64,000 bases of DNA from Flavobacterium sp. NG2. GTDB lineage: Bacteria > Bacteroidota > Bacteroidia > Flavobacteriales > Flavobacteriaceae. The stretch covers positions 4,032,001 through 4,096,000 of the forward strand of contig NZ_CP139420.1 in the NCBI RefSeq assembly GCF_034119845.1. Reading direction: 5' to 3'. The position numbers were made by a program, and so were the translations under genes. The notes under the pieces were generated by a model that was not told where the DNA came from, did not search any database, and was given only the letters and a program-made list of their open reading frames with translations. The stretch's first letter is position 1. Every line of letters starts with the position of its first letter. Of this stretch, positions 1 to 64,000 are shown in pieces.

Positions 1-986
1 TAATAATATCTAATAATGTAAATGCTCTAGAAAAAAGAGTATCAAAATAAACAGTCTTACAACATTTCCCTAATGAATAAGACAAAACAGCGATAGTAAA
101 AGCACTGCGAAAAGAAATAGTTACACTCCCAATAAATATACAATAGGCAAACAGCCCTGTGAAAATCGCTAGAAAGCAAAAGCTATACATCTTATTACAT
201 TTAAAAACGAATCTAAAAGAGAAGGTTTTATGTGCTTTAGAAATAAAAACTTATAGCTACTACATAAATTAAAATCCAAGATAGTCCTGAATTAAAAAAA
301 ATAACCCTCTGATTACTAACATAAATCAGATCATCTATTCAAATTTATTATCTAATTATATGCACTTGGTTTTATATTCAAAATTAAAATCATCATTATA
401 TTATGATTTTTTAAAAGAATACAACACCTCCCTCCCTTTTATATTGAAACTTAAGCAAATGTATTGCAAGTATTGATATAATTCAATAAAAAAATAAAAA
501 TATAATCTACAATACAACTATTGTAAGATAGATTCTTACTTCTAAAGTTTTTTATAGGATTAAAAACCCTAACAATACTCTCTCCTTAAATAAAACTTCA
601 ATTTCACAACGCAAACCACAACACCCCCTTAAAAAACAACCAAAAATCAAAAATGAATCAAAAAAATCAAATAAAACTAGATTTATTATCAATTACAAAA
701 GACAAGACGCATAAATAAATAGGGGTAAATAAAAAATACCTCATTATTGAAATGATAATTTTTATCAAATAAAACTAATAATTACATATTATTTTTTGCC
801 AATTTTCAAATATTAATAATTCGGCTCAAAATTTAACAAATAGTCCATCATTTCCTATTTCACTTTGAAAAAAGTTAATAAATTCGCTAAAAATAATTGA
901 AAAATTAACAATAAAGCAATAACTGACACAACGCTTTATTACCAAAAAAAGAAATAGTAACCCTTAATTTCAAAAACAAATCAAAC
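1..986. other. gene-free, very AT-rich stretch
   Basis: No open frame longer than about 60 codons with recognisable protein content occurs on either strand, and I see no RNA gene, clear terminator or repeat array. The stretch probably holds the 3' surroundings of a gene left of the window and the promoter of the PII gene at 987, but I could not pick a convincing TAnnTTTG box close to that start. Confidence 0.6.
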
Positions 987-1325
987 ATGAAAAAAATTGA
1001 AGCAACAATTAGAAAATCTAAATTTTCTGATGTAAAAAAAGCATTACATGCGGTAGGAGTAAATTTCTTCACTTATTGGGATGTAACTGGATTAGGAAAC
1101 GAAAAACAAGGCCATGTATACCGTGGTGTATCGTATAGCACGAGCGATATCCAAAGGAGACATCTATCTATAGTTGTAAACGATGATTTTGAACAAGCAA
1201 CAATAAAAGCAATTTTAGAAGCAGGTTCTACAGGACATGTAGGAGACGGAAAAATATTCGTTTCAGAAGTTACTGAAGCTTACAGAATCCGTACAGGTGA
1301 AAAAGGCGGAGATACATTAAATTAA
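987..1325 (+). CDS. glnK: PII nitrogen regulatory protein with a variant T-loop
   Basis: A 112-residue PII signal-transduction protein, the usual family length. PII trimers sense ATP/ADP and 2-oxoglutarate and, when encoded next to amt, plug the ammonium channel. The B-loop TGHVGDGKIF (about residues 82-91) and the C-terminal RIRTGE nucleotide-binding motif are intact. The T-loop is one residue shorter than in E. coli GlnB; the tyrosine equivalent to Tyr51 (Y50) and the pore-plugging arginine (R46) remain, but Gln39, which contacts 2-oxoglutarate in classical PII, is Glu here. It lies 21 bp upstream of the amt gene, the standard glnK-amtB order, so co-transcription is very likely. The glnK name is inferred from this context. 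Confidence 0.95.
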   Translation: MKKIEATIRKSKFSDVKKALHAVGVNFFTYWDVTGLGNEKQGHVYRGVSYSTSDIQRRHLSIVVNDDFEQATIKAILEAGSTGHVGDGKIFVSEVTEAYRIRTGEKGGDTLN

Positions 1326-1346
1326 TAAAACACAAATAATACAACT

Positions 1347-2579
1347 ATGGATACAGGATTATTAACAACAAACAACGTATGGATGATGCTATGTACAGCA
1401 TTAGTATTTTTCATGCACTTAGGATTTTCATTTTTAGAAATCGGTTTAACGAGACAAAAAAATACAATTAACATCTTATTTAAAAACTTATTTATTATTT
1501 GTATTGGATTACTATTATACTGCTTAGTAGGATTCAATCTTATGTACCCTGGAGACTTTAACGGCTTCTTAGGATTTGCAGGTTTTGGCTTAGACGCACC
1601 TCTTAAAGATGGCGCCTTGGATTTAGCATACAACGAAGGCTATACTTATTGGACAGACTTCTTGTTCCAAGGAATGTTTGCTGCGACAGCTGCTACAATC
1701 GTTTCTGGAGCTGTTGCTGAAAGAATCAAAATTAACTCATTCATGATTTTTGCTATCATCTACGTAGGATTAGTATACCCAATCGCAGGTTCATGGAAAT
1801 GGGGTGGTGGATTCCTAGACGAAATGGGATTTTATGACTTCGCAGGATCTACTTTAGTTCACTCAGTAGGTGGATGGGCTGCTCTTATAGCTATTTGGTT
1901 ATTAGGCTCACGTATTGGTAAATTTGACGAAAACGGAAAACCAAAAGTTATTCCTGGTCACAACATGCCTTTGGCTACAGGTGGTGTATTGGTTTTATGG
2001 TTAGGATGGTTTGGTTTTAATGGAGGTTCTGTACTTTCAGCTGACCCAGCTTTAACTTCACTAACATTAGTTACAACTTGTTTAGCTGCAGCAGCAGGTG
2101 GAGTTGCCGCTTTCATGTTCTCTCAATTTTTATACAAAAATCTTGATCTAACCATGTTCCTTAACGGTGTTCTTGCAGGATTAGTTGGTATCACAGCGGG
2201 TGCTGACCAAATGGGACCAACAGACTCAATCCTTATTGGAATTATCGCTGGTATATTAGTTGTTTTAGCAGTAGCTTTAGTAGACAAATTAAGACTTGAC
2301 GACCCTGTTGGAGCAGTTGCAGTACACTTAGTATGCGGTATCTGGGGAACTCTTGCTGTAGGTATCTTTGGAGCAATGGCAAGTGTTGATCAATTTTTAA
2401 TTCAATTAACTGGTGTAGCTGCCATTGGAGCTTTCTGCGTAATCACTTCTTTTATCATATTAATTGTTATCAAGAAAACAATTGGACTTAGAGTAACTAA
2501 AGAAGAGGAAATCGAAGGTTTAGATGAGCACGAACACGGAATGAGCGCTTACCCTGACTATAGAATGAACGACAACTAG
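1347..2579 (+). CDS. amt: ammonium transporter
   Basis: A 410-residue Amt/MEP/Rh channel with about 11 membrane helices that conducts ammonium across the inner membrane. The twin-histidine pore residues are present as H172 and H327, and the ammonium-site aspartate as D164 within DFAGSTLVHSVGG, matching E. coli D160, H168 and H318. The first helix carries the FLEIGLTRQKN variant instead of the FYGGL motif of E. coli AmtB, a subfamily difference also known from other bacterial Amts. No cleavable signal peptide is obvious. It follows the PII gene by 21 bp and is closed by a strong terminator, so the two genes look like a complete operon. Confidence 0.96.
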   Translation: MDTGLLTTNNVWMMLCTALVFFMHLGFSFLEIGLTRQKNTINILFKNLFIICIGLLLYCLVGFNLMYPGDFNGFLGFAGFGLDAPLKDGALDLAYNEGYTYWTDFLFQGMFAATAATIVSGAVAERIKINSFMIFAIIYVGLVYPIAGSWKWGGGFLDEMGFYDFAGSTLVHSVGGWAALIAIWLLGSRIGKFDENGKPKVIPGHNMPLATGGVLVLWLGWFGFNGGSVLSADPALTSLTLVTTCLAAAAGGVAAFMFSQFLYKNLDLTMFLNGVLAGLVGITAGADQMGPTDSILIGIIAGILVVLAVALVDKLRLDDPVGAVAVHLVCGIWGTLAVGIFGAMASVDQFLIQLTGVAAIGAFCVITSFIILIVIKKTIGLRVTKEEEIEGLDEHEHGMSAYPDYRMNDN

Positions 2580-2602
2580 TCGATATTCATATTACATTAT
2601 AG

Positions 2603-2636
2603 AAAACCTGTTCGGAATTCCCGAACAGGTTTTTTT
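2603..2636 (+). terminator. rho-independent terminator of glnK-amt
   Basis: An AACCTGTTCGG arm pairs with a CCGAACAGGTT arm around a 5-nt loop and is followed by a run of T, 24 bp after the amt stop codon. Confidence 0.93.
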
Positions 2637-2676
2637 ATTGCCTTTATTTTGCAATCATAAAAAACAAACCCAATTA

Positions 2677-2702
2677 TAATCATTTAACAGATAAAATGAT
2701 TA
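2677..2702. promoter_or_regulatory. 9-bp inverted repeat upstream of the HMA-like gene
   Basis: TAATCATTT and AAATGATTA form perfect 9-bp arms around an 8-nt spacer, 61 bp before the start at 2764. It could be an operator or a leader hairpin; no binding protein can be named. Confidence 0.4.
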
Positions 2703-2763
2703 AATTTAAAGAACTAAACACACTATGCCATAAAAACATTCAAAAACCAAAAAAAATAACATC

Positions 2764-3024
2764 ATGAGCATTATAACAAACAACATCATCCCAGGCAATC
2801 ACGGGCGGGTTTTCGGGACAAATGCAAAAGAAGATGTAGACCTTGAAACAATTGAAACCAAACTATTGGAAATAGACGGAATAAAAGAGGTCGCAATTAA
2901 TAAAAATATTTTTCCAAGGGAGTTCACCGTTTACTCTACTAAAATCATCGATATTCGTGAGGTTGAAACCAAAGTAAAATCTGCGGGATTTCACGCTATT
3001 CCTAAAGAAAATTTGGATATCTAA
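2764..3024 (+). CDS. small HMA-like protein lacking the CXXC metal motif
   Basis: An 86-residue cytoplasmic protein whose pattern (conserved middle IDGIKEVAINKNIFPREFTVYS and terminal VKSAGFHAI) resembles the beta-alpha-beta-beta-alpha-beta fold of heavy-metal-associated domains. The GMTCxxC metal site of true HMA domains is missing; there is no cysteine at all, so metal binding by that mode is unlikely. It lies between the amt terminator and arsR in the same direction, 137 bp before the arsR start, so it may accompany the arsenic operon or be an independent gene. Function unknown; the family call rests on fold-like pattern only. Confidence 0.7.
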   Translation: MSIITNNIIPGNHGRVFGTNAKEDVDLETIETKLLEIDGIKEVAINKNIFPREFTVYSTKIIDIREVETKVKSAGFHAIPKENLDI

Positions 3025-3128
3025 TTACAAACACCCATCTATCTTTAGACTAAAAAAACAAAAGAATTACAACTATATCAACCCCTTAAATTAAAATAAA
3101 TAGTTAAATATTTTTTATTCTAACTTTT

Positions 3129-3159
3129 TATATCGTAATATTGCAATATAAATATATCG
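3129..3159. promoter_or_regulatory. probable ArsR operator/promoter
   Basis: A perfect 12-bp palindrome ATATTGCAATAT (3138-3149) sits between two direct TATATCG repeats (3129-3135 and 3153-3159), just before the arsR start at 3162. TAATATTG at 3136-3143 is one base off the TAnnTTTG -7 box, so a repressor bound here would cover the core promoter. ArsR-family repressors typically autoregulate through dyads in this position. Confidence 0.65.
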
Positions 3160-3161
3160 CA

Positions 3162-3494
3162 ATGGGAACTACTAAGACAGAACACTTTACAGACCAACAA
3201 AACGAACTAGCTACTTTAACCAAGGCCATTGGTCATCCAGCCAGAATAGCTATTATCCAACACCTCATAAAAGTAAACAGTTGCATCTGTGGCGACATAG
3301 TTAACGAACTACCCCTATCACAACCTACTGTTTCCCAGCACTTAAAAGAATTAAAAAATGCTGGGTTAATCAAGGGGAGTTTAGACGGAAATACCATGTG
3401 CTACTGTCTTGACGAAGAAGGGTTTTCTAAAATAAAAGGTTTTTTCCAAATCGTAAACCAATATTTAGAAAACAAGAAAAATCAATGTTGTTAA
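3162..3494 (+). CDS. arsR: ArsR/SmtB-family arsenic-responsive repressor
   Basis: A winged-helix dimeric repressor of 110 residues. The metalloid-binding motif SCICGDIV corresponds to the ELCVCDL box of ArsR, and the recognition helix follows as SQPTVSQHLKELKNAGLI; the protein ends in a CC pair that could add thiol ligands. I chose the ATG at 3162; an in-frame TTG at 3141 would add seven residues but lies inside the putative operator. It is followed by DUF6428, an arsenate reductase and ACR3, so it most likely represses this arsenic-resistance operon until arsenite binds the cysteines. Confidence 0.93.
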   Translation: MGTTKTEHFTDQQNELATLTKAIGHPARIAIIQHLIKVNSCICGDIVNELPLSQPTVSQHLKELKNAGLIKGSLDGNTMCYCLDEEGFSKIKGFFQIVNQYLENKKNQCC

Positions 3495-3543
3495 AAATAA
3501 ATTCCAAATAAAAAAATTCCAAATTCCAATAATCTCATCACTT

Positions 3544-3562
3544 AAAAAAAAAAAAAAAAAAA
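3544..3562 (+). repeat. 19-nt poly-A tract directly before a start codon
   Basis: Nineteen consecutive A residues end 2 nt before the ATG of the DUF6428 gene. Such a homopolymer is prone to slippage and sits where an A-rich leader can affect translation initiation in Bacteroidota. Confidence 0.9.
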
Positions 3563-3564
3563 TC

Positions 3565-4026
3565 ATGAAACTATCTGAAATCAAACAAAAGCTAGTATCA
3601 ACCGAAACGGTAACCTTTATTTTACCAAATGGTGATACTGTTCCTGAACACTTTCACGTAACAGAAATTGGATTAATCACCAAAAATTTCATCGATTGTG
3701 GAGGAACAATTAGAAAAGAAACAGTTGTGAATTTCCAACTTTGGAATGCTAATGACACTGAACACAGATTAAAACCACAAAGACTGTTAAATATCATCAA
3801 ACTTTCTGAAACAGCTTTAGGCATCGAAGATCACGAGATTGAAGTTGAGTACCAAACTGAAACCATTGGCAAGTATGACCTAGATTTTGATGGTAAAAAC
3901 TTTTTACTACGCAATAAACAAACAGCCTGCCTAGCCGAAGACCAATGTGGACTTCCTAAAGAAAAAAAAGAAACAAATCCCGATACTCAAACCAGCTGTT
4001 GCGCCCCTGGAGGTAACTGTTGCTAA
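3565..4026 (+). CDS. DUF6428 family protein of the arsenic operon
   Basis: A 153-residue cytoplasmic protein resembling the DUF6428 family, which is repeatedly found in Bacteroidota arsenic operons. No enzyme motif is visible. The body is a mixed alpha/beta domain (about 1-125) followed by a flexible tail ending in CCAPGGNCC, four cysteines in nine residues, plus C-x6-C (CLAEDQC) before it. The cysteine-rich tail suggests binding of arsenite or another soft metal, but this is inference. It sits 70 bp after arsR and 26 bp before the arsenate reductase start, in the same orientation. Confidence 0.82.
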   Translation: MKLSEIKQKLVSTETVTFILPNGDTVPEHFHVTEIGLITKNFIDCGGTIRKETVVNFQLWNANDTEHRLKPQRLLNIIKLSETALGIEDHEIEVEYQTETIGKYDLDFDGKNFLLRNKQTACLAEDQCGLPKEKKETNPDTQTSCCAPGGNCC

Positions 4027-4052
4027 TTAATTCTATAATAAAACTAAAAAAT

Positions 4053-4685
4053 ATGATCACAACTAAGCCTACATTATTTACAGCTATTGACAAACTAATA
4101 AACAGTTTGAATGTTGATAGCATTACTGAAGAACGCAAAATAACACTTCAACCTCTTGTGGATTACATCCAAACCAAAGTTAACAATCAGCAAGAAATAA
4201 GACTCAACTTGATATGTACCCACAATTCTAGAAGAAGTCACTTATCTCAAATCTGGGCACAAACGGCCGCTCATCATTTCAATATTAAAAATGTATTCTG
4301 TTACTCAGGAGGAACTGAAGCCACAGCAATGTTTCCGATGGTTGCCAAAACACTAACCAATCAAGGATTCCAAATCAAAGCACTTTCAGAAGCTTCCAAC
4401 CCAATTTACAGTGTAAAATACTCAGAGAACGAACATCCTATCATTTGTTTTTCAAAAACATTTGACGATAGTTTTAACCCACAAGCAGAATTCGCAGCTA
4501 TTATGACCTGTTCGAATGCCGATGTTGGTTGTCCGTTTATCGCTGGTGCCGAAAAGAGAATACCAATTACTTTTGAAGATCCAAAAGCATTCGACAACAC
4601 CCCGCAACAAGCTGAAAAATATGAAGAAAGAAGCTTGCAAATCGCCACTGAAATGTTTTATGTTTTTTCTAAAATAACACTCTAA
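4053..4685 (+). CDS. arsC: thioredoxin-coupled arsenate reductase / LMW phosphatase-like
   Basis: A 210-residue member of the low-molecular-weight tyrosine phosphatase superfamily. The P-loop CTHNSRRS (C55 as nucleophile, Cx5R pattern) is followed by MTCSNADVGCP, giving C153 and C160 with a six-residue gap. That is the spacing of the C82/C89 shuttle pair in Staphylococcus-type ArsC, so arsenate reduction with electrons from thioredoxin is well supported. The first about 50 residues are a helical N-terminal extension not needed in classical ArsC. The ATG at 4053 was preferred over an in-frame TTG at 4020 that overlaps the preceding stop. Confidence 0.87.
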   Translation: MITTKPTLFTAIDKLINSLNVDSITEERKITLQPLVDYIQTKVNNQQEIRLNLICTHNSRRSHLSQIWAQTAAHHFNIKNVFCYSGGTEATAMFPMVAKTLTNQGFQIKALSEASNPIYSVKYSENEHPIICFSKTFDDSFNPQAEFAAIMTCSNADVGCPFIAGAEKRIPITFEDPKAFDNTPQQAEKYEERSLQIATEMFYVFSKITL

Positions 4686-4809
4686 AATTTTTAAACATAT
4701 AAGTCATATAAGATTTATTGAAATGCTTTATAAAAGTAAAAAAATAAGAATATTTGAGTTTTTAAAACATTAAGAAATTAAGCTTCATCAAGATTTCTAA
4801 CAATAACCA

Positions 4810-4858
4810 TTTAAGTCATATAAGTTTAAAATTCTTTTTCAAACTTAAATGACTTATA
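4810..4858. promoter_or_regulatory. imperfect stem-loop before acr3
   Basis: Two 18-nt arms (4810-4827 and 4841-4858) are inverted with two mismatches around a 13-nt spacer, 16 bp before the ACR3 start. A related AAGTCATATAAG element occurs once more near 4702. It could attenuate acr3 or act as a leader structure. Confidence 0.45.
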
Positions 4859-4874
4859 CGTTAAATAATAAAAT

Positions 4875-5948
4875 ATGTCCGCTAACAATTGTACACCTAC
4901 ACTGAACCGAAAAAAACTTGGATTTCTAGACAACTACTTAACACTTTGGATTTTCATCGCCATGTTCATTGGTGTTTCGATTGGCTATTTAATCCCTTCA
5001 AGCAGCAATTTCATAAATTCATTTTCATCGGGAACAACAAACATTCCTTTGGCTATTGGATTAATATTAATGATGTACCCACCTTTGGCAAAAGTGAAAT
5101 ACGAACAAATGGGCGAAGTGTTTAAAAACACAAAAATTCTTGGCGCTTCCTTATTACTCAATTGGATTATTGGCCCTATATTAATGTTTGCATTAGCTCT
5201 ACTACTACTCAATGGCTATCCTGAATACATGATTGGCGTTATCTTAATAGGACTAGCGCGTTGTATCGCCATGGTTGTTGTTTGGAATGATTTAGCCAAA
5301 GGAAACCGAGAATATGCAGCAGGACTTATTGCTCTAAATAGTATTTTTCAAGTACTATTATACAGCATATATGCCTACCTTTTCATTACGATACTCCCTC
5401 CCTATTTTGGATATAATGGCTTTGAAGTAAATATTAGTATTGGTCAAATAGCAGAAAGTGTTGGGATTTATTTAGGAATTCCTTTTACATTAGGCATCAT
5501 TAGCCGATACACTCTAATTGCTACCAAAGGAGAAGATTGGTTTCAAAACAAATTTGTTCCATTTATCTCACCCATTACGCTAATTGCTTTACTTTTCACT
5601 ATTATTTTGATGTTTAGCTTGAAAGGTGAATTAATAGTTGAAATCCCAATGGACGTTATCCGAATTGCTATTCCACTGATAATTTACTTCAGCATTATGT
5701 TCGTCATCAGTTTTTTTACTGGAAAGTATTTTGGTGCTGATTACTCAAAAGCAACCGCCATAGCTTTTACAGCCACTGGTAATAATTTCGAATTAGCCAT
5801 TGCAGTTTCCATTGGTGTTTTTGGCATCAATAGCGGACAAGCATTTGCAGGCGTAATAGGTCCTTTAGTCGAGGTTCCTGCACTAATAGCATTGGTAAAC
5901 TTAGCCTTTTGGTTCCAAAAAAAGTACTACAGCAACCAAAAAACCTAA
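4875..5948 (+). CDS. arsB: ACR3-type arsenite efflux permease
   Basis: A 357-residue inner-membrane protein with about ten helices of the ACR3 (bile-acid/arsenite symporter) family, which exports arsenite with the proton motive force. The signature around the essential cysteine is present as [19 protein letters not shown] (C130), and the second conserved stretch [14 protein letters not shown] follows near residue 300. It is the last gene of the arsenic operon, 189 bp after arsC, and is followed by a terminator. ACR3 is unrelated to the E. coli ArsB family; many annotations still call it arsB or acr3. Confidence 0.94.
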
Positions 5949-5974
5949 GTAAAAACAAAAAAAACTAAGTATAC

Positions 5975-6009
5975 AAAAAACACCTAAAGTAACTTCTAGG
6001 TGTTTTTTT
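5975..6009 (+). terminator. terminator of the arsenic operon
   Basis: AAAACACCTA pairs with TAGGTGTTTT around a short loop and is followed by T residues, 26 bp after the ACR3 stop. Confidence 0.88.
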
Positions 6010-6196
6010 ACGTATAAATCGCAGGAAAAAATATGCTAAAAAACAGCAACCCCCCACCAAAAAACAAAATAATTACAAAAATAAAACTCTAAATTGATTA
6101 TATTTTGATTAAAAAAATAAACAAAATACATTTTATCCCCTCGTTTTTCATTAATCCACAATAAATATCAAAAAGTTGTCAAAGAATCAACTTAAT

Positions 6197-6218
6197 TAAG
6201 TATAACTACGTATATTTG
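6197..6218 (+). promoter_or_regulatory. nirB promoter: 16-bp TACGTA dyad overlapping the -7 box
   Basis: TAAGTATAACTACGTA (6197-6212) matches TAMGTA-N4-TACKTA exactly. Its last two bases are the first two of a perfect -7 box TATATTTG (6211-6218). A second partial copy, TACGTAATACTTA, follows at 6220-6232. No TTG element lies at the usual -33 distance; the nearest upstream one (6176-6178) is 32 bp away. The ATG of nirB is 25 bp after the -7 box. The rest of 6010-6196 is AT-rich with one lone TACGTA half-site at 6009. Confidence 0.75.
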
Positions 6219-6243
6219 CTACGTAATACTTAATAATGATATT

Positions 6244-8751
6244 ATGATTAAAATAATAGTAGTCGGAAACGGCATGGTGGGATACAAATTTTGCGAAAAA
6301 TTTATATCAAAATCTGGACAGGAAAAATATCAAATTACCGTATTTGGTGAAGAACCAAGACGCGCTTATGATCGTGTTCACCTAAGTGAATACTTTACAG
6401 GAAAAACAGCTGACGATTTATCAATGTCGACTGCCAACTGGTACGAAGAGAATAATATCATTTTAAATACTTCTGAGTTAGTTACCGATATTCATAAAGA
6501 AACTAAGACTATAACGACTCATCTTGAAAAAACTCATACTTACGACTACTTAGTTCTAGCAACTGGTTCAGCTGCTTTTGTACCTCCTATTGATGGAGTA
6601 GAAAAAGAAGGTGTTTTTGTTTACAGAACCATCGAAGATCTTGACGCTATTATGGCATATGCCAAAAAAATAAAACAAAACGGCGCAACAGAAGCAGCTG
6701 TACTAGGTGGAGGTTTATTAGGTCTTGAAGCAGCTAAAGCGGTACGTGACCTAGGATTAAATCCACATGTAGTAGAATTTGCTCCTCGATTAATGCCAAG
6801 ACAATTAGACAAAGGTGCTAGTAATATGCTTCGTTCAAAAATCGAAGAATTAAACATTAAAATCCACCTAAGTAAATCTACTCAATTCATCGATGGTGAA
6901 GAGGAGATTACAGGAATGATGTTTGAAGAAGAAGAATTGCTAAAAGTAGACATGTTAGTAATTTCTGCAGGTATTAAACCTCGTGATGAACTAGGAAAAG
7001 CTTGCGGTCTAGAAGTTGGCGTAAGAGGCGGTATCGTGGTTAACAACAAAATGCAAACCTCAGATCCTTCGATTTTTGCCATTGGAGAAGTAGCTCTTTA
7101 CAATCACATGATTTATGGTTTAGTAGCTCCAGGTTACGAAATGGCCGATGTAGCTGCTGAACAAATTCTAGAAGGAGACAAAACAATGAGAGAGACAATT
7201 GATATGTCTACTCAATTGAAGTTAATCGGTGTGGAAGTAGCTAGTTTTGGAGACCCATTTATCGAGCACCAAGACGGAACACCTATTATATATGAAAACA
7301 AAGTAAGCGGAATCTACAAAAGAATCAATATCTCAAAAGACGGAACCAAACTTCTTGGAGGTATCTTAGTAGGAGATTCTAGCGATTACAATACCCTATT
7401 CCAAATTTATAGCAACGGAATGGCTATCCCTAAAAACCCTGAAGATTTAATTTTAGGAGCAAGAGGTGGCGAAGCATCTGCTATAGGAAGTGCAATGGAT
7501 TTACCGGATACTGCTGTAATTTGTTCTTGTGAAAATGTTACAAAAGGAGCTATCTGTTGTTCTATCACTGACGGTACTTGCGAAACTTTTGGTGATGTTG
7601 CCAAATTAACCAAAGCCACTTCAGGTTGTGGAGGTTGTAAACCAATGGTAGTTGACTTAGTAAAAGCAGCACAAAAATCATTAGGTAAAGAAGTAAAAGA
7701 TACCGTTTGTGAACACTTTGCTTACACTCGTCAAGAATTATACGATATTGTAAAAATCAACAAATTCACCAATCACAATGAAGTTCTAGGAACTGTTGGA
7801 AAAGGAGATGGTTGCGAAGTTTGTCGCCCTGTATTATCTTCTATCTTCTCTAGTATCTATAACGACACAGCCAACAAACACGTTACTTCACAAGATTCAA
7901 ATGATAGATTCTTAGCTAATATTCAACGTAACGGAACCTACTCAGTTGTTCCAAGAATGGCTGGTGGTGAAGTAACTGCCGAAAAATTAATCGCTATTGG
8001 TGAAGTTGCCAAAGAATACGGTTTATACACTAAAATTACAGGTGCACAACGTGTGGATTTATTTGGTGCCGAACTAAATGATTTACCTGCAATTTGGAAA
8101 AAATTAATCGATAATGGTTTTGAAAGTGGACACGCTTACGGAAAATCATTAAGAGCTGTAAAAAGTTGTGTAGGTAATGCTTGGTGTCGTTACGGAATGG
8201 ACGACAGTACAACATTAGCTATCGAATTAGAAAACCGTTACAGAGGAATCCGTTCTCCACACAAATTAAAAGGAGGAGTTTCTGCTTGTATTCGTGAATG
8301 CGCCGAGGCAAGAGGAAAAGACTTTGGAGTGATTGCTGTTGAAGGTGGTTGGAACTTATACATCTGTGGAAACGGTGGAGCGAATCCAAAACATGCAGTT
8401 CTTTTAGCTGAAACAATCGACAAAGAAACTGTGTTCAAATACATGGATCGTTTCCTAATGTACTACATCCGTACGGCAGGACCATTAGTTAGAACTTCTA
8501 CTTGGTTAGAAAAACTAGAAGGTGGTATTGATTATTTAAAAGATGTGGTTATCAATGACAGTTTAGGAATCAATGAAACTCTTGAAGCTGAGATGCAACA
8601 ATTAGTGGACACTTTCGAATGCGAATGGAAACAAGCAATTGAAGACCCTGAAATGATGAAACGTTTTAGTCATTTTACCAACTCTGACGACCGTGATGAC
8701 AATATCGAATACATCCCACTTAGAGACCAAAAAATGCCTAAAGCTTGGTAA
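6244..8751 (+). CDS. nirB: assimilatory nitrite reductase (NADH), large subunit
   Basis: An 835-residue cytoplasmic enzyme that reduces nitrite to ammonium with NADH. In order: FAD/NAD(P)H-binding domain (about 1-310, starting IIVVGNGMVG), rubredoxin-reductase-like C-terminal domain (about 315-390), BFD-like [2Fe-2S] domain (C427, C429, C462, C465), a second cysteine-containing linker (about 495-545), NIR/SIR ferredoxin-like half domain (about 555-620) and the siroheme/[4Fe-4S] domain, whose ligands are C642 and C648 (CVGNAWC) and C682 and C686 (CIREC). All cofactor cysteines are present and the length is typical. nirD follows about 100 bp downstream. The promoter carries the 16-bp dyad shared by the nitrate genes. 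Confidence 0.97.
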   Translation: MIKIIVVGNGMVGYKFCEKFISKSGQEKYQITVFGEEPRRAYDRVHLSEYFTGKTADDLSMSTANWYEENNIILNTSELVTDIHKETKTITTHLEKTHTYDYLVLATGSAAFVPPIDGVEKEGVFVYRTIEDLDAIMAYAKKIKQNGATEAAVLGGGLLGLEAAKAVRDLGLNPHVVEFAPRLMPRQLDKGASNMLRSKIEELNIKIHLSKSTQFIDGEEEITGMMFEEEELLKVDMLVISAGIKPRDELGKACGLEVGVRGGIVVNNKMQTSDPSIFAIGEVALYNHMIYGLVAPGYEMADVAAEQILEGDKTMRETIDMSTQLKLIGVEVASFGDPFIEHQDGTPIIYENKVSGIYKRINISKDGTKLLGGILVGDSSDYNTLFQIYSNGMAIPKNPEDLILGARGGEASAIGSAMDLPDTAVICSCENVTKGAICCSITDGTCETFGDVAKLTKATSGCGGCKPMVVDLVKAAQKSLGKEVKDTVCEHFAYTRQELYDIVKINKFTNHNEVLGTVGKGDGCEVCRPVLSSIFSSIYNDTANKHVTSQDSNDRFLANIQRNGTYSVVPRMAGGEVTAEKLIAIGEVAKEYGLYTKITGAQRVDLFGAELNDLPAIWKKLIDNGFESGHAYGKSLRAVKSCVGNAWCRYGMDDSTTLAIELENRYRGIRSPHKLKGGVSACIRECAEARGKDFGVIAVEGGWNLYICGNGGANPKHAVLLAETIDKETVFKYMDRFLMYYIRTAGPLVRTSTWLEKLEGGIDYLKDVVINDSLGINETLEAEMQQLVDTFECEWKQAIEDPEMMKRFSHFTNSDDRDDNIEYIPLRDQKMPKAW

Positions 8752-8770
8752 TCCCAACAAACAAAAGAAT

Positions 8771-8850
8771 TCAAAAATAGTAAACACAACCTTTCCAATC
8801 TCAACTCCTGACAAAAGGAGTTGAGTAGAGGAAATCAAAAATAGTAAACA
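8771..8850 (+). repeat. 16-bp direct repeat enclosing a hairpin between nirB and nirD
   Basis: TCAAAAATAGTAAACA occurs at 8771-8786 and again at 8835-8850, the second copy ending on the A of the nirD start codon. Between them lies a hairpin with perfect 9-bp arms TCAACTCCT (8801-8809) and AGGAGTTGA (8816-8824), flanked by a further TTTCC/GGAAA pair. There is no T run after it, so it looks more like an mRNA stability or small inserted element than a terminator. Confidence 0.8.
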
Positions 8851-9227
8851 TGGAAAACGTACTAACTCAATACCAATCAGTTGCTCTAAACGATGTTAAA
8901 GTATGGTTCAAAGCAGGAAAAACTTCAGATTTCCCAGCTGATGGTGGCGGATGTGTTAAATACAAAAACAAACAAATCGCCGTAATCAATTTCGAAAGAA
9001 GAAATGAATGGTATGCTTGTCAAAATGTATGTCCTCATAAAATGGAAATGGTACTATCAAGAGGAATGATTGGTTCTGCAGAAGACACACCTAAAATTGC
9101 TTGTCCTATCCATAAAAAAACTTTTTCATTAAAAGACGGAAGCAATTTAAGTGGTGACGATTTAAAAATCGCTACTTATCCAGTAAAAATCGTTGAAGGT
9201 GAAGTATTGATTGGGTTTATTGAATAA
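8850..9227 (+). CDS. nirD: nitrite reductase small subunit, Rieske-like
   Basis: A 125-residue Rieske-fold subunit of the NADH nitrite reductase. Unlike E. coli NirD, which lacks the cluster ligands, this protein keeps both Rieske boxes: C61-P-H63 (CPHK) and C85-P-I-H88 (CPIHKKTF), so it should bind a [2Fe-2S] cluster, as seen in assimilatory-type enzymes. It lies about 100 bp after nirB in the same direction, separated by a hairpin flanked by a direct repeat, and most likely shares the nirB transcript. It ends 35 bp before the DUF4202 gene. Confidence 0.94.
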   Translation: MENVLTQYQSVALNDVKVWFKAGKTSDFPADGGGCVKYKNKQIAVINFERRNEWYACQNVCPHKMEMVLSRGMIGSAEDTPKIACPIHKKTFSLKDGSNLSGDDLKIATYPVKIVEGEVLIGFIE

Positions 9228-9240
9228 ATATGTATCTTTG
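9211..9240 (+). promoter_or_regulatory. secondary promoter before DUF4202/kinase genes
   Basis: TTG (9211-9213), 19 bp, then TATCTTTG (9233-9240), a full match to the TTG-N19-TAnnTTTG Bacteroidota promoter. It overlaps the 3' end of nirD and could drive the DUF4202-kinase pair independently of nirB. Confidence 0.6.
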
Positions 9241-9262
9241 AAGTATCCTAAAAATACTCCAA

Positions 9263-9850
9263 ATGACTACAACACCTTTTCAAAAAGCCAGCCAATGGAT
9301 TGATGCCGAAAACGCTCAAGACCCTAATATAGAAATTCACGAATCCATAAGTCATCCAAAAGAACTATTATACTCTAATAGAATGTTTGATAGACTTATG
9401 GATTTTTGTCCTTCTGCCTCAGAAGAAGTCCAAATTGCAGCCAAAGCCCAACATATTTGCCGTTGGAAAATCGCACGAGAATCCTACCCTATGGATCGCG
9501 TTGGTTATTTAAGATGGAGAGAAGAATTGAAAAAATTTCACGCAAAACTAACTGCTGAAATTCTAGAAAAAGCAGGATACGACCAAAGTTTTATCGACAG
9601 AGTTTGTTTTCTGATTGAAAAAAAACTACTCAAAAAAGACGCCGAAACACAATTACTAGAAGACGTCATTTGCTTAGTATTCTTAGAATATTACCTAGAG
9701 CCATTTGTTGAAAAACACGACAAAGAGAAATTAAAAAATATCATCCTAAAAACTTGGAATAAAATGTCTGAAAAAGGACACCAAGCGGCTTTAAAAATCA
9801 ATTATAGCCCAGCAAATTTAGACTTGATAAAAGAAGCTCTCGGATTGTAA
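9263..9850 (+). CDS. DUF4202 domain-containing protein
   Basis: A 195-residue soluble, mostly helical protein of the DUF4202 family. Conserved blocks are AQHICRWKI (about 74-82), YPMDRVGYLRWR, and LEDVICLVFLEYYL near residue 135; the conserved His, Arg and Asp residues suggest an enzyme or ligand-binding protein, but no reaction is known to me. Genes of this family recur beside nitrite and nitrate assimilation genes, which matches its place here between nirD and the nitrate sensor kinase. The kinase gene starts only 4 bp downstream, so the two are almost certainly co-translated. Confidence 0.85.
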   Translation: MTTTPFQKASQWIDAENAQDPNIEIHESISHPKELLYSNRMFDRLMDFCPSASEEVQIAAKAQHICRWKIARESYPMDRVGYLRWREELKKFHAKLTAEILEKAGYDQSFIDRVCFLIEKKLLKKDAETQLLEDVICLVFLEYYLEPFVEKHDKEKLKNIILKTWNKMSEKGHQAALKINYSPANLDLIKEALGL

Positions 9851-9854
9851 AAAT

Positions 9855-11663
9855 ATGAAAAAAGACACCTCAGAAACAGCGAATAGCCTCAACTTCAAAA
9901 AGCTAAAACAGCGCTATATTTTTGCCTTAGTCACTATTGCTATTACAGTAATTTTAAGCCAAATGTTAATCCAATACAACATTAACACCCAGCTTAATGA
10001 CTCTCGGTTAATAAACATCTCTGGAAAACAAAGAATGTTAAGCCAAAAATTAGTCAAAGAGATTTTGATACTGAATGCTGTTTCTGATGCTCCCAAAACA
10101 AAGCAACAAATTTTCAACATAAAAGAAACTCTATCTATTTGGCAATCCACACAAATAGCTTTGCAAAACGGAGATGATAATCTTCAATTCCCAAAAGAGC
10201 AAACCAAAGAACTCAAACAACTATACATCAATATTAGCCCAAATTTCGACACCATAGTTTCAACTACAAACGAAATTTTAAACCAGCACAAACTAAGCGG
10301 AAGCCCTATACGTAAACCGCAACTAATTCAAACAGTATTAGACAACCAAGTCATTTTTCTAAAAAAAATGAACCAAATTGTAGGGCAATATGAAAAAGAA
10401 GCGTTTTACAAAGTAACCCTTCAGCGCAATACTGAATATGGTATTTTATTTTTCACCCTACTCGTTTTACTACTCGAACTACAGTTCATTTTTAAGCCTA
10501 CTAATAAAAAAATAGAACAGCTTATCTCTAAACTTTTAGTTTCAGAAAAAAAAGCACTCAAATTAGCATACGACACCGAAATTATTAGCGAACAAAAAGA
10601 GAACTCCGTTAAAGAGCTCAAATCTTTGAATTATGCTATGGAAAATACATTATTGTATTGCCGAATTTCGAATGACGGAAGCATTATCCATATAGGAGAT
10701 AAATTTGCAAAACTCATCAATTATAGTAGTTTTCATGCCGACAAGAAATTCTCCGAAGCACTTACTTCTATTGAAAAAGAACAACTCTTTATAGACCGTA
10801 TTATAAAAGAGAAACAAAAAAGTGGATGGCAAGGCGAACTTAAAATCACTAATCCAAACAACGAACCACTTTGGCTTGACCTCTCTATGATACCCGTTAC
10901 TATTCGAAAGGAAGAATCGGAATTACTAATCATTTGTTTTGATATTACCATCCGTAAAACAGCCGAACAAGAAGTCGAAAGACTAAATGCTGAAAATATA
11001 GCTGAAAAAATAAACCAACAAAAAATTATCTCTAGCAAAATTGTAGAAAACCAAGAAAACGAACAAAACAGAATTGCTAGAGAAATTCATGACGGAATTG
11101 GACAAATGTTAACAGGCTTGAAATTTAGCCTTGAAAGCATCAACTTAGACGACAAAGAAAAGTCTGCTCAAAAAATTGAATACCTAAAGAAACTGTCACT
11201 CGACATCATCAAAGGTGTACGTACCGCTACTTTCAATTTGATGCCACCCGAATTAAGCGATCATGGTATCGTTTCCTCATTAGGGAAATTGACACTAGAA
11301 CTATCCAAACTTACTGGGAAAAACATTCTTTTTTACAACAAAAGTGACTTTGACCAAAGATTAGATTCTTTAATCGAAATCAACCTTTACCGTTTGACTC
11401 AAGAAGCCATCAACAATGCTATAAAATATGCCGAATCTACGCATATCATTGTACAACTTACACATAGCCCAACCTTACTAAGTGTTACAATAGACGATAA
11501 TGGAAAAGGATTTGACGTTTCCAAAGCTGAGAAAAACAAAACGAGCGAATCAGGAATGGGATTGCTATTTATGAAAGAACGAATTCAATACATTAACGGT
11601 CGTATCTTTTTTAATTCTATTCCAGGAGAAGGAACACGAATTACCTTTAATATTCCTATTTAG
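9855..11663 (+). CDS. NarX-like nitrate/nitrite sensor histidine kinase
   Basis: A 602-residue membrane kinase. Helix 1 spans about 24-43, a periplasmic sensor domain about 44-192 contains ISGKQRMLSQ (S56-Q64 region), resembling the nitrate-binding P-box of NarX/PilJ-type sensors, and helix 2 spans about 193-213. A coiled linker and a PAS/PAC domain (about 262-372) follow, then a HisKA_3 dimerisation domain with H412 in REIHDGIGQML and an HATPase domain with N-box EAINNAIKY and G-boxes DDNGKGFD and GMGLLF. HisKA_3 kinases pair with NarL/FixJ regulators, and one is encoded next (11863). The PAS insertion is absent from E. coli NarX. Nitrate sensing is inferred from the P-box and context. Confidence 0.9.
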   Translation: MKKDTSETANSLNFKKLKQRYIFALVTIAITVILSQMLIQYNINTQLNDSRLINISGKQRMLSQKLVKEILILNAVSDAPKTKQQIFNIKETLSIWQSTQIALQNGDDNLQFPKEQTKELKQLYINISPNFDTIVSTTNEILNQHKLSGSPIRKPQLIQTVLDNQVIFLKKMNQIVGQYEKEAFYKVTLQRNTEYGILFFTLLVLLLELQFIFKPTNKKIEQLISKLLVSEKKALKLAYDTEIISEQKENSVKELKSLNYAMENTLLYCRISNDGSIIHIGDKFAKLINYSSFHADKKFSEALTSIEKEQLFIDRIIKEKQKSGWQGELKITNPNNEPLWLDLSMIPVTIRKEESELLIICFDITIRKTAEQEVERLNAENIAEKINQQKIISSKIVENQENEQNRIAREIHDGIGQMLTGLKFSLESINLDDKEKSAQKIEYLKKLSLDIIKGVRTATFNLMPPELSDHGIVSSLGKLTLELSKLTGKNILFYNKSDFDQRLDSLIEINLYRLTQEAINNAIKYAESTHIIVQLTHSPTLLSVTIDDNGKGFDVSKAEKNKTSESGMGLLFMKERIQYINGRIFFNSIPGEGTRITFNIPI

Positions 11664-11781
11664 AATATTCAGTGTAAAAAAAACTGACACAAATTACACG
11701 AATTACCACAAATCATAGGTGCTTCAAAATTAAATTCCACAAATCTCAGCTGATTATTTCCGTTTCGTATAGTACGTGAAA

Positions 11782-11833
11782 AAATATTCAAATAATTACG
11801 TATATTGCACATTATTTTAGTGTTTAATACGTA
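11782..11833 (+). promoter_or_regulatory. narL-like gene promoter region with TACGTA half-sites
   Basis: TACGTA half-sites occur at 11797-11802 (followed by TATTGC, a poor -7 box) and 11828-11833, and TACGTG at 11773. None forms the complete 16-bp dyad. The stretch AATATTCAAA followed by ATTACGTATAT (11783-11805) recurs with one indel before the MFS gene (12873-12894), suggesting a shared second element. Confidence 0.45.
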
Positions 11834-11862
11834 ACACATCCTTAATTAATCTTAAGTAAATT

Positions 11863-12519
11863 ATGAGCAATATCATTCGAGTAGTTCTAGCAGACGACCA
11901 TGTATTCGTAAGAGACGGAGTAAAATCCTTGTTAGAATCGGAAGAAAATATCGTCGTTGTTGGAGAAGCTACTGACGGTCAAGAAGCTTTAACAGTGGTA
12001 GAAGAGCACAAACCAGATTTATTAATCATCGATATTAGAATGCCTCATCTTACAGGAATCGAGGTGGTGGACAAGCTACGTAAAGCAAACAATTTTGTCA
12101 AAACAATTGTTTTATCGATGCATGATTCCGAAGAATACGTGCTTAAATCAATTAATGCAGGTGCTGACGGATACTTACTAAAAGGATCTAGTAAAGAAGA
12201 ATTCTTAAAAGCACTACATACTGTTACTAATGGAGGTAAGTATTTCACAGGAGACATTTCATCTATCTTAATCAATCAATTATCTAATCCATCTGCGGTT
12301 GAAGCAAAAAGTACGATGGCAGAAGAATTAACGATAACCAAAAGAGAAAAAGAAATTTTAAAGCTTTTACTCTCAGGCAAAGGAAACAAAGAAATTGCCG
12401 AAACCTTAGACATCAGTAAACGTACAGCCGAAGTACACCGCTTTAATCTGATGAAAAAACTAAAAGTCAAAAACCTAATGGAGCTCTCAAATAAAGCTAC
12501 AGAATATTCATTAATATAA
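11863..12519 (+). CDS. NarL/FixJ-family response regulator
   Basis: A 218-residue regulator with a receiver domain (D11/D12 acidic pair, phosphoacceptor D57 in LLIIDIRMP, switch lysine in YLLKG) and a LuxR-type HTH at the C-terminus (about 155-215). The recognition helix reads ISKRTAEVHRFNLMKKL. Compared with E. coli NarL, the valine DNA contact is kept but Lys188 and Lys192 are replaced by Glu and Phe, so its target sequence should differ from the NarL heptamer. It is the natural partner of the NarX-like kinase ending 199 bp upstream and probably controls nitrate/nitrite genes of this region. Confidence 0.94.
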   Translation: MSNIIRVVLADDHVFVRDGVKSLLESEENIVVVGEATDGQEALTVVEEHKPDLLIIDIRMPHLTGIEVVDKLRKANNFVKTIVLSMHDSEEYVLKSINAGADGYLLKGSSKEEFLKALHTVTNGGKYFTGDISSILINQLSNPSAVEAKSTMAEELTITKREKEILKLLLSGKGNKEIAETLDISKRTAEVHRFNLMKKLKVKNLMELSNKATEYSLI

Positions 12520-12532
12520 AAAAACATCATTC

Positions 12533-12568
12533 TTAAAAACCGCTAATTGATAAATTAGCGTTTTTTTT
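12533..12568 (+). terminator. terminator after the response regulator
   Basis: CGCTAATT (12541-12548) pairs with AATTAGCG (12553-12560) around GATA, followed by eight T. Confidence 0.93.
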
Positions 12569-12871
12569 ATACTTAGATCACAACCTACAATCAAGCTTTC
12601 ACTACGTAGACTTAGTCTCAGTACAAGTCAGAATTACTTATCCCCAAAAAACAATATATAAAGAGCTATACTTTATCAAATAGAGCTAATTGAAAATCCC
12701 AATTAAAATTACAAACAAAATCTAGAGTGTATCTCAACTACTCACTATACAATTACTAAAAGCAAGACTTTAGGCTAACCCAAAAGCCTACCAAAAACAG
12801 AAAACTATTCCTTTTAATCAAAAATATCGCTAGATTTTATGCTTTTCATAAAAAGCATTACTTAAATCAAA
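12569..12871. other. intergenic stretch without recognised features
   Basis: About 300 bp of AT-rich sequence between the regulator terminator and the MFS promoter. I see no gene, strong hairpin or member of the repeat families found elsewhere. Confidence 0.6.
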
Positions 12872-12872
12872 G

Positions 12873-12949
12873 AATATTCAAAAATTACGTATATCAACTA
12901 AATTACCTAAATTAAAATACGTATTAATACGTAACTATACTTATATTTG
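12873..12949 (+). promoter_or_regulatory. narK-type gene promoter with tandem TACGTA dyads
   Basis: A perfect 16-bp palindrome TACGTATTAATACGTA (12918-12933) overlaps a second dyad TACGTAACTATACTTA (12928-12943), which in turn overlaps the -7 box TATATTTG (12942-12949) by two bases, the same geometry as at nirB. An upstream element at 12873-12894 resembles one before the response regulator. The start codon is 22 bp after the -7 box. Confidence 0.8.
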
Positions 12950-12971
12950 TAAAAAAATAAATCAAGTATAT

Positions 12972-14450
12972 ATGGAAAATACTAGTTCATTATCAAAATC
13001 ACATAGAATGTTATTTCTTAACACCTTGGCTTTCACAGTATGCTTTGCATGTTGGACGCTAAATGGTGTACTAGTTACTTACTTAGTAGACAAAGGAATT
13101 TTCAACTGGAGCGTTGTTCAAGTTGGATGGCTACTTGGAATTCCAATTTTAACAGGTTCCATCATGCGTTTACCTATTGGTATTTTAACAGATAAATACG
13201 GCGGAAAATATGTTTTCGCCACCTTACTTCTCCTTTGCTCTATTCCACTTTTCCTTTTACCATTAGCCGATAGCTTTTTCATGTTTGCTATCTTAAGCTT
13301 TTTATTTGGAATGGTCGGAACCAGTTTTGCTGTTGGTATTGGATACACTTCAATTTTTTATCCAAAAGAATGGCAAGGTAGAGCATTGGGGATTTTTGGA
13401 ATGGGAAATGCAGGAGCAGCAATAACAACCTTTTTGGCTCCCTCATTACTTAACCATTTCTCTATTGAAGATCCTCAAAACGGCTGGAAACTACTACCTA
13501 TCGCCTATGGAGTAACCTTATTAGTAATAGGAATATTATTCATCTTATTTGCTGAAAATAAAAAATTAGAAAAATCAAACCGTACCATACCTCAAATGTT
13601 AACGACTCTAAAAAGTCCACGTGTTTGGCGTTTTGGAGCCTACTATTTCTTAGTATTCGGTTGTTTTGTAGCTTACTCACAATGGCTACTACCTAACTTC
13701 ATGAACGTATACAGCACTAGTCTTGTAATGGGTGGAATGTTTGCTACTATGTTCAGTTTGCCATCTGGTGTGATTCGTGCTTTTGGTGGTTATTTATCAG
13801 ATAAATTTGGTGCTCGAACTGTAATGTATTGGGTACTAAGTTCCTCAGTAGTATTAAGCTTTTTATTGATGATCCCAAAAATGGAAATTAAAACTGCTGG
13901 ACCTGGAGTAATGTCTGGTAAAAAAGGAATCGTAACAGCAGTATCCCCAACTAATGTTAGAGTAGACGATAAAGACTTTCCTATTGATGCTAAACCTGAA
14001 GCAATATCCGAAGGCAATATTTTCCCAACTAAATCCTCTTGGCAAAAAGTGATTGTCACTCAAAATCAAGAAGTGAACAAAAAAGAATTACTTGCCAAAG
14101 GTATTACCAGAATCAATTTTGACGCTAACATGTGGGTATATCTAGTTTTAGTTATCTTAATTGGTATATCATGGGGAATCGGAAAAGCAGCTGTTTATAA
14201 GCACATCCCTGAATATTTCCCTACTGAGATAGGAGTTGTAGGTGGTATGGTTGGATTACTAGGTGGTCTAGGAGGATTTTTTGGTCCAATCATCTTTAGT
14301 TACCTACTAACCACAACAGGAATATGGTCAAGTTCATGGATATTTGTATTATTATTCTCTGCCATTTGTTTAATCTGGATGCATATTACCATCACCAATA
14401 TGATGAATGAAAAACAACCAGCAATGGCTAAAGAAATTGAAAAAAAATAA
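12972..14450 (+). CDS. narK: NarK/NNP-family nitrate/nitrite MFS transporter with extra domain
   Basis: A 492-residue, 12-helix inner-membrane carrier of the nitrate-nitrite porter family. Both nitrate signatures are visible, GNAGAAITTFLAP in helix 5 and GLLGGLGGFFGP in helix 11, as are the substrate arginines in helices 2 (SIMRLPIG) and 8 (GVIRAFGGYL). It is about 80 residues longer than simple family members because of a soluble, beta-rich insert (about 303-384) between helices 9 and 10, on the periplasmic side if the N-terminus is cytoplasmic. It probably imports nitrate or exchanges nitrate/nitrite for the pathway encoded here, and its promoter carries the shared dyad twice. Confidence 0.93.
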   Translation: MENTSSLSKSHRMLFLNTLAFTVCFACWTLNGVLVTYLVDKGIFNWSVVQVGWLLGIPILTGSIMRLPIGILTDKYGGKYVFATLLLLCSIPLFLLPLADSFFMFAILSFLFGMVGTSFAVGIGYTSIFYPKEWQGRALGIFGMGNAGAAITTFLAPSLLNHFSIEDPQNGWKLLPIAYGVTLLVIGILFILFAENKKLEKSNRTIPQMLTTLKSPRVWRFGAYYFLVFGCFVAYSQWLLPNFMNVYSTSLVMGGMFATMFSLPSGVIRAFGGYLSDKFGARTVMYWVLSSSVVLSFLLMIPKMEIKTAGPGVMSGKKGIVTAVSPTNVRVDDKDFPIDAKPEAISEGNIFPTKSSWQKVIVTQNQEVNKKELLAKGITRINFDANMWVYLVLVILIGISWGIGKAAVYKHIPEYFPTEIGVVGGMVGLLGGLGGFFGPIIFSYLLTTTGIWSSSWIFVLLFSAICLIWMHITITNMMNEKQPAMAKEIEKK

Positions 14451-14501
14451 CACAATACGACGCTAATTCCATCCAGAATTAGAACAAAAACTTTTTTTTT
14501 T

Positions 14502-14534
14502 GCTGTCTTGAAATTCGTTTCGGGCAGCTTTTTT
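14502..14534 (+). terminator. terminator after narK-type gene
   Basis: GCTGTCTTGAAA pairs with TTTCGGGCAGC (one bulge, G-U pairs) around TTCG, followed by T residues. Confidence 0.8.
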
Positions 14535-14840
14535 CTTTTTATAAGGAACTGAACATGCTACTTATCAAAATTACTCACTTCGGCTGTCCGAAGCACTTCC
14601 AGGCATACAGGTAAATTTCATGCATATGTTATCACCACACAAGAAAACACTACACCACACAAGAGAATGCTACTACAATCAAGGCTAAACCAGAAGTTTT
14701 TAATTCATAACAACATCACAAACCTCATATTAAAAATCCCATATAAATTTCCTAAAAAATTTATCTAATAATTAGAAACCAATCCTCTTATTACCAAATC
14801 CTTAATTCGACTCAAGATTGGTATTCTTTAGTGATAAAAC

Positions 14841-14872
14841 TAAGTATATGTACGTAATTTTAGCTAATTTTG
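14841..14872 (+). promoter_or_regulatory. TACGTA dyad and -7 boxes before the first FNR-like gene
   Basis: TAAGTATATGTACGTA (14841-14856) matches the shared 16-bp dyad. A -7 box TAATTTTG lies at 14865-14872; a weaker TAATTTTA (14855-14862) overlaps the dyad by two bases in the same way as at nirB. The gene starts at 14901, so autoregulation is possible. The rest of 14535-14840 shows no gene. Confidence 0.7.
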
Positions 14873-14900
14873 TTATTGTATAATCTAAATCAGATATATC

Positions 14901-15605
14901 ATGAATCGCATCCATACCGACTGTACAAGCTGTATCAATACAAGTTGTTTCATCAAAAAACATTTACACCTAGAAAAGATGCAAGATTTTATTTTGCAAA
15001 AAAATACTTTTCCATGTAAAAAAGGACAGCAATTCATGATTGAAGGAGCACCAACACAAGGATTATATTTTCTTCAAAAAGGAAAAGTAAAAATCTTAAA
15101 AACAGGAATTTACGGTCGTGAACAAATTGTACGTTTAGCACAAGAAGGAGACACCATTGGATTTAGAGGTTTCGGGACAAGCAACCGCTACTTAATTGGA
15201 GCTTCCGCCCTTGAAGATACCGTACTGTGTAATTTTAGTAACGAAATCATGCAGGAAATTCTAAAAACCATACCAGAATTCACCTATGACATGATGCTTT
15301 TTTATGCACAAGAGCTTAATAAAAGTGAGAACAGAGTTAAAAAAATTGCCCAAATGAATGTTCGAGAACGCGTTATCGATACCTTATTGCATTTGTTTAA
15401 AAAATTCGGACAAACCAACCACCTCATCAACGTTAATCTTAGCCGAAAAGAAATCGCCGACTTCGCTGGAACTACAGACGAACAAGTAACTAGAATTTTT
15501 TCAAGCCTTAAAAAAGAAGGATTGATCAATATTGTAGGTAAAAAAATCAGTCTGTTAGAAATCCCTAAACTACAAGCTGAAATCGCGGAACACCGTCAGT
15601 TTTAG
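14901..15605 (+). CDS. FNR-like Crp-family regulator, paralogue 1
   Basis: A 234-residue Crp/Fnr regulator: N-terminal cysteine segment, cNMP-type beta-roll (about 30-125), dimer helix (about 125-160) and HTH_Crp (about 165-225). Cysteines C8, C11 and C16 (CxxCx4C) plus C110, which aligns with FNR Cys122 (ALEDTVLC versus ALETSMVC), reproduce the FNR [4Fe-4S] ligand set; C39 is extra. The recognition helix TTDEQVTRIFSSL keeps the Glu and Arg of FNR (ExxSR) with Thr in place of Ser. It is closely related to the product at 56954 over its whole length. It lies between narK and the porin, and likely responds to oxygen or nitric oxide. Confidence 0.93.
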   Translation: MNRIHTDCTSCINTSCFIKKHLHLEKMQDFILQKNTFPCKKGQQFMIEGAPTQGLYFLQKGKVKILKTGIYGREQIVRLAQEGDTIGFRGFGTSNRYLIGASALEDTVLCNFSNEIMQEILKTIPEFTYDMMLFYAQELNKSENRVKKIAQMNVRERVIDTLLHLFKKFGQTNHLINVNLSRKEIADFAGTTDEQVTRIFSSLKKEGLINIVGKKISLLEIPKLQAEIAEHRQF

Positions 15606-16075
15606 TATCCATACGGTAAAAGGATACACGGATGGCACGGATATAATTTCCTTCTTTATGTTTTGATTGTCTTTAAAACACAGATTTTCACAGATTTTAT
15701 TCGCGCTCTAGCGATGAAATCAATACATTTATTCTTAGTGTCTTTACGTGGAACATTAAATGATAAAAAGGAACGCGGATGACGCGGATCAAAATACTCT
15801 CTTTGTGTTTTGATTTTCTTAAAAAACACCGATTTACACGGATTTTATTCGTCCCCTAGCGATAACGTAAATACAATTATTCTATTCTTTAGTTCCTTGG
15901 CGTCTTTTCGACAAAATAATTCTATTTACTCTTAGCGGCTTAGCGCCTTGGCGGTAAAAATATTCTGTTTAATCTGTGTCATCAGTGTCCCATTTCTCAA
16001 AAACCTCCCTTTTACGTAAGTAAAAACAAACCCTCTCTTTTCTCTCTTAGTACGTAATACGTATTTACAAAACCC
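15606..16075. repeat. intergenic region of degenerate flavobacterial repeats
   Basis: About 450 bp of phrases that recur elsewhere in the window: ACACAGATTTTCACAGATTTT, GATGACGCGGATC, and CTTAGCGGCTTAGCGCC. Similar wording lies at 20260-20350, 21200-21410, 39072-39590 and 60508-60650. It has no coding potential. Two TACGTA clusters, near 16013 and at 16051-16062, close the region. Confidence 0.7.
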
Positions 16076-16188
16076 CTAAAAACAACAGTTTACAAGCATT
16101 TTATGCGAAAACACATGTTTTAAAACACCTTAAGTCTGTTTTAAACAAGGGTTAAAAACCTTTTTTTTGATGCTAATTACAGTAGGCT

Positions 16189-16214
16189 TAAGTAAATATA
16201 CGTACGTACATTTG
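16189..16214 (+). promoter_or_regulatory. porin/nrtA promoter with TACGTA dyad
   Basis: TAAGTAAATATACGTA (16189-16204) matches the 16-bp dyad; the -7 box TACATTTG is at 16207-16214, two bases after the dyad. TACGTACATTTG (16203-16214) is nearly the same 12-mer as at nirB (TACGTATATTTG). The porin starts 45 bp after the -7 box. Confidence 0.75.
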
Positions 16215-16258
16215 TCCTGTAGATCATTAGAAAAAAACAAATATTAAAATCAATCATT

Positions 16259-17524
16259 ATGAAGTTACTTAAAACAATTTCTTTTAGCTTATTAGGTTTA
16301 ATTACCGCTAGTACGTATGCACAAGAGTTTAGCTCTGACATTCAAATTAGACCTCGTTACGAATATACTAACGGTTTTGGTACTTTACTAACTCCTACCA
16401 CTGAACATACTTCATTTATAGGAAACCGTACAAGAGTAAACTTCAATTATGGAGACGCCAAATTAAAAATGAAAGTAGCGTTGCAAAACGTACGCACATG
16501 GGGAGCAGTAAACAACCTTACAGGAGGTATTTCAAATGCAACGAATAGTTTTGTGTTATTTGAAGGATGGGCACAATATAGTTTTTCAGACAAATGGAGT
16601 ACCAAAGTAGGACGTCAACCATTATCATACGATAATCAAAGAATCCTTGGAGGTTTAGATTGGGCAAATCAAGGACGTAGTTTTGATGCCGCTTTAATAA
16701 AATTCAAAGGAGCAAAAAGTCAATTAGATTTAGGATTTGCTTTAAATGCTGATTCAGAAGCAAAAGTTGCCCCAGCAACGCCTTTTGCAACCGATTTCAA
16801 AGACATGCAATATGCTTGGTACCACACCAACATCAAAAAATTAGGAGTTAGTTTCCTAGCCTTAAACTTAGGAAGAGAGTATTTAAAAACACCTTCTGAA
16901 ATAGAGACTAATTACTCTCAAACATTAGGTTCTTATGCTAATTATGCTGGTAAAAAAGTAACTTTTGACTTTAGTTTATACGGACAAACAGGTAAAATTG
17001 GTAAAAATGAAGTTTCAGCATGGGAAACAGCAGCTAATTTAGGCTATGCTTTTACACCAAAATTCAAAGCTACTTTAGGATATGAATTCTTATCTGGTAA
17101 AGATCAAACATCAACTTCAACAGTGGTGAAATCATTCAACCCTATATTTGGTACCAACCACGCTTTCAATGGTTTTATGGATTACTTCTACGTAGGAAAC
17201 CACGGTGGATCAGTAGGATTACAAGACCTTACACTGAAACTAGATTTCCCTATCAAAAAAGTAAACTTATCTGTTGCTCCTCATTTATTTTACGCTGCAA
17301 ACGAATTGGCTGCAACGGATGATAAATACTTAGGAACAGAACTAGACATCACAGCTGTTTACAAAGTGTACAAAGACATCACTCTAGTGGCTGGATACTC
17401 TCAAATGTTTGCTTCAGATTCAATGGTTGCTCTTAAAGGCGGTACAGGTCTGAACGATACTACAAACAACTGGGCGTATGTGATGGTAAACATCAACCCA
17501 CAAATCTTTTCAAGCAAAAAATAA
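16259..17524 (+). CDS. alginate_exp-family outer-membrane beta-barrel porin
   Basis: A 421-residue protein with a type I signal peptide (about 1-21, ending STYAQ) and alternating amphipathic beta strands throughout, matching the alginate-export (AlgE-like) barrel family in size and start (DIQIRPRYEY). The mature protein is a predicted outer-membrane channel. It is followed after 26 bp by the nitrate-binding lipoprotein gene and lies between a nitrate regulator and the nitrate ABC operon, so anion (nitrate/nitrite) uptake is the likely role; the substrate is inferred from position alone. Confidence 0.88.
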   Translation: MKLLKTISFSLLGLITASTYAQEFSSDIQIRPRYEYTNGFGTLLTPTTEHTSFIGNRTRVNFNYGDAKLKMKVALQNVRTWGAVNNLTGGISNATNSFVLFEGWAQYSFSDKWSTKVGRQPLSYDNQRILGGLDWANQGRSFDAALIKFKGAKSQLDLGFALNADSEAKVAPATPFATDFKDMQYAWYHTNIKKLGVSFLALNLGREYLKTPSEIETNYSQTLGSYANYAGKKVTFDFSLYGQTGKIGKNEVSAWETAANLGYAFTPKFKATLGYEFLSGKDQTSTSTVVKSFNPIFGTNHAFNGFMDYFYVGNHGGSVGLQDLTLKLDFPIKKVNLSVAPHLFYAANELAATDDKYLGTELDITAVYKVYKDITLVAGYSQMFASDSMVALKGGTGLNDTTNNWAYVMVNINPQIFSSKK

Positions 17525-17550
17525 TTAGGAAACAATAAAACAAAAACAAT

Positions 17551-18930
17551 ATGAAAAAACTAATTTTTAAAATATCCTTACTTGCCATAACCGCTGTTAG
17601 TGTTATGAGCTGTAAAAAAGACGCAAAAAAAGAAGGTAGCACTGAAGCCGATACTACTACGGCTTCAAAAACCGAAAAATTAGCCTTAGAGAAACCACAG
17701 GTAACTTTAGGATTTATCAAATTGACCGATATGGCACCATTGGCCATAGCCAAAGAAAAAGGATTCTTTGAAGACGAAGGTTTATTTGTAACACTTGAGG
17801 CGCAATCCAACTGGAAAAACGTTTTGGACCGTGTGATTGACGAACAAATTGATGGTTCGCACATGCTAGCAGGTCAACCGATAGCAGCAGCTGTTGGTTT
17901 TGGAAGACAGGCCAAATTAGTAACTACTTTCTCAATGGACTTAAACGGAAATGCCATTACAGTTTCTAACGATGTTTGGTCAAAAATGAAACCTTCATTA
18001 CCATTGAAAGACGGAAAACCAGTGCACCCTATTAGTGCTAGTGCCTTACTTCCTGTAATCAAAGAATACAAAAATGCCAACAAGCCCTTCAAAATGGGTA
18101 TGGTATTCCCAGTATCAACACACAACTACCAATTAAGATATTGGTTAGCTGCTGGAGGAATTAACCCTGGAATGTACACGAAAGACAACGTACAAGGGAT
18201 GATCAATGCAGAGGCATTACTTTCTGTAACACCTCCACCACAAATGCCAGCGACTCTTGAAGCAGGAACCATCAACGGATACTGTGTAGGAGAACCTTGG
18301 AACCAACAAGCGGTTGCTAAAGGTATTGGAGTTCCAGTAATTACGTCAAATGACATTTGGAAAAACCACCCTGAAAAAGTATTCGTAATGACGAAAGCTT
18401 TTGTGGAGAAAAATCCAAATACTGCAATTGCGATTACTAAAGCTTTAATTAGAGCAGGTAAATGGTTAGATGATCCAAAAAACAGAGCTGAAGCTGTAAA
18501 AATCTTATCTAGTCCAGCTTATGTTGGTGCTGATGAAGTAGTTTTAGGAAACTCAATGACAGGTACTTTCGAATATGAAAAAGGAGACAAGCGTGACGAA
18601 CCAAACTTTAATGTGTTCTTTAACAACAACGCTACTTACCCTTTCTACTCTGACGGAATCTGGTACATGACTCAAATGAGACGTTGGGGACAAATTACTG
18701 AAGCACAACCAGCAGAATGGTATGCATCAAAAATCAAAGAAGTTTACAAACCTGAAATTTGGACTAAAGCAGCTGAATTGTTAGTTAAAGAAGGAAACTT
18801 AGATCAAGCAGATATTCCTACTACCGATGGTTACAAACCAGCTACAACCGAATTCATCGACGGATTGAGTTATGATGGTAAAAAACCATTAGAATACATC
18901 AAAAGCATGAAAATTGGTAACAAAAATTAA
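17551..18930 (+). CDS. nrtA: nitrate ABC transporter substrate-binding lipoprotein
   Basis: A 459-residue NrtA/CmpA-family periplasmic binding protein. A lipobox VMSC places the lipidated cysteine at residue 21, followed by a charged, threonine-rich linker (about 22-50) before the binding domain ([23 protein letters not shown]). Conserved NrtA stretches include [27 protein letters not shown] and [14 protein letters not shown]. It probably hands nitrate to the NrtB permease encoded next. The paralogue at 57930 has an ordinary signal peptide instead, so the two importers differ in how the binding protein is anchored. Confidence 0.94.
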
Positions 18931-18945
18931 ATAATTACTATAGTT

Positions 18946-18968
18946 GAGGATGCTACTCCAGCATCCTC
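18946..18968 (+). promoter_or_regulatory. 8-bp hairpin between nrtA and nrtB
   Basis: GAGGATGC and GCATCCTC form a perfect stem around a 7-nt loop, 16 bp after nrtA, without a following T run. It may protect the 3' end of nrtA mRNA or lower transcription into nrtB, raising binding protein over permease. The remaining 200 bp before nrtB hold no gene. Confidence 0.6.
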
Positions 18969-19170
18969 ACTATTATAAAACTTCATAGTAAGCATAGGCT
19001 ATGTATCACTACAACAATTGAAACGTTTTTTACTAGTTACAGAAACTATTTCCAGATTCTGCACTGAGCAAAGACGAACTGTGTTAAAAAAACTTTAGTA
19101 AATCGCTACTACTCTTTTTACTAATTAAAACCTTTTACAAAACCATTACCAACAAACAAAATACAAAGCA

Positions 19171-20259
19171 ATGAAAGCATTAACAATAAAAACGGTCAAA
19201 TTTATGGGTTTGGGTTATTTAGAACCACTCATCCGATTGACCACAGGTGAAGAAGTTAAAAAAAATGCAATAGAAACAGGAAAAAGAATTCTATTACCCT
19301 TATTCTCAGTGGTACTTTTTCTTCTTTTATGGCAATCATTTTCGAACTATTTAGGAAATGTTGAATCCCAAATCAAAATTGAAAAAGCACTGAAAGACCA
19401 AGGTCCTGAAGCCGCTAAGCGATTAGAAGATTGTATTGCCTCAGGTGATATTAGTTGCAGACCAAACTCCTTACCTTCACCTATAATGGTGTATGATGCA
19501 CTAGGAAAATTATGGGATGATCACTTAATCATGGCCGCTAAAAAAGCCGATTTTATTGCGCAATACGAATCGCTAAATGCAGAAAGAGTCGCTAAAGGAG
19601 AAACCGAAATCGTTTATACGGGTCGTCCTTCTTTTGTGGACCAAATCATAACGAGTTTAAAAACCGTATTTGCTGGATTTTTATTATCTATCGTTATTGC
19701 TGTTCCTTTCGGAATTGTATTAGGATTGAGTAATACGTTGCGTACGTCATTCAACTGGATTGTACAAATTTTTAAACCCGTTTCACCAGTTGTTTGGTTG
19801 TTATTGGTTTCGATGATTGTAAAGACCATTTTGACCAATGTAGATGTCGAAAAATCATTTGTGATTTCGTTCATCAGTGTGGGGTTATGTTCTATGTGGG
19901 CTACTTTAGTAAACACCAGCGTAGGAGTATCTTCTGTAGATAAAGACTTTATGAATGTTGCCAAAGTATTACAATTAGGCACTTTCAAAAAAATATTCAA
20001 AATCATACTTCCATCATCATTCCCAATGATTTTTACAGGATTACGTATCACGCTTTCTGTAGCTTGGATGGTATTGATTGCGATTGAATTATTAGCACAA
20101 AGCCCTGGTTTAGGTTCGTTTGTATGGGAAGAATTCCAAAACGGTTCTAGCGATTCCAACTCTAAAATCATTGTTGCCATGTTCATCATTGGTATCATCG
20201 GATTTATGTTGGACAGAATCATGATGATTTTCCAAAAATTACTAACGTTTACTGATTAA
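19171..20259 (+). CDS. nrtB: nitrate ABC transporter permease, extended form
   Basis: A 362-residue BPD_transp_1 permease, about 80-90 residues longer than typical NrtB. Helix 1 (about 38-57) is followed by a long periplasmic segment (about 58-155, charged, with two cysteines in LEDCIASGDISC) before LPSPIMVYDALGKLWDDH and the core helices. The EAA-type cytoplasmic loop that docks the ATPases is seen around VGVSSVDKDFMNVAKVLQLGTFKKIFKIILPSSFPMI. It forms the membrane pore of the first nitrate importer with the ATPases at 20354 and 21539. The paralogue at 59629 lacks most of the insertion. Confidence 0.92.
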   Translation: MKALTIKTVKFMGLGYLEPLIRLTTGEEVKKNAIETGKRILLPLFSVVLFLLLWQSFSNYLGNVESQIKIEKALKDQGPEAAKRLEDCIASGDISCRPNSLPSPIMVYDALGKLWDDHLIMAAKKADFIAQYESLNAERVAKGETEIVYTGRPSFVDQIITSLKTVFAGFLLSIVIAVPFGIVLGLSNTLRTSFNWIVQIFKPVSPVVWLLLVSMIVKTILTNVDVEKSFVISFISVGLCSMWATLVNTSVGVSSVDKDFMNVAKVLQLGTFKKIFKIILPSSFPMIFTGLRITLSVAWMVLIAIELLAQSPGLGSFVWEEFQNGSSDSNSKIIVAMFIIGIIGFMLDRIMMIFQKLLTFTD

Positions 20260-20353
20260 TTTATTTGAAGAGACTTAGAGGCTAAGGCACTAAGAGACTA
20301 AGAACCTCAGTGCCTGAGCAACTCAGAACCTCAGAACCTAAAAAAGAAAAATC

Positions 20354-21193
20354 ATGGCTTATCTAGAACTCAAAAATGTTTATAAATCCTATGGTGAAGG
20401 TAAAAACAAAACCGAGGTATTATCAAACATCAACTTAAAAATAGAAGAAGGCGAATTTGTAGCCATCGTAGGTTTTACTGGAAGCGGAAAAACTACTTTG
20501 GTCAACTTAATAGCCGGATTAATCGAACCCGATTCGGGAGAAATTCTTTTCAAAGGGCAACCCATTTCAGGAACCAGCCACGAACGTGGTATTATTTTCC
20601 AAAACTACTCTTTATTGCCTTGGCTAACGGTTTATGACAACATTGCGATGGCTGTGAGAGCTGTTTTCCCCAATTGGAGCGCTAAGGAAATAGACGATCA
20701 AGTGAAAAGTTATATCGAAAAAGTAAACCTTTCGCATGCGATTCATAAAAAACCAAGAGAACTTTCAGGCGGGATGCGTCAGCGTGTGGCAGTAGCGAGA
20801 GCTTTAGCCATGAAACCCGAATTGATTTTGATGGACGAACCGCTAGGAGCACTTGATGCTTTGACCAGAGGGAATCTGCAAGAAGAAATTTTATCGATTT
20901 GGAGCGAAGACAAACGCACCGCTTTATTGATTACTAATGATGTGGACGAAGGTGTTTTCATGGCCGATAGAGTGATTCCATTGCGACCAGGACCCAAAGC
21001 GACTTTAGGACCACAATTCGACATCAACATCGAACGTCCCCGTGACAAAGTTGCCATGAACCACGATGATAATTTCAAGAAATTACGAAACAAAATCATT
21101 GAGTATTTAATGGAAATAGGACAAGAAAGAACCGCAGGATTAGAAGTCCCAGAATACGAATTACCGGATTTAGTTCCTATGAAATTTGATTGA
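20354..21193 (+). CDS. nrtC: nitrate ABC transporter ATPase with altered H-loop
   Basis: A 279-residue ABC ATPase. Walker A is GFTGSGKT, the Q-loop FQNYSLLPW, the signature LSGGMRQR and Walker B LILMDEP, all normal. The switch histidine of the H-loop, usually ITHD, is replaced: the sequence reads ITND with N195. In the partner ATPase at 21539 the H-loop is normal but the signature is LSQGM. A heterodimer would therefore have one canonical and one degenerate ATP site. It lacks the NrtA-like regulatory domain of cyanobacterial NrtC. It starts 94 bp after nrtB; the gap holds degenerate repeat words. Confidence 0.93.
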   Translation: MAYLELKNVYKSYGEGKNKTEVLSNINLKIEEGEFVAIVGFTGSGKTTLVNLIAGLIEPDSGEILFKGQPISGTSHERGIIFQNYSLLPWLTVYDNIAMAVRAVFPNWSAKEIDDQVKSYIEKVNLSHAIHKKPRELSGGMRQRVAVARALAMKPELILMDEPLGALDALTRGNLQEEILSIWSEDKRTALLITNDVDEGVFMADRVIPLRPGPKATLGPQFDINIERPRDKVAMNHDDNFKKLRNKIIEYLMEIGQERTAGLEVPEYELPDLVPMKFD

Positions 21194-21414
21194 TTTTTTT
21201 GGAACACAGATTTCACAGAATGACAGAGATTATCCTTTGTAGTTAAAAAAATTGAAACACATAGATTCATAGATTTTTTTTGAACTTAAAAAAGCGTTTC
21301 ACTGAAATAGCTATCATAGACTTGACTTGATTTAAGCAACGGATTAATTTTAATTAACTTCAATTTCTATCAGTGAAAATTATTTAAATTTCTCAAATCT
21401 GTGTTCCAAAAAAA
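21194..21414. repeat. 221-bp element with 20-bp terminal inverted repeats
   Basis: TTTTTTTGGAACACAGATTT (21194-21213) is perfectly inverted at 21395-21414. Inside, further inverted words (CACTGAAA... TCAGTG) suggest a long folded structure. Downstream, ACACATAG and CTATGTGT (about 21452-21478) form another small hairpin. The element fills the gap between nrtC and nrtD and has no coding potential, so it looks MITE-like or like a dispersed flavobacterial palindrome. Confidence 0.75.
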
Positions 21415-21538
21415 AGAATCCTTAGTTCAACAAGTTGAATACACATAGCACTATCAGTCCTATGTGTGTTAAACAACTAAAATACAAACTAAGAAATCTA
21501 GGATTCTAAGTGTTTCAAAAAAATAAAAAACAGAAAAC

Positions 21539-22360
21539 ATGACAGACACACAACTACACACACAAGATATAGCAAGAGACGCACTCGGTTTCGAAAAATA
21601 CATGCTCGAATTATCGAATCTTACCAAAGTCTATCCTACCCCAAATGGCGACTTTGTAGTACTCGAAAATTTGAACCTCAAAATCAAAGAAGGCGAATTT
21701 GTTTCCATCATCGGGCATTCCGGTTGTGGAAAAACAACGTTGCTATCGATGATTGCAGGACTCAATCCAATTACAAGCGGTGAAATCATCTTGGACGGAA
21801 CCCCTATTTCAGGACCAGGACCAGACCGTGGCGTTATCTTTCAGTCCCCAAGCCTATTGCCTTGGATGAGTGCACTCGAAAACGTACAATTGGGAGTAGA
21901 CAAAGTTTTTGCTTTTGCTACCAAAAAACAACGCGAAGACATTTGCAAATATTACTTGAGTAAAGTAGGTCTCGACGGTGCTTTTGACAAAAAAGCCAAA
22001 GACCTTTCCCAAGGAATGAAACAACGTGTAGGAATCGCCAGAGCCTTGGCCTTGAAACCCCAGGTATTACTTTTGGACGAACCTTTCGGAATGTTGGATT
22101 CCCTAACCCGTGGCGAATTGCAAGACGTATTACTAGAAGTTTTAGACAAAGAAAAAACAACAGGAATCATGATTACCCACGATGTCGATGAATCGATTTT
22201 CCTTGCCGACAGAGTCATCATGATGACCTCAGGTCCAAGAGCTCAAATAGGCGACATCCTCGATATCACCTACGATCGCCCCCGCAACCGTAAAGCCATC
22301 TTAGAGCACGAAACCTATTACGCCAACAGGGAACACCTCATCAACTTCCTTGAACATTAA
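21539..22360 (+). CDS. nrtD: nitrate ABC transporter ATPase with altered signature motif
   Basis: A 273-residue ABC ATPase. Walker A is GHSGCGKT, the Q-loop FQSPSLLPW, Walker B VLLLDEP and the H-loop ITHDVDE, all canonical, but the signature is LSQGMKQR with Q158 in place of the first glycine. It resembles NrtD/CmpD proteins in length and sequence. Together with the ATPase at 20354 it should energise the NrtB permease at 19171. The gene is 345 bp after nrtC, with a palindromic element between, and is closed by a terminator. Confidence 0.93.
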
Positions 22361-22386
22361 TATTTTGCCTCAAATCTATTCATTCC

Positions 22387-22425
22387 AAAATCGAACAGCT
22401 ACCTACGCTCGTTCGATTTTTTTTT
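22387..22425 (+). terminator. terminator of the first nitrate ABC operon
   Basis: AAAATCGAAC (22387-22396) pairs with GTTCGATTTT (22411-22420), followed by more T. Confidence 0.88.
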
Positions 22426-22772
22426 GAGCAGAATGTCTGGTTTCCAAAACAAGCTCTTCTCCTGCTCTCGCCTTTATCTTTTTATTTTGTCAAGCTGAGC
22501 CTGTCGAAGCCTTTTTCAAACAGCAAAATCATGCTGAGTTAACCCGAGTTCTAAAAACAAAATAAAAAGGATACCGGCTCCATCAGGGCTAAAAATCACG
22601 TTTTGTTTTCATAATATCATTTAGCAAAATATCTTACAAATACTATTTTCTTTTACTCCGTTGTAAGAAAAAAAGAATATATTTGAGTTTAAATAAAGTC
22701 TGACTCGTCAAAGCTATATACTAGTTGGTAATAATACGACAAAAAAAATCGGAAATTCAAAAAATAAATAAA
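22426..22772. other. intergenic region with a dispersed repeat word
   Basis: GTCAAGCTGAGCCTGTCGAA (about 22492-22511) is a phrase common in Bacteroidota intergenic repeats; a related ATTTCGACGAAGGAGAAATC lies near 24833. Otherwise there is no gene or strong hairpin. Confidence 0.5.
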
Positions 22773-23387
22773 ATGAAATACACCTTTTTATTAATACTTC
22801 TAACATTCTTTTCAAATGCTATTGGACAAAAGAAATTTAGAATAAAAGTTGAAGATACTGACAATTGGAAATCGATTTATTACATAGTTGATGAAAAAGG
22901 AGAGGCTATAAAAAAACTTGATAGTGCTAAATATTATATGTCATTCAATGGAAATGGCTACCAAAGTTTTGCTATTTTCGGCATAAAAGGTAAAAGTGGC
23001 TGGTCAGCAATTGATATAAACGAAGAGATTTTATTTAAAGTTTACAATCAAGGTGATGAAATTAATCCAGATAATTTGATTGAAAATAAAATACGAATTG
23101 TTGATGAAAATGATAAAATTGGCTTTGCTGACAATAACGGAAAAATTATAATAAAACCTCAATTTGAAATTGCAACTACTTTTCATAAAGGAAAGGCTAT
23201 TATTGGAGAAAACTGTGATAAAATTCCTTGGGAAGAACACGCAAAAGAAGAAGATTGCCACCATTATTCTATTGAATGTAAAAAACACGGTTTTATAAAC
23301 CAGAATGGAGAGATTTTGCAAATTGGAAACTTTAGTTTTGAAGAAATACAGAAGAAAATAAAATGGAAAGAACCAGAACTATATTAG
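22773..23387 (+). CDS. secreted WG-repeat-like protein
   Basis: A 204-residue protein with a clear signal peptide (about 1-18, ending NAIGQ). The mature part carries WG-type beta repeats: GKSGWSAIDINEEILF, KIGFADNNGKIIIKPQFE with FHKGKAIIG, and KHGFINQNGEIL. Such repeats are common in Bacteroidota surface or periplasmic proteins, usually without assigned function. The ATG at 22773 was chosen over an in-frame GTG/ATG-poor extension to 22725 because the signal peptide starts here. It is followed after about 60 bp by a terminator that belongs to a duplicated 230-bp element. Confidence 0.8.
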   Translation: MKYTFLLILLTFFSNAIGQKKFRIKVEDTDNWKSIYYIVDEKGEAIKKLDSAKYYMSFNGNGYQSFAIFGIKGKSGWSAIDINEEILFKVYNQGDEINPDNLIENKIRIVDENDKIGFADNNGKIIIKPQFEIATTFHKGKAIIGENCDKIPWEEHAKEEDCHHYSIECKKHGFINQNGEILQIGNFSFEEIQKKIKWKEPELY

Positions 23388-23418
23388 TACTACCCGCGCT
23401 CCCCTGCTCCCCGGTCTC

Positions 23419-23648
23419 CGAAGAGTACAAAACATTATTCTAACTGCTGCGCAAATGTCTCTGACTTTGCGCAATTTTTTTTGTTTATAAAAAACGAAAT
23501 CGCCCCAAAGTCTCCTGACTTTTGCAAAAAATATTTTCAAAATCCATAAAAAGGAACAAATCATAGACAACCTTTGTAGAGTTACTTACGGAGTTCCCTC
23601 CTATCGTCGGGAAGACAAAATTGGGGTTACGAGACTTGAAATTTGGTG
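23419..23648 (+). repeat. 230-bp direct repeat, copy 1, with terminator
   Basis: It begins CGAAGAGTACAAAAC and is repeated nearly base for base at 24544-24774. It contains a terminator-like hairpin (TGCGCAAA 23448-23455, TTTGCGCA 23466-23473, then eight T) and the word AAGTCTCCTGACTTTTGC. A third, shortened copy lies inverted at 32824-32905. Each copy follows the 3' end of a gene. Confidence 0.88.
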
Positions 23649-23800
23649 AATCTTTGTGTTTTTTCTTAGTGTATCTTTGTGAAACAAATAAATTTACAAC
23701 GAAGACAAAATTGGGGTTACAAGGCTTGAAACTTGGTGAATCTTTGTGTTTTTTCTTAATGTATCTTAGTGAAACAAATAACTTTATAGGGAAGATAAGA
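23607..23800. repeat. two-copy tandem repeat of about 90 bp
   Basis: GAAGACAAAATTGGGGTTAC begins near-identical units at about 23611 and 23701; a decayed third start follows near 23791. The repeat creates an apparent 79-codon open frame that is not a real gene. The rest up to 23979 shows nothing recognisable. Confidence 0.8.
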
Positions 23801-23979
23801 TTAAGAGGCTTAAACTTGATGTGTTTACCACTCCCCGAAGTATACCTAATCTTAATATAGCCACTTTGAAAATTTCTAAAATGTTGCGCAGTTTTTTAAG
23901 ATATTCTTAAATTTTCGTGTTTTTCAATGGAAACATTCTAGTCTTCTGTTAGTTCGTAAAGCCTTAAAAAGTAAAAAGT

Positions 23980-24525
23980 ATGAGAAAAATTATAGCAGCA
24001 CTAAACCTCACTATTGACGGCTTTTGCGACCATACTGCTGGCATACCAGATGCCGAAATGCACCAGCATTACACTGATTTGTTAAATCAAGCCGATGTAA
24101 TTTTATACGGAAGAACTACATTTGAACTAATGAAATTTTGGCAGGCCTATATCGAAAAGCCTTCGGGAGAAAAAGCTATGGTTGAATTTGCGCAAGCTAT
24201 TGATAATATTCACAAAATTGTATTTTCAACCACCATGAAAAATGTAGATTGGGAAAGCGCAAGCTTAGCCAACCAAACTATTGAACAAGTGATTTCAGAA
24301 TTAAAGCAACAGTCTGGAGGCCCTATTTTAATTGGTAGCCGAAGTTTGATTTTGCAGTTGACAAATCTTAATTTGATTGACGAATACCAATTGTGTATTC
24401 ATCCAGTTGTCATTGGTAACGGGTTACCACTTTTTGACAAAATAAAAGAAAGAACGGTTTTTAAATTGTTAAACATCAAAATATTCGCCTCTGGTGCAGT
24501 AATTCATTATTACCGACAACTATAA
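23980..24525 (+). CDS. RibD C-terminal/dihydrofolate-reductase-like protein
   Basis: A 181-residue soluble protein of the RibD_C (DHFR-like fold) family. Characteristic stretches are the start MRKIIAALNLTIDGF, the ADVILYGRTTFELM loop, GGPILIGSRSLILQL and IDEYQLCIHPVVIGNGLPLF. Family members bind NADPH and probably reduce small heterocycles or carbonyls, but the substrate of these stand-alone proteins is generally unknown. The gene is bracketed by two copies of a 230-bp repeat (23419-23648 and 24544-24774), suggesting arrival by recombination between such repeats. Confidence 0.9.
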   Translation: MRKIIAALNLTIDGFCDHTAGIPDAEMHQHYTDLLNQADVILYGRTTFELMKFWQAYIEKPSGEKAMVEFAQAIDNIHKIVFSTTMKNVDWESASLANQTIEQVISELKQQSGGPILIGSRSLILQLTNLNLIDEYQLCIHPVVIGNGLPLFDKIKERTVFKLLNIKIFASGAVIHYYRQL

Positions 24526-24543
24526 GAGCATGATTCCGCTCTA

Positions 24544-24774
24544 CGAAGAGTACAAAACTTTGTTCTAACTGCTGCGCAAATGTCTTTGACTTTGCGCAAT
24601 TTTAATAAGTTGTTATAAACGAAAACGTTCAAAAAGTCTCCTGACTTTTGCAAAAAATATTTTCAAAACCCATAAAAAGGAACAAATCATAGACAACCTT
24701 TGTAGAGTTACTTACGGAGTTCCCTCCTATCGTCGGGAAGACAAAATTGGGGATACAAGGCTTGAAACTTGGTG
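24544..24774 (+). repeat. 230-bp direct repeat, copy 2, with terminator-like hairpin
   Basis: Nearly identical to 23419-23648, including TGCGCAAA (24573-24580) inverted at 24591-24598. It starts 19 bp after the RibD-like gene. The following 24775-24952 has repeat words (TTCGACGAAGGAGAAATC; CGCAAAGTCAGGAGATTTTG) but no gene. Confidence 0.88.
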
Positions 24775-24952
24775 TTTCCAACGCTAGCAAACGAAAAATA
24801 TCATAAAGTTAAACGCATTTTATGTCATTTCGACGAAGGAGAAATCACATACCATTTGCAACTAGTGCAGACGATTTTTAAAATTTCGCAAAGTCAGGAG
24901 ATTTTGCAAAGCAACGCAAAATAGTATCTTCTAACCCCAAAAATTTGAAAAA

Positions 24953-25080
24953 AAACACCATCTAATTGCGAGGAACTCCAGAAATATGCTGTATATTAAA
25001 CATACACCTTTTCTTGCCAACAATAAAATTATTTACTTATATTTGATTGAAATAAATGTTAGTTTTTTCACAGACTGACG
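24953..25080 (+). repeat. dispersed promoter-bearing repeat, copy 1
   Basis: About 128 bp that recurs inverted at 42222-42350 with roughly four-fifths identity by eye. It contains a full promoter, TTG (25014-25016), 21 bp, TATATTTG (25038-25045), and ends TTTTTTCACAGACTGACG just before the regulator gene at 25104. Confidence 0.75.
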
Positions 25081-25103
25081 TTATATAGCATTAACACACA
25101 ACA

Positions 25104-25673
25104 ATGAAAAATCTAATTAATTACATCCAATCAAAAATTGCTTTAACTCAAAACGATATTGATTTGATCAAAAATCATTTCGTTTCAGAAGAAGTTCCAG
25201 CTCAAACTAATCTTTTAGAAGCAGGAAAAGTGGAACGATATATTTATTTCTTAGATACAGGAATTGTAAAAGGATATCAAAATATTGACGGAAAGATTGT
25301 CGTACAACATCTTGTATCAGAACAAGATTTTTTCACATCTCTAGATAGTTTTATGACAGAAACACCATCATTAGATTATTATGAAACTATCACAGAGTCG
25401 AGAGTTCTAAAAATATCAAAACCTGATTTTGATATTTTACAAAAAGAAACAAAGTTTTGGGCAATATTTGTCAAAGAAGTAACCAACGAACATTTAAGTT
25501 GCAAATTAGAACGTGTTAAAGATTTTCAAATATTAACTGCAAAAGAACGTTATCTAAAATTTGTAAATCAGTATCCAAAATTAGCTTTGAATGTATCTAT
25601 TGACAATATCGCTTCTTTTTTAGGAATGGAACCCCAATCTTTAAGTCGTATCAGAAAACAAATCGCTTTCTAA
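25104..25673 (+). CDS. Crp/Fnr-family regulator, cNMP-binding type
   Basis: A 189-residue regulator: cNMP-type beta-roll (about 20-115), dimer helix and a short HTH (about 150-187, SIDNIASFLGMEPQSLSRIRKQIAF). It has one isolated cysteine and no N-terminal cysteine cluster, so it is not an Fe-S sensor like the two FNR-like proteins of the nitrate clusters. Its promoter lies in the dispersed repeat ending at 25080. The gene 61 bp downstream encodes an epimerase-like enzyme, a frequent arrangement of such small regulators with the oxidoreductase they control. Confidence 0.9.
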   Translation: MKNLINYIQSKIALTQNDIDLIKNHFVSEEVPAQTNLLEAGKVERYIYFLDTGIVKGYQNIDGKIVVQHLVSEQDFFTSLDSFMTETPSLDYYETITESRVLKISKPDFDILQKETKFWAIFVKEVTNEHLSCKLERVKDFQILTAKERYLKFVNQYPKLALNVSIDNIASFLGMEPQSLSRIRKQIAF

Positions 25674-25733
25674 CAAATGTTATTTCTAAGCTCTTAAAAG
25701 CTATCGAAATTTGCTCAAATAAAATTTAAAATT

Positions 25734-26747
25734 ATGAGCAACGAAATTTCATTAGTGACTGGCGGAAATGGACATTTAGGGAACAACCTAATTAGACTTT
25801 TACTTTCCAATAACCAAAAAGTAAGAACAACTGTAAGAGACATTAATAACACTGAACCTTTTAAAGCATTAGACTGTGAAATTGTTCAAGCTGATATTAC
25901 CGACAGAGAATCTCTTAAAAAAGCATTTCAAGGAGTTACAAACTTATATGCTGTAGCTGCAAATTTTAGTATGTGGGCTAAAAATCCTAAAACTGAAATT
26001 TATGATAATAATATGCAAGGAACTCAAAATGTTTTTGACATTGCTAAAGAATGTGGCATCAAAAATATCGTTTATGTAAGTTCAGTTGCTAGTTTGGATT
26101 TTACAAAATTACCCGCTAATGTGGACAATGGATATAACAGAGACCGAAAAAATTGGTATTACAACTCTAAAAATGATTCTGATAAACTAGCATTAGAATT
26201 GGGAAAAAAGTATGGAATCAGAACTATTCTTGTTTTACCTTCTGCTATGATTGGCTCTAAAGCCTATAAATTAAGTTATACTAACAACCTTGTATTACAA
26301 GTTTTAAATGGTGAAATACCAGTAGATACTAACGTCACTTTAAATTGGATTGATGTCAAAGATGTAGCTTCTGGTATGTATAATGCTATGCGAAAAGGTA
26401 GAAATGGAGAACGTTATATTTTATCAAACGAGCAACACACTACGTTACAAGAAACAGTAAAAATAGCATCTGAATTATATCCTGAACTAAAAATAAAAAC
26501 ACCTAAAAAAGCACCAAAATGGTTATTGTACTCAGTAGCTGGTTTAATGGAGTTTAGCAGTAAACTTACTGGTAAAGAACCTTTATTACAAAGACACTAC
26601 TTAGATATGTTTTATGGTTTAAAACAAGATTATGATATTAGCAAATCAAAAAAAGAATTAGATTTTAACCCTAAACCTTCAAGAAAAGCTCTGGAAGATG
26701 CTTTGAAATATTTGAAAACCGATTGGAAAAAAGAAAACGGTATATAA
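25734..26747 (+). CDS. NAD-dependent epimerase/dihydroflavonol-reductase-like enzyme
   Basis: A 337-residue extended short-chain dehydrogenase. The Rossmann motif is GGNGHLG near residue 9, and the catalytic Tyr-x3-Lys is visible as YYNSK (about 142-146) after a VSSVAS strand. The ending DFNPKPSRKALEDALKYL is typical of dihydroflavonol-4-reductase-like proteins. It should oxidise or reduce a hydroxyl/carbonyl on an unknown substrate using NAD(P). It probably forms a unit with the Crp-family regulator just upstream. Confidence 0.9.
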   Translation: MSNEISLVTGGNGHLGNNLIRLLLSNNQKVRTTVRDINNTEPFKALDCEIVQADITDRESLKKAFQGVTNLYAVAANFSMWAKNPKTEIYDNNMQGTQNVFDIAKECGIKNIVYVSSVASLDFTKLPANVDNGYNRDRKNWYYNSKNDSDKLALELGKKYGIRTILVLPSAMIGSKAYKLSYTNNLVLQVLNGEIPVDTNVTLNWIDVKDVASGMYNAMRKGRNGERYILSNEQHTTLQETVKIASELYPELKIKTPKKAPKWLLYSVAGLMEFSSKLTGKEPLLQRHYLDMFYGLKQDYDISKSKKELDFNPKPSRKALEDALKYLKTDWKKENGI

Positions 26748-26937
26748 CAATATATCAAAAACACAATACTGTTTAAACGCAGCCCCTACCGCACGAAATG
26801 CAATTCGACGAAGTCAATTCTTTTGTGTGGTTTCTTACTATTCCCCGCTTCCCAAAATAAGTAACATTTACGTAGCACACATAATCATGTTAGCTTCAAT
26901 TCGAAGTGCAAAAAGATTTATTCTAAGAAAATAGCAT

Positions 26938-26978
26938 AAAAAAAGAGACTGACGAAAATTTCTTTTCGACAGCCTCTC
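26938..26978 (-). terminator. terminator of the beta-propeller gene
   Basis: On the minus strand AGAGGCTGTCGAAAA pairs with TTTTCGTCAGTCTCT and is followed by T residues, 32 bp beyond the stop of the gene ending at 27010. The stretch 26748-26937 holds no gene. Confidence 0.85.
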
Positions 26979-27009
26979 ACCACACAAATTTAAACAACGA
27001 GATTAAATT

Positions 27010-28914
27010 TTATAAGTTATAAGCGTAAATCGTTTTGTCGTTTGCTTTATAATATAAAACACCCGCAATTTCATCTACCTGATACTCTGGCTTTTTGTCT
27101 TTAAGAAGTATTTCTTTATCAGCTTTACCAGTATCTTTATTCACTTTCACTAAGCCCACACCGCTATCCAATTTTGTTAATATAAACTGGGCATTTTCTG
27201 TGGCTGCTGTGGCTTTAAAACGTTTTGACATTACCTCAAAAGCAGTACTTCCTATAGAAGCAAACATATCGGCAGCCCGTTTGTTTTCTTTACCATAGTC
27301 GTTATAATTGCTTAAGTCATTAGCACTACCGTATGAGCTTGTTCTATTCGCCCCAGCTTTGGCTGCATGAGCCGCTGCCAATCCAGTTGCAGCTACAGCA
27401 GCTATTCCCGAAAGCACTTTTATAAAACCACTTTGTCCTGGCGATTTATAATACTCATGAAACTTATCTTTTCCTTGTGCATCTAACATAGCCACATTTT
27501 GAGAAGAACTTAAAAATATATTACCATTTCGGATTTCCATACTATTGGCTACTTCTTTTTCATCAAATTTTACTTTTGCAAAATCACTTACGTCCCCAGA
27601 TTTAGCATCAATAGCAAAAACTTCTCCATCGGCTGCAATCAGATATCTGTTTTTTGCACTGTCAAACGTAGAGGCTACTGCAGCTGAATTTTTATATTTT
27701 AATGGTTTTTTCCATACCTGATCACCTGTTTTTAAGTTTACAATATTAGCATCTTCACTAGTGATATAAATTAAACCTTGAGGTGATTCGGCCATAACCA
27801 TTATGTTCTCCCCTGTTTTTAAAGGCTTTTTAAACAATGTTTTTCCGTCAAATGATATTTTGTTGATTCCCCCTTGTTGTATCCCAAATAATATCCCATC
27901 CTCTTGTACATAAAAATGTTGTACATAGCCTTTTGTTTTTGGCGCTTTATCCCATAAATCTTCTCCCGATGATGCACTTAAAAAAGCGATTTCAGATTCA
28001 TCTTTTGTTGCAAATACACTAGTGCTTCCTCCTGAACTTTTATCGCTTACGACTGCTATCCCTTGAGGCAAAATTTGGAAATTAGATACATTTCCTTGAA
28101 CTTTCCTATCATCTTTCCACAGTTCGGCACCGTTACTTCCTATTTTATGAATGCGGGTATTTTTTCCGTTAGAAGTTGTTTCAAAGCCGTAGATTTCTTT
28201 TTCGGTTTCATCAGCCACCATCCAGTTTACACCTTTAATTTTACATTCCCATAAATCATCTCCTTTATGGGATTTAGCAATTAATCCTTGAGCCGTTGGT
28301 ATAATCAACATGCTTTTCAATAGTAAAGGAGTCCCCGTGACACTAAAATCTTTTGCGATACCCACTCTTCCGGGCTTATCCAAGAAGAATTTATAATCTA
28401 ATTTTTGAGCGCCTAAATCATAAACCGCTACTCTAGCCGTCATTTTTTCAGCTTTATCACCTTCTTTTTGTATTCCGCTAATGATTAGTTTATTTTGTGG
28501 CAAGACCACATTGCAAGTGTAAATTTGATTCCAATTTTCAGTCTCCGAATTAAAAATGACTTTTCCTGTGATATAATTTATAACTGCCCTTTTAGTTTTG
28601 GCAATTCCCGCAAATTTAGAATTCGCACCTTGTGAAACTACGATATACGGGGAAGCAGGTATAAAATCAGTTTCTTCTGGACTTAGTTTACCAAAGTCGT
28701 TGAATGTAAATATAGGCGTGCTTTTCTTTGGGTCGATACCCACTAATCCATCATTGGTTGCTGCAATTAAAATTCCTCCAACAGTTAGTGTCATTTCGTT
28801 AATTTTAGCACCTAAATCATAGGTCTGTTGAGGGGTTTCTGCTTTTTGTGCTGTTGTTAGATTTACCATTAGCATCCCGACTAACAGTAAAATACTTTTG
28901 TTTAAATTTCTCAT
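27010..28914 (-). CDS. secreted PQQ-like beta-propeller protein
   Basis: A 634-residue protein with a signal peptide (about 1-22, ending LTTAQ) and a repeated four-stranded pattern with W/D-W motifs (GEDLWDKAPKTKGYV, NIVNLKTGDQVWKKPLKY, VFAIDAKSGDV) typical of PQQ-like/quinoprotein-alcohol-dehydrogenase-like propellers. No PQQ or metal ligands can be assigned and a glycine/alanine-rich helix (about 510-525) interrupts the propeller, so a catalytic role is unlikely; it is probably a periplasmic or surface scaffold. It lies 111 bp downstream of the type IX-secreted protein gene and may be co-transcribed with it. Confidence 0.8.
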   Translation of the reverse strand: MRNLNKSILLLVGMLMVNLTTAQKAETPQQTYDLGAKINEMTLTVGGILIAATNDGLVGIDPKKSTPIFTFNDFGKLSPEETDFIPASPYIVVSQGANSKFAGIAKTKRAVINYITGKVIFNSETENWNQIYTCNVVLPQNKLIISGIQKEGDKAEKMTARVAVYDLGAQKLDYKFFLDKPGRVGIAKDFSVTGTPLLLKSMLIIPTAQGLIAKSHKGDDLWECKIKGVNWMVADETEKEIYGFETTSNGKNTRIHKIGSNGAELWKDDRKVQGNVSNFQILPQGIAVVSDKSSGGSTSVFATKDESEIAFLSASSGEDLWDKAPKTKGYVQHFYVQEDGILFGIQQGGINKISFDGKTLFKKPLKTGENIMVMAESPQGLIYITSEDANIVNLKTGDQVWKKPLKYKNSAAVASTFDSAKNRYLIAADGEVFAIDAKSGDVSDFAKVKFDEKEVANSMEIRNGNIFLSSSQNVAMLDAQGKDKFHEYYKSPGQSGFIKVLSGIAAVAATGLAAAHAAKAGANRTSSYGSANDLSNYNDYGKENKRAADMFASIGSTAFEVMSKRFKATAATENAQFILTKLDSGVGLVKVNKDTGKADKEILLKDKKPEYQVDEIAGVLYYKANDKTIYAYNL

Positions 28915-29025
28915 AGTTCGTCTTAATTTTGTGTTGTTTAATTCGTTGGTTACAATTCAATTATGTGGTTTTGATACTATTAACAAGTCTATCAAATTTG
29001 ATTTTAATGTAATTCTGAATCAATG

Positions 29026-31167
29026 CTAATCCTGTTTGAGGATCTTTTTAATTTCAGTTCTATGTTCTGTTTTTATTTTTAAAAAGTACATTCCAGAAGG
29101 TAAATCCGCTATATTCAATTGATGTTGCTGACTTTTTACATCTTGTGTACGCATCAATTTTCCATTCATATCAACTAATTGAACTTCCTCCATGTTTTCA
29201 CTTGACTGAATAGTAATTACAGTTGTAGCTGGATTTGGAAATACTAAAACAGACTGATTGACAAAATTCTTCTCAGCCACACTTAGAGGAGTGTTATCAA
29301 GCGTATTTTGAACTATTCTTCCGTCTTCCCATACTGACACAAATGTATCTGCTGAAAAATAGTGCATGCCTTGCATTTTATCTGTAGACCCTCCTTGTTT
29401 ATAGGGCACTATTAATTCTGTTGTCCAAGAAGCACCGCCATCACTACTTTTGTAAATCGTATTGTTGCTTACAGATACATCAGAAGTGTTATAACGGTTG
29501 ATGTATAGATTGTTTGGTCCTGCAAGATGTAAAGACAAATTCAGTGCAACCGTAAAACTTGGTACATTAGGGTTGGGCGCGACAGTTATTAAAGAGTTTA
29601 TCGTTCCAACCTTAGCATAGGTTGACCAGCCATCAGTCGTTTTAAAAATTAAAGTTGTGGAATCAGTGGAATTCGTAGCAATTATGTATCCAGTATTATC
29701 ATCAACCATTTCTAAAATAACCCCTTGTATATTGGGCTCTGTAATTGTTTGAACGGTAGTTGTACTTCCATTTGTTTTATTCATTTCCAATATATTGGCT
29801 CCAGAAACAATTAACAATTTTCCAGAAGCTGTCACCGTACCATCAAATGAACCTCCTAGACTTCCTAGTATGTTCCAGCTTACACCTTGATCTTTTGAAA
29901 TTAGATTTTGTCCATTTCGAAACAGTACTATCGTTGATAAATCCGCAGATGCTCTAAATTTTCTTGATATCCAGTTTACCCCATTTGAATACCTTTTATT
30001 CCAAGTTAATCCTGCATCATTCGAAACGTATATATTGCTTTGCCTGTCTCCTACTACCATTAATGTTTCATTAAAAACTTCACAGGCTTTTAAATCTTGG
30101 GTTCCCAGAGCAGTTGTAGATGGGGTGTAGGTTTTGCCTCTGTCATGTGTGTAGCTATAATTACCACTATTCCCAACAATTATCCCTTTGTTATTATAAA
30201 AGGAAACATCATTATAACTCGTCCTGGTAACACGTTGTTGCAATTGGGTCCAAGGCAAGCCTATGCCTTCTGAGAAATAGGTTGCAAATTGACCGTTCCA
30301 GCTAATTTGGCTTACTAAGTAATTCCCAACTTCATGTAGTCTTGCGGGAGTGTTTTTTGGCATCGGAATCGTTGAGGCTTGCCATGTAAGTCCTTTATCT
30401 ACACTAACCTTCAAACCTGTAGTTGTAAAGTTCGCATAAATGGTATTTATATTTGGGGCATACACAAAAGTAGCATTGGTAGGAAAACTGCTAAAGGCAG
30501 TCCAACTATCTCCTCCGTTAGTGGTATAAAACCAACTACTTGCAGACACTATCCCTATCCCAGTTAACCCATCTAAAGGAACAAACTCACTTAAATTTGA
30601 TGAAGAAGCTCCAACAGGTTTTTTATTGGTAAAAGTGAGTCCGCCGTCTGTACTAACATCAAAATCACTAGGTTTGGCTACAATCCACGTTTTTCCATCT
30701 TTATAACTGATAGGGCCATAAATTGTGGTTTTAACCAATGACCAAGTATTACCATCTGGAGAATGATAGTATTCGCCTGTCGATGTTGATATTTTTTTTC
30801 TTGCAAAAAAACCAGAATTAGTCGTTATAATTTTATCAAACGGAATGGCACTTTGGGTAAAACTTTGCCAATTATTGGTAGTGTACTGATAACTTCCTGT
30901 ACCAGTAGTTGCAAAGCCTGTATCACCAATCATAACAAAGTTGTTTAATCGCTGATTATTGCTATCGTTTAGATAGGTCAAACTACCATTGCTTAAATCA
31001 TAATTGATGATATAGGATTCTGAATATTTTCCAGCAGACAAAACAATAGAACTATTGCTTTTTTTGCCCCATCCATACCCATCAAATGATTCGGGATGAT
31101 TTATAATTTGCGCTTTCCCAGTTAGAGCAATCAGTAAAATACTTCCTAATAGTAAAAGTTGTTTCAT
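29026..31167 (-). CDS. type IX-secreted protein with BNR/sortilin-like repeats
   Basis: A 713-residue protein with a signal peptide (about 1-19), a large beta-propeller region with many Asp-box/BNR repeats (SVDKGLTWQAS, SNDAGLTWNKRY, SKDQGVSWNI, SSDGGASWTTE), and a C-terminal type A sorting domain (about 640-713: VFPNPATTVITIQ to GMYFLKIKT). The sorting domain marks it for export by the type IX system and attachment to or release from the cell surface. Asp-box propellers occur in glycosidases and in non-catalytic surface proteins; no sialidase catalytic residues can be assigned, so function is open. Confidence 0.9.
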   Translation of the reverse strand: MKQLLLLGSILLIALTGKAQIINHPESFDGYGWGKKSNSSIVLSAGKYSESYIINYDLSNGSLTYLNDSNNQRLNNFVMIGDTGFATTGTGSYQYTTNNWQSFTQSAIPFDKIITTNSGFFARKKISTSTGEYYHSPDGNTWSLVKTTIYGPISYKDGKTWIVAKPSDFDVSTDGGLTFTNKKPVGASSSNLSEFVPLDGLTGIGIVSASSWFYTTNGGDSWTAFSSFPTNATFVYAPNINTIYANFTTTGLKVSVDKGLTWQASTIPMPKNTPARLHEVGNYLVSQISWNGQFATYFSEGIGLPWTQLQQRVTRTSYNDVSFYNNKGIIVGNSGNYSYTHDRGKTYTPSTTALGTQDLKACEVFNETLMVVGDRQSNIYVSNDAGLTWNKRYSNGVNWISRKFRASADLSTIVLFRNGQNLISKDQGVSWNILGSLGGSFDGTVTASGKLLIVSGANILEMNKTNGSTTTVQTITEPNIQGVILEMVDDNTGYIIATNSTDSTTLIFKTTDGWSTYAKVGTINSLITVAPNPNVPSFTVALNLSLHLAGPNNLYINRYNTSDVSVSNNTIYKSSDGGASWTTELIVPYKQGGSTDKMQGMHYFSADTFVSVWEDGRIVQNTLDNTPLSVAEKNFVNQSVLVFPNPATTVITIQSSENMEEVQLVDMNGKLMRTQDVKSQQHQLNIADLPSGMYFLKIKTEHRTEIKKILKQD

Positions 31168-31346
31168 AGTGGTTTGTTTTCAAAAAATGTAACTTAAATA
31201 CATACTATAATCTAGTATCATAAAAAATAGATTGATTTTTTAATCATCTACTTTTTACAAAATTATAGGATATGTGTTAGCATTTTCTAGAAAACTTGTC
31301 TCATCTTAGAACATGAGGCAAAATTATAACACTGTGCATCAATCAA

Positions 31347-32489
31347 TTAAGATAGTAAGACAAAGTCGGTTGGATTTTTTCCTGTTACTTTTTTAAAAGA
31401 CCTATAAAAAGAGGCTCTACTATTGAACCCAACTTCGGAGGCAATATTCTCGATTGTGTCCACTTTTGAATCGAAGGTTTTCAACATGATGATGGCTTCA
31501 TCGACGCGTGCTTCATTTATAAAATCAAAAAAAGATTTTTTAAAATGTTGATTCAAAATTTGAGAAACTATATATGGTTGTTCTTCCACCATGTCTGAAA
31601 GTGCCGTCAAATTAAGTTTGTTGTCTTTGAACACTTTGTCGGTTTTTATCAATTCTTCCAAGACAGTAATGGTACTGTCCCATCGGCCATCTTGTATCCA
31701 ATTGGTCGATTTACAACTGGTATATTCTGTAATTCTTTTGTTCTCAGCGACCAGAGCATTAAAGGATTCATGGCTAAAAATAGCGTTGTTTTTGATAGAG
31801 AAAGTAATGACAAACAAATATATCACTGTCATTACTACAGGTAAAATACCATAATCAACAATATTAGCGGGTAACAAAATATAGAATACTACCAACAAGA
31901 AGTTAAGTATTGCCATGAGCAAAATAAATTGTCGGGCAAACAACAACTTTACTGATTCGGTTGCGGATAAATTATTTTTAACCGCAATTCGATATTTTTT
32001 AATATCGATAAATAATTCTACCAGATAAATCATCTGGCAGATGTAAAACACAACATTGTACATATCCATGATTTTTGGATACTCATCTGTGCTCAAGTGA
32101 TTGATGTAGTTTGTTTGCTCCGTTGAGCTAAGCAAACAGAAGTCTAGTAGCAGTACTATACTAAACAAAATTGTAACAGCAGAAGCAATAACTAGATAGG
32201 TCTTAATCTTTTTAGTATTTCCAATTAAAATGTGCAGGTATTTATATACCGTAATTGGAAATAAATTGGCTATCATTTGGACAAAAAAGAAAAAATAAGG
32301 TGCCGAATGAATCAGTCCTGTATTAATCAAAATATTATCAAAAAAGTATAAGCCCGGAATCGCAAATATTACAGCTAAAAGGTAATTGGGATAGCTGTTA
32401 TTTTTCCTAATTAAAAGAAAAGTACACAACACCACAATATTGAATACGGCAAGAATATTCAAAATCGTATATATGATGTTCTCTTTCAT
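31347..32489 (-). CDS. membrane-anchored AraC-family regulator
   Basis: A 380-residue protein with about seven N-terminal membrane helices (about 5-235) and a C-terminal AraC HTH domain (about 270-380), including SQILNQHFKKSFFDFINEARVDEA and the second helix-turn-helix IENIASEVGFNSRASFYRSFKKVTGKNPTDFV. This 7TM-AraC layout is common in Flavobacteriia and is thought to couple an envelope signal to transcription. It is transcribed towards, and 180 bp upstream of, the type IX-secreted protein gene, which it may control. Confidence 0.92.
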   Translation of the reverse strand: MKENIIYTILNILAVFNIVVLCTFLLIRKNNSYPNYLLAVIFAIPGLYFFDNILINTGLIHSAPYFFFFVQMIANLFPITVYKYLHILIGNTKKIKTYLVIASAVTILFSIVLLLDFCLLSSTEQTNYINHLSTDEYPKIMDMYNVVFYICQMIYLVELFIDIKKYRIAVKNNLSATESVKLLFARQFILLMAILNFLLVVFYILLPANIVDYGILPVVMTVIYLFVITFSIKNNAIFSHESFNALVAENKRITEYTSCKSTNWIQDGRWDSTITVLEELIKTDKVFKDNKLNLTALSDMVEEQPYIVSQILNQHFKKSFFDFINEARVDEAIIMLKTFDSKVDTIENIASEVGFNSRASFYRSFKKVTGKNPTDFVLLS

Positions 32490-32823
32490 TCTTTTTATTT
32501 AATGCTAGTTGGTGAAACTTAACAGCTTTTTTAGAAGTGATTTCTATCGAAAAAACAATCGAGAAAACGGCAAAATTGTTTCGCTGCCTGAGCAATAAAC
32601 AATTATTTAAATCACCTAAGGTTTCGAAAATACAAATTCCGACTAAAGAATCAAACTTATGGCGATTTATTTTTTATAAAGCAAACGGAAAAGTTACCCA
32701 TTGTTGCTTTCATCGGTTCGCAAAATCTCCTGACTTTTGACTACTCTTGTTGATTGTATTTTGTGAATGATTCTGGGTTGTAGCTTTATCGATTTGTAAC
32801 CTCTTAAAAATAGCATTTTGTGT
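32490..32823. other. intergenic stretch with repeat words
   Basis: No gene is evident. CAAAATCTCCTGACTTTTG (about 32710-32728) repeats a word from the 230-bp element family; the rest is unremarkable. Confidence 0.5.
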
Positions 32824-32905
32824 AAAAGTCAGGAGACTTTTTTTAACGATTTCGTTTATAACAAAATTTTAAAATTGCGCAAAGTCAGAGACATTTGCGC
32901 AGCAC
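32824..32905 (-). repeat. shortened third copy of the 230-bp element with terminator
   Basis: Read on the minus strand it gives GCTGCGCAAATG, the TGCGCAAA/TTTGCGCA hairpin (32901-32876) and AAGTCTCCTGACTTTT, as at 23419 and 24544. It lies 38 bp beyond the stop of the Abi gene and can terminate it. Confidence 0.8.
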
Positions 32906-32942
32906 TTATAATAATGTATAGGTACGGTTCGAAGAGCAGGGT

Positions 32943-33632
32943 CTAGTATTTAAATAGGTTTTTTGCAAGATTTATTTTATTGTCGATTGCGTCAAAATAT
33001 TCAACATAGTCTGTCAAATCTGCGTCAATCCAATTCAATATTTCGTAAATTTCATTTTTGATGTTTTCCGCATATGTGAAATCTATGGTGTTTCCATTAA
33101 AGCAAATTGGTTCATTATGATAAACTCTATTTCTGAATTCTCTTATCCTGTTGAGTTTTTGGTTTATTGCACTTCTATTAACTCCTGCTGGCTTATTTCT
33201 AAATGAGTGTATAACGATTCCGCCAATTAATCGATAATGATGAGTATCAAATAGACTTGTCCAAAAACCCAAAGATTGTTCAGCAACAACTTTTCCAGCT
33301 GTTACTAATCCCCCTTTTCGTCTTATGGTTCTTTCAGCACTTAGAATTGAATTTTTAAGAAAAAATCTTGATCCAGTTAATGAATGGTCATTCATAAAAC
33401 CATTTTTTTCTGTAATTATCCAATTTGGATTTGCAAAATGTGCAGATACCTGATAATTAAAAATATTCCTTAAGAATATCTCAAAGAGATTTAATATTGG
33501 ATAAAAAGATTGAGAAACTCTTAGATTAGCACGGTACAATTTTTGAGCCTTTACTTTTGAATTAGCAGTAGCTAGTAGGAATCTGTTCAATCTAGGTTGA
33601 GAAAGGTAGTATTCAAGCTTATTATATTCCAT
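32943..33632 (-). CDS. Abi family HEPN protein
   Basis: A 229-residue protein of the Abi (Abi_2) family of abortive-infection/toxin-like proteins. The N-terminus LSQPRLNRFLLAT, ALLYRANL-like KLYRANLRVSQSFYP and LFEIFLRNIFNYQ follow the family pattern, and R167-N-R-V-Y-H172 is the Rx4H motif of HEPN ribonucleases. Such proteins are expected to cut RNA and arrest growth upon phage infection or loss of their antidote. The ATG at 33632 was preferred to a TTG at 33701. No protein antitoxin is adjacent; instead, a divergent promoter and terminator define a candidate small RNA directly upstream. A minus-strand -7-like TATATTTA lies at 33661-33668. Confidence 0.85.
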   Translation of the reverse strand: MEYNKLEYYLSQPRLNRFLLATANSKVKAQKLYRANLRVSQSFYPILNLFEIFLRNIFNYQVSAHFANPNWIITEKNGFMNDHSLTGSRFFLKNSILSAERTIRRKGGLVTAGKVVAEQSLGFWTSLFDTHHYRLIGGIVIHSFRNKPAGVNRSAINQKLNRIREFRNRVYHNEPICFNGNTIDFTYAENIKNEIYEILNWIDADLTDYVEYFDAIDNKINLAKNLFKY

Positions 33633-33651
33633 TAATTTTTTCTTAAAAAGG

Positions 33652-33682
33652 TTGATTTTATAAATATAAGTGTTTATATTTG
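33652..33682 (+). promoter_or_regulatory. plus-strand promoter divergent to the Abi gene
   Basis: TTG (33652-33654), 20 bp, TATATTTG (33675-33682): full match to the Bacteroidota consensus and spacing. No protein gene follows on this strand for over 2 kb, so its transcript should be the RNA ending at the terminator at 33780. Confidence 0.7.
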
Positions 33683-33687
33683 TAACG

Positions 33688-33780
33688 TAATGCTTAATCA
33701 AGCCTCTTTTCTAATAAAGAAAACGTAATTAAGTGAAAGATTTATTTAAGCTCTTTGGTTTATTCCAAAGGGCTTTTTTT
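33688..33780 (+). ncRNA. candidate small RNA next to the HEPN Abi gene
   Basis: A roughly 93-nt transcript is predicted between a consensus promoter (33652-33682) and a terminator: AGCTCTTTGG (33749-33758) pairs with CCAAAGGGCT (33765-33774), followed by T. Two more short hairpins fit upstream, GCTT/AAGC (33692-33703) and TCTTT/AAAGA. The word AACGTAAT occurs at 33684 and again at 33722, 38 nt apart. It contains no open frame of note. Exact ends are estimates. Confidence 0.55.
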
Positions 33781-33897
33781 AATATTACGCACAACGTTTT
33801 ATACTCGCTACTTTATAACGCATTATTAATTCTCAAATATATTAAAATATTCTTACAAAATACAAATAGCTCTTATGAAAACAAAAACGTTCCAGTT

Positions 33898-33970
33898 TAG
33901 CCCCGATAGCAGTGAAAATCCTCTTGTATGGCGATAGCCAATGCAAGAGATTGTAACGAATAGCGGGAGG
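33898..33970. repeat. dispersed flavobacterial palindrome, copy 1
   Basis: Begins TAGCCCCGAT and contains CTCTTG...CAAGAG arms and a final TAGCGGGAGG; the same layout occurs at 45344-45412. No gene lies in 33781-34007. Confidence 0.75.
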
Positions 33971-34007
33971 ATTAGTCAATAGAAACCAAATCGTTCTGCT
34001 CCTAAAT

Positions 34008-34038
34008 AAAAAAAACCTGCCAGTTTGCACTAGCAGGT
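34008..34038 (-). terminator. terminator of htpG
   Basis: On the minus strand ACCTGC (34038-34033) pairs with GCAGGT (34020-34015), followed by eight T, 30 bp after the htpG stop. Confidence 0.85.
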
Positions 34039-34067
34039 CTTCATACTTAATTCTGTTTATTGGATAC

Positions 34068-35954
34068 TTATTTAATCATTTCGAAACTACGTTTTACAAA
34101 GGCAGTTAGATCTTCTCCTTTTAATAAGTTTTGTGATAATTTAGCCAAGTCTAGGGCTTGTTTTACCAAACTTTCTTGAGCTGCTTTATCCGTATTGTTC
34201 AGGATGTTGGTTGCCAATTCAGAGTTGGTGTTTACCACTAAATTGTACATCTCTGGCATATTACCCATTCCGAACATTCCGCCACCACCGGATTGACTCA
34301 TTTCTTTCATACGGCGCATGAATTCTGGTTGCGTGATGATGAATGGTGCTGATTGACTGTCTAACGCTTGCAATTGTACGGTATATTTTTGTTTTGGAAC
34401 AATAGTTTCAACAACTGATTTTAGATTGTTTTGCTCTTCTTCTGACAACTTCGAAATTGCATTTTCTTCTTTCTTGATTAAGTTATCAATATGGTCAGAA
34501 TCTACACGAACAAAAGTCAATCCTTGGTTATCACCCTCGATTTTTTGAATCAAGTGCGAGATAATTGGAGAGTCTAGTAATAAAACTTCGTAACCTTTTT
34601 CTTGAGCGATTTCGATATACGAGTGTTGTGCTTCTTTGTTTCCTGCATAAAGCACAACCGTTTTTCCGTCTTTGTCGGTTTGTTTTTCCTTGATAGCTTC
34701 TTTTAATTCTTCAAGAGTATAGAATTTATCATTAACCGTTGGGTACAATACGAATGAACCTGCTTTTTCGTAGAACTTATCCTCAGAAAGCATTCCGTAT
34801 TCCAAAACGATTTTGATATCATTCCATTTTTTCTCAAAATCGGAACGGTTTTCATTGAACAACGATTTCAATTTATCGGCTACTTTACGCGTGATGTAGT
34901 TTGAAATTTTCTTCACTGCACCATCCGCTTGTAAGCTAGAACGCGAAACGTTCAATGGAATATCTGGAGAGTCAATAACTCCTTTTAACATCGTCAAGAA
35001 TTCAGGCACAATACCTTCTACGTTATCTGTAACGTATACTTGGTTTTGGTACAATTGAATTTTGTCTTTTTGAATTTGCATATCGGAACCCAAACGAGGG
35101 AAATACAAGATACCCGTTAAGTTAAATGGATAATCTACATTCAAGTGAATGTTGAATAATGGGTCTTCGAACTGCATTGGGTACATTTCGCGGTAAAAAC
35201 CTTTGTAATCTTCATCGGTTAATTCTGCTGGCGCTTTGGTCCAAGCTGGATTAGGATTGTTGATGATATTATCTACCTCGATAGTTTCGGCTACATAATC
35301 TTCTGGAGCGTCTTCTGGTTTAGGTAAGGTTTCTGTTTTAGTTCCAAATTTAATAGGAATAGGCATGAACTTGTTGTATTTGTTCAAAAGTTCACGAATT
35401 CTAAATTCTTCCAAAAATTCTAATGAATCTTCAGCAATATGTAAGATGATTTCAGTACCACGTGACGTTTTGTCTGCTGGTTCTAATGAAAATTCTGGGC
35501 TACCATCGCAAGTCCAATGTGCTGCTGGTTCGTCTTTATAGGATTTAGTGATGATTTCTACTTTTGAAGCCACCATAAAAGCCGAATAAAAACCAAGACC
35601 AAAATGACCAATGATTCCAGAATCTTTTGCTGAGTCTTTGTATTTCTCTAAGAACTCTTCAGCTCCAGAAAAAGCCAATTGGTTGATGTATTTCTCCACT
35701 TCATCAGCAGTCATACCAATCCCTTGGTCAATGATGTGGAGTTTCTTTCCTTCTTTATCGATTTTAACTTCAATAATTGGGTTGCCATATTCTACGCTGG
35801 CTTCGCCAATACTGATAAGGTGTTTTAATTTTGAGGTTGCATCTGTCCCATTTGAAATTAATTCACGTAAAAAAATCTCGTGATCACTGTATAGGAACTT
35901 TTTGATAAGAGGGAAGATGTTTTCTACCGAAACATTAATTTTTCCTGTTGTCAT
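34068..35954 (-). CDS. htpG: molecular chaperone HtpG (Hsp90)
   Basis: A 628-residue cytosolic Hsp90. The N-terminal GHKL ATPase shows FLRELISNGTDATSKL, the DQGIGMT motif and GHFGLGFYSAFMV; the middle domain contains the catalytic-arginine stretch NVSRSSLQ; the C-terminal dimerisation domain follows. Length and domains are complete. It folds client proteins with ATP, assisted by DnaK. It is a single-gene unit with its own terminator and is housekeeping, unrelated to the surrounding accessory genes. Confidence 0.98.
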   Translation of the reverse strand: MTTGKINVSVENIFPLIKKFLYSDHEIFLRELISNGTDATSKLKHLISIGEASVEYGNPIIEVKIDKEGKKLHIIDQGIGMTADEVEKYINQLAFSGAEEFLEKYKDSAKDSGIIGHFGLGFYSAFMVASKVEIITKSYKDEPAAHWTCDGSPEFSLEPADKTSRGTEIILHIAEDSLEFLEEFRIRELLNKYNKFMPIPIKFGTKTETLPKPEDAPEDYVAETIEVDNIINNPNPAWTKAPAELTDEDYKGFYREMYPMQFEDPLFNIHLNVDYPFNLTGILYFPRLGSDMQIQKDKIQLYQNQVYVTDNVEGIVPEFLTMLKGVIDSPDIPLNVSRSSLQADGAVKKISNYITRKVADKLKSLFNENRSDFEKKWNDIKIVLEYGMLSEDKFYEKAGSFVLYPTVNDKFYTLEELKEAIKEKQTDKDGKTVVLYAGNKEAQHSYIEIAQEKGYEVLLLDSPIISHLIQKIEGDNQGLTFVRVDSDHIDNLIKKEENAISKLSEEEQNNLKSVVETIVPKQKYTVQLQALDSQSAPFIITQPEFMRRMKEMSQSGGGGMFGMGNMPEMYNLVVNTNSELATNILNNTDKAAQESLVKQALDLAKLSQNLLKGEDLTAFVKRSFEMIK

Positions 35955-36135
35955 ATGTTAAAAATTTTAATTGGGTTTTACAATCGCTCAAATTCTTTCA
36001 AATAAAATACCAATTCTATACTAGGTGACAAATTGGCGGTAGTGAAAATTTTGAAATAAAAAAATTTAAATATGAAACTTATATTGTCCTTAGGATTGTA
36101 TCTTTGTCTGAGTTTAACTATAAAACGATAACTAG

Positions 36136-36612
36136 ATGAAAAAAATTATTTTAATAGGTGCAATGTCTTTAATGATGTTTGCTTGCAAGACAAGTTCAGT
36201 TACCAATACACAATTGGACAGAAAATCAGAAGTTGCAATGAAAGGGAACTGGGTAATCAGCTCCGTAAGCTATCCTGGTTCTGAATACATCAAAGTAAAC
36301 TCTTTTGAAATCGCGGATTCAAAGTGTTTTGAAGGAAGTGCTTGGAAATTTGTTTCTAATAACAATAAAGGAACAATGGACTTAACAAATGCTAATTGTG
36401 CTGCTTTTAGTTCTCCAATTACTTGGTTTGTTAACAAAGAAGGACAATTTGTTTTGAAAGTTTTAAATGCTGGTGAGAAAGCTAAAAAAGTGAGAAATGG
36501 TTATATCTTAAAAGTAGCTAATCAAACAGAATCTTCGTTCCAGTTAATTGACAAAATCAATGTTGGAGGAAAACTAACAGATGTGGTGTATCAATTTCAA
36601 AAAACTAACTAA
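36136..36612 (+). CDS. lipocalin-family lipoprotein
   Basis: A 158-residue lipoprotein: signal peptide with lipobox MFAC (Cys17), then a small beta-barrel domain starting at GNWVISSVSYPGSEYIKVNSF with a cysteine pair around DSKCFEGSAWKF and NANCAAF. It resembles the short lipocalin-like proteins of Flavobacteriia and is probably anchored to the outer membrane. The OmpA-family gene begins 19 bp downstream, so the two form an operon; a -7 box TATCTTTG (36098-36105) precedes it. Ligand unknown. Confidence 0.85.
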   Translation: MKKIILIGAMSLMMFACKTSSVTNTQLDRKSEVAMKGNWVISSVSYPGSEYIKVNSFEIADSKCFEGSAWKFVSNNNKGTMDLTNANCAAFSSPITWFVNKEGQFVLKVLNAGEKAKKVRNGYILKVANQTESSFQLIDKINVGGKLTDVVYQFQKTN

Positions 36613-36631
36613 TTAAATAAAAAACATAGAT

Positions 36632-37327
36632 ATGAAAAAGATTTCTGTAATTGCTTTGGCACTAGTAATGTCAATTGGAACGTTTTTTACAAGTTGTGAA
36701 TCTCTTAAAAATACTAATAATACACAAAGAGGTGCTGGTATAGGTGCTGTTGCAGGTGCGGTTATTGGAGGAGTTTTGGGAAACAACTTAGGTAAAGGAG
36801 GAAATACTGCTGTAGGTGCTGTTCTTGGTGGTGCTGTAGGTGGAGTTGTAGGTGGAGTTATTGGTAATAAAATGGATAAACAAGCCAGACAAATTGACCA
36901 AGCTTTACCAGGTGCTGAAGTAGAAAGAGTTGGTGAAGGAATTAAATTAGTATTAAACGAAAACGCAGTGCGTTTTGACACTAATAAATCGACTTTGACA
37001 GCTGCTGCTAAAGCAAACTTAGATAAATTAATCCCAGTTTTCCAAGAGTACGCTGATACTAATATCACTATTTTTGGTTACACTGACAGTACAGGTTCTG
37101 CTGATTATAACTTGAAACTTTCTGGTGAAAGAGCGTCTTCTGTAAAAAGCTATTTAGTAGCTAAAGGATTGTCTTCTTCAAGATTTAAAGTAACTGGTTT
37201 AGGAATTGCTGATCCTATTGCTTCAAATGAAACTGTAGAAGGTAGAAGTAAAAACCGTCGTGTTGAGTTTGCTATTACTGCAAATGAAAAAATGATACAA
37301 GACGCACAAAAAGAGGAAGGAAAATAA
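36632..37327 (+). CDS. OmpA-family lipoprotein with glycine-zipper domain
   Basis: A 231-residue lipoprotein: lipobox FTSC (Cys23), a glycine-zipper region (about 32-85, repeated GAVxGG/GxxxG) that packs in membranes, and a C-terminal OmpA peptidoglycan-binding domain (about 105-225) with FGYTDSTGSADYNLKLSGERA and GRSKNRRVEF. It should tether the outer membrane to peptidoglycan. It follows the lipocalin lipoprotein gene and ends at a strong terminator. This pair is a common arrangement in Flavobacterium. Confidence 0.94.
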   Translation: MKKISVIALALVMSIGTFFTSCESLKNTNNTQRGAGIGAVAGAVIGGVLGNNLGKGGNTAVGAVLGGAVGGVVGGVIGNKMDKQARQIDQALPGAEVERVGEGIKLVLNENAVRFDTNKSTLTAAAKANLDKLIPVFQEYADTNITIFGYTDSTGSADYNLKLSGERASSVKSYLVAKGLSSSRFKVTGLGIADPIASNETVEGRSKNRRVEFAITANEKMIQDAQKEEGK

Positions 37328-37348
37328 AACATCGTTCTTAATAAATAG

Positions 37349-37389
37349 AAAAAGGGTTTTCAGTTATGCTGAAAACCCTTTTTTTTTTT
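37349..37389. terminator. bidirectional terminator
   Basis: AAAAGGGTTTTCAG and CTGAAAACCCTTTT pair around a 5-nt loop, with T on the right and A on the left, between convergent genes. Confidence 0.93.
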
Positions 37390-37401
37390 GATTTAAGAAC
37401 T

Positions 37402-37992
37402 TTAGTATTCTATAAAACGATACATCAATCCAACACTCAAATTAAAAAGATATCCTACTTGAGGAACCGCTAAGTCTTGGTAGGTAGGACTCCCATCAAA
37501 ATTATAGTTTTGATTGGTATTCATTACTAAAGAAGCATCCACAATTAGATCAAGTCCATCTATGATTTTATATTTGGGCGTAATCCCCATCATAAAATTG
37601 ATATTCGTATCTGACACATTTGCCGAAGAAGGTTGTAGTGAAGACATTCCCATTCCAGCATGAGCCAAAACAAAAAAACTATCATAATAGCTTTTGTCAA
37701 AAATTAAATTTGAGAGATTCGCCATTAGTTGCACATCTGCTCTTTTGGAATTAGAAAACCCATTAGCATTACTAAAGTCATCCTTAGCATAATCTATTTT
37801 TACCCCGACTAAACTATTATGCATATACCCTACTCCAAAACCTATATGTGAAAAATTGTAGATTTTAGGAGATATTGATGCATTAAGTCCTGCTTTTGTT
37901 TCTACAAAAAACTGAGAATAACTCAATTGAGAAAAACCCAGAATCAGTAGCAGTAGTAGTGTAAATGAACAATTAAAAGGTTTGAATTTCAT
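37402..37992 (-). CDS. outer-membrane beta-barrel protein
   Basis: A 196-residue protein with a signal peptide (about 1-26, ending LSYSQ) and alternating strands typical of an eight-stranded outer-membrane barrel (VETKAGLNASISP, HIGFGVGYMHNSLVGVKIDYA, terminal LFNLSVGLMYRFIEY ending near an aromatic residue as the assembly signal requires). It resembles the N-terminal barrels of flavobacterial OmpA-like proteins. No ligand or activity is evident. It is convergent with the OmpA-family gene across a shared terminator. Confidence 0.8.
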   Translation of the reverse strand: MKFKPFNCSFTLLLLLILGFSQLSYSQFFVETKAGLNASISPKIYNFSHIGFGVGYMHNSLVGVKIDYAKDDFSNANGFSNSKRADVQLMANLSNLIFDKSYYDSFFVLAHAGMGMSSLQPSSANVSDTNINFMMGITPKYKIIDGLDLIVDASLVMNTNQNYNFDGSPTYQDLAVPQVGYLFNLSVGLMYRFIEY

Positions 37993-38120
37993 CTGTCTTT
38001 ATTTTTTGTTATGGTATTTGTGCGCTAAAGTAATTTTTTTATGTTAGTTAAGCGAATCCTAGTTCTTTTTATTAATGAAACTAATCTATCTTTGCAGTCT
38101 CAAAAAAGATTCTTTTCAAA

Positions 38121-39065
38121 ATGCTTCAAGTTAAAAATATTTCATTCGCTTATTCTGACCAACCTGTTCTAAAAAATATTCATTTTTCCATTCAAAAAGG
38201 TCAAAACATTGCCGTTATTGGAGAAAGTGGGTGTGGTAAAAGCACTTTACTAAAAGCAATATATGGATTGTTTGATTTAGATGAAGGTAGTATTTTTTGG
38301 AATAAAAATGAAATATTGGGCCCAAAATTTCACTTGGTACCCGGAATGCCATTTATCAAATACTTGTCTCAAGATTTTGACTTGATGCCCTATGTCACTG
38401 TAGCAGAAAACGTTGGGAAATACCTTTCTAATATTCACCTTGACAAAAAAAATGACCGGATACAAGAGTTATTAGAAATAGTCGAAATGACAGAATATGC
38501 AAATGTGAAGGCAAAATATTTAAGTGGCGGTCAGCAACAACGTGTTGCTTTGGCACGTGCATTGGCCTTAGAACCCGAAATATTATTGCTTGACGAACCT
38601 TTTAGCCATATCGATAACTTCAGAAAAAATGCGCTACGTCGTAATTTATTTGCGTATTTAAAAGCCAAAGGAGTGACTTGCATTGTTGCCACTCATGACA
38701 GCACTGATGCTCTTTCATTTGCTGACGAAACCATCGTTTTACGTAAAGGCGAAATCATAGATATGGCCGATTCTCAAAGTTTATACGAGAATCCTATTAA
38801 TAAATATGTCGCCTCCCTTTTTGGCGAAGTCAACGAATTACAATTATCGGATATTGTGGTGGTTGATGGTATTGACGAACAAGTTTTATTGTATCCACAT
38901 CAGCTTAAACTTGTTGAAAATGGCTTGATGCAAGTGGTTGTTAAACAATCCTATTTCAAAGGAAGTTATTATTTAATAAAAGCGGTATTCAACAGACGAG
39001 TTATCTTTTTTGAGCATGAAACCGCCTTGCCTGTAAATGAAGAGGTACGACTGATGATTGCTTAG
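38121..39065 (+). CDS. orphan ABC transporter ATPase
   Basis: A 314-residue ATPase: Walker A GESGCGKS, signature LSGGQQQR, Walker B ILLLDEP and H-loop THDS, with a C-terminal TOBE-like regulatory domain (about 240-314) as in spermidine, iron or sulfate importers. No permease or binding protein gene is adjacent, so its partner must be elsewhere and the substrate is unknown. A -7 box TATCTTTG lies at 38087-38094, 27 bp before the start. The stop is followed by a tandem repeat region. Confidence 0.92.
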   Translation: MLQVKNISFAYSDQPVLKNIHFSIQKGQNIAVIGESGCGKSTLLKAIYGLFDLDEGSIFWNKNEILGPKFHLVPGMPFIKYLSQDFDLMPYVTVAENVGKYLSNIHLDKKNDRIQELLEIVEMTEYANVKAKYLSGGQQQRVALARALALEPEILLLDEPFSHIDNFRKNALRRNLFAYLKAKGVTCIVATHDSTDALSFADETIVLRKGEIIDMADSQSLYENPINKYVASLFGEVNELQLSDIVVVDGIDEQVLLYPHQLKLVENGLMQVVVKQSYFKGSYYLIKAVFNRRVIFFEHETALPVNEEVRLMIA

Positions 39066-39071
39066 TTTTTT

Positions 39072-39590
39072 TTTAACTGCAAAGGTAATTAAACACTAAG
39101 AGCACAATGGAAGCACGAAGCTCACGAAGATTTTTCTTGATTTCTTTAATTTCTCTAATCTGTATTCCTTTTTTACCGCAAAGACGCTAAGTGTTTAAAC
39201 ACTAAGGGCGCAAAGGAAGCACGAAGTACACGAAGATTTTTGGAATTTCTTTAATTTATGTAATCTGTGTTCCTTTTTTTACCGCAAAGACGCAAGGTAT
39301 TTAAACACTAAGAGCACAAAGGAAGCACGAAGCTCACGAAGATTTTTCTTGATTTCTTTAATTTCTCTAATCTGTGTTCCTTTTTTTACCGCAAAGACGC
39401 TAAGTTTTTAAACACTATGAGCACAAAGGATGCACGAAGATTTTTCTTGATTTCTTTAATTTCTCTAATCTGTGTTCCTTTTTTTTACCGCAAAGACGCT
39501 AAGTTTTTAAACACTAAGAGCACAATGGAAGCACGAAGCACACCATTTTTAATTTCTTTAATTTTTTCAATCTGTGTTCCTTTATCAATA
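39072..39590. repeat. five-copy tandem repeat, unit about 100-110 bp
   Basis: Five units begin at about 39072, 39176, 39281, 39388 and 39488, each with GCAAAGACGCTAAG-like start, AAACACTAAGAGCACAA, GCACGAAG and TTCTCTAATCTGTGTTCC. The first is truncated at its left and the fourth lacks about 10 bp. The words are those of degenerate repeats elsewhere in the window. Confidence 0.92.
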
Positions 39591-39696
39591 CATAATTATA
39601 TTAAAAAAACCAGCATTTAAGAAAAACCCAAAACTTTAATTAAAATATTGCATAAAAAGTAGTAATTTGGGAGTTACTAACTTTATTCTTAAAACT

Positions 39697-40704
39697 ATGT
39701 TCCATTCGAAAATATCAGGTTTAGGTTTTTATGTTCCTTCTAATGTGGTGACTAATGATGATTTATCAAAAATTATAGATACAAATGACGAATGGATTCA
39801 GGAACGTACCGGGATTCAAGAACGCCGTCATATTATCAAAGGCGAAGACACAACCACTTCAATGGGAGTAAAAGCAGCGAAAATCGCTATTGAACGCGCT
39901 GGAATTAGGAATGAAGATATTGATTTTGTGGTTTTTGCAACTTTAAGCCCGGATTACTATTTTCCAGGACCTGGTGTTTTGGTGCAACGCGATTTAGGAT
40001 TGCGAACCGTGGGCGCTTTGGATGTTCGCAATCAATGCTCTGGATTTATTTATGCATTGTCCGTTGCTGATCAATACATCAAATCAGGGATGTATAAAAA
40101 CATCTTGGTGATTGGTTCGGAAGTGCATTCTACTGGTTTGGATATGACCACAAGAGGACGTGGTGTTTCGGTGATTTTTGGCGATGGTGCCGGAGCTGCT
40201 GTTTTGAGTAGAGAAGAAGATTTAACCAAAGGTATCCTTTCGACCCACTTACACTCTGAAGGTGTTCATGCAGAAGAATTGATTCTAAAAGCTCCCGGTA
40301 TGGGTGGCCGCTGGGTTACTGATATCCTTGAAGAAAACAACCCTGATGACGAAAGTTATTACCCTTATATGAATGGTCAATTTGTCTTTAAAAATGCTGT
40401 TGTGCGCTTTAGTGAAGTAATCAATGAAGGATTAAAAGCGAACAATTTGACTGTTTCGGATATTGATATGTTGATTCCGCACCAAGCGAACTTGAGAATC
40501 TCGCAATACATCCGAAAGAAATTTGGTTTATCCGACGACCAAGTACACAACAACGTTCAAAAATACGGAAATACAACTGCGGCCTCTGTGCCTATTGCTT
40601 TGACTGAAGCTTGGGAACTAGGAAAAATCAAAAAAGGCGACACTGTTGTTTTAGCCGCTTTTGGTAGTGGATTTACTTGGGCGAGTGCGATTATTAAGTG
40701 GTAG
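39697..40704 (+). CDS. fabH: 3-oxoacyl-ACP synthase III family protein
   Basis: A 335-residue KAS III condensing enzyme. The catalytic triad is C114 (NQCSGFIYAL), H262 (PHQANLRI) and N292 (YGNTTAASVP). It catalyses the first condensation of acyl-CoA with malonyl-ACP in fatty acid synthesis or a related chain, e.g. in secondary metabolism; the substrate-side insert SEGVHAEELILKAPGMGG is typical of flavobacterial paralogues, which often occur several per genome. I chose the ATG at 39697 over a TTG at 39667. No fab gene cluster surrounds it, so the fabH symbol is a family assignment. Confidence 0.9.
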   Translation: MFHSKISGLGFYVPSNVVTNDDLSKIIDTNDEWIQERTGIQERRHIIKGEDTTTSMGVKAAKIAIERAGIRNEDIDFVVFATLSPDYYFPGPGVLVQRDLGLRTVGALDVRNQCSGFIYALSVADQYIKSGMYKNILVIGSEVHSTGLDMTTRGRGVSVIFGDGAGAAVLSREEDLTKGILSTHLHSEGVHAEELILKAPGMGGRWVTDILEENNPDDESYYPYMNGQFVFKNAVVRFSEVINEGLKANNLTVSDIDMLIPHQANLRISQYIRKKFGLSDDQVHNNVQKYGNTTAASVPIALTEAWELGKIKKGDTVVLAAFGSGFTWASAIIKW

Positions 40705-40776
40705 GTTTTGAGGGATTAATTGTTTAAAGGTTTAATTGTTTAAGGGTTTAAAAGGTAAACGGACGTTTTTGTTTTT

Positions 40777-41178
40777 TTATTCTTTCATTCTAACGGAACC
40801 TAAACAAACTTCTCCCTCTTCAATACCTGTCAGCCAAATTTTCAAAGTTTTTATTCTTTCTTCAGTAAGTCTTGTTAAATGGCTATTCCAGCACATGGGA
40901 AAAACAGATCCATAATTCAATTGTTTATCAATTTCAGGAAATAAAGCATTCATTTCTGCATCACGAAATTTAATCCATAGATTTTGAGCTATCTTTAATT
41001 TTGATATAAAAACAGGATTCTCTTTGTAATCTTTTAAAATCGCACTATAGACTTGGTTAAGCTCTTTGTCGGCTTTTAAATATTTTTGGTATTCATTACT
41101 GTTCATTTCAGTTTGTGTTTGTCCAAAACAAAACATAGAGGTTAAGAAAAGGATATAAAATAGAATTTTGTTTTTCAT
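40777..41178 (-). CDS. LprI-like (DUF1311) periplasmic protein
   Basis: A 133-residue secreted protein with a signal peptide (about 1-19, ending CFGQ) and the LprI/DUF1311 pattern: MNxxxYQKYLKADKELNQVYSAIL, LKIAQNLWIKFRDAEMNALFP, MCWNSHLTRLTEERI. Conserved cysteines are reduced to two (MCW and EVCLG), which could form a disulfide. Family members include lysozyme inhibitors, but most have no proven role. It stands alone between fabH and the HepT region. Confidence 0.85.
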   Translation of the reverse strand: MKNKILFYILFLTSMFCFGQTQTEMNSNEYQKYLKADKELNQVYSAILKDYKENPVFISKLKIAQNLWIKFRDAEMNALFPEIDKQLNYGSVFPMCWNSHLTRLTEERIKTLKIWLTGIEEGEVCLGSVRMKE

Positions 41179-41514
41179 GTTTTAGATTTTTTATTAGTGA
41201 TGAGATTCTATATAGGTTATCTTTAATTCGGATGTTGCTGCTCTGGGTGAATTTATTTTATTGAGTGTAAGGATTTCTAATCCATACTACCTTTTAGTTG
41301 CACTCGAAAAGGCGGTTGAGCAATTGCAAAAACTCCTATTTTAGGTTCAACCATTACTTTGTAAAGTCTAAGGCAGAAAGTCTATCAGTCTTTAACTGAT
41401 GTTTATATCGAATTGAATCCATTATTTGAAGTTTATCCCGAATTTATTTCGGGAGTGGTGTAAGAGGTGTAGTCTATTAGTTTCTAGCAGAGCCGACTAC
41501 TTGACAGGTAGCAG
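41179..41514. other. intergenic stretch with a small hairpin
   Basis: TCCCGAA (41436-41442) and TTCGGGA (41448-41454) form a short hairpin, and ATCAGT/ACTGAT another near 41385. No convincing gene is present. Confidence 0.5.
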
Positions 41515-41868
41515 TTATTTTTCTTCCTTTGGGATTAAATTATCAATCTCGATTTTCAAATTCGGCAAATGGTTTATTAAGACTGACCAAATGTTTTCGT
41601 CAGAAATATTGTCATAAGCATGAATTACATGATTTCGGAGTCCTATAATTGCTTTTGCATTTGATATTTTCTCAATATAAGAAACGTCTCGAGTAATTAT
41701 TCGGTTAATTGCTTCACCAATAATTTAAAGATTTCTTTCGACAGCTCTTTTTAGCATTAAGTTGTTTCTGTATTTGAAAAAATCACTTTCTTCATTAGGG
41801 AAGAATTCGTTAATTTCATCGATGGACATTTTTACATCAAATAACCATTTAAGAATCCTTTCATCCAT
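41515..41868 (-). pseudogene. hepT: HepT-like HEPN toxin gene with a premature stop
   Basis: Read from the ATG at 41868, the frame encodes a HepT/DUF86 protein (MDERILKWLFDVKMSID... KRAVERNL) but meets TAA at codon 48 (41727-41725); the same frame then continues without further stops for 69 codons (IIGEAINRI... to TAA at 41517-41515) and includes the HEPN active-site motif R78-x4-H83-x-Y85 (RNHVIHAY). A Glu codon normally follows ERNL in this family, so a single G-to-T change explains the stop. The active site lies after the stop, so no active toxin should be made. It overlaps the 3' end of the antitoxin gene by 8 bp (ATGGATGA). Confidence 0.88.
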
Positions 41869-42160
41869 AAATTAATTCTTTTGATTTGTCGATTGATTTA
41901 ATTAAGATTGGATTTTTTAAAGTCTGTTCTTCGAGTAGGTCAACTTCACGACCAAATAAAGACTCTAGTTTTTCTTTGAAATCTATGTAATTATCAAAAT
42001 ATTTTGAAAGTTCAATTTGCTTAAACTTAACTAATAAATCTACATCGCTTTTTTCGTTAAAACTTGAATTTAAAGAAGAACCAAAAAGATATAGTTTTTC
42101 CACGTTGTGTATTAAACAAAGTTTTTTTAAGCTATCTATATTTTTATCAATAATTCTCAT
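41861..42160 (-). CDS. mntA: MntA-like nucleotidyltransferase antitoxin
   Basis: A 99-residue minimal nucleotidyltransferase. The motif G27-S28-x10-D39-V-D41 (GSSLNSSFNEKSDVDLLV) is the MntA signature, with a third acidic residue in GREVDLLEE near residue 73. MntA proteins neutralise HepT by transferring AMP onto a tyrosine next to its active site; the target Tyr85 survives only in the untranslated part of the neighbouring hepT remnant. The antitoxin frame itself is intact. It lies directly before the hepT remnant with an 8-bp overlap, the usual operon order in one branch of the family. Confidence 0.9.
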   Translation of the reverse strand: MRIIDKNIDSLKKLCLIHNVEKLYLFGSSLNSSFNEKSDVDLLVKFKQIELSKYFDNYIDFKEKLESLFGREVDLLEEQTLKNPILIKSIDKSKELIYG

Positions 42161-42221
42161 AAAGCTAATTTAAACAAAAATATTTTCTAAATTTCATATA
42201 AGCCGAATAATTACTGCTTAT

Positions 42222-42350
42222 GTCAGCCTGTGAAAAAACTGGCATTTATTTCAATCTAATATAAGTAAATACTTTTATCGTTAGCAAGAAAAGTTGTGTG
42301 TTTAAATATGTAGTATATCAGTGAAATTCCTCGTAATCAAATGGTGTTTT
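42222..42350 (-). repeat. dispersed promoter-bearing repeat, copy 2
   Basis: Inverted relative to 24953-25080: both share ACACCAT, TTGCGAGGAA-like words, TTTTCTTGC, ATTTACTTATATT and TTTTTTCACAG. It ends about 60 bp before the mntA start. The -7 box here is weaker (TATATTAG). The rest of 42161-42454 has no gene. Confidence 0.75.
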
Positions 42351-42454
42351 CTTTAGAAGTTTTGGGAGCTTAAACGAGCTTGTTTTTAGGTTTGATTTTT
42401 AAATGCTAAATTTTTGTGGGTGTTGTGCAACGGTTACGTGTGTTGGTGGTAGTT

Positions 42455-43000
42455 CTATTCTTCAACGTTGTTTTTTTGTTTACTTTTTGACAAGTTTGAA
42501 ATTACAATTGTTATAAGTAGAGAAAAAATCAAACCTAATATCCATTTATTTAAATCAATAACAGTTTCAACTTTATCTTTTATCATTTCAATTTGTAAAG
42601 TATTTTCTTTTTTTATATTTTCAATATCTTTATTTATAAGTGGTATTGTTAAAGATTTTTCGGGGTTTTCAATTATGATATCGCTTAATGTTTGAATTTT
42701 ATTTTCTAATTCTTTAATTCGCAATTCATTCGGAGATGAAACTGTTATTGCAGTATCTTTAATTCGTAACCTATTTTCTAATTCATTTATTCGTTTTTTA
42801 AGCTCAACATTTTGCTTTTCGATTTCGATTTTTTGAGAATCATTATTAGTAAATATAGTTGAGATAAAATAGTATGAAATAACTGCAATTCCCAAAACTG
42901 AAATTAGAGTTGTAAAAAAATTGAAGATTCTCAAATATTTTCTTTTTCTAGTATCTTGACCAAATTTCTTTTGCAATTCGATAAATTCTTGTTTATTCAT
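42455..43000 (-). CDS. small membrane protein with central coiled coil
   Basis: A 181-residue protein of unknown family. A short basic N-terminus precedes a membrane helix (about 28-49), then a long heptad-rich coiled coil (about 56-105, KQNVELKKRINELENRL), a second amphipathic region, a second membrane helix (about 150-170) and a basic tail. The extramembrane part between helices would lie on one side of the inner membrane, probably the periplasm. No catalytic motif is seen. It stands in an accessory stretch after the HepT/MntA remnant; promoter and partners are unclear. Confidence 0.7.
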   Translation of the reverse strand: MNKQEFIELQKKFGQDTRKRKYLRIFNFFTTLISVLGIAVISYYFISTIFTNNDSQKIEIEKQNVELKKRINELENRLRIKDTAITVSSPNELRIKELENKIQTLSDIIIENPEKSLTIPLINKDIENIKKENTLQIEMIKDKVETVIDLNKWILGLIFSLLITIVISNLSKSKQKNNVEE

Positions 43001-43084
43001 TTTTTATTATTGATTAATAATCGTGTTAAATTTTATATTTTGCAGGCGAATTACATCTAACGTTTGCGAGGATTAGCTGAAGTA

Positions 43085-43663
43085 CTACTTCTTTTTTGAC
43101 ATTGCTTCTTCGTATTCTTGATCACTGATTTCGATAAAATCGTAAAATTTTATCTCACTTAACAAACTTGGTTTGTTGTCGATTATTCTAACACCAACAA
43201 TAATTCCTGATAGTTGTGGAACAAGTTCATCTTGAATTACGTGTTTATATACATACAAACTTCTTACTTGTGAATCGTCTTCGAAAACTTTACCATTCAT
43301 TATATCCAACACACATTTAGCAATATTGTCAGCGTCCACGTTTTTTAAGCGCTTTTCCGACATTTTTACATTCATGATAACTTCAAGCTGAATAGGATTT
43401 TTGTATGGATGGTTTTCATTTAGCATTTCATTAATACAATCTGTAAATCTTGCTTCAAACTTTTTTAAATTGTCTTTCGCTTTGTTATTTGAAGCGTAGA
43501 ATTCACCTTCAAGCTTTTGTTCTTCACCATTTTCGTCAATGTAAGTTATAGTTTTAGGGACAATTGGTTTAAATTTATCTTGTTTGGTTGGAATATCATC
43601 AAAGCCTCCAATGTATCCACATATGTAATCGAATTCGGGATTATAAACTTGTTTTGCTTTCAT
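43085..43663 (-). CDS. RusA-like Holliday junction resolvase family protein
   Basis: A 192-residue protein whose middle matches RusA endodeoxyribonucleases: VDADNIAKCVLDIMNGKVFEDDSQV supplies the D-x-D-N and D-D acidic residues that bind magnesium, and the preceding VIMNVKM strand fits the RusA fold. RusA-type enzymes cut four-way junctions and are mostly phage-borne; here there are no other phage genes. The N-terminal part and the C-terminal tail are longer than in E. coli RusA (120 residues). The ATG at 43663 replaces a TTG at 43669. The gene may be a remnant or part of a small mobile island. Confidence 0.75.
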   Translation of the reverse strand: MKAKQVYNPEFDYICGYIGGFDDIPTKQDKFKPIVPKTITYIDENGEEQKLEGEFYASNNKAKDNLKKFEARFTDCINEMLNENHPYKNPIQLEVIMNVKMSEKRLKNVDADNIAKCVLDIMNGKVFEDDSQVRSLYVYKHVIQDELVPQLSGIIVGVRIIDNKPSLLSEIKFYDFIEISDQEYEEAMSKKK

Positions 43664-43832
43664 ATTCAATGTTTTGCGGTTTTTTCAAGCATTTCAGTTA
43701 ACGGTCTCGGCTATGACTAGTTCCGTGGGTTAGCACTTAACTTTACAAGTACACACCACACTGAAAATCCGTGAGGAATTTCCAAAGTAAGCGTGAACAA
43801 GCAATTACTTATAGCCAATGTTGCCAGTAGTT

Positions 43833-45164
43833 TTATTCTGTTGGATTTTCCATTGGATGAAATGCCGCTACTCGACCATCAGCCAAAATATGTAGGGAAT
43901 AGTGATTCCCATTAAAATATAATGACCTATCGCCATAAATTCTAAAATCATTTCCTTCTTTTAATTTCTCGTTTATCTTTGGTTTTAAATCTTCTATAGC
44001 AATTTTTAAAATTCGCTTAATATCTTTTTGAGTGTATTGAAATTTTGTTTTATTCTCAAAATGACCTTCAATAGCGAGTTCATCACAATGTCTTAAAAAT
44101 ATATGAAGGAATCCTTCGTAATCCCAATAAATTGGCGTAACCATTTCGTGATAATCAAGGCTTTCGGTTTCAAATTGAACTCTTGAATTTTGAAGTTCAG
44201 CATAAATATCAGGATATTCTTCTTCAAATTGTTCAAAATTTTTATTAGTTGACCTCTTAATTTCTTTTTTGATTGCTTCAATTCTCTCTACTTTGCGAGC
44301 TTGTAGAAATTCGTTAAATTCTAAAAGTTCTACTTTACTTATATCTTTGGCGTAAAGTTTAGCCTCAAGTTCAAAAAACCTAACTTTTGCCAACTTTTGA
44401 CCATTTTCGTCAAAACCATTTTCTTTTATAAAATCATAGCTTTCAGAACCAGGTTTTAGATACATCGAAAGCCCACAGAATTTAGCAATTTCTTCCTCGA
44501 TTAGAATGTCTCCATTTTTAATTCTCCGACTATATAACCATAAATATGCTCTATTGGGATCAAAGTCATTTTGGTCGACATTTACTGTAATCGTGTTAGG
44601 AATATCTTTTATTCCAGTCTGATTGTAAGATTTTACAACTGGAAAGTCTGAAGCTAAAACTTCATAAATATCCCCTGAAACAAACCCGTTTTCGATTAGT
44701 TCTTTCTTTTGTTCGTCAGAAAGTGTCTCGTGTTTTGAACAGTCAATTTTTACTAATCCATTTGTTCTTGGTGCATTTTCTTGGGAAATTGCATTTTCTA
44801 ACGCCTCTCGTTCTTTCTTATAAAATGTTAGAACTCCACCAATATTTCTCCCAAATTTTCCAGCTGATTCTGAAAATTTATGAAACTCTATTGATATGTA
44901 CTTGCGTTCATATTGTCCATACATTGCATATAGCTCTTCTACAGAAAACTGAAATCTTTCAGAGAGTTGCTTCTCTATATCTTCTTTGAAATTTTTAAGT
45001 TGTGTTTCATATGTAGCGATTTGAGCAGTTAAAAATTCTCGTCTTTCGGTATTTTTTTCTGGAAGTTCAGACAATTCTTTTTTTGCATTAGCAACTTGAT
45101 TTTCGACCATATCATTTAAGAAATATAGCATTCCATCATTTATTTTACTTTTTATTCCAAACAT
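43833..45164 (-). CDS. unrecognised protein with N-terminal coiled coil and possible RNase-like C-terminus
   Basis: A 443-residue soluble protein of no family I can name. Residues about 10-125 are charged and helical with a coiled-coil pattern; about 130-330 is a mixed domain (KSYNQTGIKDIPNTITVNVD, NRAYLWLYSRRI); the end (about 350-443) has FLHIFLRHCDE, a lysine-rich helix and YFNGNHYSLHILADGRVAAFHP. The spaced histidines and final beta strands resemble BECR-fold toxin nucleases, but the match is only by eye. No signal peptide or membrane helix is present. Neighbours are the RusA-like gene and repeats, consistent with an accessory island. Confidence 0.6.
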   Translation of the reverse strand: MFGIKSKINDGMLYFLNDMVENQVANAKKELSELPEKNTERREFLTAQIATYETQLKNFKEDIEKQLSERFQFSVEELYAMYGQYERKYISIEFHKFSESAGKFGRNIGGVLTFYKKEREALENAISQENAPRTNGLVKIDCSKHETLSDEQKKELIENGFVSGDIYEVLASDFPVVKSYNQTGIKDIPNTITVNVDQNDFDPNRAYLWLYSRRIKNGDILIEEEIAKFCGLSMYLKPGSESYDFIKENGFDENGQKLAKVRFFELEAKLYAKDISKVELLEFNEFLQARKVERIEAIKKEIKRSTNKNFEQFEEEYPDIYAELQNSRVQFETESLDYHEMVTPIYWDYEGFLHIFLRHCDELAIEGHFENKTKFQYTQKDIKRILKIAIEDLKPKINEKLKEGNDFRIYGDRSLYFNGNHYSLHILADGRVAAFHPMENPTE

Positions 45165-45343
45165 CTGTTATTAAATTAGTGCGAACTTATTTATATCCTC
45201 AGTTTTCATTCTTTTAGTTATGCCTATAGAACTAATTTTACTTAGACAAGCTCAACTCAAGTTGCATTTTATTTTTACGGCTAATATATTCATTTTTTCT
45301 TACAAATGCATTTAAGCTAATATGAAAATAATAACGCCATTTG

Positions 45344-45412
45344 TAGCCCTGATCGAAGCGGCATCCTCTTGTGCAGCGATAGCAGGCACAAGAGATAGAG
45401 CGGAGAGCAGGA
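45344..45412. repeat. dispersed flavobacterial palindrome, copy 2
   Basis: Starts TAGCCCTGAT and contains perfect 9-bp arms CTCTTGTGC (45366-45374) and GCACAAGAG (45386-45394), then GCGGAGAGCAGG. Same layout as 33898-33970. The rest of 45165-45599 holds no real gene. Confidence 0.82.
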
Positions 45413-45599
45413 ACAATCGCAACTAAGCTACACGAATCGCTCTGCTCCAAGAAAAAGAATTAAAGCGTTTGAAATGGCAGTTCGGCTAGGTCAGTTTTAC
45501 TTAATTTTCCCTCCTTTACAACCCTGAACAAATAACGCGGCACTCTTTTCCCATTTGCTCCATTATACCTATATTTGCAGCCATTAAAAAAGCAACAAA

Positions 45600-47378
45600 A
45601 TGACATTATCCGAAATTCTAACGCCTTCTATCCAGAAAGCGGTTCAAGATTTATTTGAGGTTACTATTGAAAAAGTGGAGTTTCAAGCCACTCGTAAAGA
45701 GTTTGAAGGCGATATTACGATGGTGATTTTTCCGTTATTGAAATTGGTAAAAAGCAACCCTGTAGAATTAGGAAATAAAATTGGGAACTACTTAGTCGAA
45801 AATGTGACGGAGGTAGCCAAATTTAATGTGGTTTCAGGGTTCTTGAATATCGTGATTTCGGATGCGTATTATTTGAATTTCTTCAACGAAATCAAAGCAG
45901 TAGAAAATTATGGTTTTGTAACCCCAAGTCCAGATGACAAAGCAGTAATGGTCGAATATTCGTCGCCTAATACCAATAAACCTTTGCATTTAGGACACGT
46001 TCGTAACAACTTATTAGGATACTCAGTAGCGGAGATTATCAAAGCTTCGGGTAAAAAAGTATATAAAACCCAAATCATCAACGACAGAGGAATTCACATC
46101 TGTAAGTCGATGTTGGCTTGGCAAAAATTTGGCGAAGGCCAAACCCCAGAAACTTCGGGTTTAAAAGGAGATAAATTAGTTGGTAACTTTTATGTGGCTT
46201 TTGATAAAGCTTACAAAGAGCAAATCAATCAATTAATGGCGGAAGGTAAAACCGAAGAAGAAGCTAAAAAACAAGCGCCAATTATTCTGGAAGCTCAAGA
46301 AATGCTTTTAAAATGGGAAGCTGGTGATGAAGAAGTGATTGCACTTTGGAAAAAAATGAACCAATGGGTGTACGATGGTTTTGCGGCTACTTATACAGCT
46401 ATGGGTGTTGATTTTGACAGTTATTACTACGAAAGCAATACTTATCTGTTAGGGAAAGATGTTGTCCAAATGGGACTGGAAAAAGGTATTTTCGAAAAAG
46501 ATCCTGATGGTTCGGTTTGGATTGATTTAACTGCCGAAGGACTGGACCGTAAAATCGTGTTGCGTTCTGACGGAACAGCGGTTTATATGACACAGGACAT
46601 TGGGACTGCGATTCAACGTGTGAAGGACATGCCGGATGTTGGTGGAATCGTTTATACAGTGGGGAATGAGCAAGATTACCATTTCAAAGTATTGTTTTTG
46701 ATTTTGAAAAAACTAGGATTTGATTGGGCGGCTAACTTATTCCACCTTTCATACGGTATGGTAGATTTGCCATCAGGTAAAATGAAATCTCGTGAAGGAA
46801 CTGTAGTGGATGCCGATGATTTGATGCAAGAAATGACCGATACAGCTCAAAAAATTTCCGAAGATTTAGGAAAACTTGACGGTTATTCAGCTGAGGAAAA
46901 AGCCAAATTGTACAATACTATCGGTTTAGGGGCTTTGAAATATTATATCTTAAAAGTAGATCCTAAAAAACGTATTCTGTTTAACCCAGAAGAATCGGTA
47001 GATTTTGCTGGAAATACAGGGCCTTTTATTCAATATACTTACGCTCGTATTCAGTCTATCATTCGTAAAGCTGATTTTGACTATACTAAAGACGCTCTAA
47101 TAGTTGAGTTACACGAAAAAGAAAAAGAATTAATCAAACAACTAGAATTGTTTCCAGAAGTGATTCAAAACGCAGCTCAGAATCACAGTCCTGCTTTGAT
47201 TGCGAATTATACTTATGATTTGGTACGTGAGTACAACTCGTTTTATCAAGCAGTACCTATCCTTGGTGAAGCCGAATCAAACAAAAAAATATTCAGAGTG
47301 CAACTTTCTAAAAGAGTGGCCGACACCATCGCTAACGCTTTTAGTTTATTAGGAATTAATGTTCCAGAGAGAATGTAA
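45600..47378 (+). CDS. argS: arginyl-tRNA synthetase
   Basis: A complete 592-residue class I synthetase charging tRNA-Arg. Domains: N-terminal Arg_tRNA_synt_N (about 1-90), catalytic Rossmann core with the HIGH-type motif H130-L-G-H133 (SPNTNKPLHLGH) and KMSKS-type K394-MKSR, and the DALR anticodon-binding domain at the end (about 470-592, ending NVPERM). A single housekeeping gene; its neighbours are unrelated. Confidence 0.98.
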   Translation: MTLSEILTPSIQKAVQDLFEVTIEKVEFQATRKEFEGDITMVIFPLLKLVKSNPVELGNKIGNYLVENVTEVAKFNVVSGFLNIVISDAYYLNFFNEIKAVENYGFVTPSPDDKAVMVEYSSPNTNKPLHLGHVRNNLLGYSVAEIIKASGKKVYKTQIINDRGIHICKSMLAWQKFGEGQTPETSGLKGDKLVGNFYVAFDKAYKEQINQLMAEGKTEEEAKKQAPIILEAQEMLLKWEAGDEEVIALWKKMNQWVYDGFAATYTAMGVDFDSYYYESNTYLLGKDVVQMGLEKGIFEKDPDGSVWIDLTAEGLDRKIVLRSDGTAVYMTQDIGTAIQRVKDMPDVGGIVYTVGNEQDYHFKVLFLILKKLGFDWAANLFHLSYGMVDLPSGKMKSREGTVVDADDLMQEMTDTAQKISEDLGKLDGYSAEEKAKLYNTIGLGALKYYILKVDPKKRILFNPEESVDFAGNTGPFIQYTYARIQSIIRKADFDYTKDALIVELHEKEKELIKQLELFPEVIQNAAQNHSPALIANYTYDLVREYNSFYQAVPILGEAESNKKIFRVQLSKRVADTIANAFSLLGINVPERM

Positions 47379-47412
47379 TATTCTAAGGTTTCTCTTTTAA
47401 AGAAAGTTAAAA

Positions 47413-48432
47413 TTACCTTCTTATAATATAAGTAATTGTAACTCTTCTAGCGTTCTCTTCGCTTGTACTGGCATAATCAACGCCGTGGTATTGCGAAAGA
47501 ATTCTAGAAGGGTGTACACCTTTTTCAATTAAATATTTTTTTACACTCTCTGTTCGTAGCATAGACAACTTTTGATTGTATAAAACATTTCCCTTTTGAC
47601 TAGCGAAGCCTTTTAAAAACAAATCAATTTTAGTATTGTCATGACACAATGCAACTAATTGATCTAATGAATCAAAATAAGTTTCTTTAACTAGCGCCGA
47701 ATTATTGTCAAACAAAATATTTTGACTGCTTTCGCTGTACTTTTTTACCAATTCATCATAGTCTGATATTTCTCTTTTTTCGATTACTAATGTATCACGA
47801 ATACTTTTTTGTACAGCTTCCTCTTTTGGTTGCGTATAGTAATTATTGGTAATTGCAGTTGGGACTACAGGATTAAGTTTAGGTGTAACTGTTTCTTTCT
47901 GAACTATAATCTTCTCAGTGGTTTTATTGGTGATAGGTACTGATTTTTTCTCATTTAAATGGGCTTTTCTTAATTGAAATATTTCTTGTTCTAAAGAAGC
48001 TATTTTTTCCCTCAGATAAGCATCATCCGTATTTTTACCCGAACTTTTTATCGTTTTATTTTCAACGGGGTCAACAGCTGTATTTTTTTGAATAATTGTA
48101 GCTTGTTCCAAATTTTGCTTTTGCAGTAGCGAACTGATAAAATCTAATTTACTGTCCAATAACTTCATTCGAGCTTCTAAATCTTTAAAGTTCTCTTTGT
48201 CAGACACGCCTATCGTTTCATTGCCCGTATTATCATTTATTCTATGGTTATACACAACTTGGCTCCTTGATTGACGAATCAAGAATAAAGAATCTCTTTT
48301 TTGCTTAATTGTATTTATTAATGAAATCAAATTGTCTTCAGAAATAATTATTTCGCTCTTTTGATTTATCTGGGCATAATTTACCTGAACAAAACAAATG
48401 GCTATAAAAAAACCTGTTTTAAAATTTCTCAT
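47413..48432 (-). CDS. OmpA-domain periplasmic protein with coiled coil
   Basis: A 339-residue exported protein: signal peptide (about 1-20, ending VNYAQ), coiled-coil/low-complexity middle (about 25-215) and an OmpA-type peptidoglycan-binding domain (about 230-339) starting at NILFDNNSALVKETYFDSL with LSMLRTESVKKYLIEKGV and NARRVTITYIIR. It lacks a transmembrane barrel of its own. It is divergently transcribed from the outer-membrane barrel gene at 48650, and both carry similar coiled-coil stretches, so the two may act together as a barrel plus cell-wall anchor. Confidence 0.85.
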   Translation of the reverse strand: MRNFKTGFFIAICFVQVNYAQINQKSEIIISEDNLISLINTIKQKRDSLFLIRQSRSQVVYNHRINDNTGNETIGVSDKENFKDLEARMKLLDSKLDFISSLLQKQNLEQATIIQKNTAVDPVENKTIKSSGKNTDDAYLREKIASLEQEIFQLRKAHLNEKKSVPITNKTTEKIIVQKETVTPKLNPVVPTAITNNYYTQPKEEAVQKSIRDTLVIEKREISDYDELVKKYSESSQNILFDNNSALVKETYFDSLDQLVALCHDNTKIDLFLKGFASQKGNVLYNQKLSMLRTESVKKYLIEKGVHPSRILSQYHGVDYASTSEENARRVTITYIIRR

Positions 48433-48649
48433 TGTAACTGATTTTATACCTCTTAAAGATACTGTAAAAAAAACAGTCCAACAACTAAATAATTATCCGC
48501 AAAAACACCAAACAACTCATAATATCTAAAAAAAACAACCAATCAACTGAAGATAATGCAAATTTGTAACTATCTTTACGTGTATCGACCTTATAGTTTG
48601 ATAAATCAAAGTATTATTTCTACTAATAATTGCGACAAATACTTACGCT

Positions 48650-51076
48650 ATGAAAAAAATAATTATAACTACCGTTTTATTAATCCACTGTCATTTTAAT
48701 TTTGCCCAAGTCAAGGATATTAGTTTTACGTTGTCCCCTTTTGCAGAATATAACTGGTGGGACAATCAATCTGGATTAGAGGATGCCTTTCTTTTTGGAG
48801 GAAAATTAGGTTTTGGTTTTGGCGAATATATCGAGCTTAGAGCAATCTATGCACAATCGAATGATTTGAAAACTAATTTTGATAATTATGGAATTTCTGG
48901 ATATAATACTGCTAATTTCAACCCGCAATCAGTAAAATTAACGCGTTGGGGAGGAGAATTTAAAGCAAATATTGGCAGAGGAAAATTTAATCCTTATATA
49001 AATTTGGGTACTGGAGTACAAAAAATGGAATTGGATAATAATCCACAAAAGTTTGAACAAATTTATACAGCTTTAGGTTTAGGTATTAAAACAAAACTAT
49101 CAGACCGTTTAATATTTACAGTCGAAGGAAAAAACACCTTATTTAATTTCAACTCGGGAAAAAATCTATTAACCGCCCAAGACAAAGTAAATTTAGGGGT
49201 TACTGATGCCGATTTTTCAAGTAACCTATTATACAACTGGTCTGCTCAAGCTGCTTTACAAATCTATTTAGGCGGAAGAAGACCTGGAACCTTATCCGAA
49301 TTAGACAAAGCCTATTTAACAAAATTTAGAGGAGGATTTAAAGGATTACGTTGGGTTTTCGAACCTAGTATAAATTACATCAATTTTAATGAAAAATCAA
49401 ATTTTAAAGACACCTACTTATTAGGAGGTTATTTTGGACTAGATTTTAATCAGTTTACTGGTGTTCGAGTTTTCTATTTTCAAGCTAATCAAAACGAACA
49501 AATCACGACTCGTTTTGATAAACTAGCCATGTACGGTGCTGAATTTAGAGCCAGATTGAATGATGGGAATGGAGTAACCCCCTATTTAATTTTAGGAGGA
49601 GGTTATTTGAACCCTTCGTCGAATTATGTTGGTGTTAATAATGGCGAAACAGAAGGACAAGAATTTGCTTCAGCTGGTTTAGGAATGAACATTCCATTAG
49701 GTAAAAACCTTTTAATAACAGGTGGTGCTAGAGGAATAATCACCTCTGGTCAAGAGGTTCAAAATTTAGGAAACCCAGACGAATTGCAATCACATATGAT
49801 GTATAATGCGGGTTTAAAACTAACTTTTGGAGCAAAATCAACGAATCCAAACAAAGTGTATCAATCGCAATTAGACAATGCACTTACAAAACAAAACAAA
49901 ATTGTAAGCGCTGAATATGACGAAAAATTGAAATTACAAAACGAACATAACCAAGCTAAATTAGACCTCTTAAAAGAACAATATACCCAACAAATAGATT
50001 CTCTACAAATTGCTTTGAACGACGCTACTAATGCGAAAGACACTAACCAAGCTGTCCTTATTTTAGAACAAAAAAACAAAGTTCAAAAAGCATTGGATGA
50101 AGTAGAAGCGGTAAGCAACTTGAATAAAAGTCATACTGAAACTACGACTCCAAAAACAGCGGAAGAAGTTGCTCCTACTACCATCAAAGCAGCAATCCAA
50201 CCTAAAGAACTAATCAAAATGACACCTCAAGAATTAGAATTATTGATTGAAAAGATTCTAGACAAAACACAACCTCAACCTTTTAGAAGGTTTGAAAACA
50301 ACAGAAATGAATCCAATGAGATGCAACGATTAAATCAAAGAATCGATTTTCTTGAAAGATTAATTTTGAAATCAGACACCAAAACTACAGATGAAAAAAA
50401 AACTGAAGTAAGTTCTGAATCACCCGAAAACAAGAATTTAGCGATTGAAACCGACATAATAAACGAAAAATCAGCAGTAAAAACAGAAAAAATTGAGGAT
50501 ACAAATAAAAACACTCCAAAAACATTAGCAAAAGAAACAAAAATCATTGAGAGTAAAGATGCTGAAAAAACTGATTTTAAATTAAATAACAAGATGGAGT
50601 CAGCAACTCAAGATACTATTAATGAGGTAATTGAAATCCAGTCGGGGCGTTTTATTAAACAAGAAAAGTACTCCAGTATTAGAAGTCTTGCCTATAAAGG
50701 TTCTAGTTTATTTACAGGAGTAAGTTTTGGTGATGAAACTTTGGGTACTGTTGGTGCTAGAGCTTATTTTGGAATCAATAAAACAAATTTGGAATTCATC
50801 CCTATAGCCCATTATAGCTTTGCTAATTCATCTAGTTGGGGAGCATCAGGCAATTTGGTTTACACTTTTAATGCCTTAAAATTTTCTAAAAAAATGACCC
50901 CATATGCGGGAGCTGGAGCAGGATTTTCTAGTTTGGACAGCAACCTAAAAGCAACCTATAATATTAGTCTTGGAACAAACTTGACCTTTTTAAAAGGACG
51001 TTTATTCTCTGACTTAACCTTTATTAATTTAACGGATACTATTCAATTTGCTGTTGGATATAGACTCCCTTTTTAA
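48650..51076 (+). CDS. large outer-membrane protein with repeated barrel segments
   Basis: An 808-residue exported protein (signal peptide about 1-19, ending NFAQ). Residues about 25-200 and 215-395 are two related beta-barrel-like segments (each with LGGKLGFGFGEYIELRAIYAQ / LGGYFGLDFNQFTGVRVFYFQ and RLIFTVEGKN / NLLITGGARG). A coiled-coil and charged low-complexity middle (about 400-660) follows, then a third barrel-like segment (about 670-808) ending YRLPF, a good outer-membrane assembly signal. Function unknown. It is divergent from the OmpA-domain gene at 48432 and ends near a terminator. Confidence 0.8.
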   Translation: MKKIIITTVLLIHCHFNFAQVKDISFTLSPFAEYNWWDNQSGLEDAFLFGGKLGFGFGEYIELRAIYAQSNDLKTNFDNYGISGYNTANFNPQSVKLTRWGGEFKANIGRGKFNPYINLGTGVQKMELDNNPQKFEQIYTALGLGIKTKLSDRLIFTVEGKNTLFNFNSGKNLLTAQDKVNLGVTDADFSSNLLYNWSAQAALQIYLGGRRPGTLSELDKAYLTKFRGGFKGLRWVFEPSINYINFNEKSNFKDTYLLGGYFGLDFNQFTGVRVFYFQANQNEQITTRFDKLAMYGAEFRARLNDGNGVTPYLILGGGYLNPSSNYVGVNNGETEGQEFASAGLGMNIPLGKNLLITGGARGIITSGQEVQNLGNPDELQSHMMYNAGLKLTFGAKSTNPNKVYQSQLDNALTKQNKIVSAEYDEKLKLQNEHNQAKLDLLKEQYTQQIDSLQIALNDATNAKDTNQAVLILEQKNKVQKALDEVEAVSNLNKSHTETTTPKTAEEVAPTTIKAAIQPKELIKMTPQELELLIEKILDKTQPQPFRRFENNRNESNEMQRLNQRIDFLERLILKSDTKTTDEKKTEVSSESPENKNLAIETDIINEKSAVKTEKIEDTNKNTPKTLAKETKIIESKDAEKTDFKLNNKMESATQDTINEVIEIQSGRFIKQEKYSSIRSLAYKGSSLFTGVSFGDETLGTVGARAYFGINKTNLEFIPIAHYSFANSSSWGASGNLVYTFNALKFSKKMTPYAGAGAGFSSLDSNLKATYNISLGTNLTFLKGRLFSDLTFINLTDTIQFAVGYRLPF

Positions 51077-51131
51077 ACCATAAAGACCTTTTACCTAAAC
51101 AAAATCAGTACTCATATTTTTTCTAATATCT

Positions 51132-51173
51132 AAAAAAAAGCCAACTCAATATTAAAATTTGAGTTGGCTTTTT
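51132..51173. terminator. bidirectional terminator
   Basis: AAAAGCCAACTCAA and TTGAGTTGGCTTTT pair around a 9-nt loop, flanked by A and T runs, between the convergent barrel and thioesterase genes. Confidence 0.93.
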
Positions 51174-51205
51174 CTGTGTTTAGCTTTAATTATAATGATA
51201 TTTTT

Positions 51206-51754
51206 TTATTGTAGCTCTACCTTGATATTGTATTTTTTTGAATTCAAAATAGTATCAATAGAGCCAAAAGTAGCGATGCTTTTTTGCTCTTCTCTAAGGC
51301 GTTTCATTTCAATTTGACGCAGGCAGTTTTGAAAACGACTTACTTCTTTTAAAGTGGTTAAAATTAATCCTGGAACAGGCGAATTATTACCTACTTTATC
51401 TTTGGAAACCATCGTAAAATAAGAAGAATTACAATGCTTTATAACACCTGTTTGAATGTTTTCAGCTTCTACTCGAATCCCAACAATCATCGAGCTTTTC
51501 CCCACATAATTGACACTGGCTTTCATGGTTACTAATTCACCCACCTCTATAGGTTTCAAAAAATTGACCGTATCAACAGAAGCCGTAACGCAATAATTTC
51601 CTGAGAACTTTGAAGCACAAGCAAATGCAATCTGGTCCATCAAAGATAAGATGTAGCCTCCGTGAATTTTTCCACTAAAGTTTGTATGAGAAGGAAGCAT
51701 CAATTCAGATATTGTAATATGTGATGAGCTTACCGTTTTAAAAGTATTATCCAT
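51206..51754 (-). CDS. acyl-CoA thioesterase, hotdog fold
   Basis: A 182-residue YciA/BACH-like thioesterase that hydrolyses acyl-CoA to free acid and CoA. The core reads SELMLPSHTNFSGKIHGGYILSLMDQIAFACASKF, with the G-K-I-H-G-G and acidic D (LMDQ) residues of the active site. The last 50 residues form a helical tail. The gene begins 17 bp after the NIR/rubredoxin gene stop, so it could be read from the nitrate reductase transcript, though no metabolic link is apparent; read-through is the simplest explanation. Confidence 0.9.
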   Translation of the reverse strand: MDNTFKTVSSSHITISELMLPSHTNFSGKIHGGYILSLMDQIAFACASKFSGNYCVTASVDTVNFLKPIEVGELVTMKASVNYVGKSSMIVGIRVEAENIQTGVIKHCNSSYFTMVSKDKVGNNSPVPGLILTTLKEVSRFQNCLRQIEMKRLREEQKSIATFGSIDTILNSKKYNIKVELQ

Positions 51755-51771
51755 GTAATTGTACTTAGTAG

Positions 51772-53217
51772 TTATTGAATTGTTTGCGTTTCTCCGGTCA
51801 AAGCTAAGAAATTATTTTTTGGTGCTTCGCAAAGCGAACAACAATAATCTTCTGGCAAGTCTTTGAATAAAGTTCCTTTTTCTATTCCTTGAACCATATC
51901 CCCATATTCTGAATTATACACTGTCAAACATTCTTGACATTGATAAACATCCTGAACTTTGTTTTCTTTTTTAACTACCGTCGAAGTTGTATTATTTTCT
52001 GCCACTACCTCTCCTAATTGACTGAAATATTTACGACTCAGTTCAATTAAAATATTAGGTAATTCTAATTTATCTACATCTTGTGCATGAACAATATATT
52101 CACGACTGTTAGGGTCAAAATTCTTTGCATGCAATACATTAAACGTATCCCTGATTTTAATCGATTCTAAGTCTTTAGGCAATTCATTTTTTTCAACGAC
52201 AATCGACGTAAAATAATGCCCTTCGCGGTTGTAATCTGAAATTCCAAAAGTCAAACCATAAGTACTAATATCAAATTGATCCAAAGTACGAACTAAGAAT
52301 GTTTTAAGATTCAATGCCCATTCTGTAGCTACAGGTAAATGCCAATTCAATTCTAATAATGAATGACGAACATTGATACCATTTTTTCCTAAAAATTTCT
52401 CCCAATCTAATTTTCGGTCTTTAGGAATCCCTTTGACAATAAACGACTTCCAAGAAGTGATACATATCTTCCCTATTTTACAATCAAAACAAAGATCACA
52501 CATCTCTTTCAAGAATTTCAAATCGTAAAGGTTGTTTCTCCAATACAATCCTAACCAATATTGGTCTATCCCCAAACGGTTCATTCCTTCATAATATGGG
52601 AAAGGATAAAACGGAATATGCAAAGGTTTATCTATTGTTCTATTATTAGTATCCAATGCCTCGCTTACCAAACTGAATATCATATCAATACCGCAAGATT
52701 CCTGACGCACGACTTTCTCTATTTCATAATAAATCGTTGCAATATCCCAACTATAAATCAAAACCGGATACACTTCCATGCGTTCCCATTTTGGTAAACG
52801 AATATACAGATACCAATAATCTTCATGCTCAGAAGCAATAAAATTGATATGTCCCGTAAATAATGGAACCAATTGTTGTTTTGGGTCGGTGATATTGACT
52901 TTAAGCTCAGGCTGTTCTTTAAATTGTTCTAATACATACAAAAATTTATTTCCTGTAAGCCAAGGAGTATTTCTAAAAACATCTGTTGAAACATAGGAAG
53001 AAACAATATTGTTACCACTACTCTCATTTGGAAAAACAAAATGATGTTTCCCCGTTTTCTCTTTCTCAATATTTTTCAATCCCTTTGGAAAAATAATATC
53101 TTGACGGGAACCAAAAGAAATAGTATCCAATCCTTGATCCATTGCCATATTCACAATATCTCTTAATTCTCCTGGAGATAAAACGCCTCCTTTTACTATC
53201 AATCGTGTTAATTCCAT
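51772..53217 (-). CDS. NIR/SIR-half-domain protein with rubredoxin tail
   Basis: A 481-residue cytoplasmic protein. The N-terminus (LIVKGGVLSPGELRDIVNMAMDQG) resembles the ferredoxin-like half domain of nitrite/sulfite reductases; a cysteine cluster CDLCFDCKIGKIC (about 237-249) could hold an Fe-S cluster but is not the normal siroheme motif; the end is a rubredoxin with C427, C430, C460 and C463. It lies 54 bp after the nitrate reductase gene and is probably its electron carrier or an accessory redox subunit. The ATG at 53217 was chosen since the frame upstream to 53262 overlaps little else. Exact role unknown. Confidence 0.85.
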   Translation of the reverse strand: MELTRLIVKGGVLSPGELRDIVNMAMDQGLDTISFGSRQDIIFPKGLKNIEKEKTGKHHFVFPNESSGNNIVSSYVSTDVFRNTPWLTGNKFLYVLEQFKEQPELKVNITDPKQQLVPLFTGHINFIASEHEDYWYLYIRLPKWERMEVYPVLIYSWDIATIYYEIEKVVRQESCGIDMIFSLVSEALDTNNRTIDKPLHIPFYPFPYYEGMNRLGIDQYWLGLYWRNNLYDLKFLKEMCDLCFDCKIGKICITSWKSFIVKGIPKDRKLDWEKFLGKNGINVRHSLLELNWHLPVATEWALNLKTFLVRTLDQFDISTYGLTFGISDYNREGHYFTSIVVEKNELPKDLESIKIRDTFNVLHAKNFDPNSREYIVHAQDVDKLELPNILIELSRKYFSQLGEVVAENNTTSTVVKKENKVQDVYQCQECLTVYNSEYGDMVQGIEKGTLFKDLPEDYCCSLCEAPKNNFLALTGETQTIQ

Positions 53218-53271
53218 AGTTTTATAATTTATAATTTGTGGTTTGTAGTTACATAGTAGCAACCTACAAAC

Positions 53272-56200
53272 TTAACCGCATTTCGCTAATAATTCTTTAA
53301 CCTCCGTTTTACAACTACCACAACCGAGACCTGCTCCTGTTGATTTACATAATTCGGTAAAATTAGTAGTTCCTCCTTTGATGGCTTCTTCGATGTTTCC
53401 ACTTCCTACTTGACTACAAGAACAAACTAGTTTTCCGATTACTGGTTTGGCTTGCGAACCACTTCCTCTAAGAAGTAAATTACGCTTATCAGACAACTCA
53501 ATTTTGCTTTCAATCATGGTTTTGAATTCGGCAAACTCATTTTTGTCCCCCATTAATATAGCTCCAACTAATAAATCGTCTTTGACTACACATTTTTTAT
53601 AGTATCTCTTTTTCAAATCAGAGAAGACAATTTCTTCATAAGAATCATCGTTTTCAGGGATTTCAATTTGTCCAATACTACAAAGGTTAATATCCTCAAG
53701 TTTTAAGATATTCATTAAAACCGAACCACTGTAATAACTACTAATATCTCCTGCAATAAAGTTAGCCAAAATATCAGCCTGTTCTTCAGCTGCTGAGGTA
53801 ATTCCGAACAATTGGTTGTTGTATTCTGCAATCTCACCAATAGCAAAAATATTCGATTGAGAGGTTTGTAAATACTGATTTACTTTTACGCCACGACCAC
53901 AGGCAAGTCCTGCTTCTTTGGCGATTTCGATATTTGGGATAGTTCCAATAGCATATACGATTGCATTTGCCGTAAGGATTCGTCCACTTTTCAAACCAAT
54001 TTCAATCTCGTTTGGATTATCAGTTTCAAAAACGGTGCTCACCTCATTATCAAAATAAATTTGAATATCTCTTAACTGCACTTCTTCGGCCAATAACTTA
54101 CAAGAAATACGGTCTAATTGACGTTCCATCAATCGAGAGGCACGTTGAACAATAGTGATTTTTACTTTTTTATGTTTTAAAGCTGCTGCTAATTCAAGTC
54201 CTAACAAACCACCACCTACAATAACCACATGCTGTTCTTCGGCAGGGAGATTGGTGTTGTCAAGATAGTTTTTCAAACGGTCAGCATCTTCTTTTTTACG
54301 CATCGTAAAACGACCTGGTAAATGCAATTGAGCATTTTCTGGAACAAAAGGACGACTTCCTGTTGCCATAATCAATGAGTCAAAAGTATGCGTTTCGCCT
54401 TTGCTATCCGTAATCGTATTTCCTTTGATGTCAAGATTGTCAATAGACACATTCGATTTCAAAGTGATATTCAGCTTCTTTAATGCGTCGGCTTTTATCT
54501 TTTGTAAACTTTCCCATGAAAGTTCATTGGTTACATACTCTGGTAATAATACGCGGTTATAAAAAGGATTTTCTTCATTAGAGAAAACGATAATTTCGTC
54601 CTCTTTATTGATTTCTCTATAATTCTGAATAAATCTAAAAGCTGCTGCTCCTGCTCCTACTACTGCAATTTTCTCAAATGATTTTTCGTATTTGTTTACT
54701 GAAACCGTTGTAAATTTAAAATCAGGTTCTTTTGAGATAGGGTCTATAAGGGTATTTGTCAAGTTGTTCGTTCTATTCAAATCCTTATTTAATTGTTTTC
54801 CCCAATGCATTGGCAAGAAAACCACTCCTTCTTTAATGGTGTCGGTTATTTTTGCTTTAACACGAACGTCACCACTTTTACTATGAACCTCAACCACATC
54901 TCCATCTTCAATTCCCGCTTTAAAAGCATCGATTGCATTGATTTCCAACATCGGACTAGGAATATGAGACATCAATCGAGCTACTTTTCCAGTCTTAGTC
55001 ATCGTATGCCATTGGTCTCTAATACGTCCCGTTGTTAAAATTAATGGATATTTATCCGAAGGCGCTTCAGAGTTATTATCAATAGAAACGGGCAAATTGA
55101 ATATTGCCTTTTGCGAAGGCGTATAAAACTTTTTATCCGTAAACAAACGAGGTGTTCCTGGATGTCCATAATCTGGTACAGGCCATTGAAAAGTACCTTC
55201 ATTTTTTAAACGATTGTAATTTAAAAACGAAATATCAATTTTGGTATTCTTCGTTAAGGCGCAGTATTCTTTATATATTTCTTCAGTTGAATTGAAATTA
55301 AAACCTGAAAAATTCATTTTTTGAGCAAAACGAGTAAGGATTTCAACATCCGATAAAGCTTCACCTGGAGCCTCTATTCCTTTTGGTAAATAAGAAATAC
55401 GTCTTTCTGAGTTGGTCATCGTTCCTTCTTTTTCTAACCAACCTGCTGCAGGCAACAATAAATCAGCATACTTTGTAGTGTCTGATTTATGTGAAATATC
55501 TTGAACCACTACGAATTTAGCATTTTCAAGTGCTTTTTCTACGCGGCGTACATCTGGCAAACTTACAAGAGGATTGGTACAAATAATCCAAACCGCTTTC
55601 ATCTTACCCGATTCTAAAGCATCAAACATTTCAGTAGCTGTCAATCCTGGTTTTTCTGAAATTTCATCCACACCCCAAAAATCAGCTACTTCTTGACGAT
55701 GAACAGGATTAGCCAATTCTTTATGAACTGCTAATAAGTTAGCCATTCCCCCTACTTCACGTCCACCCATTGCGTTAGGCTGACCTGTCAATGAGAAAGG
55801 TCCTGAACCCGGTTTCCCTACGTGACCTGTTAATAAAGAAAGGTTTAATAAGGCGGTGTTTTTATCTACACCTATCACACTTTGATTTAACCCCATTGCC
55901 CATAATGACAAGAACCCTTTAGCTTTGGCAATAATTTCGGCTGCTTGTTTTATTTCGCTAATAGAAACTCCACATAATTGAGAAGCTTTTTCTAACGAAG
56001 TTGCGACTACTAATTCTTTATAGGCTTGGTAATTTTCGGTATGATTTCGAATAAAATCGTTATCAACATATCCTTTATCAATCAAGCATTTAGCGATTGC
56101 GTGATATAAGTAGATATCAGAACCAGGAAGAATTTGCAAATGCATATCGGCTGCTAATGCCGAATCTGTTTTTCTTGGGTCAACAACAATTATTTTAGTT

Positions 56201-56787
56201 TTAGGATTTTTCTCTTTGTGCTGTTCGATTCTTCTAAAAAGAATGGGATGGCACCAAGCTGGATTGGCCCCCGTAATCAAGAAAGTATCAGCTAATTCGA
56301 TATCTTCATAGGCGATAGGCACTGAGTCTTCACCAAATGTTTTCTTGTAACCAACTACTGCTGAACTCATACAAAGTCTCGAGTTGGTATCTATATTATT
56401 GGTTTTTAAAAAACCTTTAACGAGTTTGTTTGCTAAATAGTACTCTTCCGTCAAACATTGTCCTGAGATGTAAAAACCAACACTATCAGGCCCATGTTTT
56501 TTGATGATTGAAGAAAAGACAGCTGCAGCACGATCCAAGGCATCATCCCAACTTACTCGCTCTTTAGGATGGGATTTACTCCATCTCATTTCGGGATATA
56601 AAATTCGGTCCGAAGTATCGTTAACAACATAGTGCAGATTCATTCCTTTAGAACAAAGCATTCCTCTATTTACAGGGTGGTCTTTATCTCCTTTTACGCT
56701 TACTCCATTTTTAGAATCATTGGTTACAATTATTCCGCACCCTACACCACAATAGGAACAAGTCGTTTTTATTTCTGAATTTTGCAT
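53272..56787 (-). CDS. nasA: assimilatory nitrate reductase fused to NADH flavoprotein and [2Fe-2S] domain
   Basis: A 1171-residue cytoplasmic fusion. Residues 1 to about 690 form the molybdopterin nitrate reductase: [4Fe-4S] ligands C10, C13, C17 and C45, the molybdenum ligand C139 (RLCMSSAVVGY) and a molydopterin dinucleotide-binding end (ILTTGRIRDQWHTMTKTGK). A second part (about 705-1110) is a NirB/NasB-like FAD/NAD(P)H oxidoreductase starting VVGAGAAAFRFI. The last about 50 residues are a BFD-type [2Fe-2S] domain (CSC... GLGCGSCKTE). Together they can pass electrons from NADH to nitrate in one polypeptide. No signal peptide, so it is assimilatory. The promoter shares the 16-bp dyad with the divergent FNR-like gene. 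Confidence 0.95.
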   Translation of the reverse strand: MQNSEIKTTCSYCGVGCGIIVTNDSKNGVSVKGDKDHPVNRGMLCSKGMNLHYVVNDTSDRILYPEMRWSKSHPKERVSWDDALDRAAAVFSSIIKKHGPDSVGFYISGQCLTEEYYLANKLVKGFLKTNNIDTNSRLCMSSAVVGYKKTFGEDSVPIAYEDIELADTFLITGANPAWCHPILFRRIEQHKEKNPKTKIIVVDPRKTDSALAADMHLQILPGSDIYLYHAIAKCLIDKGYVDNDFIRNHTENYQAYKELVVATSLEKASQLCGVSISEIKQAAEIIAKAKGFLSLWAMGLNQSVIGVDKNTALLNLSLLTGHVGKPGSGPFSLTGQPNAMGGREVGGMANLLAVHKELANPVHRQEVADFWGVDEISEKPGLTATEMFDALESGKMKAVWIICTNPLVSLPDVRRVEKALENAKFVVVQDISHKSDTTKYADLLLPAAGWLEKEGTMTNSERRISYLPKGIEAPGEALSDVEILTRFAQKMNFSGFNFNSTEEIYKEYCALTKNTKIDISFLNYNRLKNEGTFQWPVPDYGHPGTPRLFTDKKFYTPSQKAIFNLPVSIDNNSEAPSDKYPLILTTGRIRDQWHTMTKTGKVARLMSHIPSPMLEINAIDAFKAGIEDGDVVEVHSKSGDVRVKAKITDTIKEGVVFLPMHWGKQLNKDLNRTNNLTNTLIDPISKEPDFKFTTVSVNKYEKSFEKIAVVGAGAAAFRFIQNYREINKEDEIIVFSNEENPFYNRVLLPEYVTNELSWESLQKIKADALKKLNITLKSNVSIDNLDIKGNTITDSKGETHTFDSLIMATGSRPFVPENAQLHLPGRFTMRKKEDADRLKNYLDNTNLPAEEQHVVIVGGGLLGLELAAALKHKKVKITIVQRASRLMERQLDRISCKLLAEEVQLRDIQIYFDNEVSTVFETDNPNEIEIGLKSGRILTANAIVYAIGTIPNIEIAKEAGLACGRGVKVNQYLQTSQSNIFAIGEIAEYNNQLFGITSAAEEQADILANFIAGDISSYYSGSVLMNILKLEDINLCSIGQIEIPENDDSYEEIVFSDLKKRYYKKCVVKDDLLVGAILMGDKNEFAEFKTMIESKIELSDKRNLLLRGSGSQAKPVIGKLVCSCSQVGSGNIEEAIKGGTTNFTELCKSTGAGLGCGSCKTEVKELLAKCG

Positions 56788-56845
56788 TATTGAAATACTT
56801 TATTAATAATGAAAGCTTAGTGTCTCTATTTTGAAAGTGTAAAAA

Positions 56846-56899
56846 TAAGTATTTTTACGTATAAATACGTATTTTAGATTCTTTTTTTTGATACTTTTG
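56846..56899. promoter_or_regulatory. divergent nasA/FNR-like gene control region with two overlapping dyads
   Basis: TAAGTATTTTTACGTA (56846-56861) and TACGTATAAATACGTA (56856-56871) overlap by one TACGTA. Towards nasA, TATTTTTA overlaps the dyad edge as a weak -7 box (minus strand); towards the FNR-like gene, TACTTTTG (56892-56899) is a full -7 box. One bound regulator here could control both genes. Confidence 0.75.
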
Positions 56900-56953
56900 G
56901 GGAAAATAGATTTTAGCACCCTATATTATAACTATTGTTTAATAATTTATGCT

Positions 56954-57658
56954 ATGAAAGAAGAATTTGCAATTTGCGGTAGCTGTATTAATGAAAATTG
57001 TTTCATCAAGAAACACATTCATTTAGAACAAATGAAAAAATTTGTCGAAAAAAAGCAAAGTTTTCTTTGTAAAAAATCCCAACAATTCATCATGGAAGGT
57101 GCGCCAATTCAGGGATTATATTTTATTTACAAAGGTAAAGTAAAAACGGTTAAAACTGGAATTAATGGGAAAGAACAAATCGTTCGTTTTACTACCAATG
57201 GTGACACAATTGGTTTCAGAGGATTTGGAACAAGTAAGCGCTATTTCATTGGTGCTTATGCCATAGAAGACACCATTTTATGCAATTTCAGCAATGACGA
57301 TATGTTACAGATTCTTCGAGAAGTGCCAGAACTAACATTTGACATGATGCTCTTTTATGCTGAGGAACTCCATAAAAGTGAGAACAACATCCGCAAACTA
57401 GCACAGATGAACGTTAGAGAAAGAGTGATTGATACCTTACTCTATATTCATCGAAAGTTTGGTCAAAACAATACCGTAATAGCTATTGATTTATCTCGAA
57501 AAGAAATCGCTGATTTTGCAGGAACTACTGAGGAACAGGTAATTCGAGTACTTTCGAATCTTAAAAAGGAAGATTTAATCCATACTGTAGGAAAGCGCAT
57601 TGGCTTAACAGCTGTCGAAAAATTAAAAGCCGAAATCAAAGAACACAATTACTTTTAA
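56954..57658 (+). CDS. FNR-like Crp-family regulator, paralogue 2
   Basis: A 234-residue paralogue of the regulator at 14901, colinear over its whole length. Cysteines C8, C11 and C16 (CGSCINENC) and the internal cysteine in EDTILCNFSN reproduce the FNR [4Fe-4S] ligands; C39 is also kept. The recognition helix TTEEQVIRVLSNL keeps Glu and Arg but has Ile where FNR has Ser and paralogue 1 has Thr, so the two may differ in affinity. I used the ATG at 56954; a TTG at 56888 would add 22 untypical residues. It is transcribed away from nasA and towards the second nitrate importer. Confidence 0.93.
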   Translation: MKEEFAICGSCINENCFIKKHIHLEQMKKFVEKKQSFLCKKSQQFIMEGAPIQGLYFIYKGKVKTVKTGINGKEQIVRFTTNGDTIGFRGFGTSKRYFIGAYAIEDTILCNFSNDDMLQILREVPELTFDMMLFYAEELHKSENNIRKLAQMNVRERVIDTLLYIHRKFGQNNTVIAIDLSRKEIADFAGTTEEQVIRVLSNLKKEDLIHTVGKRIGLTAVEKLKAEIKEHNYF

Positions 57659-57755
57659 TAAAAACAAAATACGTAGTTTTTTCTTTGATTCACTCCCATA
57701 AACACTCAACTCTTCATACACTTCCATAGTTCACACTAAAGCTTATTTAATTTCA

Positions 57756-57784
57756 AAAGCCTCGTATTTACGGGGCTTTATTTA
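57756..57784 (+). terminator. terminator after FNR-like paralogue 2
   Basis: AAAGCCTCG pairs with CGGGGCTTT around TATTTA, followed by a T-rich tail. A lone TACGTA lies at 57670, before it. Confidence 0.8.
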
Positions 57785-57876
57785 TAATACCTGCGTTTTG
57801 TCATCTTTTTTGTCATCTTTTTAATGTTTTATCAAAGTATTAAAAAGGGATTTCTAGATGTTTTTTAGTTAGTACA

Positions 57877-57902
57877 TACGTATAAATACTTATGTAGATT
57901 TG
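57877..57902 (+). promoter_or_regulatory. second nrtA promoter with TACGTA dyad
   Basis: TACGTATAAATACTTA (57877-57892) matches the shared dyad; the -7 box TAGATTTG (57895-57902) follows two bases later, as at the porin promoter. The ATG is 28 bp downstream. Confidence 0.78.
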
Positions 57903-57929
57903 CTTCATACAAATACTAATACAATCATT

Positions 57930-59195
57930 ATGGAATTCATTAAAACAAAATCAATTTTCTCTCAAGTAGTGAGAAAAGATCTTTTTTCAAAAGCGACAAA
58001 ACAAATTTCTAAAGTTGCCTTTACTGCAGTAGTAACACTTTTTGCATTCAGCGCTCAGGCTCAAAATGATCCTATAAAATTAGGTTTTATTCCATTGACA
58101 GATTGTTCCCCTATTGTAATGGCAAAAGAATTGGGCTTGTTTAAAAAGTATGGTGTTGAGGTTATCGTCACTAAAGAATCCTCTTGGGCCAATGTCCGTG
58201 ACAAAATCTTAACAGGAGAATTAGACGGAGCACATTGCTTATTCTCAATGCCTTTTTCAGTTTACACAGGTGTAGGAGGAAAAGCGGGATCAGAAATGAA
58301 AATCGCGATGATGTTGAACTCAAACGGACAAGCGATTACCTTATCAAATGATTTTTGTGGCAAAGTTGGTTTCAAAGATATGGCTAAAGTAGCTCCCGTA
58401 GTAGCAGCTAAATTGAAAGCCGAAAAAGAAGTAACCTTTGCAATGACTTTTCCTGGCGGAACACACGATTTATGGTTGCGTAACTGGTTAGCCATTGCAG
58501 GTGTAAACCAAAAAACATCTAAAATCATCACTATTCCACCGCCACAAATGGTAGCGAATATGAAAGTTGGAAATATGGACGGATTTTGCGTAGGAGAACC
58601 TTGGGGAGGTGTTGCCGCTATGCAAGGAATAGGATTCACACAAATTGCAACACAAGATATCTGGAAAGACCATCCTGAAAAAGCGTTGGTTGTCAATAAA
58701 GATTTTAGTGCCAAACGCAAAGAAGACCTTAAGAAAGTCATGAAAGCCATCATGGAAGCTTGTATCTGGTTAGACGTTCCGGCCAACCGTAAAAAAACAT
58801 CTGATATTATTGGTAAAGCGCCTTATGTAAATGCTAACAACGATGTTATTGAAGACCGTTTGAATGGAGAATATAATTTAGGTTGTAAACTAGGTCAAAA
58901 AATATACAAAGGTGACCAAATGGTTTTCCACAAGGGAGGAATGATCAATTTCCCTCGCAAATCTTACGGAATTTGGGCTATGGCACAGTTTGTTAGATTT
59001 GGATACTTGAAAGAAGAACCAAATTACAAAGCCATTGCCGATAAATTAATTCTACAAGATTTATACAAAGAAGTAGCAGCAAGCATGAAGGTAAAAGTAC
59101 CTGCTGACGATATGAAACCTTTTTCATTAACAATGGACAAAACGGTTTTTGACCCTGCAAATCCAGCTGCTTATTTGAAAGTGGTAAAAAGATAA
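57930..59195 (+). CDS. nrtA: nitrate ABC transporter substrate-binding protein, second copy
   Basis: A 421-residue NrtA/CmpA-family binding protein. The signal peptide is long (about 1-45, ending SAQAQ) with a basic start and no lipobox, so the mature protein is soluble in the periplasm, unlike the lipoprotein paralogue at 17551. The binding domain starts IKLGFIPLTDCSPIVMAKELGLF, and PPPQMVANMKVGNMDGFCVGEPWGG matches the family. It feeds the permease at 59629. The ATG at 57930 was used; a TTG at 57900 lies inside the promoter. Confidence 0.94.
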   Translation: MEFIKTKSIFSQVVRKDLFSKATKQISKVAFTAVVTLFAFSAQAQNDPIKLGFIPLTDCSPIVMAKELGLFKKYGVEVIVTKESSWANVRDKILTGELDGAHCLFSMPFSVYTGVGGKAGSEMKIAMMLNSNGQAITLSNDFCGKVGFKDMAKVAPVVAAKLKAEKEVTFAMTFPGGTHDLWLRNWLAIAGVNQKTSKIITIPPPQMVANMKVGNMDGFCVGEPWGGVAAMQGIGFTQIATQDIWKDHPEKALVVNKDFSAKRKEDLKKVMKAIMEACIWLDVPANRKKTSDIIGKAPYVNANNDVIEDRLNGEYNLGCKLGQKIYKGDQMVFHKGGMINFPRKSYGIWAMAQFVRFGYLKEEPNYKAIADKLILQDLYKEVAASMKVKVPADDMKPFSLTMDKTVFDPANPAAYLKVVKR

Positions 59196-59212
59196 ACCAA
59201 AACACATTTTTT

Positions 59213-59573
59213 TAAAACACATAGAAACATAGGCTACTCTTTGTGATTAAGTCGCTTTGCTTAGGATAGAAAAAGCATAGTTCCATAAGCATAACATCTT
59301 AATTAAAACAGATTAAGTGTTACTATGATAAGCAGAGCGCTTTTAAATGACACAAAAAACTATGTTCCTATGTGTTTAAAAAATAAAGCATAAAACATAT
59401 AGAAACATAGGCCACTCTTTGTGATTAAGTCGCTTTGCTTAGGATAGAAAAAGCATAGTTGTTCGAACAAAATGTTCTATAGTGAATCTTTAAGCACATT
59501 AAGCTTTGTGTTACTATGATAAGCAGAGCGCTTTTAAATGACACAAAAAACTATGTTCCTATGTGTTTAAAAA
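59213..59573. repeat. two tandem palindromic elements of about 170-180 bp
   Basis: Copy A (about 59213-59382) and copy B (about 59393-59573) share their outer thirds: ACATAGAAACATAGGC plus CTCTTTGTGATTAAGTCGC on the left and GATAAGCAGAGCGC plus ACTATGTTCCTATGTGTTT on the right. The ends of each copy are inverted (ACATAG...CTATGT), so each can fold into a long hairpin; the central 40-50 bp differ. They fill the gap between nrtA and nrtB. Confidence 0.9.
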
Positions 59574-59628
59574 ATATTAAAGCATAAAACAAAAACACTA
59601 CAAGTATTAAACTAAAACAGAAGGAATC

Positions 59629-60507
59629 ATGTCAGACAGAAACACATTAACACTAGAAAACATGGAGGGAGCAGCGACAACATCGCTTACCACTCCAAAA
59701 AAGAAAAAATTTAAACTCCAATTAAACAGCGACACAGTAGTCGATAAATCAAAATCAATCTTTTTTGCTACACTAGGATTGATTGTTTTTGGAGGATTTT
59801 GGGAATTACTAACTTTAATTACTAAAGACGCTTTACCAGGACCTATACCTACTCTAACAGTCTTGTACGAAATGATTAGTGACCCATTTTATGATTACGG
59901 ACCTAATGACAAAGGAATAGGCTTGCAATTGTTCAATTCGATTAAAACGGTATTATTGGGATTCTTTTTAGGCTCCTTAATCGCTATTCCTATTGGAATT
60001 TTAATGGGGGCGAGTACTATTTGCAAACAACTCTTTTACCCTATTGTACAATTATTGAAACCTGTATCACCTTTAGCGTGGTTCCCTATTGGATTAGTTG
60101 TTTTTAAAGATACTGGATTAGCGACCATTTTCATTGTATTCATCACTTCGTTATGGTCTACTTTAATCAATACTTCCTTTGGAGTTGCTTCCTTACCGCA
60201 AGACCATAAAAATGTATCCAAAGCATTTGGTTTTTCGACCAAGAGGTATTTGACTAAAATCTTAATCCCATATAGTTTACCCCACATCATCACAGGTTTA
60301 CGATTGAGTATCAGTGTGGCTTGGTTGGTTATCGTAGCGGGCGAAATGTTATCAGGAGGAGCTGGAATTGGTTTCTTTGTTTGGGACAGCTGGAATGCAT
60401 TAAGTCTTGAAAAGGTAATATCAGCCATCATTATCATTGGTGTAGTCGGATTGCTTTTTGATAAATTATTTACTTATATCGAAAACAAAGTGGCTTATAA
60501 AGGGTAA
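59629..60507 (+). CDS. nrtB: nitrate ABC transporter permease, second copy
   Basis: A 292-residue BPD_transp_1 permease of normal NrtB length with six core helices. LPGPIPTLTVLYEMISDPFYDYG follows helix 1, and the ATPase-docking loop reads SLPQDHKNVSKAFGFSTKRYLTKILIPYSLPHIITG. Compared with the permease at 19171 it lacks the about 80-residue periplasmic insertion. It forms the membrane part of the second nitrate importer. The 198 bp to the next gene hold repeat words such as GACAGATTACACAGATTA. Confidence 0.94.
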   Translation: MSDRNTLTLENMEGAATTSLTTPKKKKFKLQLNSDTVVDKSKSIFFATLGLIVFGGFWELLTLITKDALPGPIPTLTVLYEMISDPFYDYGPNDKGIGLQLFNSIKTVLLGFFLGSLIAIPIGILMGASTICKQLFYPIVQLLKPVSPLAWFPIGLVVFKDTGLATIFIVFITSLWSTLINTSFGVASLPQDHKNVSKAFGFSTKRYLTKILIPYSLPHIITGLRLSISVAWLVIVAGEMLSGGAGIGFFVWDSWNALSLEKVISAIIIIGVVGLLFDKLFTYIENKVAYKG

Positions 60508-60705
60508 AAAGATTCTGAGAATCTGAGATGCTAAGGCACTAAGCTTCTAAGTTTTTTTCGACAGATTACACAGATTAAAAACACAATTGATTTATTCGAA
60601 AAAAAATCTTTTAATCCTTTTAATCAGTGGCTTAAAAAAAAACGTGAATCCGTGGCTGATTCCAAACCAAGTATTTTTACAATAAACAAACTAAAATCAA
60701 ACATC

Positions 60706-61512
60706 ATGAGTTACTTAGAAATAAAAGATTTGGAAATTTCATTTCCAACACCAAAAGGAAAATACACAGCCGTAAGAGATATTAATTTATCTATCAACAA
60801 AGGCGAAATCATATCCATCATTGGCCATTCAGGCTGCGGAAAATCAACTATTTTAAATGCCATTGCAGGCATGCTAACGCCAAGTGAAGGTTCGGTTGTT
60901 CTTGATAGCAAAAGCATTCAAGGTCCAGGACCAGACAGAGGCATCGTTTTTCAAAACTATTCACTTTTGCCTTGGTTAACCGTTTACCAAAACATCTTTC
61001 AAGTAGTCGATTCGGTTATGAAAACCACTACTGCTGAGAAACATGCTCTAGTAGAAAAAAACCTTAAAATGGTGAACTTGTTCGAACACAAAGACAAATT
61101 ACCAGGCCAACTTTCAGGCGGAATGAAACAACGTGTTGCCATTGCCCGTGCCTTTGCCATCAACCCAGGGGTCTTGCTTATGGACGAACCTTTTGGAGCC
61201 TTAGATGCCTTAACCAAAGGAACCATGCAACTCGAAGTCCTAAAATTATGGAACCTCGACAACCGTGAAAAAACCATCATCATGATTACCCACGACATCG
61301 AGGAAGCCTTGTTTTTGTCAGACCGAATCATCGTGTTGAATAACGGTCCTGCATCCACCATCAAAGAAATCGTAGAGGTACATTTGCCAAGACCCCGTAA
61401 CAAAATCGAAATCGTAAAAATGCCAGAATACATCCAGTTAAGAGATAAATTGTTGCATTTATTAACCGATCATTTCTCTATCGAAGATATGGGAATGACC
61501 TATAAAAATTAG
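60706..61512 (+). CDS. nrtD: nitrate ABC transporter ATPase, second system
   Basis: A 268-residue ABC ATPase with all motifs canonical: Walker A GHSGCGKS, Q-loop FQNYSLLPW, signature LSGGMKQR, Walker B VLLMDEP and H-loop ITHDIEE. Only one ATPase gene is present in this operon, so it probably works as a homodimer, in contrast to the ATPase pair of the first system. The ATG at 60706 was chosen over a GTG at 60652. A terminator follows within 60 bp. Confidence 0.93.
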   Translation: MSYLEIKDLEISFPTPKGKYTAVRDINLSINKGEIISIIGHSGCGKSTILNAIAGMLTPSEGSVVLDSKSIQGPGPDRGIVFQNYSLLPWLTVYQNIFQVVDSVMKTTTAEKHALVEKNLKMVNLFEHKDKLPGQLSGGMKQRVAIARAFAINPGVLLMDEPFGALDALTKGTMQLEVLKLWNLDNREKTIIMITHDIEEALFLSDRIIVLNNGPASTIKEIVEVHLPRPRNKIEIVKMPEYIQLRDKLLHLLTDHFSIEDMGMTYKN

Positions 61513-61536
61513 TTTAATTTGTTTTTGTTTGTTTCT

Positions 61537-61570
61537 AAATCCCTATTGAGTAGTACGATAGGGATTTTTT
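61537..61570 (+). terminator. terminator of the second nitrate ABC operon
   Basis: AAATCCCTAT (61537-61546) pairs with ATAGGGATTT (61558-61567), followed by T residues. A -7-like TATATTTA (61574-61581) follows and could start the chlorite dismutase transcript. Confidence 0.88.
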
Positions 61571-61636
61571 ATTTATATTTACGGTTAACCACTATTTTCT
61601 AGCTGATTAACTAATTAACTCCCTAATTATTTAATC

Positions 61637-62185
61637 ATGGACAACACAATTTTTGACTTCGTAGGAGGAACAACAGGTGATTGGAAAGTAATTAAGATGA
61701 CCACCTTAAAGGGCGACTCTTTAAAAAAAGTGACCCATATTGACAAACTAGCCAGTTCCCTACTACAAACTTTTCAAGGGACTTGGTCCTTAAAAGGAGT
61801 AATCAGCAATCTGCGTTATACTGAAAAATCCGAAAAAGAAAAACTCCTCGCCATCCAAGAAGATTTAGGCCGAGAAAAAGCCACTTATGCCGCCTTAATC
61901 CCCATTCGCAAAAACGACGCTTGGTGGAACCTAGCCCAAGACGAACGCCGTAAAATAATGGAAAACCAGTCTCAGCACACCCATGTAGGCATGCAATACC
62001 TACCCGCCATAGCCCGAAAATTATTTCACTCCCGAGACATCAACGAACCCTTTGATTTCCTAACCTGGTTTGAATTTGCCCCCGAAGACGAACCCGCCTT
62101 CAACGAACTCCTAAAACACCTCCGCAATTCCGAAGAATGGAAATACGTAGACCGCGAAATCGACATTCGTTTAAAGAGAGTATAA
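61637..62185 (+). CDS. cld: chlorite dismutase, short (lineage II) form
   Basis: A 182-residue haem protein of the chlorite dismutase family, matching the short dimeric lineage known from Nitrobacter. Conserved blocks are AALIPIRKNDAWW, QDERRKIMENQSQH, YLPAIARKL and EPFDFLTWFEFAPE. The expected haem-ligand histidine and distal arginine are H114 and R127, as I recall the same numbering as in the Nitrobacter enzyme, so chlorite-to-chloride-plus-oxygen activity is plausible. No signal peptide; cytoplasmic. It sits right after the nitrate importer and near nitrate reductase, which is known to reduce chlorate to toxic chlorite. Confidence 0.9.
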   Translation: MDNTIFDFVGGTTGDWKVIKMTTLKGDSLKKVTHIDKLASSLLQTFQGTWSLKGVISNLRYTEKSEKEKLLAIQEDLGREKATYAALIPIRKNDAWWNLAQDERRKIMENQSQHTHVGMQYLPAIARKLFHSRDINEPFDFLTWFEFAPEDEPAFNELLKHLRNSEEWKYVDREIDIRLKRV

Positions 62186-62216
62186 TCGGTATTTAAATAG
62201 TTTGGGCGTGCCACCC

Positions 62217-62267
62217 CTGAGCAAAGGGGCTTACTTCAGCATGCACTCATTAAGCCCCTTCGCTCAG
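62217..62267. repeat. inverted repeat in a GC-richer patch
   Basis: CTGAGCAAAGGGGCTT (62217-62232) is inverted at 62252-62267 with one mismatch. The surrounding 62200-62330 is clearly richer in G and C than its neighbours and contains more short inverted words (GCTACTTCGGTAGC). It looks like a dispersed palindromic element; no gene lies in 62186-62476. Confidence 0.75.
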
Positions 62268-62476
62268 CGCTGTCGTGCTCTACATGCTACTTCGGTAGCT
62301 TATTTCGATCCCTCACGCGGGGATTTGGGGTATAATTACGACTGTTTTATATTTTGTGAGTGGTGGTTTTTAGAATGTGATGATTTGTAAGAAAAAATGA
62401 ATATATTTGGATGAAAAAATAAATTCTGATTTTGTCAGGCCTATATACAAGTTGTGTGCAATTTAAAATCTACCCT

Positions 62477-63871
62477 ATGGATAATATTCAAGAATTAATT
62501 GCGATTGCAAAAAAGGAAAACAAGAAAACTCTAGACTTAATCGGCGTTGGATTGGAAAGTATACCGCCGGAAATTTTTGAAATTGAAAGTCTCGTTACTT
62601 TACGATTGAGAGGAAATAGAATAAAAATAATTCCAAATGAGATTGAACAGCTAATAAATCTAAAGGAGCTTAACATAATAGACAATCAAATAGCTACTCT
62701 CCCTAGTGCTTTGTTTAGATTACCAAATTTGCAAATAATCTTAGGGCGTAAAAACAATTTAACAGAAATTCCAAAGTCCGTAAGGCTGTCATCAAGTTTA
62801 AGAACCTTAAATTTAGCAGAAAATAAAATTAAAAAGATTCCTTCCGAAATTGGCAAAGTCAAGATGTTGGCTGCGCTGTCTTTGAAAAAAAATCTTGTAA
62901 CAACCATCCCTTTCGAGTTTTCTAAACTTGAAAACTTACGAACGTTCAGTATTGATAGTGAAAAAATGATTTATCCTGAGCCATCCATTGTTAAGCAAGG
63001 ACTAATGAGAATCATGATTTTTCTGATTGTCAATAACGCTGAAAAAGGCTCAAAAGGATTTTTTTTCAACATTCCAAAGGAAATGAGAACTGCTGTTAAG
63101 CAATACCTAGTTTATTTTCAAGAATACGTAGAGGTCTCAAAAGGCAAGAAAATTACTTTTGAAGTGACAACAAGTGACGACGGATTATACATCCAAACTT
63201 CCGAATCTGACAACATTCAAGAGGTGAATGAATATTTCAATGAATATTTAGGATTTGTAAAAAGCAATATCGACGATTTGAATCCTGATATTGAAGTTTC
63301 ACTACCTGAAACGAAAAAAGAGTTATTCGTTTTGGAATTAAAGCAACAAATAAATCACCTAAAACAACAAATAGAGTTTAAAAATTTCCAAGTGAAATTC
63401 TTGGAACAAAAAGTTGGCGAGTTTCATAATTTACTTCTTTTAAAAAGTTCAAATCCAGTTCCTGTTTTAGTTCAAAATATATCAAATTCTAACTCCAAAA
63501 TTGATTCACAAATTTCAACAAATGTCACCTTTAACTTAAGCCAAGAAGTAACTGAACTCCAAAATGAAGTTTTAAAACTTAAAAATGATTATGAATCTAT
63601 TTTACCTACATCAATTTCTAAAGAACTACAACAACTCGATGATGAACTTTTAGAAGTAGAAATTGTAGATGAAAAAGTATCTACAAAAAAACCTTTCAAT
63701 AGGCTCAAAAGAATTTTCGATCAATTAACCGACAAAGAATCTAATTTAAGTAAGGCTGTTGAAAAGTCCAAAGAATTGAAAGAAAAATTACAAGACCTTG
63801 GGAAGAAATATAACAAAGTATCTGGTTGGGTTGGACTTCCAAGCATTCCAGAATTACTATTGGAACTATAA
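62477..63871 (+). CDS. leucine-rich-repeat protein with C-terminal coiled coil
   Basis: A 464-residue cytoplasmic protein. Residues about 15-160 hold six or so leucine-rich repeats (LVTLRLRGNRIKIIPNEIEQL, LRTLNLAENKIKKIPSEIGKV). A second domain (about 165-285) includes FFFNIPKEMRTAVKQYL and a beta segment with EVTTSDDGLYIQTSES; then come a long coiled coil (about 290-440) and a hydrophobic end GWVGLPSIPELLLEL. The layout suggests a sensor or scaffold: LRR for binding, middle domain for output or oligomerisation. Function unknown, and a defence role cannot be shown. The ATG at 62477 was preferred to a TTG at 62432. Confidence 0.8.
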   Translation: MDNIQELIAIAKKENKKTLDLIGVGLESIPPEIFEIESLVTLRLRGNRIKIIPNEIEQLINLKELNIIDNQIATLPSALFRLPNLQIILGRKNNLTEIPKSVRLSSSLRTLNLAENKIKKIPSEIGKVKMLAALSLKKNLVTTIPFEFSKLENLRTFSIDSEKMIYPEPSIVKQGLMRIMIFLIVNNAEKGSKGFFFNIPKEMRTAVKQYLVYFQEYVEVSKGKKITFEVTTSDDGLYIQTSESDNIQEVNEYFNEYLGFVKSNIDDLNPDIEVSLPETKKELFVLELKQQINHLKQQIEFKNFQVKFLEQKVGEFHNLLLLKSSNPVPVLVQNISNSNSKIDSQISTNVTFNLSQEVTELQNEVLKLKNDYESILPTSISKELQQLDDELLEVEIVDEKVSTKKPFNRLKRIFDQLTDKESNLSKAVEKSKELKEKLQDLGKKYNKVSGWVGLPSIPELLLEL

Positions 63872-63890
63872 ACTGCACACACAGCCGTTT

Positions 63891-63909
63891 CTCGCAATTG
63901 CGAGTTTTT
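63891..63909 (+). terminator. terminator after the LRR gene
   Basis: CTCGCAATTGCGAG is a perfect palindrome followed by five T, 19 bp after the stop codon. Confidence 0.75.
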
Positions 63910-63964
63910 GTGGTAGGTTCATGTTTACGTTTCGCAAGAATTTTTATCTTTAACGGAAAATATA

Positions 63965-63985
63965 AGGTTGCGAAGTTCGCAACCT
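63965..63985. repeat. palindrome at the window edge
   Basis: AGGTTGCGAA and TTCGCAACCT are inverted around one G. It is followed by CGCCAAGCGGC and probably belongs to a dispersed element cut by the window end. Confidence 0.6.
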
Positions 63986-64000
63986 CGCCAAGCGGCAAAA

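Follow-up and report, generated by a model that had tools for sequence, protein, structure and literature searches.

A 16-bp dyad, TAMGTANNNNTACKTA, precedes most of the transcription units for the use of nitrate and nitrite in Flavobacterium sp. NG2 and in many of its relatives. Judging from sequence comparison, this dyad is quite likely an operator serving a regulon dedicated to nitrate assimilation, and its putative reader is a response regulator (RR) of the NarL type whose gene accompanies nirBD. The preliminary description of this DNA had used the motif to join two nitrate clusters into one regulon, and named no regulator. The single regulon is supported by the placement of the sites across the genome and by their conservation in relatives; the refinement is that the likely reader is the RR and not the FNR-like proteins.

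In the window, i.e. the entire stretch of 64,000 nucleotides analysed here, the pattern has eight exact matches, all at the coordinates originally given, in front of nirB, narK, FNR-like gene 1, the porin-nrtA1 unit, the nasA/FNR-like gene 2 region and nrtA2 (Table 1). The copy at 12918, TACGTATTAATACGTA, is indeed a perfect palindrome, and the low chance expectation is borne out by 100 dinucleotide shuffles of the window (mean 0.03 matches, maximum 1). Matches on the plus and minus strands are the same sites because the pattern equals its own reverse complement, and the copies at 12918/12928 and 56846/56856 are overlapping pairs with a common half-site, so that the eight matches represent six promoter regions. 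The porin-nrtA1BCD promoter also holds a 1-mismatch copy at 16193. The complete genome (4.15 Mb) contains 12 dyad sites, compared with 2 for the reversed control, and eight of the 12 are inside the window. The multitude of unrelated genomic matches that had been named as an argument against the motif did not appear: nine of the 12 sites precede nitrate genes or cobA. The ninth, outside the window, is the cobA site (sirohaem for NirB), and the remaining three lie within a coding sequence, between other genes and where an unassigned ORF begins.

Table 1. Dyads, promoter elements and genes of the two nitrate clusters in the window.
Feature	Position	Strand	Basis or remark
Dyad TAAGTATAACTACGTA before nirB	6197..6212	+	exact pattern match
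-7 box TATATTTG of nirB	6211-6218		its TA is the last TA of dyad TAAGTATAACTACGTA
nirB, nitrite reductase large subunit	6244..8751	+	TIGR02374, 1005.7 bits (cut-off 578.35)
nirD	8850..9227	+	TIGR02378, 95.9 bits (cut-off 74.65)
DUF4202 protein, between nirD and kinase gene	9263..9850	+	PF13875, 247.4 bits
NarX-like sensor kinase (PilJ, PAS, HisKA_3, HATPase)	9855..11663	+	domain matches
NarL-type RR (receiver and LuxR/GerE HTH)	11863..12519	+	PF00072, PF00196
Two overlapping dyads before narK	12918..12943	+	three half-sites, 10 bp spacing
-7 box TATATTTG of narK	12942		
narK-type nitrate/nitrite transporter	12972..14450	+	TIGR00886, 179.3 bits (below cut-off 311.7)
Dyad before FNR-like gene 1	14841..14856	+	-7 box TAATTTTG at 14865
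FNR-like regulator 1 (CxxCx4C plus C110)	14901..15605	+	
Dyad before porin-nrtA1BCD unit	16189..16204	+	-7 box TACATTTG at 16207
porin, nrtA1, nrtB1, nrtC1, nrtD1	16259..22360	+	nrtC1/nrtD1 named from ORFs, no family match
nasA-type molybdopterin nitrate reductase fused to pyridine-nucleotide reductase part	53272..56787	-	
Two overlapping dyads, nasA/FNR-like 2 divergent region	56846..56871		exact pattern match
FNR-like regulator 2	56954..57658	+	-7 box candidate TACTTTTG at 56892
Dyad before nrtA2	57877..57892	+	-7 box TAGATTTG at 57895
nrtA2, nrtB2, nrtCD2	57930..61512	+	nrtB2/nrtCD2 named from ORFs, no family match

Loss of the motif from orthologous promoters, the other possible objection, was not seen either. 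Each of the 80 loci of relatives (1.54 Mb) has at least one site, with 229 exact sites altogether and 2 for the reversed control. The conserved sites precede the heads of transcription units, at times the regulator gene, and none lies within 300 bp of the starts of nrtBCD, nirD, the DUF4202 gene or the kinase gene. In the loci chosen for FNR, the exact dyad is found before FNR1 in 32 of 37 cases and before FNR2 in 27 of 46. Many expected promoters have no exact site (26 of 40 for nasA, 41 of 56 for porin, 19 of 46 for FNR2), and the same holds for one nirB locus of the family that includes the kinase (L167). The free position of the half-site TA(A/C)GTA is A67/C33 in the FNR loci and A48/C52 in the loci with the RR only.

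The co-inheritance of the sites with the RR is apparent at the level of genomes. Among 299 genomes of the family, the RR is present in 67 and nirB in 67, the two sets being identical, and the FNR orthologue is present in 49, every one of them among the 67. The mean number of sites per genome is 7.94 (control 2.80) in the 49 genomes with both regulators, 5.17 (control 3.06) in the 18 with the RR and no FNR orthologue, and 2.29 (control 2.01) in the 232 with neither. The count per genome was rejected as a sole test and paired with location because some genomes that lack the cluster reach 8-19 sites. The 18 RR-only genomes keep clustered sites at nirB, cobA, nrtA/narK or nasA despite having no FNR orthologue: the stretches around the RR (375 kb in total) contain 59 sites, with none for the control, and a site precedes nirB in 16 of 18 cases, nrtA1 in 6 of 6, narK in 10 of 12, cobA in 9 of 11 and nasA in 12 of 19. 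No site precedes the downstream genes in these genomes (nirD, 0 of 16; DUF4202, 0 of 14; kinase, 0 of 14). Outside the family, none of the nine nirB loci that have no RR within the approximately 20 kb examined has a site there; two sites are present in a nirB locus with a 63%-identical RR, and two in a locus of 48% GC whose RR is 55% identical. L156 (RR 52%) contains only TACGTA half-sites at other spacing and no exact site, no sites are found in L157 and L159 (42% and 37%), and the two sites of L187 precede the RR and porin genes, none being at nirB. Eight RRs that are 39-50% identical and have no nirB nearby (L188-L194, L197) come with no site, which fits a specific reader and implies that the RR fold alone is insufficient.

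The RR, the last gene of the series nirB-nirD-DUF4202-kinase-RR, combines a receiver domain (PF00072, 102.5 bits) with a GerE helix-turn-helix (PF00196, 69.3 bits), and its best solved relative is NarL (1a04, E 6e-39). Residues D11, D12, D57, S85 and K107, which presumably form the phospho-acceptor site, are invariant in all six aligned regulators. The protein scores below the cut-offs for NarL (NF007935, 162.6 bits vs 250) and NarP (NF007708, 132.9 vs 343). The kinase has the architecture of the Bacteroidetes narHK class, namely a NarX-like (PilJ) sensor, PAS, HisKA_3 and HATPase, with no HAMP or GAF match, and its P-box, LINISGKQRMLSQ (NISGKQRM), has the GxxR form. Among 45 kinase ORFs, N.[AS]G..RM occurs in 34 and the GxxR form in 38; the seven with no P-box near the N-terminus (L046, L086, L118, L120, L121, L128, L132) perhaps include some shortened by ORF calling. 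The kinase would be predicted to detect periplasmic nitrate or nitrite and to set the phosphorylation of the RR, a dimer of which would occupy TAMGTA and TACKTA, two half-sites separated by exactly one helical turn (10 bp), with further half-sites tending toward the same DNA face. Half-site pairs are spaced by 10 bp in 101 cases, compared with 2 at 9 and 2 at 11, and the upstream half-sites are in helical phase.

To the original notion of a regulon, the promoter geometry adds that many sites may act through the core promoter. Of 216 regulon -7 boxes, 61 are fused to the dyad, compared with none of 254 others, and in marine nrtA1 promoters it lies just downstream of the start site. Overlap of so many sites with the -7 box or the start site suggests repression: provided that the RR binds, there is about an even chance that it represses by occluding the core promoter until nitrate signalling lifts the block. 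Activation, in part from atypical positions that overlap the core promoter, is nearly as likely. It agrees with the scarcity of a -33 TTG at regulon -7 boxes (18% vs 40% elsewhere, summed over 11 offsets), with the helical phasing of the upstream half-sites and with nitrate induction, the physiology expected of nitrate-assimilation genes, but not with the many half-sites that end on the -7 TA, nor with the marine nrtA1 dyads, located where activators normally do not act. Also speaking against repression, the dyads of FNR-like gene 2 in the window precede its inferred start by approximately 33-58 bp. An alternative sigma-factor promoter was discarded as an explanation of the dyad: a spacing of 10 bp between half-sites is too short for a pair of promoter boxes, and some dyads are found downstream of -7 boxes.

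A second LuxR-type RR bears on the sign of control. It adjoins rows of TACGTA dyads in all four loci chosen, and all 17 dyads are at about -43.5, the place of an activator; this fixed position weighs against repression and for activation. The gene of this RR is next to that of a retropepsin-like protease, and in the row unit, about 146-159 bp, the dyad at -43.5 and a -7-like box are followed, after a short stretch, by a terminator-like hairpin. It is an evenly balanced proposition that a group of LuxR-type RRs in Flavobacteriia uses TACGTA-type dyads as a common operator language and that the second RR activates small-RNA-like rows. If so, the rows would be an undescribed multi-copy small-RNA system, and one member of the group would govern the nitrate-assimilation regulon at its core promoters. 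The exact pattern by itself is not diagnostic, since some genomes without this RR carry many other TACGTA-dyad sites. In most of 11 site-rich cluster-less genomes, taken from a set of 14 that also contained G171, G267 and G045, repeated forms such as TACGTAGnnCTACGTA dominate, and one of the 11 (G156) has varied dyad sites.

That the dyad is instead bound by the FNR-like proteins, which would regulate their own genes along with both clusters, is improbable. This candidate was considered because both FNR-like genes carry the site, as most of their counterparts do in loci picked for FNR, and the conserved G five bases from the centre of the dyad is also a feature of CRP/FNR sites. It was dropped because the RR-only genomes retain sites at like genes, 5 of the 18 having no Crp/Fnr relative reported at E <= 1e-30 (13 have a distant one), and because of a different dyad, ATG-N8-CAT: among FNR-bearing loci, 48 of 203 regulon boxes (38 nrtA1, 10 porin) have it at exactly -36 relative to the -7 TA, as against 0 of 61 boxes among RR-only loci. 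In the FNR-bearing marine genera, this dyad is near -41.5, where FNR-type activators sit, and the TAMGTA dyad of nrtA1 follows behind it; it was not found at the -36 place in the window. The two FNR-like proteins are 65% identical and have C8, C11, C16 and C110 in common, of which only C16 and C110 are invariant in a nine-row alignment with one late-starting row; FNR-like 1 falls below the FNR cut-off (NF008365, 82.1 bits vs 228). The FNR-like genes are likely members of the regulon whose products, at least in marine genera, probably act through the separate ATG-N8-CAT dyad.

A different protein consistently inherited with the cluster, for example the DUF4202 protein or a distant regulator, could be the reader given the perfect co-inheritance of the RR with nirB, which makes such factors inseparable within the family; moreover, neither of the site-less loci L157 and L159 has a DUF4202 gene within the stretch, and sites and DUF4202 are both present in L158 and L187. 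However, L160 has a DUF4202 gene with neither RR nor site, and no other DNA-binding protein was recognised among the labelled ORFs of the RR-only clusters. This reading is improbable as well, slightly more so than binding by FNR. An AT-rich chance motif or artefact of promoter composition, for which the matches in cluster-less genomes might speak, is practically negligible against the shuffling result and the near-empty controls of the 80 loci and the RR-only stretches. The NarL-type RR stays the favoured candidate.

No description of the motif in Bacteroidota had been known initially, and the literature search, with most subscription papers out of reach, likewise found no published operator or regulon of this kind. 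The Bacteroidetes kinase/RR pair narHK/narRR is already in print; its kinase likewise has PAS but neither HAMP nor a GAF-like domain, and lies beside nitrate genes. The parts of that paper that were consulted list the role of narHK kinases across organisms as an open question and give no operator or regulon (PMC8199190, 2021). The dyad would provide this pair with a concrete, testable operator and regulon, would predict nitrate-responsive transcription units in marine and soil Flavobacteriia, and would allow two layers, NarL-type and FNR-type, to be told apart at promoters of a phylum with poorly mapped regulation. The inclusion of two FNR-like genes recalls FNR and CRP class II systems, and the G and C of the marine ATG-N8-CAT near -41.5 are 9 apart, just as in the FNR site TTGAT-N4-ATCAA; the TAMGTA dyad, in contrast, has other letters and another position than such sites and persists where the FNR orthologue is absent. 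A further close parallel is with NarX-NarL and NarQ-NarP of Escherichia coli: a NarX-like sensor domain, a HisKA_3 kinase and a LuxR-type RR, nitrate and nitrite target genes including nirB, and a 16-bp inverted repeat that has TA at either end, as in the NarL 7-2-7 operator, where two heptamers flank a 2-bp spacer. The half-site TAMGTA, however, departs from the NarL heptamer, the consensus of which is given as TACYYMT (PMC4886647). Unlike in E. coli, the kinase has no HAMP and GAF matches, the RR is under the NarL equivalog cut-off, the targets are assimilation and transport genes, and the dyad is often placed over the -7 box.

The eight matches to the 16-bp dyad TAMGTA-N4-TACKTA that the preliminary description took to mark both nitrate clusters of the window as one regulon are all exact and correctly positioned, compared with a mean of 0.03 in 100 shuffles. 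They represent six promoter regions, with two overlapping pairs, each with one half-site (TAMGTA or TACKTA) in common. The whole genome (one contig, 4.15 Mb) contains 12 dyads vs 2 matches to the reversed pattern (control). Outside the window, one dyad lies upstream of cobA (uroporphyrinogen-III methyltransferase, a name taken from the sequence), arranged with a TAnnTTTG-type promoter box (-7 box) as at the window sites; the remaining three are found within a coding sequence, in an intergenic region between other genes and near the start of an unassigned 218-aa ORF (L001:1501-1516) that has no known nitrate link and no Pfam match. The window nirB carries a 1-mismatch dyad (6537) within its 5' part, where four loci of the window's genus have an exact additional site (L170:9075, L171:10955, L172:9026, L195:10162); such sites may reflect coding constraint or an internal operator. 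Among the 2-mismatch matches, the identical 16-mer pairs TAAGTCGCTTTGCTTA (59248 and 59426) and TTTGTAGAGTTACTTA (23573 and 24699) suggest local repeats in the window.

The two FNR-like proteins of the window are 65% identical; nrtC1, nrtD1, nrtB2 and nrtCD2 were named from the ORF sequences, without a family call, and a literature search found no paper naming DUF4202.

Nitrate clusters and RNA features of the window
Feature	Position	Strand	Remarks
nirB, nirD, DUF4202, PilJ-PAS-HisKA_3 kinase, NarL-type response regulator	6244-12519		in line
DUF4202 protein	9263-9850		position between nirD and kinase gene kept in many loci
narK, then FNR-like gene, then porin-nrtABCD			downstream of response regulator, cluster 1
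nasA, second FNR-like gene, nrtA2-nrtB2-nrtCD2			cluster 2
Nitrite/sulfite reductase half-domain protein with C-terminal rubredoxin	51772-53262		after nasA; often beside nasA in relatives
Flavo-1 RNA (RF01705)	22454-22594	-	above gathering score
Flavo-1 RNA (RF01705)	33895-33974	+	above gathering score
Flavo-1 RNA (RF01705)	45341-45418	+	above gathering score

A contig scan with the FNR pair as query yielded 111 relatives, from which the best 80 loci were kept; these contain 229 exact dyads vs 2 reversed matches, with at least one dyad in 80/80 and only two dyads deep within an ORF, although the loci were picked by FNR similarity and many are closely related, so that the counts are not independent. 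Among ORFs with sufficient upstream sequence in the window and the 80 loci, an exact dyad is present within 300 bp upstream of narK (21/21), nrtA1 (44/52), nirB (7/8), FNR1 (32/37), FNR2 (27/46), the response regulator (RR; 13/25), nasA (14/40), porin (15/56), cobA (2/11) and nrtA2 (1/10), and of none of nrtB1 (0/47), nrtC1 (0/48), nrtD1 (0/48), nirD (0/11), DUF4202 (0/13), the kinase (0/19) and the rubredoxin-type gene (0/25). The low nrtA2 tally stems in part from the porin gene often heading that unit. The RR gene, located after the kinase gene, has its own dyad in about half of the loci (the window RR lacks one), and therefore, not all dyads head a unit. Across the 80 loci, 23 globin-like ORFs were recognized, each preceded by a dyad within 300 bp. 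In L060 (10923-14523), the segment between FNR and nrtA1 contains a globin gene, then a Tll0287-like gene, a ferredoxin-type reductase gene and genes for multihaem cytochromes, and may have a role in nitric oxide or nitrite handling.

The distribution of the dyad can be compared with those of the two candidate regulators. In 299 Flavobacteriaceae genomes, the FNR search showed a score gap (332.9 vs 173.0 bits), with an orthologue in 49, and the RR (E <= 1e-65) and nirB (E <= 1e-120) are each present in 67; these are the same 67 genomes in both cases, and all 49 FNR genomes are among them. The mean number of dyads per genome is 7.94 (control, 2.80) in the 49 genomes with both regulators, 5.17 (3.06) in the 18 with the RR only and 2.29 (2.01) in the 232 with neither. 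The 19 stretches surrounding the RR in the RR-only genomes, 375 kb altogether, contain 59 dyads and 0 controls, with dyads upstream of nirB (16/18), nrtA1 (6/6), narK (10/12), cobA (9/11), nasA (12/19), RR (5/18) and porin (3/14); two of these 59 fall within predicted ORFs that are probably too long at the start. No ORF of these 19 stretches matches the FNR-like proteins; a distant Crp/Fnr relative is encoded elsewhere in 13 of the 18 genomes, and the other five (G143, G177, G211, G218 and G262) have none at E <= 1e-30.

Twenty other nirB loci were fetched, 13 outside and 7 inside the family. Nine of the former have neither the RR nor a dyad in the ~20 kb fetched, the RR possibly being elsewhere in these genomes. 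Among the four with the RR, L158 (63% identity) has 2 dyads, L156 (52%) has no exact dyad in the fetched locus and five differently spaced TACGTA half-sites within 160 bp upstream of nirB, and L157 (42%) and L159 (37%) have no dyad in the fetched loci. Inside the family, a dyad precedes nirB in 6 of the 7; L167 has near variants only. A search for the RR in 365 genomes of the class led to 11 further stretches: L187 (55%, 48% GC) has 2 dyads, upstream of RR and porin and none before nirB, the family loci L195 and L196 both have dyads, and seven stretches with RRs of 39-50% identity and without nirB have none, nor does that of the second RR of the window genome (L197, 41%). The helices of the dyad-associated RRs mostly read S-x-R-T-x-E-x-H-R-F/Y, a suggestive co-variation of helix and dyad over few points. 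In L160, from another family and with no RR nearby, a different, AAGTATTTG-type dyad was noticed by eye upstream of narK and nasA.

Rows of dyads adjoin a different LuxR-type RR (34-38% identical) in four loci from genera without the nitrate cluster, selected for such rows (L183-L186; three to six TACGTA dyads each, spaced mostly by 145-159 bp). In 17/17 of these dyads, the centre is 31 bp upstream of the TA of a TAnnTTnRC box, which would place it at about -43.5 if this box acts as a -7 box. Downstream of the box, the units share a stretch, CTATTAAT, and then a hairpin resembling a terminator (by eye), possibly a small transcript; Rfam search of these units matched no family, and a 28-base pattern of the CTATTAAT-type stretch is present in 2 of 10 genomes tried and absent from that of the window. 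The neighboring gene of 146-151 aa encodes a retropepsin-like protease in the one case tested.

A second dyad, ATG-N8-CAT, emerged in 69 aligned promoters picked for a dyad downstream of the -7 box, where, counted from the box TA, positions -35/-34 (TG) and -25 to -23 (CAT) are 94-97% conserved. It lies at exactly -36 in 48/203 regulon boxes of FNR-bearing loci (38 nrtA1, 10 porin) vs 6/307 non-regulon boxes, and in 0/61 regulon and 0/37 other boxes of RR-only loci; no window promoter has the exact form at this position. With the box set at -12 to -5, as in Flavobacterium psychrophilum (PMC9723704), the centre falls at -41.5, near which the motif is seen in nrtA1 promoters of marine relatives (e.g. 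L044, L059, L065), where it is likely an FNR-like protein site. Globin promoters, among the examples listed, have a CTG-N8-CAT form.

The TAMGTA and TACKTA half-sites are concentrated in regulon upstreams (417 in 215 non-redundant regions, 10.0 per kb, vs 1.63 per kb in 463 others). They are spaced by 10 bp in 101 pairs, 9 bp in 2 and 11 bp in 2, and wider spacings cluster at 20-25, 30-35, 41-45 and 52-57 bp with troughs between; the best period among the 249 pairs with spacings of 15-60 bp, a purely descriptive value, is 11.0 (R 0.45; 10.5 gives 0.43), consistent with helical phasing. In 322 site-gene pairs, where a single site may count for two genes, the dyad starts 14 bp upstream of the -7 TA in 62, 24 bp in 20 and 18 bp in 15, and lies 15-17 bp downstream in 63; it is fused to the -7 box in 61/216 regulon boxes vs 0/254 others. 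Because the dyads thus cover the core promoter, repression is suggested, with the best fit at marine nrtA1, where the ATG-N8-CAT dyad lies upstream; provided that the RR binds the dyad, repression has about an even chance. Under the same proviso, activation is quite possible, if short of even: the -33 TTG is depleted in regulon promoters (18% of boxes vs 40% elsewhere), the dyads of FNR-like gene 2 in the window are upstream (about -58 to -33) and those of the second RR system would lie at about -43.5, all of which speaks against repression.

A literature search for a TAMGTA-N4-TACKTA operator or regulon found no description. The kinase and RR of the window match narHK/narRR of Bacteroidetes (PMC8199190). 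NarL and NarP recognize TACYYMT heptamers (PMC4886647) arranged as 7-2-7 repeats (PMC2718512); the present dyad resembles this repeat in its equal length and outer TA...TA but differs in the inner letters.
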